A stretch of 64,000 nt of DNA from Sinohyriopsis cumingii (lineage: Eukaryota; Mollusca; Bivalvia; Unionida; Unionidae), in contig CM068827.1 in NCBI GenBank assembly GCA_028554795.2, positions 70,095,809-70,159,808 on the forward strand, read 5' to 3'. The translations under genes and the position numbers were made by a program. Positions 1 through 64,000 of the stretch are shown here, piece by piece; the first letter of the stretch is position 1, and the number at the start of each line of letters is the position of its first letter. The notes beneath the pieces were generated by a model. That model searched no databases and was not told the origin of the DNA. It worked only from the letters and a program-made list of their open reading frames with translations.

Positions 1-81
1 TCAACTAAACCACCTCAAAAAGTCGTGCACGAGTACACAATGCGACGACATGAAATTAAAAGCAAACAAAAAGAATGATGG

Positions 82-1103
82 TTGATATTTACGGAAGATC
101 TCGTGATCATATCAGGCGCAAAAAAACTCGACGATGTGGATTTATCAAAATACGCAACTAAGGATGAAATCGACAATCTTTTATCTCTCTCCGGAATAGA
201 CCAAGATGAGGTCGTTATTTTTCAGGACCGATACGGAAAACTAAAAACCAGCGATATCAAATGGCATGAAATAATTCGTAGGGTTATTGGAGCTACTCCA
301 ATTAACATCCCTGTGTTCACTGACAGCTGAAAAATCAGAGATTCAAGCATGTCAATTGCCGGCATCAAAGATAAAAAATCAGCAAGTGTTTCTCATCGCG
401 TGAAAAATACCGGTGACACAATGACAGGTGATCTCAGCATGAATGGAAACAAGATAACGGTGCTACGAGATCCAACATCCGACGAAGATGCCGCGACGAA
501 AAAGTATGTTGACGTTAACTATGGCACCGTTGACGGTAAATTATCCACGTTGCGGGCCGAGTATGACGCTCACGTAAACGCGTTTGCAAATCTCCGTAGA
601 AACTTTAGAAAAATTAATGAAATCGCGTAAGAATTCTTTGGCACTCAGCTCACCGTTGATGCAAAACCTTCTGATATCAAAATTAACATTAAATCAATCA
701 AGAAAACAGTCGAAGATGTCGTAAGTGGAATTCCTGAGATTGTTAATAAAATTAATCTAATTAAAATCCCACCTGGGTTATTCCCGGGCATATTACTAAC
801 ATAGTATACACGGTATCATCGGGATTTGCAACATGGTCAAAACAAAATAATACCATCAAATATACCGCAACAGTCACTGGAGTGTATAGACTGTCTGTGT
901 TCAGTGTTGCAAAATTTGAGATATTTACGACGTATCCCTGGCGACATTCCACCGACAAGTTTTCCGGGGTTGTGACTATCATATTAAATAAGGGAACCGA
1001 AGAAACGTTTATAATGGAAGCAGCCGATAAGAAATTAACCGCAACATCTTACTGGTGGTGTTTGGAATTTGTAGCTGAAACACCTCAATTGGTTACTGCG
1101 TAA
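82..1103 (+). pseudogene. Fibre-like protein remnant of element 1
   Basis: Three open stretches (82-330, 349-630 and 882-1103) read as pieces of one protein. The first two share a frame separated by a TGA at 328-330. The middle part carries the GDTMTGDLSMNG...ATKKYVD signature found in phage-type tail fibres and in fibre-like proteins of Maverick-type elements. The short helical stretches around it look like a trimeric shaft. The last part (VYRLSVFSVAKFE onward) is rich in alternating hydrophobic residues and may be the distal beta-sandwich head. At least one frameshift falls between 630 and 882. A role in attachment is inferred from the family. Confidence 0.6.
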
Positions 1104-1111
1104 AATAATAA

Positions 1112-1545
1112 ATGGCGTTGACAGCGTCAACAACAACATTGGATGCGCAACAATATAGATACGATCAAGTACGCGAATGGCAGTCAGAGTTAAAAACCAT
1201 TATTGACGAGTATACGCTGTAAGTAAAAAAAAATACAAGCGGCGTGTAATCGTCCTGGATCCTATAGTATACTAACGCCAGCAACAACTGCAATCGCGGT
1301 AACAATATGCGTTTCATCATCAGCGGCCGCGGATGGTGTTTTTAATATAATTGCGAAAAAGATATCAACGTGCACGAGCACAAAATTGCACGATTATGTG
1401 ACGCGGCTAAACACAGCAGCAGCATACTCAAAATTATCGTCACTGATACCATCAAGCCTCTACGATACAACGATATCAGGTTCTGAATTCACAAACATGG
1501 CATTGATATACGAAGACTACAAACAAGTCCGCCATTCGAAAACAA
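1112..1545 (+). pseudogene. Broken conserved membrane protein of element 1
   Basis: The ATG at 1112 opens a short frame with the motif QQYRYDQVREW and a helix that stops near 1222. The coding signal continues in other frames: an Ala/Thr-rich hydrophobic stretch near 1270-1340, then a helical C-terminal part at 1386-1545 ending in a region that contains FTNMALIYEDY. The layout (amphipathic helix, hydrophobic hairpin, amphipathic helix) matches a small membrane protein often found next to fibre genes in invertebrate Maverick-type elements. Two or more frameshifts are needed to join the parts. No biochemical role is claimed. Confidence 0.45.
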
Positions 1546-1557
1546 CGAAAATGAATA

Positions 1558-1740
1558 ATGAGAGAATTACTTCAGCAGATAGCCGCGAACACAAGCCACG
1601 TGAAAACCTCAATGATAACAGTGAGCTCAACCAAACCTGAATTCAGTATTAATTTTCCAACTGCGATTCCGGTAAGCGAGATCGTACTGGCACAGTTGGG
1701 AGTATATCACAGCTGGCCCAATATCAGATCAAAATCATTC
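1558..1740 (+). pseudogene. Truncated capsid-type (penton-like) protein N-terminus
   Basis: The ATG at 1558 opens a frame whose first 60 or so residues include SSTKPEFSINFPTAIPV and VLAQLGVYHSWPNI. This arrangement, in which a native-state beta strand motif is followed by a statement of membrane- or capsid-ordered strands with a hydrophobic 'L-x-Y-x-S-x-P-N-I' segment, is familiar from the minor coat proteins of Maverick-like elements. The match is lost at about 1735, and the rest of the frame to 1809 does not look like protein. The gene is therefore cut off by a deletion or by inserted DNA. Confidence 0.45.
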
Positions 1741-1936
1741 ATGGATTCCTGGACTGGCCTGTGTGTCTTTCATGGGAGTCCTTTGTTTGAGACTTTTGTC
1801 TTTGTTTGAGATCTTCTTTTTCTTTTTGATCTTCTCGACCCCCACGACCGTTTCTTTTTGGCCACATTCTTTCTGAATGTTTTTCTGTGGGTTACCCATG
1901 TGACTTAGAGCTTATGCATCCACGCTACTGTTTATG
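1741..1936. other. Non-coding stretch after the truncated gene
   Basis: No gene is seen here. The sequence is T-rich with no recognisable motif and leads directly into a palindromic MITE. Confidence 0.5.
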
Positions 1937-2083
1937 TTGGGGCGCCAGCAGCAAAACGAAATGTCAATGCACTTTTCATGTACCCACCCACCCCAAGATC
2001 AAACCCCAGGTGAGTAAAACGTACTCATCACGCTGTTTGACGTGATATGAGTGGGGTACATGGGGCTGCTGCTGCTGGCGCCC
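1937..2083. mobile_element. Short MITE with GC-rich terminal inverted repeats
   Basis: The left end reads TTGGGGCGCCAGCAGCA and the right end is its inverse (TGCTGCTGGCGCCCCAA). The inner part is also partly palindromic (a 'tcatgtaccc' arm faces a 'ggggtacatg' arm). About 147 bp in total, with no coding capacity. The flanks give TTAT-like sequence on both sides, which may be a target duplication but is too weak to rely on. Confidence 0.7.
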
Positions 2084-2119
2084 CAATTATATAGAAAAAC
2101 CATATAAATCGGTACCGTC

Positions 2120-2202
2120 GACAACATGCCCGTTACGAGATTCGAACCGCCGACCCCCAGAACGAGAGTCGGCTGCTCAACGACTGTGCCATGGCTCTAA
2201 TC
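2120..2202 (-). repeat. tRNA-derived SINE head
   Basis: On the minus strand the segment contains a box B-like GGTTCGAATC and, upstream of it, a box A-like run starting TGGCACAGTCG. Together they give the two internal RNA polymerase III promoter blocks of a tRNA-derived SINE. The cloverleaf is not complete enough to call a functional tRNA. Confidence 0.5.
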
Positions 2203-2655
2203 TACTGATATAGAATTTAAAAATTATTATGTAGTTACCCACAGATCGGTTTCTGAACACATCGTATATTTCTGCACTCAAGATAGAGATAACAGCGGTT
2301 TCTGAATAAAATATATAATAGCGAGCTCTGCCTTGATAAAATTGGCTCTGAAATACATGTATCTTGTAGCGGATCTATAAATAACTCACTGTTGTGCAAT
2401 GTGTAACCGTAGTTATTTTTCTATTTGTGAGGCAGAAACCATAAATAAATTTCTGCGTTATTAATTACGACGTAATTAACGTAGATTGTTAATTAATTAA
2501 TTACGATGTAGATAGTTAATTACGACTACAACTGCGGAGAAAGCTATATTACAGCAGCATCTCCCTTGTTTCAGGTCGAAAAAGAAGTAGTATGTAAATA
2601 GAATTTTCTGACCAAAAAAAATAAATAAGTAATTAGTGAATACTAAATCTTAGCT
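2203..2655. other. AT-rich spacer inside element 1
   Basis: No gene is supported here. There is a run of TTAATTAA-type repeats near 2455-2520 and otherwise unremarkable AT-rich DNA. Confidence 0.4.
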
Positions 2656-2659
2656 CTTT

Positions 2660-3180
2660 CTTAATGATATTTGAAAATAATTTTTTGGTTATATTTCTTT
2701 GAGAATGCGGATTTGTACATATTTTCTGCGACTTTTTGTACTGAAGGCATGCAAATGCCAAACTATTTGCCAGCCGAATTCATTGATTGAAACATCATTT
2801 CTTCGCTGGTCTCTAAATTTATTGATTTAACTGCTCTCTTCCCAATGCTTTTAAACCGACTAGTCCCTCCTCCTGCAGAATTCTCACTCTGTGTGACAGC
2901 CTGTAAATTCTGAAGAGAATTGTTCTCAGGGTTTCCATCAATATGATCGTTCACAACACCGTCTTCGATCTCTCCAAAGAAAAACTGTGGTCTACATTCA
3001 AAATTGTACACGAAACGATGACAGAGATAATTTTTTCCCAACGGCGAATCTAAGATAACCATAATTATTAGCAACACCAACTGGTTCTTTCAAACTACAG
3101 TGTCTAACTCCGCCATTCCGATTTGCTTCATAATTCTTAATGGTGGGATGTCTGACAAATTCTTGGTTCATTTTATACAA
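2660..3180 (-). pseudogene. HNH homing-type endonuclease (frameshifted)
   Basis: Two minus-strand frames belong together. The upstream part (2998-3180) begins MYKMNQEFVRHPTIKNYEA and resembles the NUMOD4-like N-terminal motif. The downstream part (2763-3080) has the HNH core with VVNDHIDGNPENNSLQNLQ followed by VTQSEN, which supplies the central His-Asp and the Asn residues of this nuclease family. A NUMOD1-like DNA-binding tail follows and continues past an in-frame stop at 2769 to about 2660. At least one frameshift separates the halves near 3040. Such nucleases are common in phage and occasionally occur in large eukaryotic DNA elements. Here it lies next to another HNH domain fused to the polymerase gene. 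Confidence 0.7.
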
Positions 3181-3241
3181 TAATGTATTTGTCTAATTTA
3201 TTATTTGTCCGAAAACTTATTTAAATAATCCTCTTCACACG

Positions 3242-3500
3242 CTATAACTCTGCCCCTGACATTGTCAGGGACAGGGTCATTATTTTTTTATCATAATGTC
3301 TTTTAAGTTCCCTGTATCGCTTACCACCACAACGAGCACACAACTGTGTCTTGCTTCGGACTCCGACGCCACATCGTAAGCAGGGTATTGGTCCTAAACT
3401 ACCCTTACGAACACATTGTGAATTCTTTTACACATGATTTGCCACATGGAGTCACAGATCCTACCTCAAGCCATTTACAATGATTTCTTGTTTGAGACAT
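3242..3500 (-). pseudogene. Small zinc-ribbon protein (frameshifted)
   Basis: The minus-strand ATG at 3498-3500 opens a short Cys-containing frame. After a frame change near 3410 the second part reads PCLRCGVGVRSKTQLCARC, followed by GGKRYRELKRHYD. The two CxxC pairs spaced by about 14 residues form a plausible zinc ribbon. The ORF ends at a TAG at 3242-3244. A short palindrome (CCCTGACATTGTCAGGG) lies within the 3' part. The function is unknown; a nucleic-acid-binding role would be a guess. Confidence 0.45.
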
Positions 3501-3544
3501 TATATGTATAATATTTTATATTTAAATGTTTGTCTTAATTATAT

Positions 3545-6500
3545 ATGGATGAGTTTGAGAGATTATCCAGAATCAAGCCCTGGAAGGCTTCTAGATTCGA
3601 TCTTGACAGACTAACCCCTGACTCGCGGAGGCGAGCCCTGACTGATCTGATTATATTATCAGAGATGCCAAAAAAGAATTTCGTGATGATGGAGCATCTC
3701 ACGTGTGGTCTACATTCAAAATTGTACGCGATGACTCTGTCAAGGACTCTGTCATTGATGCTACAATGAACGATACACGTGAGAAAACGATTATCGATTA
3801 CCTCAATCAGAAACACCTTTTCAGAATAAAGTTTATTGTGCAAGCAGAATCCGATACGTGGATTATCCGTGACAAATGTGACCCTGTCCTTGATAATGGA
3901 AAAACCGCTGTGTTAAGTTAAGATTCCAAACCAGGAATGTTAACTGCAATTGACAGACCATATTACGCTCGATCGTATCCTGTGACCGCGGTTGTTTATG
4001 GAATTTATCAGCTAAATGATAGACCTGACATTAATGATCTTGCCCAGATGAGATTTTCAAAGCTGAATTGTGTAGCCGAGCGAGTAATGGAATATTTTAC
4101 AAATGCGAAGCGTGGAAATGGTTTAACTGATCTGCGACGTGAAAAAATAGCGAAGTGGGCTGAATTAGTAATGGATACAGGAGCGTCAATAAACGCTGTC
4201 GCTGAGTTATCAAGTAAATTAAAATTTCCAATGGTAGTAAAAACGTTAACGGGAGAGGTCTTATATGAATCAGCGAATAAAGGAATGGGAACACCAACTG
4301 AAATTATTGATCATAACGCTCACGCTTGCACCTCCGCGGTAACAATATTTCCACGGGATCGTGTTATGAGATATTACTCGTCAGAGAACTCTTGGGGTGA
4401 AATGTTCGATGCTATCAACCGGATAAGTAAAAACGATCCCGTGTCAGTGTGGTTGCTTAAAAGTTCCGAAGATGGCGAGTATGATCAATTTGTAAGACCC
4501 AACGGCGATTTATATCGTAAAGAATCTCTACACGAAGAAATGAGAACACTCGCACAGAGATATTCAGAAAACACTGAGCAGTTATTAACTAATTGTTTTA
4601 CAGTTCCGTCAGTTGCTGCCCACCCCGCGAGAGAGAGAAATTCGTGGAGACCATCACGCGCTGAGTTTCTCGAAGATGTTCAATTAAGTTGTATTCAATA
4701 TGGACATGGCGGTTTGTGGAATACGGAATATAACCACAAGGATGTCGTTTCCGTGGACATGGTCGCATGTTATCCGAGAAGTTTTCTCGGGATGGGTGAG
4801 TGTGCTGGATACTTTAAAAGATTTGGTCATCCTTGCCATGAGATGGTAAGAGTATCAATTAATGATCCATTACCCGATTTTGATCTGACAGGATTTGCTC
4901 GTGTAGTGTCGTCTGAATTCGCTGAAAATCTTCATCCGTGCTGTTATATTTGGTTTGGTAGACACTTCTCAGAGAAACGTTGGGCACCAATAGTGTTATT
5001 ACGATATATGCTTGACAGTAACGTATTAATATCGTTGGTTGTCAGTGAAGCAATTATATCATATCGGCCGCAGACTTCGGTTTGGTTACCAACACCAGAG
5101 CGTATCAACGTAGGCGAGGTCATCGAAGAATATGCGCGGGAATGTCCAAATACTCCTGTCGATGTCGTTGTTAATGATGCTCCTAATATTCTTAAGATTA
5201 AACTCAGCAACAGTGAAAAAACAGCAAAGGATCTCGGTAGAAGAATAATCTGTAAACTTACTCAGGGTGGTGCATATGATCATAAACGGCATTATGCAAG
5301 ATTGATTATGGATCCCGTCGAGTATAAATTTGTGGTCGCTGATGCACCAGAGAGAGATATATTTTGTGATCGACAAGATGTTTACTTATCCGACGGGAAA
5401 AGGTTAGGCGCAATTGTTAGTTACATTGATGGAGAATCACCTCAGTACACACATCTAAGATCTTCAATGCTTGCTTATGTTTCTATAAATTTGCTATCGA
5501 TGACAAATAGATTTCCTGACACTGCAGTTAGAGTTGCTACGGATTCATTTTATATCGATAAAAGATATTCAGAATTATTGACTCGTTTTACAAGCATTGA
5601 TGAATCATGGGGTTCGTGGAGAATAAAACAAGAAATGTTACATTGTTATTGTGAATCCGCGGATGTTGCGGTTAAAGTTAGTTATTGCAAATCAGAATTA
5701 TCAGAATTGTCGTTGGCGCCGTCTGTGTATGATCCAGTATCCAGACACCAAACCGTTTATTTGAGCGGGCCGGGAGCTCTGGTAAGACAACTCGAGTGAT
5801 CGAATTATTTCGACAGAATTCAGATATGATTGTGCTAACACCAACACACAGACTTGCCAGGGAGATGAAACAACGAGGAGTCAATTCTTGTACTTATCAC
5901 AGCTTTTTCAAATACAGCGGTGGTGTGTGGACGCCTGACCGAATGGGAGAGAAATATATTCCAAAAGTTATTATTTGGGATGAAGTGTGCACAGTGCCGT
6001 TAGAAATATTAAAAACATTTCTTGATTGGCTATTAACAAAAAATACTGCAGTGGTTATGTGCGGCGATCACGATCAGCCACCTCCGTTTGTTGGACCATC
6101 TCCACACGATTGATTGAAGAATTTTGATGATTATTATTCGGAGATAACTGATGATCACAGATCTCTTGATGCAGAATTAAAGGAATTTAAAACATTAATC
6201 AGACTACAACCGAATAAAATTCAATGTGAAATAATGCGCGAGGTGATTTCAGAAACTTCCTTGAACGACTTTTGGAAAACGTGGAAACCAAACGATTTGA
6301 TAGTGGCAGGTAGAAAGATAGTCAGAGACACACTTCAACAGCAGTTATTGCAGTTACACAAGAAAAAATTTCCAACACTGCCAGTGACATTGTGTTATAG
6401 ACCAGCTGATTCGCCGTTACAGAATACTGACGTTGATATACCAGGACCCTTGACAGAGTCAAGCAGGAAACAGAATTTTGTGTTGAATGATATTGTCGCA

Positions 6501-7010
6501 GTTGATGTCAATGTTGTTGAAGATGCGCTGCACGCTGACCAATCTCCGTGAACGCTAGGATACGCGATGACAATTCACTCATCACAAGGACTGACTATCA
6601 CTGACACAGTTGTTTGGATCGTTGATGATCACATCGAATGGTCAAGCTTAGTTTATTTTGCAGTGTCTCGAGTTAGAAAAATATCTCATTTGCGGAGAAT
6701 AGTCATAAACTCCTCAGAAACCATTAATGATGATATCGACAACGATATAATAAGAAAAAAATTAGCTGGTTATAAACAAAGTGACAAAAAAAATAATCGC
6801 GACTTTGAACTTGACGTTGAATTTATCAACGCACTAAAGCAGCAGCAGAATAATCACTGTGCAAGTTGTAATTGTGTAATGTTGTGGCAGTACTCGAGTA
6901 AACACCCAAGACAAATTACCGTAGATAGAAAAGATAACAGTCGCGGTCATACACGAGAAAATGTGATGCTGACCTGTCTTGAATGTAATCGACGTCGGGG
7001 TGCTAGTTAA
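3545..7010 (+). pseudogene. DNA polymerase - SF1 helicase - HNH fusion gene, broken
   Basis: The long central frame 3937-5799 carries a family B-like polymerase: motif A as DMVACYP (Asp near residue 274) and motif C as ATDS (Asp near residue 536). The next frame, from about 5796, is a RecD/Pif1-like superfamily 1 helicase, with motif II-type IIWDEVC and, near 6570-6720, THSSQGLT and AVSRVRK (motifs V-VI). The C-terminus (about 6830-7010) is an HNH nuclease with CASC...TVDRKDN...CLECN. Breaks are a frameshift near 3700, a TAA at 3919-3921, a frameshift near 5770 that splits the helicase P-loop, and TGA stops at 6111-6113 and 6549-6551. The intact ancestor probably made one polyprotein-sized replication enzyme. 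The polymerase differs from the one in element 2. Confidence 0.85.
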
Positions 7011-7960
7011 GTGATCTGGGCGGTAATTGTGTGTCTTCGGGAATTACTTGTAATTGTTCACATGTAAATCCACGCTGAGGAGCAGTTGAATCCAGTCTGT
7101 AGATTGCTGGTCTACCAGTAGATCTAGTTATGTTAGATATCTTGTGTGTGGTAATGCTACAGATAGGATCAGTCGCTCTTTTTTTACCACCTTCAAGTTC
7201 ACCGGGTTCATATAAATATCTCACAGTGTCATTGCCCAGCACCGGTTGTGTTGAAAAATCACGTCATTGTACGGGTATATTCTTTTTGGTAATTGCGTTA
7301 ATAGGTTTCATGTTGGTTGTTTGAGTAATTTCATTATTTAATGCAGCTATCACCCTTGGTAATCTTGCAACCCATTCACGAGATCTCTTGTCTTGAATGA
7401 ATTCCTTCGCGTATTGATATCCAAATAACCGCTCAGCAAGTGTTCGATTAAATCGTTCAACAATTGCCTGATCACGATGAATCTCAGTATACCCTCGTCT
7501 GATGGTGACGTTCTGTTGTTTCATCAACGATGATACTGCACCCTGAAATTCTTTGCCAGGATCAACCTGTAGCAGATTTGGCCATTGTAGAGGTCCCCGT
7601 TGATAAATTCGTTCAAACGCATCGGCTACTTCAGTTGATGTCTTTGTTGACAACGGTTTTGCTTCTTTGTATCTACTTGCAACGTCAACGACAGTTAGCA
7701 CATACTTGTATGTTATTGGACGTCTTTGGATTTTAATGGTATCATGTGGTAGAAATAATTAATCAGCTTGATGAACTTCATTAGGAACACTAACATCAAA
7801 ATGTGCAAAGTGAATTTGTTTAGGTGGCGGTAGATAAATTTGCCATATTGCCTGTTTGGATAACGACTTTTTAGCAGTAACACGCGTAACTTTTGCTGCT
7901 TCAGCGAGTTTACTAATCGCTGCGGTACCCCTCCAGTATCCTCTTGGGGACTAATAAATC
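7003..7960 (-). pseudogene. Retroviral-type (rve) integrase of element 1
   Basis: The catalytic core is in the frame 7264-7701: TVVDVASRYKEAKPL holds the region after the first Asp strand, LLQVDPGKEF supplies the second Asp, and RDQAIVERFNRTLAERLF supplies the Glu of the DDE triad. The N-terminal part with IWQIYLPPPKQIHF lies upstream (7760-7960) and is closed by a TAA near 7761. The C-terminal beta domain (DTVRYLYEPGELEGG) is in another frame at 7003-7242. The coding end overlaps the 3' end of the polymerase gene on the other strand by a few bases. The enzyme would have inserted the element into host DNA. Confidence 0.8.
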
Positions 7961-7968
7961 GATTCCAT

Positions 7969-8502
7969 TTATAAATTACCAGCACCTAGCGCTAATTTAC
8001 CTTTCATTGCGGATTTTATTAACCAACTAGCTAACCTTTCCTTGAAAGATTTATCAGTGTTGGAATTTAGTGCATGAATTAATTTTACATCTGCGAGATG
8101 TAACTGCTGCAGATCCTTACTTTTATAAGCTACATCATGATCATAACACGCTTTATCAATAGCATTTATTGGTTCCTCGCCTGGTTTTGGTTGGTCTTGG
8201 TTGTCAAGTCTGATATCAAGTCGGGTTCCAGGACCACAGTAATTATATCCTGGAAGATGTTATTCTCCTGTGTATTTAGCCCACGGAGTTCCAGGTAATT
8301 TTCCTAATTTTGCTGCAATATCAGCTCCGTGTTGCTTTTTTTTTACTTGACTTTGGCTTATCGCCCGAGGGAATACATTTAAATTTTTTTGTACCGCATC
8401 GTTCACACTTACCCGTAACCGCAGACCTATTATTTTTTGTTGTAATGGCTGTTAGATCACCTGTTGGGGTACGCCCCTGCATTTCACACAATATAAATCC
8501 AT
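7969..8502 (-). pseudogene. Zinc-ribbon plus phospholipase A2-like capsid protein
   Basis: Reading leftwards from the ATG at 8500-8502, a CxxC pair (YCVKC) and a second pair (CERCGTKK) form an N-terminal zinc ribbon. About 60 residues further on, the sequence YNYCGPGTRLD resembles the calcium loop, and AIDKACYDHDVAY carries the His-Asp catalytic pair of the PLA2 fold used by parvovirus VP1 and by Maverick-type coat proteins for membrane escape. Breaks are a frameshift near 8470 and a TAA near 8255. The stop is at 7969-7971, just before the integrase. This protein is not in the usual ORF calls because of the breaks. Confidence 0.75.
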
Positions 8503-8524
8503 ATTCTTTTTATATATTTTCTAT
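8503..8524. promoter_or_regulatory. Divergent AT-rich promoter gap
   Basis: Only 22 bp separate the PLA2-type gene (-) from the ATPase gene (+). The gap contains TTTTTATATATTTTC, which gives TATA-like sequence on both strands. A shared promoter is inferred from position only. Confidence 0.35.
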
Positions 8525-9273
8525 ATGGAAATCACTGACTTTTCTGCAACAAGGAAACGAGAACCAGTTAAGCATCATGCAGCGCTACCAAATTGTGTTC
8601 ATATGATTATTATAGGTCCATCTGGAAGTGGTAAGACGCAGTTGTTACTTAATTTAATAATAGAGTGGATGAAGTGGGATAAGTTGTATTTGGTAGTACC
8701 TTCAGTTGATGATCAACGATGCCACGATGTAATAAAGAATTTTAATGAAAGCGCAAAATCGTTCAATGAGAACGGAGACGATGTTGTTGAATTTATCACT
8801 GATATTGATGAAGCACCAAGTATTGATGATATTGATGGATTTATTAATAATTTAGTTGTTTACGATGATGCAATGTTGGATAAACAACCAAATCCAGCTA
8901 GGATATTTTCCAGAGTAGACACAAAAACACAGATGTGATTTATGTAACCCAGCGGTATACACAAATTCCTAAAGTGATCAGGGAAAACTGTAATATTCTT
9001 ATTGTGTTTAACAGAGTTGATACTCACACGTTACGAAATATTCATCAGACCTGGTGTAGCGGTGATATGGATATAAATAAGTTTAGAAACTTCTTTTCAC
9101 GAGCGCAAGCTACACCACACGGATTTATAACAATAAATTTACATGATCCTCGAACACGATACCGGTCGGACTTGATAAAAAATTTAATTAATAGCAGCAG
9201 AGAGGGCGCGCCTCCAAATTGCAACGACACAATCGCGTATTTTCCTTCGCTGTATCACTGGCAATCGCGATAA
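8525..9273 (+). pseudogene. A32/FtsK-like genome-packaging ATPase of element 1
   Basis: Walker A is GPSGSGKTQLL near residue 40, and Walker B is LVVYDDAML near residue 115. The second half, IYVTQRYTQIPK...NCNILIVFNR, matches the sensor and C-terminal part of the family. The two halves (8525-8938 and 8935-9273) are in different frames, so a single-base indel near 8930 disrupts the gene. The product would pump DNA into capsids. The gene starts at an ATG right after the divergent promoter gap. Confidence 0.8.
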
Positions 9274-11550
9274 CCAGTGAGGTTGGAGTCTTTTAAGTTC
9301 GGCGAACAACGCCGTCTCAGCGCGGAGATTGTTCGAAAATATCGCGATTTTTTGCGATTCTCCAGGAAGGCGTATTTTGCGAATATACGGGTGAACCATT
9401 AAGAAGTTGTTCGCCCTCTCTGCAGCTTGAACGAATCTGACGCCATACTCGTGCACACAAAGTCCAACAATGGATTTAACAGAATTATGCACACCGAGTT
9501 AAACAACTGATATAAGAAATAATATCGTTCTAAATGAAACTGATCGGAACATGTAACTTAATCAAATAAGGATCAAAGTATGGAACTTCTAAACAAACAA
9601 ATAGATCATTCAGCATGGAAGATCAGTGTATAAAACTTATACACATATATGAAAGATTTGTTCTGTCACCAAGGGTATCAAAGTATAGAAATTGTACAAA
9701 AATATGAATAATGTATGTTTCATCTACAAGTAGGATGTATGTATTATGGGTTTTCACGCATATAGTCATATTTATGCCGATAAATCAGCTCCTCACACGT
9801 GATGACATTGATTCGCGGTTTAGGGGCTGATATAACCTATTTATTAAAAAATGCAAAAATCTGCAGTCAATTTTGAATGCACACATCGGTGTACATTTTA
9901 TACACTTACCGGCATTTCTCGCGGCTGTTGGGCCACCGTCGTCTTAATATTTCTTTTTGTGGCATGTACATTATATCTCCGGAGCAAATCCTATATTTGG
10001 TGACTTGTAAATCCAAGAGGAATAGCACAACGCTCTGTACTGTGGCCATTTTAAATTTCGCGCTAGATGTGTTTGTTATTGCCGGTGTGTTGTCTAAAAT
10101 GTACGCAAGTTTGTTCCAGAAAGATTTGCATGCAGCGAAATTACATATTTTAATGAACAGGTGACATCTGACCTATATATCGTCCATCAGCATCAACGCA
10201 TAATGTGGGGGGGGGGGGGATTTACCTGACTAAGCGATATTGAGTCGTTGATGTCACTTGTATAGTGATATTCAATGACGGTGATCACATACGGAAAATG
10301 TGTATCTCGTGGCATCAAGTTGAAGAATATGATGTATTTCTGGTTCCACAGCTCTCGACCAAAGAGCCACTAGGCATGACCCGGCCCTCCTAGCCCACCA
10401 GATGATCCGTCGATAACCTTCTTATTCCCGACAGACTAGATGGATGCAAATCTTTGGTCCTTCAGTGTGAGTAAACCAATACCATCCTCCTGGTCAACGT
10501 CACCATCGTGGGCAGCATACAGGTTGCAAGAAAACCGATAGTTCTACGACTTTCCATCGAAAACAGCTAAATATGTCATGATTGATCCATGTAGTACATA
10601 AGACACGGTTAAATACGAATACAATACAATACGTTACACATGCGCGCACATAAATTAGCTTCATTACACATTACATCATGTTTTCAGAACTACCAATTAG
10701 AGATTAGTATTTCAATTATCATATTCGTACATGAATCTCTGTCCGGCAGGAATAATAAGAATTTGAACATTACTCATGACTGCAACCCATAACTGAGTTA
10801 AAATTTTCTGTTCAGTCATAAAAATGGCTAACTTGAAACAAACTATTCTCTATCTGATAGAGTGGAATTATGTGTCATAGGTCTGACTCTCTACAAAATA
10901 TAAAGAAATTCCAAAACATCCAACTTGTAAAAAAAATATATGATAAAACAAGAAAAAAATGAAATTTTATATTTAAAATACCTCTTCAGCTGAAGATTGC
11001 TCCGGTAAATGCGTGCTGCATCAAGGAAATGATGATTCCATGAAATAAATATGTTGTTGTGGTGGAACTAGGATTGTGGTCTATATTATCAACAGTATCG
11101 GTCGTGAGAGGATTTTAGAAAGCTTTGGAGGGGCACACCGCACCTTTTTCTTCTCACATGGCACAGACACTGTACTATGTCTGCAGAATGGCAGGCATAC
11201 AACAGTTCGAAATGCACATCGCCATGTTGCAGAGGCTGCCAACCAGGCCTTGCTTTCTTGTTTCTCTATATATCTTTACAGCAAGATAAGATTGGTATTG
11301 GTGTTTCTAAATCTCTTTTGTGTCGATGACGTCCTGTAGAGGCAGAGTTTGGTTTTGTGGTGTGCATCTGTATTTCTTTGAGTCAAGTTCTTGCAATCCG
11401 GAGGAGTATGTGCTCTTTATGTTAGCCATACTGAACTCTGGTCTTGCTTCTACTGAATACATAAATCTTTCTATGTGCGAAACCAGTTCAGCAAAAAACC
11501 CGGAAACAACCATCGACCCACAAAAAGCTACCGGCAAGCTTTCTCACATA
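9274..11550. other. Intergenic DNA, no gene seen
   Basis: No convincing coding region. There is a poly-G run near 10206-10219 and a repeat-like GC-rich patch at 10340-10520. The right end of element 1 should lie near 9.3-9.5 kb, but no inverted repeat was found. Confidence 0.4.
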
Positions 11551-11554
11551 TCCA

Positions 11555-11652
11555 CATTGACCGAGCCCGCGACTCGAACCCACGCAGTCAGAGGTGAGAT
11601 GGCAGTGATCCGTAACGGAGAGCGCTTTAAACCACTCGGCCACTCGGGCCCC
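11555..11652 (-). repeat. tRNA-derived SINE head (Ser/Leu-like)
   Basis: The minus strand reads GGGGCCCGAGTGGCCGAGTGG at its start, with a box A of class II tRNA type, and ends with a box B of the form GTTCGAGTCGCG. The region between does not form a clean anticodon arm, and the sequence continues leftwards as a repeat-like tail, so a SINE is more likely than a functional tRNA gene. Confidence 0.5.
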
Positions 11653-12846
11653 TAATTTGAATGGTAAATTATACAATCGGCGACAACAACAAAAAAATGC
11701 CTTTGGCACATATATTTAGAAAACCATTTATTTAGCGTAGGTAGTTTCTATTTTAACTTCAAACGCATAAGCATGATTGTAGCACAGCTTTGTGAACCAG
11801 TCAGTGAGCATCCGGTGTGAGTGACAAAATCTCTAGAAACGATTCCAACGCTAAAACAAGGCTTACCAAAAACTCGAGTAAAGTATCCGATTGGTTCACA
11901 CGTTAGTCAGCGTACTTAGTTAAAACGTATATAGCATAAATGTACAAAATTTCAGTTTTTATTTCCCTTTTTTATTTGACCAACTATACCAAGTATATAT
12001 AGATAGTGCAAGAAAATCTTGCAAATAATCAGACTTTGACAATGAATATATAAAAGAAGCACCCGCTTTTTTCACGAATATATTCTTTAGCATGCTTCGA
12101 ATGATTCCGTAAATTTGTGAGTTCCAGCTTTTTGTTTTAATTCCAGTTTGTTTGCTTGCTTATTATTTTACCTTCTGTATATTCTATATATGTATACTTC
12201 AAGAGAATGGGCTTTTTCATGAAGCGGAAAAGGACAATGTTGGGGGGGGGGGAGCGGTTTCGGGGTTTTTCTCTCTTTTTTATTTTTTTTTGCACTGAAA
12301 ACTCCGTTTGGATCGAAAAGCAAAGTAGATGACAGTTTTAGGTACCCACTGTTCTAGCTGTAATCTGGTTAGAAATCATAAAATTATAAGTTAAATAATT
12401 ACGTATATATTTTGTATATTTTTTGTATCCTTGATGCCTCTCTTTTTTAACATCGATAAGGGGTATAGTATAAGTTGCCGGGGCGGGGGTGGGGGCGCTT
12501 TGCTGCTAACATTTATTTTTACGGTATAGATGGTCTAGTTTCGCGCACAAAATAAAAGAAAGGTAGATACGAAATGAGCAACACCAATCGGTAACAACTG
12601 CACAGTCTTTTTCTAGACTCTCGCTCTCGTTAGATCTGTCAGTCACGCGAGAGTCTGGTTGAAGGAAATTATTTTTGCAAATGGTCGTAAAACCGGCTTC
12701 ATGGAAATTGTAATTTAAAAAAATAAAACAAAGGTCAGATCATTGGGGTTGGTAACTCACTTTCTGTCTGACAATAAAATTAAATCACCCAAAACATGAT
12801 TTCCGTTACTTTGAAAATATCTAATATCGTAACGTACTCTTCAAAC
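11653..12846. other. Intergenic AT-rich DNA
   Basis: No gene is seen. It contains poly-G runs at about 12242-12251 and 12478-12495. Confidence 0.4.
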
Positions 12847-13062
12847 CGCTCCGGTGGCTTAGTGGTTAGAGCGTCCGCCTCGGATGCGGGAGGTCGTGGG
12901 TTCGATCCCTAGCCAAGTCATACCAAAGACTTACAAAAATGGTACTAATAGCTGCCTCGCTTGGCGCTCAGCAATAAGAGGTTAGTGCTAGGACTGGTCG
13001 GCCTGGTGTCAGGATAATGTGACTGGGTGGGACATCATGATACATGTCTGGTAGTCGATTTT
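12847..13062 (+). repeat. tRNA-derived SINE, copy 1
   Basis: It starts with a tRNA-like head: box A GGCTTAGTGGTTAGAGCG and box B GGGTTCGATCC. A body follows with TGCCTCGCTTGGCGCTCAGC and GACTGGTCGGCCTGGTGTC. The same body appears at 13344-13640 (+) and 28536-28845 (-), so this is a dispersed family. This copy ends near GATACATGTCTGG and is shorter than the others. Confidence 0.85.
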
Positions 13063-13343
13063 GTCTAAATGGAGACTTATAATATACATGAAGACTTATA
13101 ACATTGTGTATAGATCCAAACAAACTCGGTAACCTGCAGAGGGCTGACCATTATACTACAGCTGTTCGCTACAGCATATTTAGAGAAGGCTGAAGTTTGT
13201 ATAGAACTTTTGTACTCGCTTAGAAGCTGAGTCCAACTACAAACTACTATTTCGGATATCTGTATCATCTATTAACTTTTTAATATAGTCTTTTATTTAA
13301 GTCATGTGGGTCTATGGCATTTATATTTTACATTCTCTATAAT

Positions 13344-13640
13344 TCAGCGGCGGGAGTTCGTGGGTTCGATCCTCGGACTAGTCACACTAAGGACTTATAA
13401 AAAGGGTACTAACAGCTGCCTCGCTTGGCGCTCAACATTAGGAGTTTAGTGTTAAGACTGGTGGACCTGTTTTCATGATAATGTGACTGTGTGGGATATC
13501 ATGCTACATGTCTGCGGCGTGATGCCCCAGTGCTAGACATAACTATAAACTGTCACACTGCAGACATCTTAGCGATATGACTAAAAAATTGTTAAAGCTA
13601 AAAATCCAAATCACACACACACACACACACACACACTACT
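13344..13640 (+). repeat. tRNA-derived SINE, copy 2 with AC tail
   Basis: It lacks most of box A but keeps box B (GTGGGTTCGATCCTC), the TGCCTCGCTTGGCGCTCAAC body and the 3' domain (GCTACATGTCTGCGGCGTGA). It ends in an (AC)n run at about 13612-13636. Confidence 0.85.
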
Positions 13641-14640
13641 TCAGTCAAATACGGCACGCATTAATTTGAATAGAGGTTACGTAAAGATCAAGTGACACGA
13701 TGAGTGCATTGTCGTATATGCCTATCATGCATGCCCTAATTGTTCTGTGGCTCCCAAATTCGAGTACCTATGACTTTTACGTTATTTCAAAATATAATGA
13801 TTTTAAATGTTTGAGAATCTTTGAGTAATTCAGAGTTTGCTGATTAGATGTGTATGTGGTGGTTGTATAAGTGAATTTAATATGCACCGTCTCATTCTTC
13901 AAAGTATGCCCGTTTCTGTAAGAGCTGTTGAGAAGAAATCGTGATTGATTTATAAGGTGTTATTTATAATGTGTTCTTTGAATTTAACAAAGTGGAAAAT
14001 CTTTAATTTAAACAGTCAGTACCTATTGGATCATGTGAATGTATTCAAGGACTTGAATATATAAATATCGGATTATATGAAACTTTCAATGACTTCAGTG
14101 ATATTCTCCGTTCACGAGAGTACTACGAAGTAAAAACGGTAACACACAAACACATTAGAACATTCATTGAGAATACCTTTGAACAGATTCCGGATAAGTG
14201 TGAAATTGATTGATAGTACAGCTTAGGGTAATATACTCGGAATTCATACACTGCAAATTATTTTTCATTCTTCGTTAGATTTTATATTTTATTTAAATAA
14301 ATTTATATTTTAGAAAATTGAATGCTGGTTGGGAATTCGGGTCAGTGTAGTATATCAGGAGTAATCAGTGCAACAAATAGTGTACACCCTAACCTGCTGG
14401 CACATTATGCAGCTGCAGATCATGGTCAAAGTTCTTTTCAGCTGGACTCGACTTATAAGCAACTGAAGGTATTAATGACCATTACGTGCATGAATCCTAA
14501 CAGAACAAACCTGGATTTTATATATGCATATTAATTTTCTACCCCAGACAGAGCAACATTATTACCGTCACTTCCAGCATGTTGGGTAACGATACTATCG
14601 TTTCTGATTCAATATTACCATACTCTCTAACGAGGCTGGA
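13641..14640. other. Intergenic DNA, no gene seen
   Basis: No protein-like signal and no strong repeat was recognised. Confidence 0.4.
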
Positions 14641-14647
14641 GCTACTT

Positions 14648-15250
14648 TAAGTGACAGGGGACAGTTTCGCATATTGGCCCCTTGCAAATTTCTTAACTTA
14701 AGGGTATGGCGTGACTTTTTGAGCTATTATTGTGTAATAATTAAAGATATGGACATATTTGTGAATTTTGTCTTTCCGGCTTGGGTTGTTCTTGAAACTG
14801 ATGTAAGGCATGTACACCTCATGTAGTCACTGCACAGTATGTAGCCAGTGAAATACCAATAGTCGTCTAGGAAGCAGAGCTAGCTACTTACAACAATAGT
14901 CACGTTGGTTCAAGACAAGTAGAATATCTCAAAAACTGATTGGATGACAACTAATTTTGAATAGCATCAAACTATTAAGTACATAATGTTTTTTTGACAA
15001 GTATCACCCAAGAAAAGGGCTTGTGTTTGCATGTATAAATGTTTTATTGGGGGGTGCATCAACTTTTTATTCTATGAATTTCTATTAACTTGTCATATCA
15101 AGTGATTGATATTCCTATGTGTTGCTTTATTATACCTATCCCAAATATAGACCTTTTTGACCTAACTGATGTATTTGTTTATGAATTTTTATATTAGGCA
15201 GGTGTATGCAACATTAAATTTGTGCATAAAAACTATCCCTTGCACCCTTA
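14648..15250. repeat. Direct repeat copy A (about 0.6 kb)
   Basis: This segment shares long stretches with 15930-16565, for example GATATGGACATATTT, TGTCTTTCCGGCTT (variant) and GGCATGTACACCTCATGTAG, in the same order and orientation. Both copies begin with a 'TATTGGCCCCTTGCA' block. It is non-coding and probably an old segmental duplication or a mobile element of unknown type. Confidence 0.75.
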
Positions 15251-15929
15251 AGAATTTTTTTTACTGGTGCAGTGAACCACATCTGTTATTATTTTCTTGT
15301 TCTTTATGCATATGCAGGTAATTATTATAGAGTAGCCTCATTATATTTATTATCTTTGTCCATATTTACCCAGTTTCAAAGTTAGTTAGGCCATGGTGTA
15401 CCCCCCTTCAATATCATCACTAGAACAAGAATAACAGGTCAGGAATTTTAGTCTGCGTGTAAGATTAAAATTACTTTTGAAGTACATTATAAATGTAAAT
15501 GTCTTGTGACATTTGTTCTTATTTTTTACACTTAAAAAAAAATATTCAACAAACATTTGCTTCCAGATTAGAGAAGTTCTATCATTAATGAGCGTGTATC
15601 ATAGTCGGTCACCTTTTGGAAATGTAAAATCCCTTCTTAGCATTCAGTCAACATTTTGATGGAAATTTGGTATTTTCCTGACTATGACGGCAAAAAAAGA
15701 GACAGAAAACATCTTCCATTGCATACAATTTGAATTCTTATCAAAAAGGCAGTCTCAGCACACGTAGAAATGCAACGCTTTTTGCCGCAATGTGGTCACT
15801 TTTCTAATGGAGTAAAAACAATATTAGTTTTGCATAAAATATAATTTCCTTCATACCATCAAGCTAGATAATTTTAACTATTTTATATCTATAAAACTTT
15901 CGATATAAATTATTTTGCACAAAATGTTT

Positions 15930-16565
15930 AAGGTGGCAGGGGCCGATTCCCGTATTGGCCCCTTGCAGATTGTTTAACTTACGGGTTAGATGTGACTTTT
16001 TGAGATATTATTGTGTAATAATTAAAGATATGGACATATTTATGAATTTGGTCTTTCCGGCTTTTGTTGTTCTTGAAACTGATGTAAGGCATGTACACCT
16101 CATGTAGTCACTGCACAGCATGTAGCAGTAAATACCATTAGTCGTCTAGGAATCAGAGCTAGCCACTTATAGCAGTAGACATTGGTTCAAGGCAAGTAGA
16201 ATATCTCAAAAACTGCCTGGATGACAACTATTTTGAATAGCATCAAACTATTAAACACATAATGTTTTCCAAAATTATCGCCCAAGGATAAAGCTTTTGT
16301 TTGCAATTTGAGCACCGCGTGTTCTCAAAAATGGCCTTCAGACATGAAAAATGCATGATAAATTTAGGGGTGGAGTGCATTAACTTTTTATTCTATGAAT
16401 TTCCATTGACTTGCAGATCAAGTGAATGTTATTCTTATGTGTTGCTTTATTATACCTATCCAAAAATATGGATCTTTTTGACTTCACTGATGTATTTTAT
16501 TTTTTATTAATTTTTATATTAGGCAGATGTATGCAACATTAAATTTGTGCATAAAAACTGTCCCT
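15930..16565. repeat. Direct repeat copy B (about 0.6 kb)
   Basis: Partner of 14648-15250, about 1.28 kb apart. It is diverged by scattered substitutions and small indels and has an extra segment near 16300-16370 that copy A lacks. Confidence 0.75.
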
Positions 16566-16678
16566 TCACCCTTATCCTCAATGTTTCCTGGTTAGATTGC
16601 AGTGCTTCTAGTGATGGAATCTCAACACTAACAGTAAACAAAGCTCTCACAGCAATGATAGCTAAGAAACCTTGCGTA

Positions 16679-16812
<134 letters not shown>

Positions 16813-17765
16813 TCTTATGTCACTTGTTTAGGCTCGAATAAACAGTAACACAAGAAAGAGTGAAAACAACAAGCTTTTAAAAATACAATAATTTATTTCC
16901 CTGGAAAAATTCTGTAAAAATGAAGAAAAAAAATATGAACTTACGGTTTTAAAGAATCAAATAAAAAATAATCCAAAAATAATTCGAGAATAAAATTTTA
17001 GTAGTCTTAATAACAAAATATTCTACTGACTTCACGTTCGAATCCCGACGAAGAATCCAAGATGGAAGACGATGACGCATGCTACAATATGTAGTGTTGA
17101 AGTCCACAGTTCCTTGCAGAAATAAAAATTCTGATAGCTGAATAAATTTTTATTAAAAAACTGTCCTTGTGCCACAATATTAAATGAGCACACGTATTTT
17201 CCAGAAAAATAACAGAATTAATCCTTTTGAATCAAAGTAATTTGAAATAACTCCAAACCAAGTACTTTGAAATAACTCCAAACAGCACAACATAAAACGA
17301 ACAGTTTAACGGCCCAACTTCTACTGAGATTAATTCTCCAAAACATTAGTTATATGGGCTTTTTAAAAGGTAAACAATGGTCACGTGATCATCTTCTAGA
17401 AGTTTTAATGAAGCAAGTACTTGTTACAGCTCACGTTTACCCAGTGTGACCCTGACGAAACCCAATCATTTTTACTCTAAGAAATAAAAAATAAAACATA
17501 AATTGTTTATATCTTAAAGACAAGTCCCATCATGACCTTGGAAACAACCAATCATTTTAAAATAAAAATAAAATAGAACTTGTTTACGAAGGTTGCTACA
17601 AATTCTGAAACAAGGTCAGGATTTAGATCAACTCCTGGTGTTTATAAACTAACAGTCAAGGTCAAACTAATTTTTTTTTAAAGTATCATCTCTAGTGAAT
17701 AAATTTACATTACAATATCCTGTAACGAAAAATAAGAAAAATTAAAACTGACAAACAATTAAATT
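16813..17765. other. Spacer between two AT microsatellites
   Basis: A 950-bp AT-rich stretch between two nearly equal (AT)n tracts. No gene is seen. A short internal duplication (AAATAACTCCAAAC) occurs near 17250-17283. Confidence 0.4.
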
Positions 17766-17766
17766 G

Positions 17767-17900
<134 letters not shown>

Positions 17901-17933
17901 AATCAGATATAATTAAATCAAATATACATAACA

Positions 17934-17935
<2 letters not shown>

Positions 17936-17963
<28 letters not shown>
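17936..17963. repeat. (GT)n microsatellite
   Basis: A clean GT dinucleotide run of about 28 bp. Confidence 0.95.
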
Positions 17964-17968
<5 letters not shown>

Positions 17969-18797
17969 CAGTCTATTTATATCGCCTGGAAGGAAAGAAA
18001 CTTATCATGTGCAGTACCCTTGTTAAAACAAATATCATTTACCTTTTTACTTCTCCGTGATCTGCTTACTCCCAGCGCTAATACTAATATTACCTCGTTA
18101 CTTCGATTGTCACCATTGTATCATCCTGAATTAGCTACCGGTATGTGTCATTGAGTACGGATATATATACTGTACTGGCCTGGGCACGAAGGAAACTTCT
18201 GTGCGTTGATGTCTCGTAAAACAAAAAAGAATTATTACCTTGTCCTGGAGATTTTCCTGCGCTCCCAGTCTCACTGAGTCAAGGTTGACCAGTGCGTGAG
18301 AAGGGATAACTGACATATCATTTTGCGTACACGTGGATACCTGAGGCAGGCGGGGTGGGGGATTAGTTGGCGAGTCGTCTCGATTCAAGGATGATAAATC
18401 CATCGATCTCGTTTCGTTTCTAAAATATATGGGTTATTTCCCTTCCGCCGGAATGCGTCAATATCTCACTAAATATAGCAAAGTGGAAAAACCGATTTGT
18501 TTTTTGCAAAACACCTATAACTTACAGGTACTACCAGGAAAAGTATGGTTAAAACAAGCGAGAAAAGTACAGTTTGTTTCACTGGGTTTCGGCATAGATG
18601 AACACGAATATTCTTTTAACGAGGAGGAAAGTACCCATGAGAATGAGGTGCTCTGCAGTGTGCCTACAGCAGTGTAAGGTTCCGTCTGCCAGTATGATAC
18701 AATAGGCTAGTGACACAATCTACTTTCCTTTTAAAGGCAGATGCTCCTTATCTTATTATTACTTACACGTATTGTATACACTCTAGAAGCCATCAAC
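17964..18797. other. Upstream region of the FEM1-type gene
   Basis: No separate gene is supported. An ATG-started frame at 18741 runs in phase into the FEM1-type gene and adds 19 hydrophobic residues. Because the sequence just before it (CTTTTAAAGGCAG) looks like a 3' splice site, this could be the start of the last exon with the transcript beginning further upstream. A short open frame at 18429-18677 has no recognisable match. Confidence 0.35.
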
Positions 18798-20738
18798 ATG
18801 TCGGAAGATAATCTGCTTTATATCAGAACGAAAGTACACCGACTTTGCGAAGTGGGAGACATCAGGGGTCTTAAATCAATCCTCTCAAACTGGGACATAA
18901 CCGAGTATTTTCACGAAATTTTCAATCACAGAGTTCGTCATGAGGGACAGTGGACCACGCCGCTGCTAATAACTGTTAGAAATGGCCGAGAGAATGTTAC
19001 AAGATTCTTGCTCGAGATGGGCAAAATCGAGGTAGATACAACCGGAACAGTTGCAATTAACAACGAAATTACCAAAAGAGCATCCCCTCTATGGTGTGCT
19101 GCTCGTTTGGGAAATTTTGCCCTGGTTCAGTTATTGGTTGAAAATGGTGCAGACGTGAATCATAAAACGAGCCTCTCATCCACCCCACTACGCGCAGCTT
19201 GTCACAACAACAACAACAACAACAACAACAGCATCATTATGGTCAAATACCTCATGGACAAAGGAGCTGACTACTCCTTGACCGACAGCAACGGGAATGA
19301 TTTACTTCTTAACTGTATCGTATGCGGAAGTAAGGATGTTTTTAATTACATTCTTAGCAGAAACGTGGATCTTTCTATTCAGGACAAAAGAGGGTGCATA
19401 CCATTGCATAAGGCTGCTGAAAAGGGCAATGTTGCTATGGTGGACAGTCTTCTGAAAGCTGGGGCACCCATCACTAAAACAAAGGTAGGTCACATACCAT
19501 TACTTGTTGCAGCTGAATATAAACAGGCTGATGTTGTGGAACATTTTATTAAAACGTCTTTATGCAGTCGCCAGGAGAAGATAGACGCATTGGAATTGTT
19601 AGGGGCAACCTTCGGGTGTCACCCTGAGAATCAGGACTCGCGGAAAGCAATAGACTATTTCTGCAGAGCTATGAAGGAAAGATTTTCTGAGGGGATGGAC
19701 CCTTTAATAAAACCAGATATACAAACAGTCGAAGCTTATGGCATTCTTAAAGAGAGCGAAAGCCTTTCAGACTTGGAAAGTTTATCAAGGGACAAAGATA
19801 CGCTTTGTTCTGAGTCTCTTGCAGTGAGGGAACGAATTCTTGGTCCGCTCTGTTTAACAGTTCCGTGTTTTGTCAGCGAATACGGCACGATGTGCGGTAA
19901 TAATGGAAAGTATGAACAGTGTATCTCACTTTGGATGCATTCGATACCTATGTTCATCCGACAGCGTGAACCGCCGTTTAATACCTTTGTTTTACTTCTT
20001 CAAATATTTTCGGAAATGTTCGCTATTGAAAGAAAACCTGAATTTAAAACTGTTCTGGCATGTCTGGATTTTGTCACTGAAGAAACACAGATTCAACTCG
20101 AGAAGAGTAAAGAAAATCCACATACAGATGAAGAGGATGATGACAACAAGCCTTATCACCCATCCTCAGTATCTATACTTCAAGTGGGACTATTTTTTAT
20201 GGTGACCGGTCTAAAACTCGCTGTTACTGAAGAAGAAAAGAATCTTTTAAAACGATCAACAAAGAAATTAGTCGATAAAAGGGCAAACTGTGGTGGATAT
20301 ACGCTTCTTCACTATGCTGTGGACTTCGAAACGGGCACATTAAACGATACCATCAGAACGCTTGTTTCTTTTCCAAACGCTGATCTATGTGCACTTCTCC
20401 TTGAGTGTGCTGCTGATTCAGACGTCAATCGCTCAAATCAGCAGGGAAGAGGACCGCTTCATCTGATAGCCAGATATTCCAATTCAGTCACAGATTTGCA
20501 GTGTTTAAGAAGAATTTTGAATTTGCTCATAGAACATGGGGCTCATATTGATGCTCGTGATAACGAAGGGCGCACGCCATTAGAGGCCTGTGCAACAACA
20601 GTAGCAGAAGTGATATTAAAACGACATCAAAGGGACATTACTCTAAAATGCCTCGCCGCACGTATTTTGCGTGCACGGAAGATTCAGGTTCAGGATGGCA
20701 TCTCGACTGAATTAAACGATTTCATTAATATGCATTAA
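18798..20738 (+). CDS. FEM1: FEM1-type ankyrin protein (Cullin-2 substrate receptor), single exon
   Basis: The 646-residue product starts MSEDNLLYIRTK. It has N-terminal ankyrin repeats with GRENVTRFLLEMG, SPLWCAARLGNFALVQLLVENGAD (split here for brevity), STPLRAAC and GCIPLHKAAEKG, then the FEM1-specific middle region with ALELLGATF and ERILGPLCLT, two C-terminal ankyrin repeats, and the family-typical end (KCLAARILRARKI). FEM1 proteins recognise C-terminal degrons and hand targets to CUL2-elongin ubiquitin ligases. The start was taken at 18798 because the 19 residues before it are hydrophobic and unlike the family. An (AAC)8 run encodes eight Asn inside an ankyrin repeat (19206-19229). Absence of introns suggests an old retrocopy or a lineage-typical single-exon gene. 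The reading frame is intact. Paralogue (A, B or C) is not decided. Confidence 0.88.
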   Translation: MSEDNLLYIRTKVHRLCEVGDIRGLKSILSNWDITEYFHEIFNHRVRHEGQWTTPLLITVRNGRENVTRFLLEMGKIEVDTTGTVAINNEITKRASPLWCAARLGNFALVQLLVENGADVNHKTSLSSTPLRAACHNNNNNNNNSIIMVKYLMDKGADYSLTDSNGNDLLLNCIVCGSKDVFNYILSRNVDLSIQDKRGCIPLHKAAEKGNVAMVDSLLKAGAPITKTKVGHIPLLVAAEYKQADVVEHFIKTSLCSRQEKIDALELLGATFGCHPENQDSRKAIDYFCRAMKERFSEGMDPLIKPDIQTVEAYGILKESESLSDLESLSRDKDTLCSESLAVRERILGPLCLTVPCFVSEYGTMCGNNGKYEQCISLWMHSIPMFIRQREPPFNTFVLLLQIFSEMFAIERKPEFKTVLACLDFVTEETQIQLEKSKENPHTDEEDDDNKPYHPSSVSILQVGLFFMVTGLKLAVTEEEKNLLKRSTKKLVDKRANCGGYTLLHYAVDFETGTLNDTIRTLVSFPNADLCALLLECAADSDVNRSNQQGRGPLHLIARYSNSVTDLQCLRRILNLLIEHGAHIDARDNEGRTPLEACATTVAEVILKRHQRDITLKCLAARILRARKIQVQDGISTELNDFINMH

Positions 20739-23700
20739 ATTGTGAATGTAAAATTTCCCGACGCAGACTAAGTATTGTTTTGTTATATTCAGAAGATAAA
20801 CCAACGAACTCTTCGGAACCTCCCCATACCACGTGTCCCATTAACTGCACACATGCTGTTATACAGTGTGCAGCATTAAAAGATCAAAGAGATTCACTAG
20901 TATTTAATAATGCCAGGAGAGATTTAATATGATATTTGTCTTCAGTGTGAAAATAGTTTTAGGTCTTGTTTATTTTTTAATATTTGTTTATATTAGTCGC
21001 AAAATTTCGATCGACATAATACGAATAATGATATCAACGGGAATCGAAGTCTTCAGCAGTATACTAAAAATATACGAAACAATTAAATTCAACATTTAAA
21101 ATGTGTGGTGATATATTTATTCTAGCAGTCTGTACTTTTCCATTAAATTCGACAAAGATTTCATTAACCATTTAGTTGGAGTTCTACGTGTTGTGCATTG
21201 AGATAATTCCTATTAGATATTTTATATATTTGCATGTACTTTGCGATATTGTTTTTTATTATATTATATAGATGGGCTTACTCGTGCCAAACTTTTAAAA
21301 GAGATGAGATTTGTTATATTACATTACAAACTGATCTTCCTCGATTTTGCTGGAATATTTTCGTATGTGTATTTTATTTTGAATATTAGATATAATAATC
21401 GAAAAATAAGGCTGAAAATAGATGAAAAATAGAGTATTTAAGATAAAATAAATAGGGAAATGGTAATATATTTGGAGAATTTATATGAAATGTAAGTATG
21501 AGTCATGCTTTGAAGGTAATATGGAATTTTAAACCACAGAGACAATTAGCGTTAATGACCTAAGGCGCTGATTCGTTTTGACGGTGGAATAACATATGCT
21601 AAATATGTCCATATCATATACCAAAGACTGCACGGAAAAAGACGGAATTATTTTCATTAACAAAGACTGCACGGAAAAAGACGGAATTATTTTCATTAAC
21701 AAAGACTGCTATGGAACAGACAGAATTATTCTTGAGACCACAGATGATATGGAGTCAAAGATTGGAATGCACGTGGAAGAAAGTGCATTAACTTAATTTT
21801 CGATTCTGAAAGTGTGTTTGTTTTTATACGACAGTGTTTGACCTCATATTACTAAATCATATTTTATATTAATCTCCAAGTATCATGTAGACAAACGAAA
21901 GTATATATAGATAAAACAAGTGAATCATCAACCCTTAAAAGACAGCTGTTTATACTATTGGTTCGTTTAATGCATAGCTACTATGTTTTATACATTTTAT
22001 CATTTCACCGTTATTTCACACGTAATGCGGATTGGATACCCTCCCATGCCAGCCACTATTTTCTCGGCATGGTATACCCATTATTGTGCTAAAATTGCCT
22101 TGATAATCAGCAAAACACAAGCCCCCAAAAATGATACTATGACGCTTGTGTCCCCAGTGCCGGATTACCAAATAGGCAGAGTAGGCATCGGCCTAGGGGA
22201 TCCGCGACAACGGACCAAAATAACATTGATAAAACGTATTAGGAGATAATTTGCTGGGGGGGGGGGGGCAAGATTTCGACTACCCAAGGACCTAATGGCC
22301 TCCACATGGTTTAATCCGGCACTGTGTGTCACTACCTTAAATTTTGTTTGGCAGTATAGCGCATGAAATGTACATTTACTTCCTTCTATAATAAGTTTTC
22401 TGTTCAAAGATGATTGGTATGTAATTGTAACTTAAGTGTATATGTGCAATTCGTGGTCATTACACCGTGTATTTTGGTCATATGATCCCAGTGAGCACAG
22501 CCGAAGCAGCACGTTGCAATTTATTTTAACTGATTGGAGTACTTTAATTACAAATAAGTTCACATAATTAATCAGCTGCCAATTACACATACAAGGGTTG
22601 CAGCCCACGGAATCCCAACTACCCAGCCTTTGAATCCAAATAAACTAAAAAGAACGGATTACAAGTGACCGGTTTTTAATAGCACAGTATTAACGCTGAT
22701 GCCGAAAAGTCATGACTGCTAAAATAGCAGTGGAGACCATTTCCGGAACTACCTGGACGACGTTCCTGATCTCGATTTTAAAAGGTCGAGTAACAATCAA
22801 ATTGCATTGTTGAATGTATACTGTTCTCATTTTGGCCAGAAAACCCATTTGATAGTAATTTTTGTTCTTAAATTATGATGCGTGATACAACCTATTTACA
22901 GTCAATTTGACTATACTAATTGGTATTTAATTAGTTTATTGAATGTACACTCTGTACACTAAATTCTAACTCATTAATGAGTCATTTTTTCAAAATTTCT
23001 GACCTATTTGATTTGAACAACACAGGTGGCTAACACATTATTGGTATTTTTCATTGCCCGTTATCATAACTGGACTAGATTTGAAATAAGTACGGGCTGG
23101 ATTTTTGGGCGTACACGACATCCTCGGCATGCTTGCCGAGTTCCTTGCCTCCCTTGCCTCTCTCGGACATCGTACATTGACGGAGATGTGGAACCATTTC
23201 CACTCGTCACAATAACCAGGTATCCTAATGTGACGTGTTCGCTGCCGACCAATCGTAGAGGACGTTACATTCTACTTGGGTTGACACCTGGTACGTTCAA
23301 TCGCAGCTGAATACCAACTTTTTTTTTATGAGTGCGTGTTGGGTTCATACCCACTGATGACGGCCCTACATTCAGGTCGTTAAAGACTAATTAGTCCCAC
23401 GACCTGATGGCCAAATTAATCAGTGTTCTTTGAACACATAAATGCCTGGGGGATGAGGCAGTTATTACTTCCCTCGGGATCAATTAAACATCTTACGGTG
23501 CAAGAATAAACCGTCGTCATGCCCAGTCGGGCGAAAACGACGTAAATTTAAATAATCAATCACAAGAGGTTTAATTTTTGTTTTGTTTCTAAAACTTCAT
23601 CCAAAACGGCTAAGTTGAAAACATTTAAAAACAATTCTGACAGCCTCTATAAACGAATTTGATAGAACATGCACACGTGTCGACACGCCTTGGTGTTCCT

Positions 23701-25229
23701 TCATTCATGCCCTATCCGTCAGTAATGCTGCGGATAAGTAATCCCAACTTAGCAGCTACATGTTTATGTACTTAATCCACACAAAAATCGGGATTTAATT
23801 TTTGGCGAGCTTTTGAAAACTTAAAAATTAATTCTTGTTCTCGTGGCAGTTGATCAACTATGCGTATTTGTATTATTGTATACATTTGTATCAACTTGTA
23901 CTTTTTATTACTGTATACATTTGTATCAACCCAGTATCTTTGTCATTGTATATTTTTGTGCGCTTCTACTGTGATTCTTTAGCTGTGAGGGAGGTGTCTG
24001 CATTTTCTCTATTGCTTTTCTTTCACTTTCTTTTAAGCTGCACTCAGTTATCCTTCGCTTGTGTCACGTAAACTATGCACCCTGCGCAATAACGTCTCAA
24101 AGCAAATATTTCTTAGGGTCTTCACGTGTAATTCGATAAAACAAAATCTGTGTACACTAGCTATATTCTAGATTATCTTGAAATTACTTCAGAAATAGGA
24201 GCTTACATATTTTCTCTTGAACTTCATTAAATATTCCATTGTCCCTAAAACATCTTATTGGAAACAATTAGCTAACATGGCTGGATTTGAACAAGAAAAA
24301 CTGCTTGGAGCTATAGAATCAACAGACATCATTAGTATCTACGATTTAGACACCCAACAAGAACTAATTAAGCCCTTCCATTCTGCACTCACTACTAGGA
24401 ATAACTGTTAGCGTTTATAGAATCTGTGTGTGTATTATATAGAGCCTGGTCTCAAATGTTACTGTCAAAATGTGGTTATCAGTACACCAGTCTACTTCAG
24501 CATGTTGTAACATCATGTATATTAAAGATATACAAATTCATCATGTTCAGTTTCATTAATTCCAGTTTCGTCCTTGTATGATTGTATCACGAGCGTATTT
24601 CTCAGCTTGTCGACTAAACTTTTTATCAAAAGTTATAAATTCCCGGACCAGCGGTTACCAAAGTTTGGGCATTTACCTAAGCTGTAATAATACATATCCT
24701 TGAGATTTATGTACAACGATTATGTGCCACTCTTTATGTTTGCACATACTGTATATTTGTTGATATTCCATTTGTTTTCTTCTTTTCTTCCATTAGTACT
24801 AGTTCAACAGGTTTACCGTTACTTACTTATAATCAATGTAAAGTTTTTATTAATTATCTTTGGTTGACTGTGAGGAAGATTTTTCTCATATTTTTTTTTC
24901 ATCTCCTTTATTCTTTATTATTCACCTTTTTAGCTGTACTCCTTTCCATGAAATTATCTTTTAATAGGTTACGAGTTACGGTCACATTTTAACTTTTAAT
25001 TAATACATTTCATACATGAATATGATTAAAATCTTCACTATATATGTTCAGTGTCTTCTAAATGCCAAGAAAAGATCAGAAAGCTATTTATGTGGATAAG
25101 AGATCGAAATATAAATATTGGTTATTAACATGGACATATTCAAATGGTAAATAAAATATAGAGGTACAAATGGGACTGTGAAGTGATTTTATTAGTGCTG
25201 ATAATAGTGCTGGCATAGGTAGTCTACAT
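20739..25229. other. Long non-coding region downstream of FEM1
   Basis: No gene is supported in 4.5 kb. Noted inside: two perfect 42-bp tandem copies plus a partial third at about 21620-21725; a poly-G run near 22255-22269; and a SINE-like segment at about 23325-23550 ending in GGGCGAAAACGACG, with a tail domain like those of mollusc SINEs. The rest is AT-rich. Confidence 0.45.
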
Positions 25230-27106
25230 AACACCTGTCTTTGGGTCTACTTAATACCTGTCTTTGGGTCTACTTGATACCTGTCTTTGGGTCTACTTGA
25301 TAGCTGTCTTTGGGTCTACTTGATACATGTCTTTGGGTCTACTTGATAGCTGTCTTTGGGTCTACTTGATACATGTCTTTGGGTCTACTTGATACCTGTC
25401 TTTGGGTCTACTTGATACCTGTCTTTGGGTCTACTTAATACCTGTCTTTGGGTCTACTTGATAGCTGTCTTTGGGTCTACTTAATACCTGTATTTGGGTC
25501 TACTTAATACCTGTCTTTGGGTCTACTTGATACCTGTCTTTGGGTCTACTTGACACCTGTATTTGGGTCTACTTGATAGCTGTCTTTGGGTCTACTTAAT
25601 ACCTGTCTTTGGGTCTACTTAATACCTGTCATTGGGTCTACTTGATACCTGTCTTTGGGTCTACTTAATACCTGTCTTTGGGTCTACTTGATACCTGTCT
25701 TTGGGTCTACTTGATACCTGTCTTTGGGTTTCCTTAATACCTGTCATTGGGTCTACTTGATACCTGTCTTTGGGTCTACTTCATACCTCTCTTTGGGTCT
25801 ACTTCATACCTGTCTTTAGGTCTACTTCATACCTGTCTTTGGGTCTACTTGATACCTGTCTTTGGGTCTACTTGATACATGTCTTTGGGTCTACTTGATA
25901 TCTGTCTTTGGGTCTACTTGATACCTGTCTTTGGGTCTACTTGATATCTGTCTTTGGGTCTACTTGATATCTGTCTTTGGGTCTACTTGATACCTGTCTT
26001 TGGGTTTCCTTAATACCTGTCATTGGGTCTACTTAATACCTGTCTTTGGGTCTACTTCATACCTGTCTTTGGGTCTACTTCATACCTGTCTTTGGGTCTA
26101 CTTCATACCTGTCTTTGGGTCTACTTGATACCTGTCTTTGGGTCTACTTGATACCTGTCTTTGGGTCTACTTGATATCTGTCTTTGGGTCTACTTGATAC
26201 ATGTCTTTGGGTCTACTTGATATCTGTCTTTGGGTCTACTTGATACATGTCTTTGGGTCTACTTGATACCTGTCTTTGGGTCTACTTGATATCTGTCTTT
26301 GGGTCTACTTGATATCTGTCTTTGGGTCTACTTGATACATGTCTTTGGGTCTACTTGATACCTGTCTTTGGGTTTACTTAATACCTGTCATTGGGTCTAC
26401 TTGATACATGTCTTTGGGTCTACTTGATACCTGTCGTTGGGTCTACTTGATACCTGTCTTTGGGTCTACTTGATATCTGTCTTTGGGTCTACTTGATACA
26501 TGTCTTTGGGTCTACTTGATACCTGTCTTTGGGTTTACTTAATACCTGTCATTGGTCTACTTGATACCTGTCTTTGGGTCTACTTGATACCTATCTTTGG
26601 GTCTACTTAATACCTGTCTTTGGGTCTACTTAATACCTGTCTTTGGGTCTACTTGATACCTGTCTTTGGGTCTACTTGATACATGTCTTTGGGTCTACTT
26701 GATAGCTGTCTTTGGGTCTACTTGATACATGTCTTTGGGTCTACTTGATACCTGTCTTTGGGTCTACTTGATACCTGTCTTTGGGTCTACTTGATACCTG
26801 TCTTTTGGGTCTACTTGATACCTGTCTTTGGGTTTACTTAATACCTGTCATTGGGTCTACTTAATACCTGTCTTTGGGTCTACTTGATACCTGTCTTTGG
26901 GTCTACTTAATACCTGTCTTTGGGTCTACTTGATAGCTGTCTTTGGGTCTACTTAATACCTGTCTTTGGGTCAACTTAATACCTGTCTTTGGGTCTACAT
27001 AATACCTGTCTTTGGGTCTACTTGATACCTGTCTTTGGGTCTACTTAATACCTTTCTTTGGGTCTACTTAATACCTGTCTTTGGGTCTACTTAATACCTG
27101 TCTTTG
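25230..27106. repeat. 23-bp minisatellite, about 80 copies
   Basis: The unit is GATACCTGTCTTTGGGTCTA plus CTT (23 bp), repeated over about 1.9 kb with variants (GATACATG, GATAGCTG, AATACCTG). Because 23 is not a multiple of 3, no frame stays open. No transcription or protein role is visible. Confidence 0.95.
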
Positions 27107-27478
27107 GGTTTAAACAGTGGCGTCACTCGGGTTGGTGTCACCCAGTGCGGTAGCTCATGGTGTCACCCCCATGGTCCTCCTTCCGTAACAGACCATACAG
27201 AATCCTTAGTAATGTCATTTTGGTGTCACCCCCTCTGATGGTGTCACCCGGTGCAGTCCGCACCCCCAGCATCCCCCTAGCGACACCACTGCTGTGCCTG
27301 CTAGTCATGTATTTAACAATGATCGGTTATCCGCTTATGAAATCCGACTAGACCAAGCAGTGTGTGCTCTGTAAAATTTGCAATTTTTCATTTTGGTGTC
27401 ACGTCTTTGAGATGGTGTCACCCGGTGCGGTCCCCACCCCCCGCCCCGCACCCCCCTAGCGACGCCACTGGGTTTAAA
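27107..27478. mobile_element. hAT-like MITE with perfect 8-bp target duplication
   Basis: The element at 27115-27470 begins CAGTGGCGTCACT and ends AGCGACGCCACTG. It is flanked on both sides by GGTTTAAA (27107-27114 and 27471-27478). Terminal inverted repeats starting CAGTGGCG and an 8-bp duplication are typical of hAT superfamily MITEs. A second internal end-like sequence (GCGACACCACTG near 27293) suggests a nested or doubled copy. It landed at the edge of the 23-bp minisatellite. A shorter relative is at 43458-43633. Confidence 0.85.
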
Positions 27479-28535
27479 TAATACGGAACAAAAAGTACAG
27501 ACCAGACGTTTGTTAGAGATTAAACTTGATACAGAAAATAACGATGTGATGTTGATAAATACACTGACACAATAAAGATGTCATATTGATAAATATATAC
27601 GGACATAATAACGATACTGATAAATATATAAGGAAAAAATAAAGATCCCTTATTGATGATTCTATACGGATATAATAAAGAGGTCATGTTGATAAATGAT
27701 ATATATTGACATGATAAATATTTTCTCTTGAACTTCAATAAATAATCTATTTTCCTTAAAACTTCTTTACACTTTCCTAAAAAAAAATTCCATTGTAAAT
27801 TTATTCATTTAGTTGAATTGTTATAAAAATTCAATTTATTTAGATGTGTATTTTTATTTTCCTCTGCAAAGAACAAATGTTCTTCTGTCGTCTCCATTCT
27901 TTTTCATTCCTACTTATAGCCGTTGCAAAATAGTCAAGCTGATTAATGTGTATTGTAAAAACTGTAAGCCTGTGACTTCCCATCCCCAACCCATCCCCAA
28001 CACTGTGTGTTTGGTCTAGAGCAATAGAAAAGAGGCGAAAAAGTATTGAAAATGTCTACCTTTATACCTTTTCTTGTAGAAGTTTCTATTAAAAAAAATA
28101 TAATTACAACGACTATTAATTTCACTCCTGCATCGTGTTCTGCTATGTCGTGAGAGAAGAAAGATACAAAATGCTGCCGAAAAATATTTAGTCCCATGAC
28201 TATTTAAAAAAAAAAATACATTTCTTATTAAATCTCTGAAACAATACGCTAAATGTCACGATTTGAGACGACGATTTCTTGTGAAGCAAAGACGTTTGTG
28301 ACAGATAATACACGTAATGTGTCAGAAATCTATACGTAACACCTAAACGCTCATGCATAATTTCTCAGATAAGGCTTTGCGTCACGATGAATAGTGGCCG
28401 CAAATCTTCACGTTTTACAGATTGTATCAAAGGTAACAAGTATCAACGAATCGAATCACACCAGTATTTTTACATAGCGATGCGTTAAGTGAGATCTCCA
28501 TTAATCATTAGAGAAATTGCTGTTTCGTCTGCATT
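27479..28535. other. Intergenic AT-rich DNA
   Basis: Imperfect repeats of an 'ATAATAA-GAT-TGATAAAT' type occur at about 27530-27720. No gene is seen. Confidence 0.4.
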
Positions 28536-28845
28536 TGTGTGTGTGTGTGCGTGTGACTTGGATTTTTAACGTAGTTTTAACAATTTTTCAGTCATATCGC
28601 TACGATGTCTGCAGTGTGGCAGTTGATAGTGATGTTAAGCACTGTATGTAGCATGATGACCCACCCAGTCACATTATCATGACACAAGGCCGACCAGTCC
28701 TAACACCAACCTCTTAATGCTGAGCGCCAAGCGAGGCAGTTGTTAGTGCCATTTTTGTAAGTCTTTGGCATGACTCGGCTGGGGATCGAACCCACGACCT
28801 CCAGCATTCGAGGCGGACGCTCTAACCACTAGACCATCGGAGCTG
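28536..28845 (-). repeat. tRNA-derived SINE, copy 3 (full length)
   Basis: The minus strand carries the same family as 12847-13062: box A with GTGGTTAGAGCGTCCGCCTC (from the strand complement, with one change), box B GGGTTCGATCCC, the shared body and a GT/AC-rich tail at 28536-28552. It lies about 550 bp upstream of the first CLN6 exon. Confidence 0.88.
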
Positions 28846-29393
28846 TTGATTGCATTTGTAATCTCTTTCTCCGTGAACTGAAACCCATTTTCACTATCTT
28901 ATTTATTCAGCATCCCACAATTGATGAGAAACGTTTTGCAGTATGTGTTTATGTGTACAGCTGATATGTACATTTTCTTTCAAAACTACATGGATACACA
29001 TGTAGACGAGTATATCGCTTCGCGTTATCGCAAGGTCATTTTAAGTACTTGGGGCTATGCATTATGCTGGTATTATCTTTTTATCGGGACAAAAATTTAT
29101 TGTTATAAATAGGTCATGTAGATCCTTTATATTTGTTCCTAATAGATTTTGATCTAAATAGTGAATTTTTCAATTTATAAAAACATATCAAACCATGTTC
29201 ATATCAATGGTTGATCGCCATCCGTCTAAATAAAGCCTCGCTGTGTAAATTGCCGTGTCGTTGCTGTTCAATATTTTAATGCCTGGAGCGCCACCTACAA
29301 CTTATGAAAGAGCGAAGTACACGCTACGTGTCGGTATGTACATGTACATGAGTGGTGGCATATGTAGAGGTAGAGACGGTCATTCTTTTCAAA

Positions 29394-29494
29394 ATGACTA
29401 CACGTTCTGATGCGAGAAAAAGAAACGTGTATTACGCTGATGAAGAAGCAACTCCCTTTATCCACGTCGAAGCACAAGGACCGATGGAAACATG
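29394..29494 (+). CDS. CLN6: CLN6 exon 1 (coding start)
   Basis: The ATG at 29394 opens 33 codons starting MTTRSDARKRNVYYADEE, then two bases (TG) of a Trp codon, followed by a GTAAAT donor at 29495. The split Trp is completed by the first base of exon 2, which keeps the frame. The N-terminal sequence itself is poorly conserved in the family, so the call rests on frame, splice site and position ahead of the next exons. CLN6 is an ER-resident multi-pass membrane protein that helps export lysosomal enzymes from the ER. A (CT)n run lies in intron 1, 44 bp after the donor. Confidence 0.7.
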
Positions 29495-29533
29495 GTAAAT
29501 GAATAAAATGAATATCTTTGACAACGGGTCACA

Positions 29534-29537
<4 letters not shown>

Positions 29538-29586
<49 letters not shown>
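29538..29586. repeat. (CT)n microsatellite in CLN6 intron 1
   Basis: An uninterrupted CT run of about 49 bp; on the other strand it produces false Arg-Glu ORFs. Confidence 0.95.
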
Positions 29587-29590
<4 letters not shown>

Positions 29591-31875
29591 AATATATTTC
29601 CCAAGAGTAACACAAATCTTCAAAGTAGTTGAAGATCCATCTCAGAGTTTTCTCTCATTTTTATCGTTTAGATATATGCAATGCCTTCATCACAGATAAA
29701 ATGTCAGGACTTGTTTGAGTTTACATCAGATAAACCTCGTATCACATATGTTTATTTATTGATTTAAGCTGTAATTACATGTGTGTTTCAAATGATGTAT
29801 TGTAGTATTGTTTTGTCAACTTTATGATGCAATTACGAAACGAATCTCCCCTGGCCATATTATTTCTGTCGCAAATATTCGTTAAAAAACGTCATTAGAA
29901 ACATGCTAAATGTACACTAATGGCACGCAGCAGTGACCTAATTTTTGTAAGATGTTTTACTCACCAGGACAAGTTCAAACAAAATGATGTATAATTCTGA
30001 AGCCATCAATGCCTGGGAAATTAAGATAAACGCAAAACTTAATGAGTATGTGAATAATGGGTCACAGGAGTCTATTTGTTTGGATTTTTATACGCATCAG
30101 CAGTGAATAAATAAATGCACGAAATATAGGTCACAGTGATCTATTTTGGTAGGTATGTGATACTATTAACGCAATGTACCAAATGCACCAAAGCTGCATT
30201 CATTGAAATTATAAAGGAGATTTTATCCACCAATACATTTTTATTTACTTATACATTTCTTTTAAATCTGCAACTGATGCCAGAAAGAAAAATAAAAAGC
30301 GTACCAACCATGTCGGCCAATTCTGCGCGTCGGGTAATTCAACGATACGTTATTTCTGTAAACATTGGATCACTTGCTATTTTGGGGCAAAAATCCATTT
30401 AGTATCAAGAAAGAACGATTGTACTTTAATTAAGAAAAGTGATATTCATAAAGTGTATAAAAATATCCCACGTTTCGACTCGAAAGGCATATGAAATTAT
30501 GATTTCAAAATGTCAACATGAAGACCCACTCCATGGCCTTCTTAAACCTGTAATCCAGGAAATCCTATTTACTATGTATCTTTTAGAATCATAGAAAGAA
30601 ATACATTACATCAAAGATGAAAATGTATACCTTACACAATTCTGCATCTTAATCCAAGTTTCCAGTTTTGCAAGAAGTTGTCCCACACGTACAATATCGT
30701 CTGCTACCCAACGTGTCAACTTGCCGCTAGAACGGCATTCTCAAGAAATTCCCGTTTCTAAATTCTTTAGTAAATATTCTTCATAAACAAAATGTAAAAC
30801 ATTACATTCTATTCAAGATGTAAAACATTACATCCTATTCACTGTTGTTTTTCTTCATCATCATAGCTTATTTTTTTATAAAATGTTAAACTTTACTAAT
30901 TTTATACAAGTTCGGTTTATTTTGCTTAGTATCTCTTGCTATTTATTGGCATTGTTATGTTGAATTTTGTGAAACTAGCTATAAACGTGATCCAATTACT
31001 CGACTGAAATGCTGACAGAAACAGTCGAAAGTAATGTATTTCATTTCTATATCCCGATGGATAAACATTACATGTTTTCAAAGCTGTGCGCAGAAAAGAC
31101 CGACATATTGCGAGTCATGAAAACACTGGTGTGCTATCTCCTGTGTCCAAAATTAATATTATTTCGAACAGACTATTCTGGTGACAATTGCTTCTTTTCA
31201 AATGGTAAGCATGAAAGTATTTTATTTTCGTCAATCGGTCGAATTCGGTATGCGTTTTGCTTCAATATTGGTGATGGAAACCTTAGGTGCGCAGAATTGT
31301 CCGACAGCATTGTATACATTTTACATGTCTCAAATTGCAAAAAGTGAAATAAGAGCGAACATTTTAATGAAAACCAAACACACAGACAGAACAAAATTGT
31401 CGATAATGAATACAACGGAAATATAAAATAACCATCTCAGTATCACATATTTATTTGCAATAGATCGTAGTCGTAATGTAAAAGGTTGTGGTTGAATATT
31501 TAAAATCGGAGAACCATTGGCATCCGCAGGAATATTTCCGACAGCCTTCTCATTTGAGTAAAGACTATAATTTCTCTGTACTTAATATTTAAAAATGATA
31601 CTTCTGTCAGTAAATCAGTTTCACAACTATGTTGGTCAACATTCCCATTCTTGTTAAATTTTAAATTTTACAAGTCATGTCTCATTTTCTTCTCTCCCAC
31701 GGTATGGTAGTTTTCATAGTGCTGATGTGTCGACAAATTTTCCTGTTGATTGATCTGGTTACTTGATTTATTGATTATTCGAGTGTTCGTTTAATTCATT
31801 TATTTATTTATTTATTCATTTACGGGAAAACAGTGAGGACGATAAGAAGCTAAGGAATGTCAGAAAGGAAGAAAG
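29587..31875. other. CLN6 intron 1, remainder
   Basis: No gene is supported. AT-rich DNA; some open frames (for example 31009-31347) have no protein-like features beyond length. A run of TTTA repeats occurs near 31795-31820. Confidence 0.45.
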
Positions 31876-31948
31876 GTTTCACTGGGATATATGGTTGACT
31901 CTTACACTTCAAAACTGGATTTTCGACTTTGGTAGACCAATAGCGGCG
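31876..31948 (+). CDS. CLN6: CLN6 exon 2
   Basis: The exon of 73 nt begins with the G that completes the exon 1 Trp codon. It encodes FHWDIWLTLTLQNWIFDFG and then RPIAA, ending at a GTATGT donor at 31949. The stretch LQNWxxDFGRPIA is a hallmark of CLN6 near its first membrane segment. The acceptor is GAAGAAAG, with a poor pyrimidine tract. It ends in phase 0, as exon 3 requires. The 38-bp minisatellite that follows is built from copies of the end of this exon. Confidence 0.88.
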
Positions 31949-32690
31949 GTATGTGACGTTTTGGTTTTAGTAGACTAATGTCGATGGCATTTAAATTTTG
32001 ATACAGCAATAGCGACGATATGTGACATTTAAACTTGTATAGACCAATAGCGACGGCATTTAGAGTTTGATTGACTAATAAGTGGCGGTATGTGGCATTT
32101 AGACTTTGATAGACGAACAGCGACGGTATCTGACATTCAGACTTTGATAGACCAATAGCGACCGTATACGGCATTTAGAGTTTGATTGACAAAAAGCGAC
32201 GTTATGAGATATTTAGACTTTGATAGACCAACAGCGACTTATCTAAGATTTAGACTTTCATAGACCAACAACAAGGGTTCATACGATTTAGACTTTGATA
32301 AACCAATAGCGACGTTATCTGAGATTTAGACGTTTAAAGACAAACAGCGACGGTATCTGAGACTTAGACTTTGATAGGTCAACAGCAACGGTATTTCAGA
32401 TTTAGACGTTGATAGACCAATAGCGACTGTATCTGAGATTTAGACTTTGATAGACAAATAGCGACTGTATCTGAGATTTAGACTTTGATAGACAAATAGC
32501 GACTGTATCTGAGATTTAGACTTTCATAGACCAACAACAACGGTACTTAAAATTTAGACCTTGATAAACCAATAGCGACGTTATCTGAGATTTAGACGTT
32601 TATAGACAAACAGCGACGGTATCTGAGATTTAGACTTTGATAGACCAATTGCGACGGAATGTAGCATTTAGACTTACAAAGATCAATAGC
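31949..32690. repeat. 38-bp minisatellite copied from the exon 2 / intron 2 junction
   Basis: About 18 imperfect copies of a unit containing GACTTTGATAGACCAATAGC followed by GACGGTATCTGAG. The last 20 or so exonic bases of CLN6 exon 2 and its donor read GACTTTGGTAGACCAATAGC then GGCGGTATGTGAC. The unit is thus a tandem, diverging copy of the exon end plus the 5' splice site, in the same orientation. Most copies change GTATGT to GTATCT or similar. Confidence 0.9.
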
Positions 32691-33267
32691 ACTGGATTTA
32701 AATGAAATACGAAACGTCGTATAAATATATCATTTCATTCCTGCCTTACTTATCTTTGTTATCATTTGATACTACTGTATTAATATCACTGGCCTACAGC
32801 CTAAATGCTTCCGAAATAAATGTAGTCAAACTTGATTAATTCTGAGTCACTGTTAATGAAAATGATGCTTAAAATTGTTGATTGGCTCTAGTTTTTAAAG
32901 AAATACTGGGTCAATATATACGACCCTCCACGTGGCAATGGCGGAGGTTAAGTGAGTTATAAAGGGAAAGGATCTCAGTTTAAGCCAGAAATGGCAAAAA
33001 TATATATTTGACTGGATCTATGAATAAATCTATGACCGGGTTTCGACAGTACTTGCTTTTCAAGCAAAAAGATTGAACGATGCTATCTGAAGCTGATATT
33101 GAGTCATTCATAATACGAATTGCATCATGTTTTTCCTAGAAGTCATGGAACCTGCCATCAAATTGCCCTATTTCAGCTCTGGAAATCATACAGTGTCGTT
33201 ATTTCTTATTTGTCAGTGTTTGATTTTGCAAAGGGAAACATTTCTGTTTAGCCAACGTAAGCAAAGA
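32691..33267. other. CLN6 intron 2, spacer
   Basis: AT-rich with no gene or repeat recognised. Confidence 0.4.
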
Positions 33268-34927
33268 TGCCTCGTACTTGTGTGAACAATGCAGATAACT
33301 TCTGCTGTGTTTGTGGTGAAGTGACTTTTGCATCACAAAAACACCGTATAACCACTATGGTTAAGAAAGCCTATCACCCTTTTTTGGGCTGCAAAATTGG
33401 AGTTTAGGACAAGAGATGGGCCCCACACAATGTTGCAACACTTGTGCAACAAATCTTCGTTGAAAAGGAAAAGGAAATTTATGACGTTTGCAGTACCAAT
33501 GATTTGGAGAGAGCCACCAGATTATATCAGCCATTGTTTCTTCTGCATGGTCCCTCCAGTTGGGAAAGGTGCGTCAAAGAAGAAAAAGTGGACAGTGCAT
33601 TATCCAAACATTCCATCAGCTATACGCCCAGTACCCCAGGGAGAATGACTGCCTGTTCCTGATGCAACATAATCTTTCTTACTTGAGTCAGACGAGGAAG
33701 ATGAATTGATGAAACTTCTAGTCATAAACAATCAATTTCACGTGACCCATATTTTCCTCTATCCTCCTCCTCTAAACCATACCTCCTAACACAAGGTGAA
33801 CTGAATGACCTTGTCACGGATTTGGAACTATCCAAGAGTAAGGCAGAAATGTTGGGCTCCAGACTACAGCAGTGGAATCTCCTAGCAGGTAATGTCAGGG
33901 TTTCCATGTTCCGTGACCGTCAGAAGCATCTTGTCGCATTCTTCTTCATGGAAGGTGATCTTGTAGCCTGCACGAACACCGATGGTGTGATGGCAGCCCT
34001 CAGCATCATTCATGATCCAGATGAGTGGAGATTGTTCATTGATTCGTCAAACACGAATCTTCAATCTGTTTTGCTGCTTAATGGCAATGTCTGCCATCAA
34101 TTCCAGTTGGTCATGCAGTCCATATGAAGGAAACCTATGAAAACATGAAACAACTTTTGAGGTGCATAAACTATGACCAACATCAGTGGCAGCTTGGTGG
34201 CGATTTGAAAGTTCTTGCTCTCTTGCTTGGTCTGCAGACTGGATACACAAAGTACTGCTGTTTTCTCTGCGAATGGGATAGTTGTACGAGATATTCCCAC
34301 TACATCAAGAGAGATTGGCCACTCCGACAGTCATTGGAAGCTGGAAGGAAAAGTGTTCAGCATCCACCACTTGTTGAATCAAGGAAGATTTAGTTACCAC
34401 CCTTGCACATCAAGATGGGTCTGATGAAGAACTTTGTCAAGGTCATGGACAAAACACCAACAGCTTTCAAGCACGTCCGTGGAAAATTTCCAAGTTTAAG
34501 TGAAGCTAAGATAAAGGAAGGTGTCTTTTTTGGTCCTCAGAATCGTGAACTTCTTCGAGATGATGCATTTGACCGTGCACTGGGTGGCAAGAAAAAGACA
34601 GCATGGAAAGACTTACAGTTAGTGGCAACAAATTTTCTCGGAAACAACAAGGCAGACAACTAAAGGGAGTGGTGGAAAATCTCCTCAAGGCATACAAAAG
34701 CCTTGGTTGCAACATGTCACTAAAGATAGATTTTTTTCTCACTTTCATCTAGATTGTTTCCACCGAACTGCGGTGCAATGAACCACGGTCGATTTTACCA
34801 GGACATTACAACAACGAAGAAACGCTATCAGGGCAAATGGAGCCTATCAGTGCTTACAGACTATTGCTGGACATTGACAAGAGAGGCATCATTTAATGAA
34901 TACAAGAGACAAGCCAAGAAGCACTGA
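33268..34927 (+). pseudogene. Transposon-derived conserved zinc-finger protein, broken
   Basis: The region starts MPRTCVNNADNFC with a CxxC zinc-binding pair, then shows protein segments in several frames: FAVPMIWREPPDYISHCFFC (33481-33550), an NDLVTDLELSKSKAEMLGSR helix (33806-33870), EWRLFIDSSNTNLQSVLL (34023-34076), LLLGLQTGYTKYCCFLCEWD (34215-34275), LHIKMGLMKNFVKVMD (34403-34450), and a final part with RYQGKWSLSVLTDYCW (34820-34870) ending at a TGA near 34927. This order matches a widespread invertebrate multi-copy family of presumed transposon origin that has CCCH/CCHC fingers but no known chemistry. At least five frameshifts plus a stop near 33405 make it a pseudogene. It lies in CLN6 intron 2. 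Confidence 0.75.
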
Positions 34928-35555
34928 ATAATGACTAAACTATTTACTTATTTATACATAATGGTCTTTTGCCTTTTGTTTCATAATAATTTTTATTTAT
35001 ATAACCCATTTTCTGTTTTCTAAAGTGTTACATTAACAAGACAGGTTAAATATCATCATGTAAAGCAATCATAAACACGTGAAAAGACCTAAGGTTTATA
35101 ATTTATGATTAAACTCTACTATCTACACAATATATATAGACGTAAAATATAAAAACTTAAATATCTTGGAAACAGTAGCTAATCAATTGTTTTAATTGTC
35201 ATATTTGAATTCAGCACATCAAAATCCATAATAAATATCACATTTTATCTCTGAAGCAGAAGACTTTTTAAAAATAATATAGACCAGTGTATTTTATTAA
35301 TATCACTGTTTGATAGTATTAATATTTTATTATCATTCGATAGTATCATCATTTGATAATATTTATACTGTTTTGTTGTTATTTGATAGTATTACTGCTA
35401 TTTTGTTATCATTTGATAATTTTAATATTTTGTTGTTATCGTCTGATAGAATTGATAGTTTATTGTTATCATTTGATATAATTAATACTTTAATGTTATT
35501 ATTTGATAGAATTAATACTTTATTGTTATTAGAAGCAGCATTATCAGCGTTTTCA
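34928..35555. other. CLN6 intron 2, AT-rich with weak 30-40 bp repeats
   Basis: From about 35290 to 35550 the sequence repeats a 'TTTGATAGAATTAATACTTT' theme at irregular spacing. No gene is seen. Confidence 0.5.
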
Positions 35556-35560
35556 TTATG

Positions 35561-35620
<60 letters not shown>

Positions 35621-35622
35621 TA
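35556..35622. repeat. (ATT)n microsatellite
   Basis: A TTA/ATT trinucleotide run; on the other strand it is a false poly-Asn ORF. Confidence 0.95.
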
Positions 35623-35776
35623 CATCACATTTTATCTCTAGTCTTACACTACTTTGTACCATCGCGTGCTAGGAAGAAGGAATTGATAGGCATTACCTGC
35701 TACCCAATCCCAATAATATATAAATTATATAAGTACAGAAATTATTTTATATCGCACCAGTACCAGACTCTATCCA

Positions 35777-35778
<2 letters not shown>

Positions 35779-35825
<47 letters not shown>
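35779..35825. repeat. (GT)n microsatellite near exon 3
   Basis: A clean GT run of about 46 bp, ending 65 bp before the exon 3 acceptor. Confidence 0.95.
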
Positions 35826-35889
35826 GTAGAATCTTATATACATAACTATACAGCGTTCTGGGAATCATCTTTAACTATCATTTTTGCAG

Positions 35890-35988
35890 CTGTTTGTACC
35901 CCTATCGATGACACCGCTAAACAAGCCAAGCATCGGCGACTATTTCCACATGGCCTACAATGTCATAACACCATTTTGTATTTTGAAG
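35890..35988 (+). CDS. CLN6: CLN6 exon 3
   Basis: 99 nt, phase 0 on both sides, between an acceptor ATTTTTGCAG and a donor GTAAGA. It encodes [19 protein letters not shown] then [14 protein letters not shown]. The stretch [21 protein letters not shown] is nearly invariant in CLN6, so this is the clearest exon of the gene. It follows exon 2 with an intron of 3.9 kb. Confidence 0.95.
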
Positions 35989-38261
35989 GTAAGATGTCCA
36001 TTTGCTTCATACAACAAATAACGGTACATTCGTTTTCATTCATGGTTTCTTCCCTCGGTAGTTACACTGGCCGCCATGTATAGCCTATCGTGTGCTGAAA
36101 AATGGTGTTAACCCACAATAACAACAACAATAGTCGACGAGGGCTCCCTTTTGTGATTATCGAACCCGCGACCCTTGGATGATGAGTCAGAACTTCAAAC
36201 CATCTAAGCTACATCAGTTCCTTCATACAAGAGAACAATGTTTGAAATCATAATGTGCGAAAAATATGAATTCTTTCAATTGTAATTATCAAAACGACGC
36301 TATGAAATATAATGTTCATTTCATTTTGAGTGCAGTAAGGGGAAAGTAATTGTACATGGGATGTAGTCAAAATTACATTACAATCTCGACATGTGTATTG
36401 TAATGAAGCTTTAGAACTCATGACATAGTTCATGTAATTCGGATTTGCAGAACTAAGAAAGTACATGTTGAGGAAATTCAGGATGTAAAACTGTAAGTAT
36501 ATTTTTTGCCATTCTTATTACCAGCTAGAGAAGACACTTTTATCCCTTGTCACTTGCATGTTATTGGTAGGGACCCAGACCTGTCTGGCGTCTATCTCTA
36601 GCCTAAATTTGAAACACTGTATCATAAAAGTTAACGCGGAATGTAGCAAAGCAGCTGGCAAGGCAGTCCACGAAACATCTCCTTTAGTTCTTTCAGAAAC
36701 AAATATACTCAACCAAAACGTAAAGCGTCTACTACGTAAGTGTACATGATTTGTTTACAAATTAGTTCCTAATACACTATTGGGCACACGTGTCTTGCAC
36801 GTGAGTGCAATATGAAGAACACGTGAGTGCGATATCGTAAAATATTGCACGATTCTGATAATCTAAATCTAACGGAGGCAAAAATAATCATCTGAACGTT
36901 AAGTTTGCTACACACTTTCTGTCGAGCAAAACACACTTTTCAAAGAAAATAAACCACTTTAAAATTGCAGTTTATCCTGGATGCGAACGAACATACGAAC
37001 AGACATATACAGACGGACGGGCTCAACAGTAAAAGACTAAATAATTAAAACTAGGTATGTATCATCTTCGTTAGCTAAGGTTCCGATAACCCTATCTACA
37101 CCTTGACGGACCGAACAGCTATATCGGTGCTTTGTCCTAGCGACATCTATTGGATTTCATGTGTTGCCTCCCTTAGTATGTAATGCCAACTAACCAATAG
37201 CGTGGTGCGTTGTATATCGGCCGAAAATGGTGGTGGCAATTGACCTTAAAAGGATACTTTGTAAGTTTAACATCGAAAGTATGACTATGTACCAGAGGGA
37301 AGCCATTACAGGTCTGTTTGAGTGAAAGATATTTATGCAAACACGGACCAGCACTGGAAAAGTGCTTATTTATCAGTCCATTCAATTTGAGTTCTCCCAT
37401 TGTCTCGATTACGCAGGAACAGTGTTCGAATTTGAACAACTTTATTTTGATTGGTTATGGTGGCTTGCTGCCGCATCCAATGAAATTTACAGACCCGAAG
37501 CAAAGAAATATCTGCTCGATATCAGAACCTTGGCTAGCGAAGATGGGTATGTATGACAATTGCATATAATCTCACACATATTAGTAACACCGAGAAGCTA
37601 TTTCTCCTTGTTATAATATTATCAGCAACATACCGTATATGCTCGATTATTGTATCATCCTCTCAAAAGAGATGCATGCTAGACAGTTACTCCATTAAAA
37701 TCTGAATGATTCAATGACGTTTGTATTTAAAATAAAAAGAAAAGTGTATATAGAATAGAATGCATTTTCTGTCGTTGAAACTTTGAAATTTAACATTCTA
37801 TGACAATGCTAAGAAGGAATGACCCAAAACTATGTCGGACACCCTTTTTCATGTGTGGAGTGGGAGGAATACATCTTGATTTCCGTTATCTCGATTCCTC
37901 CATTGAGATGAAAACTCGTATGCACGAGGTCAATTTTATGTATAGACAAATCTCTAGTTTTGACTCTGTACAACTAATTTTTGATCTATTAATTGATTTA
38001 GTTTACATTCATTTCCACTATTTGATATTCTATCATTTTGTACTATATTTGTTTAATGAATGCGTATGTAGTTAGGAACCGAAATGTATAAGGTTATAGT
38101 ACAAAGTCTCTTGGTGTAATATTGTTAATGAGGTTAAACTGCAAGCAGCGATGTAACTTTTATGTTAGAATTATAATCGGTACTTTTATTCTTTCCAAAT
38201 AATGACAAATATTTCAGGAGCCAAAATATGAAAGAACTTTTGTAAATGAGCAAACTGACTC
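35989..38261. other. CLN6 intron 3, first part
   Basis: A tRNA-derived SINE fragment is suggested at about 36140-36225 (minus-strand box B-like GGGTTCGATAATC). One open frame at 37335-37556, ending at a GTATGT-like donor, has protein-like composition (FEFEQLYFDWLWWLAAASNE) but no match and no place in CLN6; it is left uncalled. Confidence 0.4.
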
Positions 38262-38770
38262 TTAAAGATATGAAGTCAACAACTTTGTAAATGAGGAATT
38301 GACTGGTAAGAGATATGAAGTCAGTAACTTTGTAAATAAGGAATTGACTGGTAAGAGATATGAAGTCAGTAACTTTGTAAATGATGAATTGACTGGTAAG
38401 AGATATGAAGTCAATAACTTTATAAATAAGGAATTGACTGGTAAGAGATATGAAGTCAATAACTTTATAAATAAGGAATTGACTGGTAAGAGATATGAAG
38501 TCAATAACTTTGTAAATAAGGAATTGACTGGTAAGAGATATGAAGTCAATAACTTTGTAAATGAGGAATTGACTGGTAAGAGATATAAAGTCAACAGCTT
38601 TGCAAGTGATGAAATTGACTGCTAAAATATATCAAGTCGACTACTTTGAAAACGAGTAAATTGACTTCTAAAAGGTAATGCAGTCAACATCTTTGTAAAT
38701 GAGCAAATTGACCGTTAAAAGATATGCAGTCAAAAACTCGGTAAATGAGCAAATTGATTGCTAATAGATG
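38262..38770. repeat. 45-bp minisatellite in CLN6 intron 3
   Basis: About 8 good copies, then diverged ones, of a 45-bp unit with GACTGGTAAGAGATATGAAG and ACTTTGTAAATAAGGAAT. The period is a multiple of three and lacks stops on both strands, giving false ORFs of 108 and 110 residues. The unit contains a donor-like GGTAAGAG, but it does not match a CLN6 exon boundary. Confidence 0.93.
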
Positions 38771-39417
38771 TAAAGTCACTGATTAATTTTCATACACGTA
38801 CTCATTTATATCTTCCATTCAAAATAGGTTATAACCCATGCACACTTTATATGTACATTCAACTCCATCTTAACAATCCACTTCTGGGAATTAAGGAAAC
38901 GACCTATAGGTGGTTTCTCACGAAATGTGTATCTGATTTGAAGGATTTACCCTCCAAAATATGTTTTTTGTTCTTAAACAGGTGATTTCTTAACACGGTT
39001 GACCTTTATGGAAGATTGAACTTTTTAAAACTGCACACAAGAGTAATTACTCCTCAGCCACAAAACGATGACGATGTTAAAGCACTAAATTAACTGCATT
39101 GTGTCCGTTGATATGTGCAAATAGTTTGATATTAAAATGTCGCATGAACTATGTGATCTTCTTAAACTTAGCTTTCTCAACGTCGTTGACATGTATCTTA
39201 AACGAAGATTTTCTTATCTTAATGCATACCATAATACCCTTCCGCGTGACCTTTCAATTCCATGACCTTTCTGATGGCCATCACAACTTTCATAACTTTT
39301 CTTCGTCATCGTTTCGTCGCTGGATGGCTCACTTTAGCGACTGCTGATCTATGTATTCTGCGCACTAATATAATGGGGAGTAAAGTTTCAATTTTAATTC
39401 CTCTCTCGCCGAATCAG
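38771..39417. other. CLN6 intron 3, last part
   Basis: No separate gene. The frame open across 39262-39417 is intron sequence read through into exon 4. Confidence 0.5.
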
Positions 39418-39606
39418 CTACTGGAAAGAAGTCCCCGAAAAGTGTCTCCGACATTGGTCTATTTGTCAATCATCACGTTTGTAATGGGTGCCAGTATCCA
39501 CCTGGTGGGAGACTCAATAGATCATCGCCTAGTGCACCTGGGATACCAGCTCCACCTGTCGGTCAGGGATAATCCCATCATGCAGCAGCTCAAACCTGAG
39601 GGACTT
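39418..39606 (+). CDS. CLN6: CLN6 exon 4
   Basis: 189 nt, phase 0, between the acceptor GCCGAATCAG and the donor GTGAGT at 39607. It encodes LLERSPRKVSPTLVYLSII, then TFVMGASIHLVGDSIDHRL, then VHLGYQLHLSVRDNPIMQQ and LKPEGL. MGASIHLVGDSxxHRL and GYQxHLSVRxNPI are diagnostic of CLN6: a membrane helix followed by a conserved luminal loop with His and Asp residues. Confidence 0.95.
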
Positions 39607-40124
39607 GTGAGTATAACCTAGTTAGTCTCCAAAAGGAAAACTTGGATTACCTTGATCTGTCAATGCAAAATGTAGGATACACCACTGTATACTTTAGTTT
39701 AGTCAAACAAAAACAAAACTATGATGTGCTTGGTCCTTCTTTTTTAAATGTAGTGTGACACCTAAAGGTTATTTTTAGAAACGTTTTTCAAGATGACTCC
39801 TTTATATTCCCATAGAGGTGTAAATGTTGCGTAAGGACATACTGATGTAATTTGGAGTATTTGTAAATGGACAATTTGACAAACTATGATTTTCTAACGT
39901 ACTTTTACGGAGGTTTAGTATGTCTTTATACGTGTATTATGCTATAGATGAAGATCGTAAAATTAATCTTCGGATGAATTTCAGTAACGTAAAAGACATA
40001 TCAGTACTTATGTCATTACTTTAAAACCTAAGGATACAATTTGCATTGACTTGCCGCCTGGAAGAGTTATTAATGTCAGAGATAGAATGCGAATAAAGCT
40101 GGTGAAATTATATATTTATTTATC
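39607..40124. other. CLN6 intron 4, first part
   Basis: AT-rich with no feature recognised. Confidence 0.4.
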
Positions 40125-40800
40125 GTGCGCAGCGCATGCCCAGCCATTTAACAGCGTCATCATCAACAAAGTGTAGAGCCTGCTGTCCACCGGGGAACGT
40201 TGTCAGTGCACAGTTGTTCACAATGTCTGACATGGTCTGTAGAGCTCCACAGCTACAGGAAGTCAGTGGCCTGGCCCCACCGGACAAGGTTGACTGCACA
40301 ACGACCCTGCCCTATCCGGAAACAGTTCCGCGTTGTCCACATATGTCGTGGAAGGTTGAAGCCAGAGGGCAGACAGATGTCTCAGCTACGAGCTAGTAGT
40401 TTACAACATCCGTTGAAGACCTCTAATCACTCCATGCCGAAATAGCCGTCATATCCTCCGACAACGGACCTAACCAGATTAGGTGTCTCGAAGCCAAACG
40501 GACTGCTGCATGTGAAGTGATGTCCACGTACAATGGAAGTTTCTCGCTCACTGCCTTTAACCTTAGCTATCAGTTTTGTGATTGCTTCATGGCGGCGGTG
40601 ATGTGGAGGAAGAATGTTGCTGAGTACCGGCAGCTATGGTAAAGGAGTAGGACGTAATGTTCCAGACATTATGCGCATTGTTGTGTTGGACTGGACGTCA
40701 GTTAGCTTGGTACAGGACGGTCGAGCCCAGACAGGAGCACAATATTCGGCTGTCGAATATCAGAGAGGTAGTGCTGATGTATTGAGTGTCTGAGCACTAG
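40125..40800 (-). pseudogene. 3' end of a non-LTR retrotransposon (Jockey/Nimb-like)
   Basis: On the minus strand the last part of the fragment reads LTSCSCGALQTMSDIVNNC and then ALTTFPGGQQALHFVDDDA. This is the Cys-rich end that follows the reverse transcriptase domain in Jockey-type elements. Earlier parts need frame changes and contain stops. The segment is clearly richer in GC than its surroundings. It is a 5'-truncated, decayed copy in CLN6 intron 4. Confidence 0.7.
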
Positions 40801-42244
40801 CGCCCAAGGTTGAGCCAGCCAGTTTGCGGAGTAGGTTGTTTCGAGTGGTCAGTTTTGCTGCAGTTCTCTTCAGATGGTTGTAACATGTCAGTGAAATAAC
40901 TGGTCATCGCTTCATAGCTAGATACAAAACAACAAAGAAACGAAGCCGATAATATGAGAAGATTGCCAAATAATGTGTACACACTAATGAAGACCATTGC
41001 TTATCCAAACTAGAGAGCTTTCATTCCAAGCTATATGCCGTCGCTTACAAGTCAGATACAACTGTATAGAAACATATCTTCTGTTGCATAATGCGCTGGC
41101 AGATCTGGGTCTATGCAGTTTGTTAGAAGTAATCAGTAATACAAACAACACAGGCTCTGATCTGCCATTTAAAAATATGTTGGCAGATCAGGGTCAATGT
41201 TTTTTGCAGTTGGACCAGAATTATACGCGAGTATAAACGGTATTTAAACAATGACTACAGAGTATAATGTCTCGTTTAAAAATTCCGAAACTTCAGACTT
41301 CTGATTCGACTGCAATATATACAAACCAAGAATTGTGAACATTTAAATTAAATTATTTGTTGTGGTTCTTATTTTGTTGTAATTCAGTTTCTTTTTTTAA
41401 TGACGCGGACAATGAAATGACATCTCGTCAACAAAGCAAACTCTCAACACGAACATGTTCTTATGGGATAGATGGAGTTATCTGACAGCACCTTGTCTCA
41501 TCCTGTATATGCTGTCCTGTTGTACTTCATGTTTATATTTATATAAATGGAGTTGTCTTCTCATGGTTTCCATGCAACTCTTTATTTGTATATGTTTCGA
41601 ATTTTAGTTGACACAAAATAACTAAAGTTGTGTTTTCGTGCCGTTGACAGAGAATAGCCTAAAGGAATAATATCAAAATGCGTCATAAGTAAATGATATA
41701 GTTAAGAACCTGTCATCCTTTACACGTCTGTTTCGAGATGAATATTCCTTTCAATTCTAAAGACACGTTATTTTTTTCAAAAGGGGATTAAGTAAGACAA
41801 CTAAACATTTTAGTATCTGGTTGGTGATCTTTGTTACATAAAAATCAAATGTATTCTTCTTTTCCTATCGCTCCTGTGGCACGTTTATGATATTACTGTA
41901 GAGCTATGCAACATTTTCCCTGCACCACCGGATGAACAATTGAAAACAAAAGTTCTTGTGTTTCAAACCATTTAGTATACGATGTTTGCATTCATATAAA
42001 CATTTCGAAAGAAACAGATTGCAGCGTCATTTTATTATTGTTTCGCACAAGTGGCATTATCAAAATTGCAAGCAGATCTAAGTGCCCGTTGTCCACTTTC
42101 TTTAGTATTAATAAGTGATGTAACTCCAGGTGTATATGGTCAATGATTGCCAGTTTGAAATCTTTCCTTCTTATGCGTATGAATGATGGGAACACGTGGA
42201 CAACCTTTGGAGAAGAAAAAAATTAAATTTATATCCCGTATATT
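40801..42244. other. CLN6 intron 4, middle
   Basis: No gene is seen. An 'AGATCTGGGT/AGATCAGGGT' theme is repeated near 41099 and 41190. Confidence 0.4.
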
Positions 42245-42259
42245 GCTTATCAATACATT

Positions 42260-42356
42260 CTGTGTCTCATTTCAGACTGACTCGTTTGAATTGCTATATT
42301 ATTAATAATACAGTATGTGTCTCATTTCAGACTGACTCGTTTGAATTGCTATATGG
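42260..42356 (+). repeat. Two 55-bp copies of the intron 4 / exon 5 junction
   Basis: CAG of the acceptor falls at 42273 and again at 42328. Each copy has TGTGTCTCATTTCAG followed by CTGACTCGTTTGAATTGCTA, nearly identical to the start of the real exon 5 about 700 bp downstream. The joining sequence ATTATTAATAATACAGTATG supplies a stop codon and a GTATGT donor-like site. Confidence 0.93.
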
Positions 42357-42819
42357 TATCACGGTACCAATTGTTTTTCCATATACCTCAATGCTAATGT
42401 TTTGTGAAATAAATATACTTTCTGTCCTACTTGGGCATGCATGTCACACGCTGTCATATAGAACAATGCTAGATTGTCAATTTGACAATGACATAACCAG
42501 GTACTCCATTGCATTTAAGAGAGATAACTCTACTGGAACTAGACAGGGATAAGAGTTATCTAGTCACAACAAGCACATTTTCAGTCATGTGTACCATATT
42601 TTAAAAAAATCATAAAAAATACAAAATATGATCTAGATAGAAATTAACACAAACTCACATGTTGCCAAGAGGCTCAACTTTTTTTTAAGCCAAACAGAAA
42701 GTACAAGTCTTACATAATGCACCAATCACAGCTAGTTTTGTTCTTTAATTCTGAATACAATGTTCCATACACCTTAAGCTCCGCCCACCTGGACTTGTGC
42801 AATTGGTACCGTTATACCA

Positions 42820-42963
42820 TATTATTAATAATACAGTATGTGTCTCATTTCAGACTGACTCGTTTGAATTGCTATATTATTAATAATACAGTATGTGTCT
42901 CATTTCAGACTGACTCGTTTGAATTGCTATATTATTAATAATACAGTATGTGTCTCATTTCAG
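42820..42963 (+). repeat. Three further 55-bp junction copies leading into exon 5
   Basis: Acceptor CAGs at 42851, 42906 and 42961, exactly 55 bp apart. The last is the genuine exon 5 acceptor. The two decoys differ from the real site by C in place of T at the second exon base and by an early in-frame TAA. Confidence 0.93.
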
Positions 42964-43019
42964 ATTGACTCGTTTGAATTGCTATATTCGTATGACGAAG
43001 AGATAGGGCATCTAATGTG
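42964..43019 (+). CDS. CLN6: CLN6 exon 5
   Basis: 56 nt from the acceptor CTCATTTCAG to the donor GTAAGT at 43020. It continues exon 4 in phase 0 and encodes IDSFELLYSYDEEIGHLM plus two bases of Trp. IDSFELLYxYDExxGHxMW is a strongly conserved CLN6 block. Exons 1-5 account for about 172 residues, so roughly the last 120 residues (four membrane helices) are missing from the window. They would be expected to the right. Confidence 0.95.
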
Positions 43020-43239
43020 GTAAGTAAAGGAACTGTTTGTACGAATCATACGTGGCGTATTGGATTGGTTTAAAGGTCACGTAGAAAAAACTAATTTATT
43101 GGATGCGAATATATTTAATTCATGTAAGATTGCAACAACTTTAATCAGTATTGAATGTTTTCGTGTGAGCTTGCGTTCCAGTAGTTGACTGAATTTGGTA
43201 AACCATATGCATACTCGTGAAATGAGAAGAAATATTTTT
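43020..43239. other. CLN6 intron 5, start
   Basis: Follows the exon 5 donor. No later CLN6 exon can be seen between here and element 2. Confidence 0.5.
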
Positions 43240-43760
43240 ACTATCGCGCTCTCCATTATATTGTATGATGATGCTATATAGTTTACACCCTCTCTGCTAG
43301 ATTGTATCATGATAGTATGTAGTGTTTCCACCCTCTCTGTTATATAGTATCATCATACTGTATAGTTTCCACCGTCTCTACTAGACTGTATCATGATAGT
43401 ATGTAGTGTTTCCACCCTTTCCGTTATATTGTATCATGATGCTATATAGTTCCAACTCGGTGGCGTCACTAAGTGGGTGCAGGGGCTGCGGACCGCACCT
43501 GGTGACACAATCAGAGGGGGTGACACCAAAATAACTGTCTCTAAAATTGTTGACTTTTTGTGCAGGAAGGAGGTCCATGGGGGTGACACCAAGAGTTACC
43601 GCACTGAGTGACACCAGCCTAGTGACGCCACTGTTTCCAGCCTGTCTCCTAGACTGTATCATGATAATATATAGTGTTTCCACCCTCTCCATTATATTGT
43701 ATCATCATACTATCTAGTTTCCACCCTCTCCATTATGTTGTATAATGATAATTTACATTG
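43240..43760. repeat. Minisatellite (about 45-55 bp unit) interrupted by a MITE
   Basis: Degenerate copies of a unit with TATAGTTTCCACCCTCTC and TGTATCATGATAGTATGTAG. The array is split by the MITE at 43458-43633. Confidence 0.8.
43458..43633. mobile_element. hAT-like MITE inside the minisatellite
   Basis: Ends CGGTGGCGTCACT and AGTGACGCCACTG, related to the element at 27115-27470 but in the opposite orientation and half its length. It is flanked by TTCCAACT-like and TTTCCAGC sequences, an imperfect duplication within the host repeat. Confidence 0.78.
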
Positions 43761-43779
43761 TTTCAATCCTTTATATTGT

Positions 43780-44160
43780 ATTCATTTAGGCCTGATGTGA
43801 AATTTTCCAAATTGGCCAATGATAGGGCTATTCAGTTAGGCCTGATGTGACATTTACAAATTGGCCAATGATAGGGCTATTCAGTTAGGCCAAATGAGAC
43901 ATCTACAGATTGGCCAATGATAGGGCTATTCAGTTAGGCCAAATGAGACATCTACAGATTGGCCAATGATAGGGCAGTAGTGAAGTGGGGCACCCTACGG
44001 ACAATGGGAATTAGCATTACAGGGACCCCTGGGTCACTCTACGGACAATGGAAATTTAACATGGCGAAAAATCGTGGGTCAATCTACGGACAAGGGGAAT
44101 TTAACATGGGAATAAATCGTGGGTCACTCTACGGACAAGGGGAATTTAACATGGGATTTT
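43780..44160. repeat. Two adjoining minisatellites (49-bp and about 45-bp units)
   Basis: Four copies of a 49-bp unit with ATTGGCCAATGATAGGGCTA (43811, 43860, 43909 and 43958), then three or four copies of a roughly 45-bp unit with CTACGGACAAGGGGAATTTA. The array ends at the T/A homopolymers that precede element 2. Confidence 0.88.
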
Positions 44161-44164
44161 TTTT

Positions 44165-44200
44165 CTTTAAATTTTAAAAAAAAATTTTTTTAAAAAAAGG
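44165..44200. other. A/T homopolymer junction at the left end of element 2
   Basis: Alternating runs of T and A (self-complementary) connect the host minisatellite and the element. It may be a real hairpin-forming end or an assembly joint. Confidence 0.4.
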
Positions 44201-44242
44201 GGTAGGCAATGGAAAGGCTATCTCTTTTCGAGAAATATGGCT

Positions 44243-44258
44243 GGCCCTGAAAAGGGCC
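44243..44258 (-). promoter_or_regulatory. Histone-type 3' stem-loop A
   Basis: On the minus strand: CCCAAAGGCCCTTTTCAGGG (start), giving a six-base-pair stem GGCCCT/AGGGCC and a TTTC loop, then AGCCA and a purine-rich CGAAAAGAGA element (44222-44231). It starts 26 nt after the stop codon of the small gene at 44284-44517. It fits the consensus of metazoan replication-dependent histone mRNA ends, including the CCAAA 5' flank. Confidence 0.88.
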
Positions 44259-44283
44259 TTTGGGTTTTATGTTAATGTATTCA

Positions 44284-44517
44284 TTAACATAAATGGCACC
44301 GCATTGGTCTTCTTCTTGTCCTTAGGCTGCGTCTTACTGTTGGTCCGTACATCAGCACTCTTTTCAGGCATCCTTGTCTTTCGACGTAGATCCTACGTAT
44401 CCACAGGCTGGTGTTTGTCCTGTGGACAACGGTCCACTTCGATCGGACATACATGAGCAAGTCTGTCCGAAACATCATGGAAGACACAAGGGTGGATGAC
44501 TCAACTGTAGTCCACAT
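44284..44517 (-). CDS. Small basic protein with histone-type mRNA end
   Basis: 77 residues, beginning MWTTVESSTLVSSMMFRTDL and ending in an Arg-rich tail (RRSLRTRRRPMRCHLC). It is not a histone and no family was recognised. A TATA box (CTATAAATAA, 44561-44570) lies 45 bp upstream of the ATG, and stem-loop A follows the stop, so the gene is complete with promoter and 3' end. It is transcribed outwards, towards the left end. It shares a 219-bp divergent promoter region with the gene at 44737. The short length lowers certainty, but the signals at both ends support it. Confidence 0.65.
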   Translation of the reverse strand: MWTTVESSTLVSSMMFRTDLLMYVRSKWTVVHRTNTSLWIRRIYVERQGCLKRVLMYGPTVRRSLRTRRRPMRCHLC

Positions 44518-44736
44518 CTTGAAGCGACGAGAACAGGTGAATCAATGCATTGAACGGCGCTTATTTATAGGCGGAGGAAGGATTGAAACGGATTGAGTTC
44601 ATTTACCAATCCGAACACGCGTTACAGAATTCAGTCAGCTCGCATCCAATCCGAAGAGAGCAGTCTGTGACGTCACGTAGTCAATATAGATTCGCTAGCG
44701 CTTGTGTGCAGTCAATCTATGCGACAGTGATTCAAC
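44518..44736. promoter_or_regulatory. Divergent promoter with CRE and CCAAT boxes
   Basis: Contains a leftward TATA box (44561-44570), two CCAAT boxes (44606-44610 and 44646-44650), a palindromic TGACGTCA (44668-44675, CREB/ATF-type) and a weak rightward AATATAGA (44683-44690). Divergent gene pairs with CCAAT and stem-loop ends recall histone gene pairs; this parallel is an inference. Confidence 0.55.
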
Positions 44737-45327
44737 ATGACGGAAACTCAGAAAACGATCCAGTGGGGTGCACCAGCAGGGGAGACTGCCCAAGGGAACC
44801 CGGACTTACTTTCAGAAGAGGTGAATTGGGATTTTGTGGATTTTCTCTCCTCGCAAGAATTTGTTCCGGAACCTTCGTTACTTTCTTCATTACCGCAAGT
44901 GGAGAATTTTAGACAGAGACAGAAAGAAGAATTGGAGAAATTTATACAACGACAAAAGGAAGCGGAACAGACTTTTCTCCTACAGCAACAGCAACAAGAA
45001 GAAGAGGTAAGAAAAAAACAACAGCAACAACAGCAACAACAGCAAGAAGAAGTAGCAGCAAAGAAACAAGAGGGTGAAAATCAAACGGTCACGATACTGT
45101 TAGACATTTTAGCGGAGTTAAGAAGTCTTAAACAAATGTATCAGACTTCTTTATCACGACCGAAGAGAATACGACCTTCCCGAGCCAAACATGTCAACCC
45201 TGTGACTAAGCCTACCGTACCACCCTTAGTGATTTCAACCCAATCATCATCATCATCAACATTACGCAGTCCAGAAGTAGGCCTTGGCCGTGGCAAAGGC
45301 TTAAGGCAGTTAAAATTGATTGCTTAA
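44737..45327 (+). CDS. Gln-rich coiled-coil protein with histone-type mRNA end
   Basis: 196 residues starting MTETQKTIQWGAPAGE. An acidic N-terminus (VNWDFVDFLSS) is followed by a long Gln/Glu coiled coil (residues 55-115, with CAA/CAG tracts at about 44980-45055), a Leu-rich helix (VTILLDILAELRSL), a basic patch (RPKRIRPSRAK) and a Ser/Thr tail. The mix of acidic, Gln-rich and basic parts would suit a transcription regulator, but no family was recognised. Stem-loop B follows 27 nt after the stop. It stands next to the CRE-bearing promoter. Confidence 0.7.
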   Translation: MTETQKTIQWGAPAGETAQGNPDLLSEEVNWDFVDFLSSQEFVPEPSLLSSLPQVENFRQRQKEELEKFIQRQKEAEQTFLLQQQQQEEEVRKKQQQQQQQQQEEVAAKKQEGENQTVTILLDILAELRSLKQMYQTSLSRPKRIRPSRAKHVNPVTKPTVPPLVISTQSSSSSTLRSPEVGLGRGKGLRQLKLIA

Positions 45328-45354
45328 ACTCACCCCTACACCATGAAGAAGAAA

Positions 45355-45370
45355 GGCCCTTTTCAGGGCC
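45355..45370 (+). promoter_or_regulatory. Histone-type 3' stem-loop B
   Basis: GGCCCT, loop TTTC, AGGGCC, then ACCCA; all positions agree with the classical GGYYYUUYUNARRRCCACCCA consensus. A purine-rich CGAAAAGAAA (45383-45392) starts 12 nt later at the place of the histone downstream element that pairs with U7 snRNA. Confidence 0.9.
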
Positions 45371-45621
45371 ACCCACATTTCTCGAAAAGAAATACAATTT
45401 CAATTTGCCAATAACTCAAGAAAAAAACTCACCCATGTTACCCTTTTAATACGTGTCTGTGTATGAGTGCGTGAGTGTAGCTTCTTATTTTAAAATCACA
45501 ACTCAAAGACACTTACCTTATATCATTCATTTATTCTTTTCTCCATTTTTTACAATCCAATTCACAATTTATAACACAACACTTTAATTAAAAGTTCATT
45601 AATTTCTTCTTTTCTCCTTGT
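45371..45621. other. Convergent 3' spacer
   Basis: Between the stem-loop of the + gene and the stop of the - gene. A minus-strand AATAAA lies at 45530-45535, about 90 nt past the CCHC gene stop, and probably serves as its polyadenylation signal. Confidence 0.5.
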
Positions 45622-46110
45622 TTAGTCTCTCCGTTTTTTGAATTTCTTCACCGTCACACTCTTTTCCTCTTCTTCCTCCTCGCTTTCTTCCCTTCTTCTT
45701 TTTTTCTCCTGTTTCTTTTTCTTCACCTGTCTTCTTTCTTCCTCAGAAGAATCCCTCTCTTCCTCAGAAGAATCCCTCTCTTCCTCTGAAGAATCCCTCT
45801 CTTCTTCTGAAGAATTCCTCTTTTCTTCTGACTCCTCTTGTTTCTTTTTTGGGCAATCTGGAGACCAATGTCCTTTTTCTTGACAATGATAACAGGTATC
45901 TTGACTTTTATCTCTTCTAGCCCCTTTTTTTCTTTTTTGACGGTCTGGACACTCTGAAGACCAATGCCCTTTCTTCTGACAGATATAGCAAGTATCTTGA
46001 CTTTTATCTCTAAAGGAAGGAGAGTAGTCCGTAGGCTGGTCTGAAGAGAATTTTCTAATGACCCCTCGCAAAGCTCTGACGAAACGTTCCATCTGGTCAG
46101 TCTCTTCCAT
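45622..46110 (-). CDS. CCHC zinc-knuckle protein with acidic Ser/Glu repeats
   Basis: 162 residues from the ATG at 46110 (a longer non-ATG frame starts at 46158). Two zinc knuckles of C-x2-C-x4-H-x4-C form, CYICQKKGHWSSEC (residues 41-54) and CYHCQEKGHWSPDC (73-86), resemble those of retroviral Gag and cellular RNA-binding proteins. A run of five EERDSSE units and a Lys/Glu-rich basic tail follow. The mixed acidic-basic repeats could be phosphorylated (casein kinase 2-like SSEEE sites). A TATA box (TATATAAAAG on the minus strand, 46164-46173) precedes the start by about 55 bp. Zinc knuckles of this kind are not part of the standard Maverick gene set; single-stranded nucleic-acid binding is inferred. 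Confidence 0.8.
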   Translation of the reverse strand: MEETDQMERFVRALRGVIRKFSSDQPTDYSPSFRDKSQDTCYICQKKGHWSSECPDRQKRKKGARRDKSQDTCYHCQEKGHWSPDCPKKKQEESEEKRNSSEEERDSSEEERDSSEEERDSSEEERRQVKKKKQEKKRRREESEEEEEEKSVTVKKFKKRRD

Positions 46111-46244
46111 CGTTGTGCTCGGCTCGAGAGTGAAATGAATAGTGAAAGGACAAGACACACACCCTTTTATATACGCTGGTCTGCTATGACTATAAAGTAG
46201 TTTATGGTGTTTGAACTTGAGTCATTTGACTTTTTGCTTTCAAG
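46111..46244. promoter_or_regulatory. Divergent promoter between CCHC and polymerase genes
   Basis: Two opposite TATA boxes: minus-strand TATATAAAAG at 46164-46173 and plus-strand TATAAAG at 46191-46197, about 48 bp before the polymerase ATG. Confidence 0.65.
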
Positions 46245-49200
46245 ATGAAACGATCCCATTCATTCGAGAAGAAAGAAGAAAGTAAGAGGCAGAAACGTGA
46301 TCTATCGCCTCGTACCAGGGCTGAGATCTTGGCACAAATTCATGCCAGTGATTTTGAAGAGGACATGAGTGAACCAGAATTTGAAACCTCTAAACCAAGT
46401 TCACCACCCTTAGTTAACCCTGAAAAGTACTATTCCATTCGAGAGACGGAAAAGCGCTCCTCTAGAAAATTTAGAACCACGGCTTACAAATACACGGTGA
46501 AGTTTAAAGATTTCAAGGCTGAAGTGCCGTTAGAGAAAGCAGAAGGGTTCATCACTGAGGTGTGGGATTCTTTGCTCACTACACTCAAGCGACAATGTCA
46601 ACCCAAAGAAGACGATCGCTTGAGACTTTCCATACAACACGACGGTTTGAAATCCCCTGTTTGGATCGAGTTTAGCACCCCTGCAGAATTAACTGCTTCC
46701 AAAGTCATGGACAAGATTCAACACGTACAACAATCTAATGATCAGTTTGACATCACCGATGGTAAAGCCACACTGGACATGACCCACGTCTCTCCTCCTC
46801 AAGGGACTGGACGCAAAAAGATGTTATTGGTGGACGACCTTCGCAACACCAAAACGAGTCTCGTCCGAATTAACAACCCTCATGACCAGATGTGTTTAGC
46901 CCGTGCCATCGTGGTGGGACGAACCTATGCCAACAAGAACGACACGGTAGAATGGAAAAGAACCTGGGACACTATTCAACGTTCCGACCGAGCCAAACAA
47001 CGAAACGAAGCAGAACTCCTGTTACAACAAGCCGGACTGCCCAAAGACACACCCTGTGGCATTCCCGAGATGCAAAAATTGCAAGATGTCCTAGCTCCAC
47101 GCTACACCTTGAAAGTGCACCCTCAAGAAGTGCGCGGACCTCTGTTGTTTCGAGGCCAAGACTTTAAGGACGGAAAATACATTCACCTTTATCATCACGA
47201 TGACCATTTCGATACCATTACCAGTATCACTGGATTCCTGGGATATGTTTATTATTGTGAGAAATGTGACTATGGTTATAATAATCGAGAGCAACACAAA
47301 CATTGTGGATGGAAATGCTCAGGATGTTTGGCCTCTCCACCCTGTCTGAGCGAAGAACCAGTGCCTTGTTCCACTTGTCTGCGCACGTTTGTCAGCCCTA
47401 CCTGTTACCAACAACATCTGAAAACGCAAGGTTCACAGAAGAAATGCGCTTGTCAACTGCTGAGATTGTGCCCTACGTGTGGACAAGGCATACTTACCAA
47501 TAATGCCAAGGCACACGTATGTCGAGGAAAGAAAAAATGTCACATTTGTCACCACATCGTGGACTTGGAACACCAATGCTACGTGCAAAAATACCAACCC
47601 CCACCAGAGAAAGAGGACGGTCACAAGAAGAAAGGCAATTTCATCTTTTTCGATTTCGAATGCATGCAAGAGACCGGCATTCACATTCCTAATTTTTGCG
47701 TGGCTCATCGAGCGTGCGAGAAGTGCATTCAAGAACCTATCTTCAGTCATTGCCCTCACTGCAGCAAGATTCCTGGAGGACGTGAAAAAATCTTTCGGGG
47801 ACCGAACACGTTAGCCGATTTTGCACAATGGGTCTTAGACCCCATCGACAAGACGTGGAGCCAAGAGGACATCGAACGTTACGGAGATTGTCATCGTCAT
47901 GCCACGGTGATGGCTCACAATTTCTCCGGATACGATGGACAGTTTCTTTTGAGGTACTATACGGAACAAGGCACCGAGCGTCCTAAAGTGACTTTGAACG
48001 GAGCCAAAATCATTTTCATGCAAGTGGGACAAGTACAGTTTAAAGATTCGATGAGCTATTTGGCCATGCCTTTGAGTCGAATGCCTAAAACGTTTGGAAT
48101 GACAGAAATGGCTAAAGGGTACTTTCCACACTTTTTCAATACGGAAGCCAATCAACACGCCGTTCTACCCCATTTACCTGAGGCTCACTATTACGACCCC
48201 GACAACATGCGTACCGAACAACGAGAAGCTTTCTACGCTTGGTACCAGGCTCACGCTTCGGACCCTTTCGACTTTCAGGAAGAAATGCTAAAGTATTGTC
48301 GTTCCGACGTGGACATTTTACGGCGTTGCTGTGGAAAATTTCGAGAACTGTTCATGGAACACGGAGGGGTCGATCCTTTGAAAGAAGCTTGCACCATTGC
48401 CAAAGCGTGTTCCTTAGTGTACCGCCAACGATTCATGCCTGAAAACACCGTGGCTGTCATCAGTCCTCAAACGACCCACTTTGTCAAACGTCAATACTCG
48501 GTCAAAGCCCTACGTTGGTTACATTACTTGTGCGACAAGGAAGACAAGTGGATTCAGCATGCCCGCAACGGAGGGGGCGAAAAGACCATCGGAACATATT
48601 CGGTCGATGGCTGGGACTTAGAAAACCCCAAGATCGTGTACGAGTTTAACGGTTGCTTATTTCACGGATGTCCCGTCTGTTACCCTGACCGTGGTACTAA
48701 AAATCAGTTTTTGCAACGAACCATGGAAGACTTGTACCAGGACACTTGTCAGCGACGCCTAAAGTTAGAACAGGAAGGATACCAAGTGGTGGAAATGTGG
48801 GAACACGAGTACGATCACCGTATGAAAACCGATCCCGAGTTTAAACGTCTCGTGGAAAGTTACCAGTTCATGGACCCGCTGAACCCGAGGGATAGTTTGT
48901 ACGGAGGAAGGACCAATGCCACCTGTTTGCTGTACCAAGCCGACGAAGAGAAAGGAGAAGAAATCAAATACTTGGACGTGTGTTCGCTGTATCCCTACGT
49001 GTGCAAATATTGTCGCTTTCCTGTAGGACACCCGCAATTGCTGACGGAACACATCGACCTGAAAAACATTCGACAATACGAAGGCTTGATTAAGTGTAAA
49101 GTTTTGCCTCCCACGAACCTATACCATCCCGTCTTACCTCACCATTGTCAAGGCAAACTGATGTTTCCCTTGTGCCGTACTTGTGCCGAAACGTGCAACC

Positions 49201-50279
49201 AAGATCAGCCTTGTCAGCACACCCAGGAAGAACGGGCCTTGACGGGAACCTGGGTCAGCGTAGAATTGTTCAAAGCTCTGGACATGGGATACCAACTGTT
49301 AGAAGTGTACGAAATTTGCCACTTTCCCAAGACACAACAGTATTGCAAGGGTGATCCCAGTCAGAAAGGCATTTTCGCAGACTACGTGGATGCCTTTTTG
49401 AAACTGAAGCAAGAAGCCAGCGGCTATCCTTCCTGGTGTCACACTCCCGAAGACCAAATACAATTCAAAGAGAAATACTACGAACAAGAAGGCATCACTT
49501 TAGACCACATCGAGAAAAACGAAGGCAGGCGATCGTTTGCCAAAGTGATGTTAAATTGCTTGTGGGGTAAAATGGCACAACGACCGTGTTTACCCAAGAC
49601 GGAATATTTGACAGAACCTTCCCGCTACTTCCAGATGATTCACGACAAAACCAAATACATGAAACACGTGGACGTCGTTCGAGAGAATTTGATCTTGGTC
49701 AATTACGAAGAAGATCTGGACTTTGTACAAGACGACCCTTTTGGAAATGTCATCATTGCGGCTTACGTGACAGCCCATGCTCGCTTAAAATTGTACGAAG
49801 CTTTAGAACTGTTAGAAGAACGCGTCCTGTACTTTGACACGGACAGTTGCATTTACATCCATCACCCGATTCAACATCACCCTAACATCGAAGGAGACCG
49901 TTTAGGAGCCTGGACAGACGAGCATCCCGACGACAAGATTCTAAGTTTCGTCAGTGGCGGTCCCAAAAATTACGGCTACGAATACCGGGACAAACAAGGA
50001 GAAGTGCACACGACGTGCAAAGTGAAAGGACTGACTCTGAATTATCGTACCAGTCGAGTGGTCAACTTTGGGGTATTGAAAGAAGCCTTGCAATCGGGAG
50101 AGGATGGAAACTTTAAAGTGACCACTCACCAACCGAACAAGATTGTACGTTTACCCACTCACCACATCGTCAGTCGGCCCTTGGAAAAAGTCTATCAAAT
50201 CGTGTACCAGAAGCGAGTTCGACTTCCCAATCATTTCACCTTACCGTATGGACACGTTGGTATAAAACATTGGTTGTAA
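46245..50279 (+). CDS. OTU domain - protein-primed DNA polymerase B fusion
   Basis: 1344 residues. Residues 195-335 hold an OTU-type cysteine protease pattern: DQMCLARA (Asp214, Cys217) and a later DDHFDTI (His321). Residues 338-447 are a set of Cys/His pairs forming zinc fingers. The exonuclease motifs are FFDFEC (Asp470, Glu472), HNFSGYDGQF (about 558-567) and YCRSDVD (684-690). The conserved YEFNGCLFHGCPVCYP block lies at 799-814. Polymerase motif A is DVCSLYP (Asp911), motif B KVMLNCLWGK (1100-1109), motif C YFDTDS (Asp1198, Asp1200). The enzyme would replicate the linear genome from a terminal protein. The OTU part could remove ubiquitin from host or viral targets; its activity is inferred from pattern only. 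The TATA box of the next gene lies inside the last codons. Confidence 0.95.
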   Translation: MKRSHSFEKKEESKRQKRDLSPRTRAEILAQIHASDFEEDMSEPEFETSKPSSPPLVNPEKYYSIRETEKRSSRKFRTTAYKYTVKFKDFKAEVPLEKAEGFITEVWDSLLTTLKRQCQPKEDDRLRLSIQHDGLKSPVWIEFSTPAELTASKVMDKIQHVQQSNDQFDITDGKATLDMTHVSPPQGTGRKKMLLVDDLRNTKTSLVRINNPHDQMCLARAIVVGRTYANKNDTVEWKRTWDTIQRSDRAKQRNEAELLLQQAGLPKDTPCGIPEMQKLQDVLAPRYTLKVHPQEVRGPLLFRGQDFKDGKYIHLYHHDDHFDTITSITGFLGYVYYCEKCDYGYNNREQHKHCGWKCSGCLASPPCLSEEPVPCSTCLRTFVSPTCYQQHLKTQGSQKKCACQLLRLCPTCGQGILTNNAKAHVCRGKKKCHICHHIVDLEHQCYVQKYQPPPEKEDGHKKKGNFIFFDFECMQETGIHIPNFCVAHRACEKCIQEPIFSHCPHCSKIPGGREKIFRGPNTLADFAQWVLDPIDKTWSQEDIERYGDCHRHATVMAHNFSGYDGQFLLRYYTEQGTERPKVTLNGAKIIFMQVGQVQFKDSMSYLAMPLSRMPKTFGMTEMAKGYFPHFFNTEANQHAVLPHLPEAHYYDPDNMRTEQREAFYAWYQAHASDPFDFQEEMLKYCRSDVDILRRCCGKFRELFMEHGGVDPLKEACTIAKACSLVYRQRFMPENTVAVISPQTTHFVKRQYSVKALRWLHYLCDKEDKWIQHARNGGGEKTIGTYSVDGWDLENPKIVYEFNGCLFHGCPVCYPDRGTKNQFLQRTMEDLYQDTCQRRLKLEQEGYQVVEMWEHEYDHRMKTDPEFKRLVESYQFMDPLNPRDSLYGGRTNATCLLYQADEEKGEEIKYLDVCSLYPYVCKYCRFPVGHPQLLTEHIDLKNIRQYEGLIKCKVLPPTNLYHPVLPHHCQGKLMFPLCRTCAETCNQDQPCQHTQEERALTGTWVSVELFKALDMGYQLLEVYEICHFPKTQQYCKGDPSQKGIFADYVDAFLKLKQEASGYPSWCHTPEDQIQFKEKYYEQEGITLDHIEKNEGRRSFAKVMLNCLWGKMAQRPCLPKTEYLTEPSRYFQMIHDKTKYMKHVDVVRENLILVNYEEDLDFVQDDPFGNVIIAAYVTAHARLKLYEALELLEERVLYFDTDSCIYIHHPIQHHPNIEGDRLGAWTDEHPDDKILSFVSGGPKNYGYEYRDKQGEVHTTCKVKGLTLNYRTSRVVNFGVLKEALQSGEDGNFKVTTHQPNKIVRLPTHHIVSRPLEKVYQIVYQKRVRLPNHFTLPYGHVGIKHWL
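50261..50270 (+). promoter_or_regulatory. TATA box inside the polymerase 3' end
   Basis: TATAAAACAT, 34-43 bp upstream of the ATG at 50304 and still within the polymerase coding sequence. Confidence 0.55.
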
Positions 50280-50303
50280 GAGGATAGTTACCCCACCAGA
50301 AAG

Positions 50304-50762
50304 ATGACTTCGCCACAGCAAGAATCGAGTGAGAAACCCGATGAGAACTCCAAGTTCAAACCCTACCATTTTCCAGTCTTCTTACCTGACTATTGTGATT
50401 GTGCCCGTCGATTGGACACGTTTCAGAAATGGTCTACGAATAGGGAAGGATTACCTTCTTCGCATGTTTTAGCTAGAACAGGATTTGTCTACTTGGGACC
50501 TGAGTCAGGATTGGGATACGAGGTACAGTGTTTCGCTTGCGGACTGAAGTTACGAATGGATCTATGTATCTATAAAGATTCAGCTATTCTGGAGCATACT
50601 CGATGGTCTCCGCACTGCCCTTACCTTTCTATGGCCTTTCCACCCATTACACTACGGTACAATGTTGACGGTACCTTAGAGACGGTACCTTCCAGAACAG
50701 GACATAAAAAACGTGAAAAAGGAAAGATGTACAAGTTGGAGACTGCATTGAGACTAGTATAA
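50304..50762 (+). CDS. BIR-domain protein 1 (IAP-like)
   Basis: 152 residues with one BIR domain (about 22-110): HFPVFLPDYCDC...ARRLDTFQKW, LARTGFVYLG, and the zinc ligands Cys76, Cys79, His98 and Cys105 in CFAC...EHTRWSPHC. The spacing between the second Cys and the His is 18, slightly longer than the usual 16, and the Trp that normally follows the CxxC is absent. No RING domain follows, unlike cellular IAPs. BIR domains bind caspases or IAP-binding motifs, so a block of host cell death is the likely role. It is followed directly by a second BIR gene, and its stop codon lies inside the TATA box of that gene. Confidence 0.88.
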   Translation: MTSPQQESSEKPDENSKFKPYHFPVFLPDYCDCARRLDTFQKWSTNREGLPSSHVLARTGFVYLGPESGLGYEVQCFACGLKLRMDLCIYKDSAILEHTRWSPHCPYLSMAFPPITLRYNVDGTLETVPSRTGHKKREKGKMYKLETALRLV

Positions 50763-50766
50763 AAAA
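50758..50766 (+). promoter_or_regulatory. TATA box overlapping the BIR1 stop codon
   Basis: TATAAAAAA; the TAA at 50760-50762 ends the BIR1 gene. The ATG of BIR2 is 56 bp downstream. Confidence 0.65.
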
Positions 50767-50821
50767 GGGGCTATGGTCAAGATCGATAGTTCATTGTGAC
50801 TACCAAGACCGAGCGAACAAG

Positions 50822-51565
50822 ATGAATACTTTGAAAAAGACATCGTTTCAGTTTGGGGATTGTAAAAAAGTTGTATCTTCCTCTAGTGTGACTAATACTG
50901 GATGGATAAGACCCATGCATTGCGACGGAAAATGTCCGGAAGGAAACTGCGATTGTCCATGTGGTTACCATTGTAATTGCGTAACGGAGTTTGCAGACGA
51001 GTGCGATTGTGAGCCTTGCGATGGGACCGATGCTGTACCTTGTGACCTGAGCGATGCCGTAAAGCATCATGGGAACTTTAGTACCCCTACCCCTATCATG
51101 GAAAGTGATGCTGTGCGTGTCAGACCTGTGGGATGCGAAAGTGATGCTGCTCGTCCTCTTGGACATTTTACTGGGTTTCGTTTTAAAGGGGAATGTCCAC
51201 CTTCACGTCTACCCCCTTACGGATGTCATCCAGCCCTGAGCAAACTCCTACCTATGTCACTCAACCCTCATCGAAACGAACCTGTGAAAGACGAATATTC
51301 GTTTCCTGTGCGTTTGTCGGAATACTGCGACTTTGAAAATCGTCTTCAATCGTTCAAAGGAAAATGGCCAAAGTATCTGGGAGGACCGACCCCCGAAGAA
51401 TTAGCCAGAGCCGGATTTTTCTACTTGGGCGAAGGAGATAAAGTCAAGTGCTTCAGTTGCGGTGTGTCACTTCACCACTGGGAACCGCAAGATTCGGCCT
51501 ACGTTGAACATGCTCGATGGTCACCGAATTGTCATTACTTACCCTTAGTGGGACCGAGACATTGA
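50822..51565 (+). CDS. BIR-domain protein 2 with Cys-rich N-terminus
   Basis: 247 residues. The C-terminal half is a canonical BIR domain (about 158-245) with Cys210, Cys213, His230 and Cys237 spaced C-x2-C-x16-H-x6-C, the LARAGFFYLG core and the Trp220. Residues 34-74 form a Cys cluster (CDGKCPEGNCDCPCGYHC and so on, 12 cysteines in about 40 residues) that looks metal-binding and is not part of known IAPs. The central part has short imperfect repeats with 'SDAV/SDAA'. No RING. Caspase or apoptosis inhibition is inferred from the BIR; the Cys cluster may bind metal or a partner. It is a paralogue of the preceding gene but has diverged strongly. Confidence 0.88.
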   Translation: MNTLKKTSFQFGDCKKVVSSSSVTNTGWIRPMHCDGKCPEGNCDCPCGYHCNCVTEFADECDCEPCDGTDAVPCDLSDAVKHHGNFSTPTPIMESDAVRVRPVGCESDAARPLGHFTGFRFKGECPPSRLPPYGCHPALSKLLPMSLNPHRNEPVKDEYSFPVRLSEYCDFENRLQSFKGKWPKYLGGPTPEELARAGFFYLGEGDKVKCFSCGVSLHHWEPQDSAYVEHARWSPNCHYLPLVGPRH

Positions 51566-51593
51566 AGTAACTTCTTACCATAATAATCTGTTC

Positions 51594-52049
51594 ATGGATA
51601 CTTTACAAGAGAACATTCGTGCTTTGCCTGTGGAGTTGAGAGAACGCATTTATCGAGAACTGGTCAAAATACAAGTGAAACGTAAAGAACAATTGCATCC
51701 GATACGTCACCGGTGTTTGAACCACTGGTACCTTCAGGCTATACAAGGACTGATTCAATTGAAAGTGTTCCATTGGACAGACATTGATCAACGACCTCCT
51801 GGTTATAAAAAGGAATGGTTCGGTATGGACGATTCTATCTACTACATTGTAAACGTACTGCATCGAATTCCAGAGGAAGAGTTAACGAATTACCAACATC
51901 TTTCACGCAATGTCAACTTGGTGAAAGAGGAAACTTCTGAACGAATTGTAATGTGTAGATTAGTGACTCAACGATTTAAATTTGACACTGAAGTGAAACC
52001 ATGTTTGTGCAAAGAGTACATTTCTTGTGTCAGACCAAAGAGGATTTAG
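51594..52049 (+). CDS. F-box-like protein A
   Basis: 151 residues beginning MDTLQENIRALPVELRERIY. The N-terminal IRALPVELRERIYRELVK fits the short helical core (LPxEL...I...L) of an F-box, which docks to SKP1 in SCF ubiquitin ligases. The rest of the protein, which would choose the target, has conserved HWY and Trp-Asp features but no known fold. The next gene is a tandem copy. No clear TATA box was found, so the two may share a transcript with BIR2. The F-box call is based on a short motif and is tentative. Confidence 0.7.
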   Translation: MDTLQENIRALPVELRERIYRELVKIQVKRKEQLHPIRHRCLNHWYLQAIQGLIQLKVFHWTDIDQRPPGYKKEWFGMDDSIYYIVNVLHRIPEEELTNYQHLSRNVNLVKEETSERIVMCRLVTQRFKFDTEVKPCLCKEYISCVRPKRI

Positions 52050-52061
52050 TATGACCTATTC

Positions 52062-52580
52062 ATGGATACTTTGCTAGAGAACATTCGTGCTTTGCCTGTG
52101 GAGTTGAGAGAACGCATTTACCGAGAGCTGGTCAAAATACAAGTCAAACGTAAAGAACAATTGCATCCGTTACGTCACCAGATCTTTAACCACTGGTACC
52201 TGAATGGTATAAGAGAACTGATTCGTCAGAAATTCTTTCAATGGTCAGACATAGTTCAACACTTTGAGGTCGCTAATGATCGACACGTTCATAATTATGG
52301 TTACTTCGAGATTCACCTAGTGCAACGCATTGAGGAAGACAAGTTAAAGGATTACAAACATATTTTACGTGGAATCTACTTAGAGGAAGAGGAAACACCT
52401 AAACGAACTCTGACGTTTCGGTTACAGTATGCAAGATTTAGATTCCCTACTGGAGAACGAAGATCTCTGGCTAGAAAGTACGTCTATTGCATCCGAAAAA
52501 AAGAGAATATAAAAACAGGCTGCCATGCCACGGTTTATGTCACATGTCATCCAACAGATTCCGTGGAAGGAACTCAATGA
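52062..52580 (+). CDS. F-box-like protein B (tandem duplicate)
   Basis: 172 residues; the first 50 or so are almost identical to protein A (MDTLLENIRALPVELRERIY), and the DNA around both ATGs is also nearly identical (TTCATGGATACTTT), so the duplication is recent or the N-terminus is kept the same by selection. The later part has diverged and is about 20 residues longer. The constant N-terminus with a variable C-terminus suits adaptor proteins that keep the ligase contact and change the target. Confidence 0.72.
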   Translation: MDTLLENIRALPVELRERIYRELVKIQVKRKEQLHPLRHQIFNHWYLNGIRELIRQKFFQWSDIVQHFEVANDRHVHNYGYFEIHLVQRIEEDKLKDYKHILRGIYLEEEETPKRTLTFRLQYARFRFPTGERRSLARKYVYCIRKKENIKTGCHATVYVTCHPTDSVEGTQ

Positions 52581-52749
52581 CCATATTCAAACCGTGGATC
52601 ATTACCATCAATTATTACAAGAACTGTATCCATTCAATTTGGGACGACAAGTGGTGTGTGTCTTAGTGACTTGTTTTTTGGGATTTCGTTTACCAGCCGA
52701 TTCTTTGTGGACTCTTTACGATCAGTACTTACCACCTCCATGGCCTTAA
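52525..52749 (+). CDS. Small protein overlapping its neighbours
   Basis: 74 residues starting MPRFMSHVIQQIPWKELNDH, in another frame from F-box-like B, whose 3' end it overlaps by 56 bp. A TATAAAAA (52508-52515) is too close to the first ATG (10 bp) but would suit the second (52537). The end overlaps the next start as ATGGCCTTAA. A hydrophobic stretch (VVCVLVTCFLGF) is present in the middle. Not recognised. Confidence 0.4.
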   Translation: MPRFMSHVIQQIPWKELNDHIQTVDHYHQLLQELYPFNLGRQVVCVLVTCFLGFRLPADSLWTLYDQYLPPPWP

Positions 52750-53063
52750 ATGGTCACGAAAAACTCCTTTTGCTCAAAGCCTTGCGTTTTCATCTGGATA
52801 CTTCTCGACCTCTACGGGAAAAAAAGATTCGTCAACTTTTAGCTACCCAAGACGTGTATGACGATGTGTGTGTAGCTTGTGACTTACATCCCCATTGGAC
52901 AGATGTCCGTGCCTGGAAAGAATGGGATTTTGAGGCTTGGACCCAAGAAGTGGCCCAGTATGCACGAGAGTTGTTCAAGGAAAAAAGTTACTTTTCAACC
53001 CGTGTTAGTGACGGTGCCAGAAGAACCCGTCACCCAGGACAGGACTGTCGTGGACAGACCTGA
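52740..53063 (+). CDS. Small helical protein, unknown
   Basis: 107 residues from the ATG at 52740 (MALNGHEKLLLLKALRFHLD). It is rich in Trp and charged helices (DVRAWKEWDFEAWTQEVAQY). The start overlaps the preceding stop by 10 bp, and the 3' third overlaps a membrane protein in another frame. Not recognised. Confidence 0.5.
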   Translation: MALNGHEKLLLLKALRFHLDTSRPLREKKIRQLLATQDVYDDVCVACDLHPHWTDVRAWKEWDFEAWTQEVAQYARELFKEKSYFSTRVSDGARRTRHPGQDCRGQT

Positions 53064-53250
53064 AAGACCCTTTCGGGAGGACACTTGTGTGACCTTACCC
53101 CCTGTTGAACTGGTTAGAACATTACCCAAAAGATGTGATTGTTGTACAGACACTTGTGTTTATTCCACGTTCATCGTTATCATGTGCCTTTTATCCTTGT
53201 ACTTAAGCCTTTGGCTTTTATGTATTTTTGTCTTTCGTATTCATGTTTGA
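52960..53250 (+). CDS. Small membrane protein
   Basis: 96 residues from the ATG at 52960, in a different frame from the gene it overlaps (an upstream ATG at 52879 is also possible). The N-terminal part is Pro/Val/Glu-rich (LVTVPEEPVTQD), then a Cys cluster (CDCCTDTC) and a C-terminal hydrophobic helix of about 28 residues (YSTFIVIMCLLSLYLSLW, then LLCIFVF). It would be a tail-anchored or type I-like membrane protein. An AATAAA (53263-53268) follows the stop. Confidence 0.6.
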   Translation: MHESCSRKKVTFQPVLVTVPEEPVTQDRTVVDRPERPFREDTCVTLPPVELVRTLPKRCDCCTDTCVYSTFIVIMCLLSLYLSLWLLCIFVFRIHV

Positions 53251-53262
53251 AAAAAAACATTC

Positions 53263-53268
53263 AATAAA
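53263..53268 (+). terminator. AATAAA polyadenylation signal
   Basis: AATAAA 13 bp after the membrane protein stop; it separates the accessory block from the ATPase gene, whose TATATAAAC follows at 53284. Confidence 0.65.
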
Positions 53269-53283
53269 CGTGTTCTGAAAAAG

Positions 53284-53292
53284 TATATAAAC
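53284..53292 (+). promoter_or_regulatory. TATA box of the ATPase gene
   Basis: TATATAAAC, about 50 bp before the ATG at 53338. Confidence 0.65.
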
Positions 53293-53337
53293 TCTTGTCT
53301 TGTTTGTTTTCGTGTCACAAGTGACATTTCTCACACC

Positions 53338-54096
53338 ATGGCTACCTCTGCTGTCTCTGCTCCCTCTTCCTCTACTGTCAAAGTCATCGACGAACACTTA
53401 GATCGTGCCAGTTGGGAGGCTTTGTATCTTCGCCATCCCTTTAACATGCTCATTGCTGGACCTAGCGGTTCAGGCAAAACCGAATTCGTCAAACGTTTGA
53501 TCGAACATAAACATCATTTGATCGATCGGCCCCCTCAACGGATCGTGTGGTGTTACAAAGAGTGGCAATCGGCGTACAGCCTCTTGCGTGAAAGTCAAGG
53601 CGATTCCATCGTGTTTGTGGAAGGCATTCCTAAAGAAGACGATGGCATCGTCTCTGACTCCCGTCTAACCCATTTGGTCATTTTCGACGACATGTTAGGA
53701 GAAGACGAAGAAGAAATTAAATTGTGGTTTACGCGCAAAGGGCATCACCGTAATGCCAGTGTCGTTTACATCACCCAAAATTTGTTTCAACAAAGTAAAG
53801 CCCATCGCACCATCAGTCTCAATGCGCATTACGTGGTCTTGTTTAAAAGCCCTCGAGATAAATCGCAAGTGCAAGTCTTAGCCAAACAGTTAGGAACGCC
53901 TTGGCTGACTCAGGCGTACGACGATGCCACTCAAACGCCACACGCCTATTTACTCGTCGATTTGAAACCTACGACCCCCGAGGATTTGCGATTTCGTACC
54001 CACTTGTTTCACCACTGGTGCCAAGACGGAGGGCCTGTCCTGTACACGTCTCCGTCCTCGACTTCATTTCACTCCTCCCATGAAAAAAATCTATAA
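53338..54096 (+). CDS. A32/FtsK-like genome-packaging ATPase
   Basis: 252 residues. Walker A GPSGSGKT (41-48), Walker B LVIFDDML (113-120, with Asp117/Asp118), and VVYITQN (142-148) as sensor, followed by ISLNAHYVVLFKSPRDKSQV and a C-terminal TPHAYLLVDL. These are the marks of the packaging ATPases shared by adintoviruses, Mavericks, virophages and NCLDVs. The protein would drive DNA into the procapsid. The intact partner of the broken ATPase at 8525-9273, but clearly a different lineage. Its stop codon is inside the next gene's TATA box. Confidence 0.95.
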   Translation: MATSAVSAPSSSTVKVIDEHLDRASWEALYLRHPFNMLIAGPSGSGKTEFVKRLIEHKHHLIDRPPQRIVWCYKEWQSAYSLLRESQGDSIVFVEGIPKEDDGIVSDSRLTHLVIFDDMLGEDEEEIKLWFTRKGHHRNASVVYITQNLFQQSKAHRTISLNAHYVVLFKSPRDKSQVQVLAKQLGTPWLTQAYDDATQTPHAYLLVDLKPTTPEDLRFRTHLFHHWCQDGGPVLYTSPSSTSFHSSHEKNL

Positions 54097-54100
54097 AAAC
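54092..54100 (+). promoter_or_regulatory. TATA box overlapping the ATPase stop codon
   Basis: TATAAAAAC; TAA at 54094-54096 is the ATPase stop. The next ATG is at 54138. Confidence 0.65.
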
Positions 54101-54137
54101 CTCAGACCCTTTTTCGTCTGTCTCACACAGTGTGAAC

Positions 54138-55088
54138 ATGACGTCCCTTCAGTCGCATCTTCCCGTCAAATTGATTCGTGCCTTGTATGGCATCAGTCGA
54201 GAAAAAGATCCACAAACACGAGCTCGTGTCTTAGAAGCTAGTCTCAAAGAAGTCTTACGATGGTTCACGGTGACGGCACGTCAATTACTCCAAGGAATCA
54301 TTCAGATTCCTCATCAAACCCAACGCTTTTTCGATCGAAACAAAGTCGCTTTGGTCCAACTGGCCGATCCCCGCATCGACACTCAAACCAAAAAACAAAT
54401 CATTTTGAAACCTGGAGGGAGCGGTACTCTAGGAGGGGTCATCATTCGCTCACTCTTAAGATGGGATCCTAATGCCCCCAAAGTTATCCCTAAGACAAAA
54501 GTCCAACGAAGCCCCAAGAAGAAAAAGAAAAAGACCAAGTCCCCAAGAAGAACTTCTCCAGTGGCGGGACCCTCCTCTTACCAGACACCACCACCATCAC
54601 CCCGGAAAAAGAAAAGAAGCCCCAAGAAAAAGAAACAGAGAAAAAGTCCTCAAAAAAAGAAAAGTCCACAGAAGAAAACTAGTCGCAAGAGAGGCACTTC
54701 GGCCAGGACGCAACCTTACACTCGCAAGCCACGACCTGCCACAACGTCTCCGGCAGCCTCACGTTTGTCCACTTCTCCGTTGATGTCACCAGGAACTGAA
54801 GAGTACTTGGAGACGTTGATCACACCAAGAACTTCTCCGTTGATGACCCCCAAAAGAACTTCCCCAGTGGCAGGACCTTCCAATTTAGTGGCAGTGGCTG
54901 CTGCTCACAAAGTACCTTCTCCCAAAATCAAAGTTCAAGAAAGATCGGGCATGTTACAAAGTTTACTGGATTTGTCCAAGCAAGAACTGGCTCGATTTAG
55001 TCCGTTACGTACCCCTGCACGACGTGTCATGCCTGTCCTCAAACTGATAAAATGTAAAGACAATCAGTGGCGACGCGTTCCAGTATAA
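54138..55088 (+). CDS. Basic core protein 1 with H1-like Lys/Ser/Pro tail
   Basis: 316 residues from the ATG at 54138 (a GTG at 54132 extends it by two). Residues 1-110 form a helical domain ending in TKKQIILKPGGSGTLGGVI. The following 110 residues are a Lys/Ser/Pro tail with repeated SPKKKK, SPQKKK and SPRRTSPVAGPS units, like linker histone or protamine tails. A more hydrophobic helix (MLQSLLDLSKQELARF) closes the protein. The N-terminal domain resembles the whole of the next gene's product, so the two are paralogues. A DNA-condensing virion core role is inferred. Confidence 0.8.
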   Translation: MTSLQSHLPVKLIRALYGISREKDPQTRARVLEASLKEVLRWFTVTARQLLQGIIQIPHQTQRFFDRNKVALVQLADPRIDTQTKKQIILKPGGSGTLGGVIIRSLLRWDPNAPKVIPKTKVQRSPKKKKKKTKSPRRTSPVAGPSSYQTPPPSPRKKKRSPKKKKQRKSPQKKKSPQKKTSRKRGTSARTQPYTRKPRPATTSPAASRLSTSPLMSPGTEEYLETLITPRTSPLMTPKRTSPVAGPSNLVAVAAAHKVPSPKIKVQERSGMLQSLLDLSKQELARFSPLRTPARRVMPVLKLIKCKDNQWRRVPV

Positions 55089-55093
55089 AAAAG
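55084..55093 (+). promoter_or_regulatory. TATA box overlapping the core 1 stop codon
   Basis: TATAAAAAAG with the TAA stop at 55086-55088 in it; the next ATG is at 55148. Confidence 0.65.
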
Positions 55094-55147
55094 GCCTGTG
55101 ACCGAGTAGGGTATCAGTGTTTTTTAGGTGCTCCTAAAGACTCAAAG

Positions 55148-55534
55148 ATGTCACCCTCCAGAAAACCCCAAGGAAAGAAAAGGAAAGGACTGCCACCACG
55201 TTTAGCCAAACATGGGGACCTGTTATCTGTCCTGTCCAAAGCTTCTCCACCCCTACGAAAAAAACTCATTCAAACGGCCTCCAAAGAGGTCATCGATACC
55301 GTGTGCGAATGTTGTTTGAACGTCTTGAAAGGCACGATCCCTTTGTCCAAACACCAGAAACAATGCTTGAGCAAACATCGTCACGTTCTTCGCCAAATGG
55401 TTCGAAAGAAAATTCCCATTCGTCAAAAAAAGAAGATGTTAGTGCAACGTGGAGGTATTTTACCTCTCTTGTTAGGCCCCATACTGAAAGGAGTCTTGGG
55501 AACCATGTTGGGAGGACTGATGGGAGCAAGATAA
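55148..55534 (+). CDS. Basic core protein 2 (small conserved Lys-rich, Gly-hydrophobic end)
   Basis: 128 residues from the ATG at 55148, chosen because it follows the TATA box at 55084 by a normal distance (a GTG-started frame reaches back to 55067). It has the order basic N-terminus, helical middle with CCLNVLKGTIPLSKHQK, KKMLVQRGGILPLLLGPIL, and a Gly-rich hydrophobic end. This small protein is very widespread in adintovirus/Maverick-like elements of invertebrates; by position and charge it is likened to adenovirus core peptides. It may join DNA to the capsid. Confidence 0.8.
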   Translation: MSPSRKPQGKKRKGLPPRLAKHGDLLSVLSKASPPLRKKLIQTASKEVIDTVCECCLNVLKGTIPLSKHQKQCLSKHRHVLRQMVRKKIPIRQKKKMLVQRGGILPLLLGPILKGVLGTMLGGLMGAR

Positions 55535-55539
55535 AAAGG
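55530..55539 (+). promoter_or_regulatory. TATA-like box overlapping the core 2 stop codon
   Basis: GATAAAAAGG; the TAA at 55532-55534 is the core 2 stop. ATG of the next gene at 55584. Confidence 0.45.
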
Positions 55540-55583
55540 CCATCGGAAGTCCCAAGATCTCAAAATTCACCCCTGACAACCCC

Positions 55584-56234
55584 ATGGAAGGACGAAAACT
55601 AGCTTTAGTGCCTTACAAACGATGGATGGAATACCATCGGTGGCAAGAACAACGCACCCCGCATTTACCTCCCAATCCCAATTTGAGCGAGATGTCCCAG
55701 TTACAACACGAATTGCAATCCTTGATGGATCGCCAAGATTTGTCCGAAACAGAAAAATCGCAAAAGTATGGTCAACTCTTGCAACGACTGCAACTCTTTC
55801 ACCAGAAAGCTTTAGACGAAACAGCTTTACCCACTCTGAAAGATTTTAAGACCTTGATGAAAAGTCCAGCACCATCACCAGTACCAGTACCAGTACCAGT
55901 ACCACCAGTACCCGTGACCAAGACAGAAAAAAGAAAAGAAGAAGAAGAAGAAGGGTTTCAAACTCCACCAGAAAAAGTACGCAAGTTAACAACACCACCT
56001 ACCTCCAGAATTGGATGGATTAAAAAGATGATGGCCACCCCTTCTTCCTCACAAGAGAAAAAGAAAGTGAAGACAGAAGTGAAGACAGAAGTGAAACAAG
56101 AACCTATATCCCCCGCTCAGACATCCTCCTCCTCTTCGACACCTATTGCCGGTCGCACACGCAAAGCCTTGCAATCCAAGAAAATACCCCCAGAGAAAAA
56201 GAGTAGCCTCTTCCAAGAGTGGGTGCCTTATTAA
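55584..56234 (+). CDS. Conserved scaffold-like protein of adintovirus/Maverick type
   Basis: 216 residues starting MEGRKLALVPYKRWMEYHRW. The N-terminal third has the pattern 'LVPY..W' followed by a helix with LSETEKSQKYGQLLQRLQLF, found in a conserved late protein of these elements. The rest is a low-complexity Pro/Val (PVPVPVPVPPVPV) and Lys/Glu/Ser region with EVKTEVKQEP, which fits the SUMO-acceptor form (VKxE/VKQE). It ends WVPY. A scaffold or capsid-assembly role is inferred from position and composition. Confidence 0.75.
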   Translation: MEGRKLALVPYKRWMEYHRWQEQRTPHLPPNPNLSEMSQLQHELQSLMDRQDLSETEKSQKYGQLLQRLQLFHQKALDETALPTLKDFKTLMKSPAPSPVPVPVPVPPVPVTKTEKRKEEEEEGFQTPPEKVRKLTTPPTSRIGWIKKMMATPSSSQEKKKVKTEVKTEVKQEPISPAQTSSSSSTPIAGRTRKALQSKKIPPEKKSSLFQEWVPY

Positions 56235-56255
56235 CACACCAACACAAAATAAAAA

Positions 56256-57368
56256 ATGGAAAAAGTCTTAGCCAGCATTTACTACGATCCCTCCCATCCT
56301 GCAGGTTACGCAGGAGTTCAAAAATTGTATCGTGCTGCCAAAACTCGACTGAAAAGTCTCCGTTTACCTCAAGTGCAACGATGGTTACAAGAACAAGCTA
56401 CCTACACTTTACACAAACCCATTCGACGCAAGTTTGCCAGAAGTCGCACCCGAGTGGAAGGCATAGATCATCAATGGCAAGCCGATTTAGCCGATGTCTC
56501 TCATTTAGCCAGCTACAATCGTGGCTACAAATATTTGTTTTGTGTCATCGACGTCTTTTCCAAATTTGCCTGGGTCGTGCCCTTGACTTCCAAATCCAGC
56601 AGCGAGTTAGTGCGAGCCCTGCAACGAGTGTTGAAACAAAGCGGCCGTCACCCTCTTCGATGGCAAACGGACAAAGGCACCGAATTTCTGAACCAGGCTT
56701 TCCAAAAAGAATTAAAGAAACGTGACATTCATTTTTTTACCACCGAGAATCCCGAAACCAAAGCCAGCATCGTGGAACGTTTTCAACGCACTTTGAAAGA
56801 ACGCATGTGGAAATATTTTACGCATCACCACACTCTGAAGTACATCGACATCTTACCTCACCTGGTGCAAGCGTACAACCAATCTTACCATCGAAGCATC
56901 GGACGTGCCCCGCAAGACGTGACTCCCGAGAACGAAGTGCTGGTGTTTGAGCGCCTGTTTGGTACGTCCCCGACGAGGGCTGTCCCCAAGAAAAGTGGAG
57001 AGTTGACCGTAGGAGATTGGGTGCGCATTGGCAAAACCAAACGCACTTTCGACAAAGGTTACTTACCTAACTGGACGACCGAATTGTTTCGCGTCACTGG
57101 ACGAGTGCATGGCCGTCATCCTGCCGTCTATAAATTGGAAGACATGAACGGAGAAGTACTCAAAGGAACGTTTTATTTGCCCGAGTTACAACGTGTCACC
57201 AAAAAAGAAGACGACGTGTACGACATCGAAAGCATTCTGGAACGCAGAACCCGTAAAGTGGGCAAACGACGTGTCAAAGAAGTCAAAGTACGTTGGAAAG
57301 GATATCCACCCAGTTTCGATTCTTGGATCGACGCTTCGCAAGTCATCGACTATAAAAAGAAGAAGTGA
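56256..57368 (+). CDS. Chromodomain-bearing rve integrase
   Basis: 370 residues. The N-terminus (residues 9-29) has the conserved YYDPSHPAGYAG region. The DDE core is Asp77 (WQADLAD), Asp139 (RWQTDKGTEF) and Glu174 (ASIVERFQRTLKERM), with 34 residues between the second Asp and Glu, as in retroviral integrases. The C-terminal 50 residues (YDIESILERR, VRWKGYPPSFDSWID) are a chromodomain, which in chromoviral integrases targets marked chromatin. The enzyme would insert the element in host DNA and probably makes a short target duplication. There is no clear TATA box before it; only 21 bp separate it from the previous stop. Confidence 0.96.
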   Translation: MEKVLASIYYDPSHPAGYAGVQKLYRAAKTRLKSLRLPQVQRWLQEQATYTLHKPIRRKFARSRTRVEGIDHQWQADLADVSHLASYNRGYKYLFCVIDVFSKFAWVVPLTSKSSSELVRALQRVLKQSGRHPLRWQTDKGTEFLNQAFQKELKKRDIHFFTTENPETKASIVERFQRTLKERMWKYFTHHHTLKYIDILPHLVQAYNQSYHRSIGRAPQDVTPENEVLVFERLFGTSPTRAVPKKSGELTVGDWVRIGKTKRTFDKGYLPNWTTELFRVTGRVHGRHPAVYKLEDMNGEVLKGTFYLPELQRVTKKEDDVYDIESILERRTRKVGKRRVKEVKVRWKGYPPSFDSWIDASQVIDYKKKK

Positions 57369-57373
57369 CCATC

Positions 57374-57784
57374 ATGCCCTTTCACACAGCAGACGCAGCT
57401 ACGTCGACCAGTCCTTCTTCCCCTAGTTCTTCTGTGCAAGATTTACAAAAACAACCCTTGTGGGTGTGGTGTGGAGAACGTGTGCCTAAAACGCAAATCG
57501 TCTTTTTCTGCCAAATCTCCGTGGTGTATTGTGTCATCGGGGCAGCCATCGCCAATTTGAGTTTGCAACAAGGAGACAAACAATTGTGGACCATTTTATT
57601 GAGCAGTTGCATCGGTTACCTACTTCCCAATCCCTCCCTGAAATTCTCCTCGAACGGGAACGTTGTGTCCAGTGCCAGTGCCAGTCACCACTCCAACCAC
57701 AATCAGAACCCCATTTTGGGCGGAGACACACCTCTGACATCCACTAATATTCCCTCGGACAGCCACAGAACTCTGGAATTATGA
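57374..57784 (+). CDS. Two-helix membrane protein, conserved in Maverick-type elements
   Basis: 136 residues from the ATG at 57374. Two hydrophobic segments (IVFFCQISVVYCVIGAAIAN and ILLSSCIGYLLPNPSL) flank a short loop with LQQGDKQLW. The GYLLPNP end of the second helix is a strongly conserved mark of a membrane protein family that accompanies these elements. Ser/Thr/Asn-rich tails lie on both sides. It overlaps the penton gene by four bases (ATGA), suggesting linked translation or a shared transcript. A virion or assembly membrane role is inferred. Confidence 0.78.
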   Translation: MPFHTADAATSTSPSSPSSSVQDLQKQPLWVWCGERVPKTQIVFFCQISVVYCVIGAAIANLSLQQGDKQLWTILLSSCIGYLLPNPSLKFSSNGNVVSSASASHHSNHNQNPILGGDTPLTSTNIPSDSHRTLEL

Positions 57785-58719
57785 GTCACCAAAACCAATT
57801 TTACTTAACCTTACCCAGTGACAGTTCCATGGAGGTGTTTCCCAACAACACGTTGTGCTGTTACACGGCCAAATTACCTCAAGCCATCCCCTTAGATCAC
57901 GAAGCCCATTGGGAAGTGGCTTTAGTAGAAATGATTCACCCGACCCAAGTCCTCAATGTCCTTCCCAATCAAAATAAATTTGATGTGGAAGTTCATGACG
58001 AACAAATGCAACAGTACTTGGATACCCATGGCAAATATGACAAGAAAACCCGTAACACACAAAATCCAAAGTGGACCACCTATCACTTGTTCATTCCCCC
58101 AGGCTATTATTTTAGTGGTCAACATTTGGTCAGCACCATAGCCACCAGGTTTAATGGTGTGTTTCTGAAAGCTTTGGAAAGTGTCAAAAAAAGTGTCACC
58201 CTGGAGTACCACAAAACAGCTCGTCGCTTCCTGATAAAATTTCCTGAGGGGCCCAAAATCATGTCTTTCTTATTTTGTCCTGAATTGTTTGACATGTTGG
58301 GCGGGGACATGGAGATGAAGAAGAAAGTAGAACAACAAAAAGGCGAATTACTAGTCATTTCTGACAACGATACTTTTGCCAAGTATTTTCGTACCCCGGT
58401 AGAACTGAACCAAGGACTGAATTTGATGTTCGTGTACTCCGATGTGGTGGAATACAACGTGGTGGGACACACCTCCGTACCGTTACTGCGTGTCATTCCT
58501 TTCAAAGTGGATTCTGCCGCAAACGCTGACGAGGAAGGTGGAAACACTTACCACGTCCACCGCGAATTTGTCCATCCTCACTATTTGCCGGTCAGCAAGT
58601 CGTATTTGGACACGGTCAACATTACTATAAAAGGAGATTTGGGACAAAATATTCCATTCACCAAAGGAAAAGTCACGGTGAAACTCCATTTTCGAAAACG
58701 GTTCTCTCACGATTCGTAA
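57781..58719 (+). CDS. Minor capsid (penton-type) protein
   Basis: 312 residues. The opening FYLTLPSDSSMEVFPNNT and AKLPQAIPLDHEAHWEVALV is the classical start of the Maverick/adintovirus minor capsid protein, a single jelly roll that fills the five-fold vertices. Other typical features are HLFIPPGYYFSG near residue 100 and the late YLDTVNITIKGDLG. The gene stands before the basic protein and the major capsid protein, the usual order. It is followed by a TATAAAAGG motif (58626-58634) near its own end, about 93 bp ahead of the next ATG. Confidence 0.9.
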   Translation: MSHQNQFYLTLPSDSSMEVFPNNTLCCYTAKLPQAIPLDHEAHWEVALVEMIHPTQVLNVLPNQNKFDVEVHDEQMQQYLDTHGKYDKKTRNTQNPKWTTYHLFIPPGYYFSGQHLVSTIATRFNGVFLKALESVKKSVTLEYHKTARRFLIKFPEGPKIMSFLFCPELFDMLGGDMEMKKKVEQQKGELLVISDNDTFAKYFRTPVELNQGLNLMFVYSDVVEYNVVGHTSVPLLRVIPFKVDSAANADEEGGNTYHVHREFVHPHYLPVSKSYLDTVNITIKGDLGQNIPFTKGKVTVKLHFRKRFSHDS

Positions 58720-58726
58720 GTAAGTC

Positions 58727-59143
58727 ATGTATCCAGTGTACCGAGGGGTGGCTCGACAGCGAGGACACGGTTTAGGAGACATGTTAAAATCGGCCTTTCG
58801 TTCGGTGGCCCCGGTGTTGAAACCGATGGTGACACGCGGATTGCACGCCTTGAAAGATGCGGCACTGACGCAAGGCAAAGAATTTCTCCAAAATGTCATC
58901 ATCGACAAACAAAACCCTAAAGAAGCCTTCATGAGGGCAGGCAAAAATGTCTTGCTGCAAACGGGTAAAGACATTTTGGGCCGACGAGACACACCTATAA
59001 ATGCCCTGCACGATACCGAGTCAAGCATTCAGCAAGGACAAGGCAGAAAGAGACGAAGAAGAAAACACCCCTTCACCAGACTTCAAGCGAGAAAGGCCAA
59101 GAAAAGAAGAACCGTACGAGACTTAGACGTTTTCGATTATTGA
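58727..59143 (+). CDS. Basic pVI/pX-like capsid-associated protein
   Basis: 138 residues. The N-terminus is Gly-rich and amphipathic (GHGLGDMLKSAFRSVAPVLK), resembling the membrane-active part of adenovirus pVI. A helical middle (KDAALTQGKEFLQNVI) and a very basic end (GRKRRRRKHPFTRLQARKAK) follow. It sits between the penton-type and major capsid genes, where such a protein is always found in this virus group. Endosome exit and DNA contact are inferred by analogy. Confidence 0.8.
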   Translation: MYPVYRGVARQRGHGLGDMLKSAFRSVAPVLKPMVTRGLHALKDAALTQGKEFLQNVIIDKQNPKEAFMRAGKNVLLQTGKDILGRRDTPINALHDTESSIQQGQGRKRRRRKHPFTRLQARKAKKRRTVRDLDVFDY

Positions 59144-59158
59144 GAAAAGAGACAAAAA

Positions 59159-60469
59159 ATGATGCACCGAGAATCTTGCGCCTGTTCCAAGACGGAACTG
59201 GATCTGTTTGCCATGCCCCCCACCATGATGACCATGCAAGAATCCCAATGGGTGGAATTTCACCCCGTCTCCTCATTGACAGCCTCAGCTCCCATCGAGT
59301 TTGAAATCAAAGGACAGCCCGAAGATTACATCGATCTGAATAGCAGTTACTTGTACTTGAAAGTCAAACTTGTCGATGAGGACAATTCGACCCTAGATGG
59401 CGATGAGGTAATAGCTCCCGTCAACAATTTCATGCATTCCTTGTTTAGCGGAGTGGACTTGTACTTGAACAACAAACTGGTCAGCAGCAGCATGGATACT
59501 TACCCTTATCGAGCGTACCTGGAAAATCTCTTGACGTACGGAATAGACGCCAAGAACACTCATCTCAATGCCTGTGTGGTATGGGAAGCTGACGAAGCTG
59601 AAAAGTTTGAAAATTTAGAAACTGATGAAAAGAAAGAAAACAATGACGGATTTATAGAACGAAGAAAGAGAATCAAAGATGGACAGAGTTTAGAACTGAT
59701 GGATCGTTTACATCTGGACATGTGGTTGCAAGAGAAATATTTACTAAACGGGGTCAATGTCCGCCTGAGACTGAATCGGAGCAGTGCCGCTTTCCATTTG
59801 ATAGGTAATACTGTTTGCAAAACTGTCATCGAGGAAGCCAGGCTCTACGTACGTCGTGTGGAAGTGTTACCTAAAGTGGGTAACGATATCAGTCAAACGT
59901 TGAGCAGAACGACAGCCAAGTATCCCATACGACGCGTGGAAGTGAAAACCTTCACCATTCCCAAGGGACAACGATCCATGATCGAAGATCATCTGTTCCA
60001 AGGACAGCTACCCAAGCGTTTGATCGTTGGTATCGTCGAAAATGAAGCCTTCAACGGAGCTTTGGCTAAAAATCCTTTCTACTTTCAACACTTTGGCGTG
60101 TCCAAGATCGAAGTCAGTCGCGATGGCAAGACCTTGTGTACCCGACCCTTTGAGCCTGACTTTGAGAAGAAGAATTACTTGAGATCGTACTTGTCCCTGT
60201 ACGAAGCCACCGGTCAGTTAGGAACCAACACCAGTCACGGTATTACGTACGAGGATTATGTAGGAGGCTATGCTTTGTGGGCTTTCGATTTCACTCCAGA
60301 CCAAGGCAGCGACGAGGGACATTTCCACCCTATAAAATCAGGCCAGATTCGTGTGGAAATTCAGTTTGCAAACCGAGACCCTGATGTAACGGTGAACGTC
60401 ATCCTGTATGCAGAATTCGATAATACCATAGAAATCAACAGTTTGAGAGAAGTCATCCTAGATTACTAG
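59159..60469 (+). CDS. Major capsid protein (double jelly roll type)
   Basis: 436 residues from the first of two adjacent ATGs. The N-terminal CSKTELDLFAMPPTMMTM and the segments SSLTASAPIEFEIKG and MHSLFSGVDLYLNN are the marks of the major capsid family often annotated in animal genomes as 'F54H12.2-like', which is the hexon-type double jelly roll protein of adintovirus/Maverick elements. The second half has YPIRRVEVKTFTIPKGQ, which begins the second barrel. The frame is intact. It would form the T-number lattice of trimers. Confidence 0.94.
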   Translation: MMHRESCACSKTELDLFAMPPTMMTMQESQWVEFHPVSSLTASAPIEFEIKGQPEDYIDLNSSYLYLKVKLVDEDNSTLDGDEVIAPVNNFMHSLFSGVDLYLNNKLVSSSMDTYPYRAYLENLLTYGIDAKNTHLNACVVWEADEAEKFENLETDEKKENNDGFIERRKRIKDGQSLELMDRLHLDMWLQEKYLLNGVNVRLRLNRSSAAFHLIGNTVCKTVIEEARLYVRRVEVLPKVGNDISQTLSRTTAKYPIRRVEVKTFTIPKGQRSMIEDHLFQGQLPKRLIVGIVENEAFNGALAKNPFYFQHFGVSKIEVSRDGKTLCTRPFEPDFEKKNYLRSYLSLYEATGQLGTNTSHGITYEDYVGGYALWAFDFTPDQGSDEGHFHPIKSGQIRVEIQFANRDPDVTVNVILYAEFDNTIEINSLREVILDY

Positions 60470-60475
60470 AAAGCC

Positions 60476-60961
60476 ATGGAAGACTGTTGTCCCTCTTTAC
60501 CTAGTGAAGAAACTTTGGAGATGGAATGTAAGGAGACCGTGGAAGGAGAAGAAGATATCATGATGAAGTCGAGATGGCCAGAACAAGAAGCCCATTTAGT
60601 CTCCTGTTTTGCCAAACACTTGGTCGACAAAATAACAGAATTGATCAAGAAAAATTGTTATGGATGTCAAAACGATCATCCCAGTCAAATTCAACACGAT
60701 AAATGCCTGATGTTGAGTCAAGAAGAAAAATTGGACGAGTATCTGGACGAAGCTTGGAGTCTCATCTCAAACAAAGACGTGTTGCACCAGTGGTATAAAG
60801 ACTTGCGTGAACATTCTTGTCCACCATTAACCACTCAAGAGATCCATCGTATCGAAGCTCTCCTGAATCAGAGTGAGGAAACAGAACGAATAACCGTTTA
60901 TTCGTCAGACATTTTCAAGCAAAAAGTCAGGATCGAATTGACGACTTATTATTACCTGTGA
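60476..60961 (+). CDS. Conserved Cys/His protein between capsid and protease genes
   Basis: 161 residues. The central motif CYGCQNDHPSQIQHDKC (about residues 61-77) with the downstream helix DEYLDEAW recurs in Maverick-type elements next to the capsid genes. The Cys/His pattern may bind zinc. The N-terminal 30 residues are acidic. No role is known; the ATG is six bases after the capsid stop, so the two are likely co-expressed. Confidence 0.75.
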   Translation: MEDCCPSLPSEETLEMECKETVEGEEDIMMKSRWPEQEAHLVSCFAKHLVDKITELIKKNCYGCQNDHPSQIQHDKCLMLSQEEKLDEYLDEAWSLISNKDVLHQWYKDLREHSCPPLTTQEIHRIEALLNQSEETERITVYSSDIFKQKVRIELTTYYYL

Positions 60962-60982
60962 AGAAGAAAAAAACACAAATCA

Positions 60983-61543
60983 ATGGATACCTGGGAACTT
61001 TATTACCTTTTGAACCATAGTTCGTATACGGCTTCTTGGAATCCTGTCGTCTGTGCTAAAGATGAACTCCCTCATCGCAAACCTAAAGACCATCAAGCTT
61101 ACGTGATCAACACGGACGAAAGTCATCTCCCAGGAACCCACTGGGTAGCCGTCTACTTTCCTCAAGAAGGATGTGTGGAATATTTCGATTCGTACGGATT
61201 GCCCCCTTTGGAAGACGATATCATCGACTTTATGAGAAGAAATGCTCAAACCACCCGATTCAATAACGTGAAATTACAAGGCACAGATTCCTTGGTGTGT
61301 GGACAGTACTGTGTGTATTTTCTGCATCATCGCAGCCTGGGCTATTCCTTAGAACATTTAGTGACTCATTTTGATCCTCGTTCTTCTGCTAGAAACGATG
61401 TGAAAGTAGATCGATGGTTTTGTGACCATTATGCTTATCTTTTGTCTCAAGCTAGGAAACGTAGTGTCCATCAATGGCCTAATGATTTCCAACAGTGGAA
61501 ATCACAGTTTCATTCACAACGTTGTCAGCCTTGTTTAAAGTAG
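60983..61543 (+). CDS. Adenain-type cysteine protease
   Basis: 186 residues. Catalytic residues fit adenain in kind and spacing: His53 in GTHWVAVYF, Asp69 in VEYFDSYG, Gln99 and Cys106 in LQGTDSLVCGQYC (Gln to Cys seven apart, as in the adenoviral enzyme). The C-terminal half is short, with RWFCDHYAYLLSQ. It would cut capsid and core precursors (for example those at 54138-56234 and 58727) during maturation. The enzyme family also includes SUMO/NEDD8 proteases, but length and context point to the virion type. AATAAA at 61659-61664 follows. Confidence 0.94.
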   Translation: MDTWELYYLLNHSSYTASWNPVVCAKDELPHRKPKDHQAYVINTDESHLPGTHWVAVYFPQEGCVEYFDSYGLPPLEDDIIDFMRRNAQTTRFNNVKLQGTDSLVCGQYCVYFLHHRSLGYSLEHLVTHFDPRSSARNDVKVDRWFCDHYAYLLSQARKRSVHQWPNDFQQWKSQFHSQRCQPCLK

Positions 61544-61780
61544 ATCGTATTTGAAGAAAAAAATGTTTGTGATTTGAAAAAAATTGTTAGATGTTATAGT
61601 GTTGGATTAATGTTAAAAAATGTTAGAGTTGTTGTTGTTTAGTGTTAAGTGATTTTTGAATAAAAATGTTGTGTTTTGAAAAAAATGCCTTTGTGGTTTG
61701 TTTAGCTATAAGAATATTGGATTGATGCTCTTTCATTTCTTACTATCCCTCTCATGAACGTTGCGGCTCGAAAACCGTGT
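61544..61780. other. 3' region of the structural gene block
   Basis: T/G-rich untranslated sequence with AATAAA at 61659-61664. It ends the structural block and precedes the terminal gene cassettes. Confidence 0.6.
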
Positions 61781-61811
61781 GGGGGGATGTTTTCCTTCAC
61801 GTCCGCGCTTT
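61781..61811 (+). promoter_or_regulatory. Shared upstream promoter element, copy 1
   Basis: GGGGATGTTTTCCTTCACGT followed by CCGCGCTTT. The downstream TATA place is degenerate here (TTAACTTTAAG). ATG at 61874. Confidence 0.75.
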
Positions 61812-61873
61812 AACTTTAAGAACCGGGTTGTTCCCAGTCTAGCCATCCATTGTCGACTCATCCTCCTAAGAAG

Positions 61874-62071
61874 ATGTGCTCCAAACTAGCTAAGCTCAAC
61901 GAAGCCTACGTGAATTTGCATAGGGTCAGACACAGTCTGATACCGAAGCCAGAAGAAATAGAGAATGTGAGAATGTTAAAAATCACTGAAGACCTGATAG
62001 AAGAGCTCTTCAGAGAAGAAATGAACAAGGAAAAAGAAGAATGGACAGAGAAGTACAGACTTCAGAGACAG

Positions 62072-62103
<32 letters not shown>

Positions 62104-62230
62104 ACCTGAAGCTGACAGAGGCTTTGTCGATTGTCGTATCGACACCAAAGAATTCTTCTTCTCTTTCCGAAGAAGCAGACCTATTGCCAGAAAGTCTATC
62201 CTCAGAGGACATCGCATTCTTAGAAACTAA
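61874..62230 (+). CDS. Terminal cassette gene 1: polyQ coiled-coil protein
   Basis: 118 residues starting MCSKLAKLNEAYVNLHRVRH (a TTG-started frame reaches back to 61850). A helical, heptad-bearing N-terminal part (ITEDLIEELFREEMNKEKEE) leads into a glutamine tract of about 12-14 residues (62065-62105), then a basic end (RRSRPIARKSILRGHR). Stem-loop C follows 37 nt after the stop. Layout, promoter and 3' end match the next gene, so these are duplicated cassettes though the proteins are only weakly alike. Not a histone; no family was recognised. Confidence 0.65.
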
Positions 62231-62267
62231 AAAAGAATGCCATAGCAAAAAAAAACAACAAAAAAAC

Positions 62268-62283
62268 AGCCCTTTTCAGGGCT
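62268..62283 (+). promoter_or_regulatory. Histone-type 3' stem-loop C
   Basis: Stem AGCCCT/AGGGCT with TTTC loop, followed by ACCCCA; purine-rich TAGAAAAGAAG at 62296-62306. The downstream flank ('TTTGCCAATGTG...GTGTGAAAATAAACACTAA') is repeated after stem-loop D. Confidence 0.88.
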
Positions 62284-62309
62284 ACCCCAATACTCTAGAA
62301 AAGAAGTAA

Positions 62310-62554
62310 TGATCCATTTGCCAATGTGTGTAGGTAGAGAAGTGTGAAAATAAACACTAACTCTTTCTTAAAAATTTTGAGGGTATGTGTTAGTGTTTGT
62401 AAGTGATAAAGTAGGTTGGTGTGGATAGTAGATTAAAATGATGTTAGTTTTTTTTTTTTTTTTGGGCTGCTTGAGGTGTATATTTGGGGTTAGATTGGAT
62501 TGCTTTGAGTATGTGGATAGTCTATTGAAGTGATGGGTAGCATAAAAAAGTGAG
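62310..62554. other. Spacer between terminal cassettes 1 and 2
   Basis: Begins with a conserved 3' flank also found after stem-loop D, then T-rich and G/T-rich DNA with a poly-T run near 62448-62463. No gene. Confidence 0.5.
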
Positions 62555-62670
62555 CGAGTGTTTCTTTTAGGTCCGCGCGTTGTTGTTGTTTTTTGGTCAT
62601 GATCTAGGTAAGATGAATTTTATGTTTTTAGGGGGATGTTTTCCTTCACGTTCGCGCTTTCAGTATAAAT
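62555..62670 (+). promoter_or_regulatory. Shared upstream promoter element, copies 2a and 2b, with TATA
   Basis: A degenerate copy (TTTCTTTTAGGTCCGCGCG) at 62560-62580 and a full copy GGGGATGTTTTCCTTCACGT/TCGCGCTTT at 62632-62660, then TATAAAT at 62664-62670. Between them is GGTCATGATCTAGGTAAGAT, repeated before cassette 3. Confidence 0.78.
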
Positions 62671-62726
62671 TGAAACTCGTTCGGCAGTCCAACTACCCTT
62701 GTTGATTGATCAACACAGCCAGAAGA

Positions 62727-63035
62727 ATGACTAGCAGAATAGTGAAACTGTTAGAACTCCAGATGCACCTGGAATATGCCAGGCGGATAGTAAACGAACT
62801 ATCAGCGGAGGCTATCGTAGAAGAAGCAAGAATAAAGAAGGAAGAAGAGGAGAGAAGACAGAGGGAAGAGGAGGAAAAGAAAAGAGAAGAGATGATGTCG
62901 TTTAATATTCCTGAAACAGAGGATTGGGCTGCTGAAGCGAATCATCCTCCCTCTGCGCTCCCCAGAAGAAAGGTGAAAGAAGACTGGGGAAGAAGATGCG
63001 TGTGCGGCGCCAGGCCAGGAAGGTGCAACCATTAG
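62727..63035 (+). CDS. Terminal cassette gene 2: coiled-coil protein
   Basis: About 102 residues starting MTSRIVKLLELQMHLEYARR (ATG at about 62727; an earlier ATT/ATC-type start in frame at 62706 is less likely). The middle is a nearly pure Glu/Arg/Lys helix (about residues 38-60, KKEEEERRQREEEEKKREE), and the end is Cys/Arg-containing (RRCVCGARPGRC). Stem-loop D follows 27 nt after the stop. TATA is about 57 bp upstream of the ATG. It has the same organisation as cassette gene 1. Confidence 0.65.
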   Translation: MTSRIVKLLELQMHLEYARRIVNELSAEAIVEEARIKKEEEERRQREEEEKKREEMMSFNIPETEDWAAEANHPPSALPRRKVKEDWGRRCVCGARPGRCNH

Positions 63036-63062
63036 ATAGGTGCATCTGGAGTTTAAAAAAAC

Positions 63063-63078
63063 AGCCCTTTTCAGGGCT
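63063..63078 (+). promoter_or_regulatory. Histone-type 3' stem-loop D
   Basis: Stem AGCCCT/AGGGCT with TTTC loop, followed by ACCCA, with AGAAAAGAAA at 63091-63100, 12 nt after the stem. Confidence 0.9.
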
Positions 63079-63104
63079 ACCCAATAGTCTAGAAAAGAAA
63101 TAAC

Positions 63105-63300
63105 TATTAATTTGCCAATGTGAGTAGGTAGAGTAGTGTGAAAATAAACACTAACTCTTTTTTAAGATAGTGTGAGGGTATGCGTTTGTGTGTTTGTGTG
63201 TTTGTGTTTGTAAGAGCTCAGGTATGTTTGTGTGAATAGTAGATTATGGGTTTCTTAGCGTATGTGAAGAGTAAAGTTAGGGTTTTATTATATGAAATGA
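63105..63300. other. Spacer between terminal cassettes 2 and 3
   Basis: Starts with the conserved 3' flank shared with cassette 1, then GT-rich DNA. No gene. Confidence 0.5.
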
Positions 63301-63307
63301 GAAAGTA

Positions 63308-63418
63308 GGGGGATGTTTTCCTTCACGTACGCGCGTTGTTGGGTCATGATCTAGGTAAGATCCATTTTATGTTTTTAGGGGATGTTTTCCTTCACGTTCG
63401 CGCTTTGAGTATAAAACT
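63308..63418 (+). promoter_or_regulatory. Shared upstream promoter element, copies 3a and 3b, with TATA
   Basis: Copy 3a GGGGATGTTTTCCTTCACGT/ACGCGCG (63308-63335) and copy 3b GGGGATGTTTTCCTTCACGT/TCGCGCTTT (63378-63406), then TATAAAACT (63410-63418). The ATG is at 63468, about 50 bp after the TATA. Confidence 0.8.
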
Positions 63419-63467
63419 AACAGTGTTGGCCATTGGAACCCATTCTACGGAATAAGCAAACAAGAAG

Positions 63468-64000
63468 ATGCCAGCAGCTTCAGCTTTATATAACAATCTT
63501 ATGGGAAGTTGGTATTGGATGGTAGATGGATTGAGTGTAGTAGAAAGGGTTGAACAGGAATGGAGGTATGCAGTGACAAAAGACTTCGTCTCAAGACAAG
63601 TAACCAGCCTCCACTTATCCGTAAATATTGTAAAAGAAATGATACAGGATGAGGAGAAGAGAATCAGAGGTTTAATTAACCCACCGTATGTCAAAGTGGG
63701 TAAGTTAAAAGAAGCGATAGATCATGTGACGAGTGCAAGGTGCTTTCTAGAAGACATTGTAGAATGGACAGATTGGTGTTTCGCGAAGTGGGGGTTAGAA
63801 AAACTTAAGAAAGCTGAAGAACTAATGAGGAATGTGCTGACCGAAGAGGTCAAGAAGATCAAAGAAAAGTGGTTAAAGGAAAGAAAAGAAGAAGAAGAAA
63901 ATAGAAAAAAAAGGGATGAATTCGAAAAACTGAACACAAACTGGATGAAAATCCAAGAGAAGTTCCGGGCCATGGGCCACCCGGACTGGTTGCCGGAAAC
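63468..64000 (+). CDS. Terminal cassette gene 3: coiled-coil protein (runs off the window)
   Basis: At least 177 residues, open to the window edge. It starts MPAASALYNNLMGSWYWMVD and becomes strongly helical and charged (KEKWLKERKEEEENRKKRDE near residue 145) before a less charged part (NTNWMKIQEKFRAMG). Promoter elements 3a, 3b and a TATA box lie immediately upstream. It resembles cassette genes 1 and 2 in layout; a stem-loop would be expected past the window end. No family was recognised. It carries no stop in this frame inside the window. Confidence 0.7.
   Translation, partial: MPAASALYNNLMGSWYWMVDGLSVVERVEQEWRYAVTKDFVSRQVTSLHLSVNIVKEMIQDEEKRIRGLINPPYVKVGKLKEAIDHVTSARCFLEDIVEWTDWCFAKWGLEKLKKAEELMRNVLTEEVKKIKEKWLKERKEEEENRKKRDEFEKLNTNWMKIQEKFRAMGHPDWLPE

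Follow-up and report, generated by a model that had tools for sequence, protein, structure and literature searches.

The metazoan histone 3' end (RF00032) joins an A-rich 5' flank, a 6-bp stem and a 4-nt loop to a purine-rich HDE further downstream, canonically with a tail of the ACC(C)A type after the stem, and host histone mRNAs that end in this stem-loop are S-phase regulated. A passage of PMC6303110 calls the core histone mRNA the only known animal protein-coding mRNA in which a 3' stem-loop replaces the poly(A) tail. The Polinton/Maverick elements and the adintoviruses, in turn, share with the element described here PolB, a chromodomain rve integrase, an A32/FtsK-like ATPase, a probable capsid-like protein, a weakly matching adenain-like protease, long TIRs and a 6-bp target-site duplication (TSD). 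Animal DNA viruses with histone-related parts are also represented by the adomaviruses, which according to a section of PMC11071296 encode a histone-like protein, 'Histoid'.

The present element differs from each of these systems. Unlike the described Polintons and adintoviruses, it carries histone-type 3' ends on its terminal genes; unlike the metazoan histone ends, these putative processing signals follow non-histone genes in an integrated DNA virus-like element; and whereas the adomavirus protein is itself histone-like, only the RNA 3' signal is histone-type here. The signal is tied to one gene class, is conserved in those parts which histone processing would recognise, and resembles the ends of the host's own histone genes. 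No paper was found in a literature search joining 'histone stem-loop' with 'polinton', a limited broader search brought up no case of histone-type ends on such viral genes, and neither 'stem-loop' nor 'polyadenyl' occurs in the main text of PMC11071296 and PMC11071308, which deal with such viruses.

The element and its terminal genes

The window, meaning the whole 64,000-nt stretch of Sinohyriopsis cumingii DNA that was analysed, contains a Polinton of 20.4 kb (43976-64374) whose right end lies past the window and whose TIRs are bounded by the 6-bp TSD TAGGGC (43970-43975 and 64375-64380) (Table 1). The probable major capsid protein has 864 homologues, and the species-named ones among the best 120 are mostly bivalve 'F54H12.2-like' proteins, a name that we take to mark the Polinton capsid protein.

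Table 1. Coordinates of the Polinton features, in window numbering
Feature	Position	Strand	Evidence and remarks
Left TIR	43976-44268	.	293 bp, inverted, 99.66% identical to right TIR
g1 HDE-like purine run GAAAAGAG	44222-44229	-	Sequence
g1 stem-loop	44243-44258	-	Inside left TIR; RF00032 35.6 bits, above cut-off; stop-stem gap 25 nt
g1, 77 aa, terminal gene	44284-44517	-	ORF; no Pfam match
Divergent promoter region common to g1 and g2	44518-44736	.	Motif scan
g2, 196 aa, terminal gene	44737-45327	+	ORF; nothing above Pfam cut-off
g2 stem-loop	45355-45370	+	RF00032 38.7 bits, above cut-off; gap 27 nt
g2 HDE-like purine run GAAAAGAA	45384-45391	+	Sequence; conservation
Family B DNA polymerase, core gene	46245-50279	+	Pfam PF03175, E 2.6e-42
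Packaging-type ATPase, core gene	53338-54096	+	Pfam Pox_A32, E 1.4e-7, exceeds its cut-off
Integrase with chromodomain, core gene	56256-57368	+	Pfam rve (PF00665) 2.8e-14, Chromo 1.1e-7
Probable major capsid protein, core gene	59159-60469	+	Homologues; no Pfam match
Adenain-like protease, core gene	60983-61543	+	Pfam Peptidase_C5, E 0.013, below cut-off
g3, 118 aa, terminal gene	61874-62230	+	ORF; no Pfam match
g3 stem-loop	62268-62283	+	A-U outer pair; RF00032 27.7 bits, E 3.4e-4 (search of 21 kb), below cut-off; gap 37 nt
g3 HDE GAAAAGAA in CTAGAAAAGA context	62298-62305	+	Context matches host histone genes
g4, 102 aa, terminal gene	62727-63035	+	ORF; nothing above Pfam cut-off
g4 stem-loop	63063-63078	+	A-U outer pair; RF00032 31.5 bits, E 1.4e-5 (search of 21 kb), below cut-off; gap 27 nt
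g4 HDE GAAAAGAA in CTAGAAAAGA context	63092-63099	+	Context matches host histone genes
g5, 199 aa, terminal gene	63468-64000 in window; stop at 64067, beyond it	+	ORF
g5 stem-loop	About 64092-64107, past window		Inside right TIR; RF00032 35.6 bits
Right TIR	64082-64374, past window end		293 bp

A blastp comparison of the terminal genes g1-g5 with one another gave no hit with an E-value of 1 or less, and the signal described below therefore sits on separate gene families. A further family with a histone-type end, g6, is present in sister copies and has an 11-residue stretch in common with g5 (E 0.2). Homologues occur in 46 (g1), 46 (g2), 10 (g3), 20 (g4) and 13 (g5) of 68 sister loci examined in the host genome, and g5 has 6 homologues in the protein database. 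Median dN/dS is 0.12 for g1, 0.38 for g2, 0.21 for g4 and 0.22 for g5, the last from 7 ORFs. In the window copy, the motif scan picked out candidate TATA-type boxes, a pair of candidate CCAAT boxes and one candidate TGACGTCA site in the region between g1 and g2.

Histone-type signals behind the terminal genes

An earlier note on this DNA had placed stem-loops behind four non-histone genes, and its coordinates and strands for all four proved correct. It put them 26-38 nt after a stop codon, which fits the 25, 27, 37 and 27 nt now counted between stop and stem; the purine run, which it had starting 12-13 nt past the stem, starts 13-14 nt past it. A Pfam scan of the genes adjoining the stem-loop sites gave no histone match, in line with the same note. 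The signals are more numerous than it recorded: a fifth stem-loop follows g5, and others follow g6 in sister copies.

All five sites of this copy have a 6-bp stem and a 4-nt pyrimidine-rich loop, and the Polinton signal also shares the A-rich 5' flank of histone ends. The hairpin reads GGCCCU-UUUC-AGGGCC behind g1 and g2 and AGCCCU-UUUC-AGGGCU behind g3 and g4, and three of the five sites pass the Rfam Histone3 gathering score of 34 bits, those of g3 and g4 falling under it. The stem is followed by the tail ACCCA in g2 and g4, ACCCC in g3 and AGCCA in g1 and g5; the HDE lies in a CTCGAAAAGA context in g1, g2 and g5. A search pattern that combines the stem, the loop and AAAAGA, drawn up once the sites were already known, matches 4 times in 43976-64000 and not once in 3950 dinucleotide-matched simulated sequences, which rules out chance hairpins; the loose pattern by itself, when 2 mismatches are allowed, shows no excess over chance in the whole window (14 seen, 12.6 expected). 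That three of the five sites lie outside the TIRs likewise rules out a pure TIR feature.

The one histone unit read in the host genome bears out the likeness, as its genes carry stem-loops and HDEs of this type. Its H1, H2A, H2B, H3 and H4 genes end as the terminal genes do, largely letter for letter: the stem is that of the Polinton in four of the five and a compensated version in H1, the HDE context is CTAGAAAAGA in H1, H2B, H3 and H4 and CCCGAAAAGG in H2A, and the stop-stem gaps are 27-38 nt, those of the Polinton being 24-37 nt. The tails after the stem are unlike the ACCCA or AGCCA-like tails of the Polinton, reading ACACA, ACAAA, ATACA, ACACA and ACTTT. A family search for the host U7 gene, in which 65 of 801960 candidates were scored, identified none, and among 20 and 22 pattern matches a further 3 and 10 were inspected, none of them a convincing U7 hairpin. 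Because no host U7 was found, pairing was judged only by likeness to the host HDEs. Two U7 candidates (L110 and L120) were set aside because by eye they resemble decayed antisense g4 ends.

Sister elements in the host genome

The best Histone3 candidates listed in the host genome number 75, all above the gathering cut-off. Of these best-match loci 68 were examined; every one holds genes of this element and none a core histone, which, with the Pfam result, rules out histone genes at the sites. Within these loci all 75 terminal-gene ends (18 of g1, 26 of g2, 10 of g3, 20 of g4 and 1 of g5) are followed by the signal, versus none of 17 core-gene ends (CCHC 14, MCP 2, protease 1), a comparison that excludes the site by which each locus had been picked and retains a preference for well-kept elements. 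Related elements thus keep the structure at homologous stops, although stem-loop score was the basis for choosing the loci and the elements share ancestry, so that these counts are not a measure of all elements.

A wider view of the family is given by model R1, which was built from 14 sites, that of g3 among them, and finds 156 sites in 70 sources, real sites scoring 54-80 bits. One of g1-g5 lies upstream on the same strand at 141 of them. The protease lies upstream of one, 811 nt away, and of the remaining 14 sites 12 have g6, one the last g3 residues and one only 23 nt. Where the gene end could be placed (108 of the 141), the median gap per gene is 21-31 nt, with outliers of 60, 420 and 833 nt. 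With 156 sites in one genome and several gene families, the element would offer a comparative system for the requirements of SLBP and U7; it also calls for caution, as annotation by the histone stem-loop will catch viral genes too.

Conservation of the signal

Mean pairwise identity is 0.94-0.98 in the stem-loop and 0.94-1.00 in the HDE, compared with 0.70-0.89 in the spacer and 0.44-0.81 in the 3' UTR; in the tail after the stem it spans 0.71-1.00, conservation there not being uniform. Each column of the AAAAGA core of the HDE is nearly invariant, with 148-150 of the 150 aligned sites sharing the most frequent letter. In an alignment that was fitted to the structure and drawn from the best 150 of the 156 sites (122 distinct rows), 98.2% of cells are paired and the covariation score exceeds all 500 shuffles. 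The covariation that the earlier note had proposed to look for appears at the outer pair, which is GC in 88 and AU in 28 of the 122 distinct rows; no other pair in the family has both of its bases exchanged, and in the count of two-sided changes and in pair types the alignment stands no higher than its shuffles.

These patterns bear on two explanations in which the hairpins would have no part in ending an mRNA, or none any longer. The hairpins might serve as decoys for SLBP and U7, or as terminal elements for packaging or for replication of the DNA, a role that would suit the two of the five that lie within the TIRs; we consider it very unlikely, since the other three lie elsewhere, a terminal gene precedes 141 of the 156 sites on the same strand, at the short median distances given above where its end could be placed, and the HDE is conserved too. 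Alternatively, a terminal gene may once have captured a host histone 3' end that copies have since inherited without use. Capture would give just the match in stem and HDE that is seen with the host histone genes, yet such passive inheritance is scarcely credible when stem-loop and HDE have been better kept than spacer and UTR at median synonymous divergences of 0.68 (g4), 0.92 (g1) and 1.33 (g5), that of g2 being only 0.10, and when all the gene families, with no detectable similarity among them, have kept the signal.

Possible roles of the histone-type ends

It is very probable that the mRNAs of the terminal genes are matured by the host SLBP/U7 histone pathway, a judgement that concerns use of the pathway and not coupling to S phase. 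From the form and placement of the signals, we infer a scheme in which g1-g5, and g6 in sister copies, would be transcribed with working histone-type 3'-end signals, host SLBP would bind the hairpin and the host U7 snRNP the GAAAAGA element, and the transcript would be cut a few bases past the stem without polyadenylation, while the 3' ends of the core replication and capsid genes would be of a different kind. What the element would probably gain is strong expression of the terminal proteins, which are probably early or regulatory, whenever and wherever SLBP and U7 processing is high; such settings would be cells in S phase and, perhaps, those of the germ line and the early embryo, in which an integrated element must multiply. 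We lean, with moderate assurance, towards the fuller proposal that a lineage of animal DNA viruses or transposons expresses its terminal genes as SLBP-bound mRNAs which lack a poly(A) tail and track host DNA replication. If so, metazoan mRNAs of this type would no longer be confined to the histones, and a virus would use the 3' end of the mRNA, and not the promoter, to link its expression with S phase.

SLBP-based processing, export and translation independent of poly(A) could also be exploited with no useful cell-cycle timing, the virus gaining a compact terminator that stays usable if polyadenylation is blocked or subject to competition. This explanation shares its pathway with the main reading given above and differs in purpose, so that the likelihoods of the two overlap; we regard it as possible, if rather less probable. 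In its favour, the terminal genes are short, about 60 nt past the stop is all the signal takes, and AATAAA or ATTAAA is absent within 250 nt after the stop in 13 of 18 genes without the signal. However, the restriction of the signal to terminal genes suggests regulation of a gene class and not compaction, and the textbook S-phase regulation of host histone mRNAs with such ends also argues for timing. As 5 of the 18 genes without the signal do have AATAAA or ATTAAA, more than one type of 3' end may be in use within the element; AATAAA also occurs 108-119 nt beyond the g3 and g4 stops, so some of these transcripts may be polyadenylated.

Other sequence collections

No relatives of the capsid protein were found in a viral contig collection, and the bacterial genome collection yielded two Limnohabitans MAG contigs (L010 and L011) with distant capsid genes (30-31%); a Histone3 search of these Polinton-like contigs gave no match up to E 1. 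Histone-type patterns picked out 1, 14 and 21 stretches in the viral contigs. The single stretch of the first pattern was set aside because by eye it resembles phage coding DNA, and the best R1 score among the other 35 was 23.9 bits, against 54-80 at real sites. Several of these 35 stretches do form complete 6-bp hairpins and lie clear of long open reading frames.

Histone-type gene ends in a Polinton

A Polinton-type element occupies the right part of the window; its inverted repeats measure 293 bp and are 99.66% identical, and it is flanked on both sides by the 6-bp duplication TAGGGC, the insertion lying inside a tandem repeat. The element codes for a family B DNA polymerase, an rve integrase with a chromodomain, a packaging-type ATPase, a capsid-like protein with 864 homologues (the named ones among the best 120 being mostly bivalve, which suggests that the host is a bivalve too), and, by a weak match, an adenain-like protease. 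The remaining features are collected in the table.

Features of the window and of the host histone unit used for comparison
Feature	Position	Strand	Remarks
Polinton-type element	43976-64374, right part of window		20,399 bp; borders by inverted repeats and target-site duplication
Zinc-knuckle (CCHC) protein	45622-46110	-	Serine/glutamate-rich repeats; adjoins polymerase
Inhibitor-of-apoptosis type protein 1	50304-50762		BIR domain PF00653, 1.3e-13
Inhibitor-of-apoptosis type protein 2	50822-51565		Adjoins protein 1; BIR-like by eye
Two small genes	51594-52049; 52062-52580		Tandem duplicates; starts 85% identical over 210 nt
Repeated promoter-like block with CACGTNCGCGC	61777-61820; 62626-62669; 63303-63346; 63372-63415		Upstream of g3, g4, g5
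tRNA match	12848-12920	+	Outside Polinton; exceeds Rfam cut-off
Long ORFs	3937-5799; 18741-20738		Outside Polinton; 620 and 665 aa
Host histone repeat unit	L074		H3, H4, H2B, H2A, H1; the one unit read

All four hairpins described in the earlier note are present. A fifth lies 3' of g5, the last of the terminal genes g1-g5, just beyond the window end. Each hairpin stands 24-37 nt past the stop codon of a small gene and on the same strand as that gene. The stem is followed by A(C/G)CC(A/C) and then by a purine-rich run resembling the histone downstream element (HDE), GAAAAGA(A/G), starting 13-14 nt from the stem. Two of the four pass the cut-off of the Rfam Histone3 model (RF00032) and the other two fall below it (E = 1.4e-5 and 3.4e-4). 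With a pattern written after the sites were known, simulated sequences yielded 0 sites in 3950 tries, as against the 4 observed.

Recurrence in related elements of the host genome

A Histone3 search of the host genome (2.90 Gb, 1138 contigs) scored the best of 589,472 candidates; the 75 hits listed, all above the cut-off, do not amount to a census. Sixty-eight of these 75 were sampled as loci, some of which may represent two ends of one element; genes of the Polinton were present in 68/68 and a core histone gene in 0/68 (tblastn, E up to 1e-3). A second model, R1, built from 14 Polinton sites, found 156 sites (those 14 included) across 70 sources. The closest same-strand gene upstream was g1 at 50 sites, g2 at 44, g4 at 22, g5 at 14 and g3 at 11; one site had the protease upstream, 811 nt off, and 14 had none of these genes. 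Twelve of the latter adjoin a further gene family, g6, one follows the last residues of g3 (65 nt), and one has only 23 nt. At the 108 sites with a placeable gene end, the per-gene median gap from stop to stem was 21-31 nt, with outliers of 60, 420 and 833 nt.

The earlier note proposed looking in related elements for the stem-loop pattern next to the stops of the homologous genes; it recurs there even when the stem-loop by which each locus was chosen is removed. Counting gene ends with 90 nt of room and stem-loops at most 90 nt away on the same strand, 75/75 terminal-gene ends carry the signal (g1 18, g2 26, g3 10, g4 20, g5 1). Because the elements are related to one another and the sampling favoured well-preserved copies, this figure cannot be taken as the fraction of all elements that have it. 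By comparison, the signal stands at 0/17 core-gene ends: 2 of the capsid gene, 1 of the protease gene and 14 of the CCHC gene, whose copies with a visible gene end lack it in 14 of 14 cases. One partial polymerase match was excluded from the core set because the query comprised the first 500 residues only.

The proteins g1-g5 show no mutual similarity by blastp, and g5 and g6 have 11 residues in common (E 0.2). Terminal gene cassettes seem to be exchangeable between sister elements. The different, lysine-rich g6, also with a stem-loop, occurs in sister elements L001, L005, L006, L021, L025, L027, L030, L044, L046, L049 and L059. The Limnohabitans MAG contigs L010 and L011 carry a distant Polinton-type capsid gene, perhaps through eukaryotic contamination of the bacterial MAG, and neither has a Histone3 match.

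Conservation and covariation

Within gene classes, mean pairwise identity is 0.94-0.98 for the stem-loop and 0.94-1.00 for the HDE; the spacer separating the two has 0.70-0.89, the preceding UTR 0.44-0.81, the following 22 nt 0.78-0.89 and the coding sequence 0.67-0.94, and the tail directly 3' of the stem is uneven (0.71-1.00). Of the 122 distinct rows, 88 have GC at the outer pair, 28 AU and 2 GU, 4 being unpaired there; the other five pairs are almost invariant. In the covariation test that the earlier note had called for, the score, from an alignment fitted to the structure, lies above all 500 shuffles, but the numbers of two-sided pairs (1) and of pair types (4) do not. When host histone ends are added (9 distinct rows, 100% paired), two pairs co-vary, as happens in 25/500 shuffles.

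Median dN/dS is 0.12 for g1, 0.38 for g2, 0.21 for g4 and 0.22 for g5 (7 ORFs), and the value for g3 is 0.26 (one pair only). Across the sampled loci, synonymous divergence has a median of 0.92 in g1 against 0.10 in the adjacent g2, as if ends recombined among elements.

Comparison with host histone genes and proposed processing

The host's own histone genes, with which the earlier note had proposed a comparison, carry the same kind of 3' end in 5/5 genes of unit L074. Their Histone3 matches score 35.0-39.4 bits and lie 27-38 nt past the stop, and R1 detects all five at 36-58 bits. Four of the genes have the stem GGCCCU/AGGGCC, and H1 has GGUCCU/AGGACC. Their HDE reads CTAGAAAAGA, except in H2A, which has CCCGAAAAGG. 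The H2B hairpin equals that of Polinton g1, g2 and g5 letter for letter, and g3 and g4 share their HDE with four of the histone genes; the tails after the stem are unlike those of the Polinton.

In histone pre-mRNA processing, SLBP engages the hairpin, the U7 snRNP engages the HDE, and the transcript is cut a few bases past the stem. By analogy with this known pathway, we infer that the Polinton terminal-gene mRNAs end in the same manner: SLBP would bind the hairpin, the U7 snRNP would bind the HDE, and cleavage would follow a few bases after the stem. Such mRNAs would lack a poly(A) tail and may be coupled to replication, and the terminal genes may be early ones. The roles of SLBP, FLASH, U7 and the HDE are treated in PMC6303110. 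A viral or transposon histone stem-loop serving as an mRNA end appears neither among the literature matches listed, which lie mostly outside subscription papers, nor in the passages of PMC11071296, PMC11071308, PMC6713331 and PMC2276518 retrieved by a term search.

AATAAA is present downstream of g3 and g4 and may serve as a fallback 3' end signal. At the 5' side of the genes in the window copy, TATAAA occurs at -52 to -63 in g1, g4 and g5. A CACGTNCGCGC box precedes g3, g4 and g5; TATAAA follows two of the four copies of the promoter-like block containing this box.
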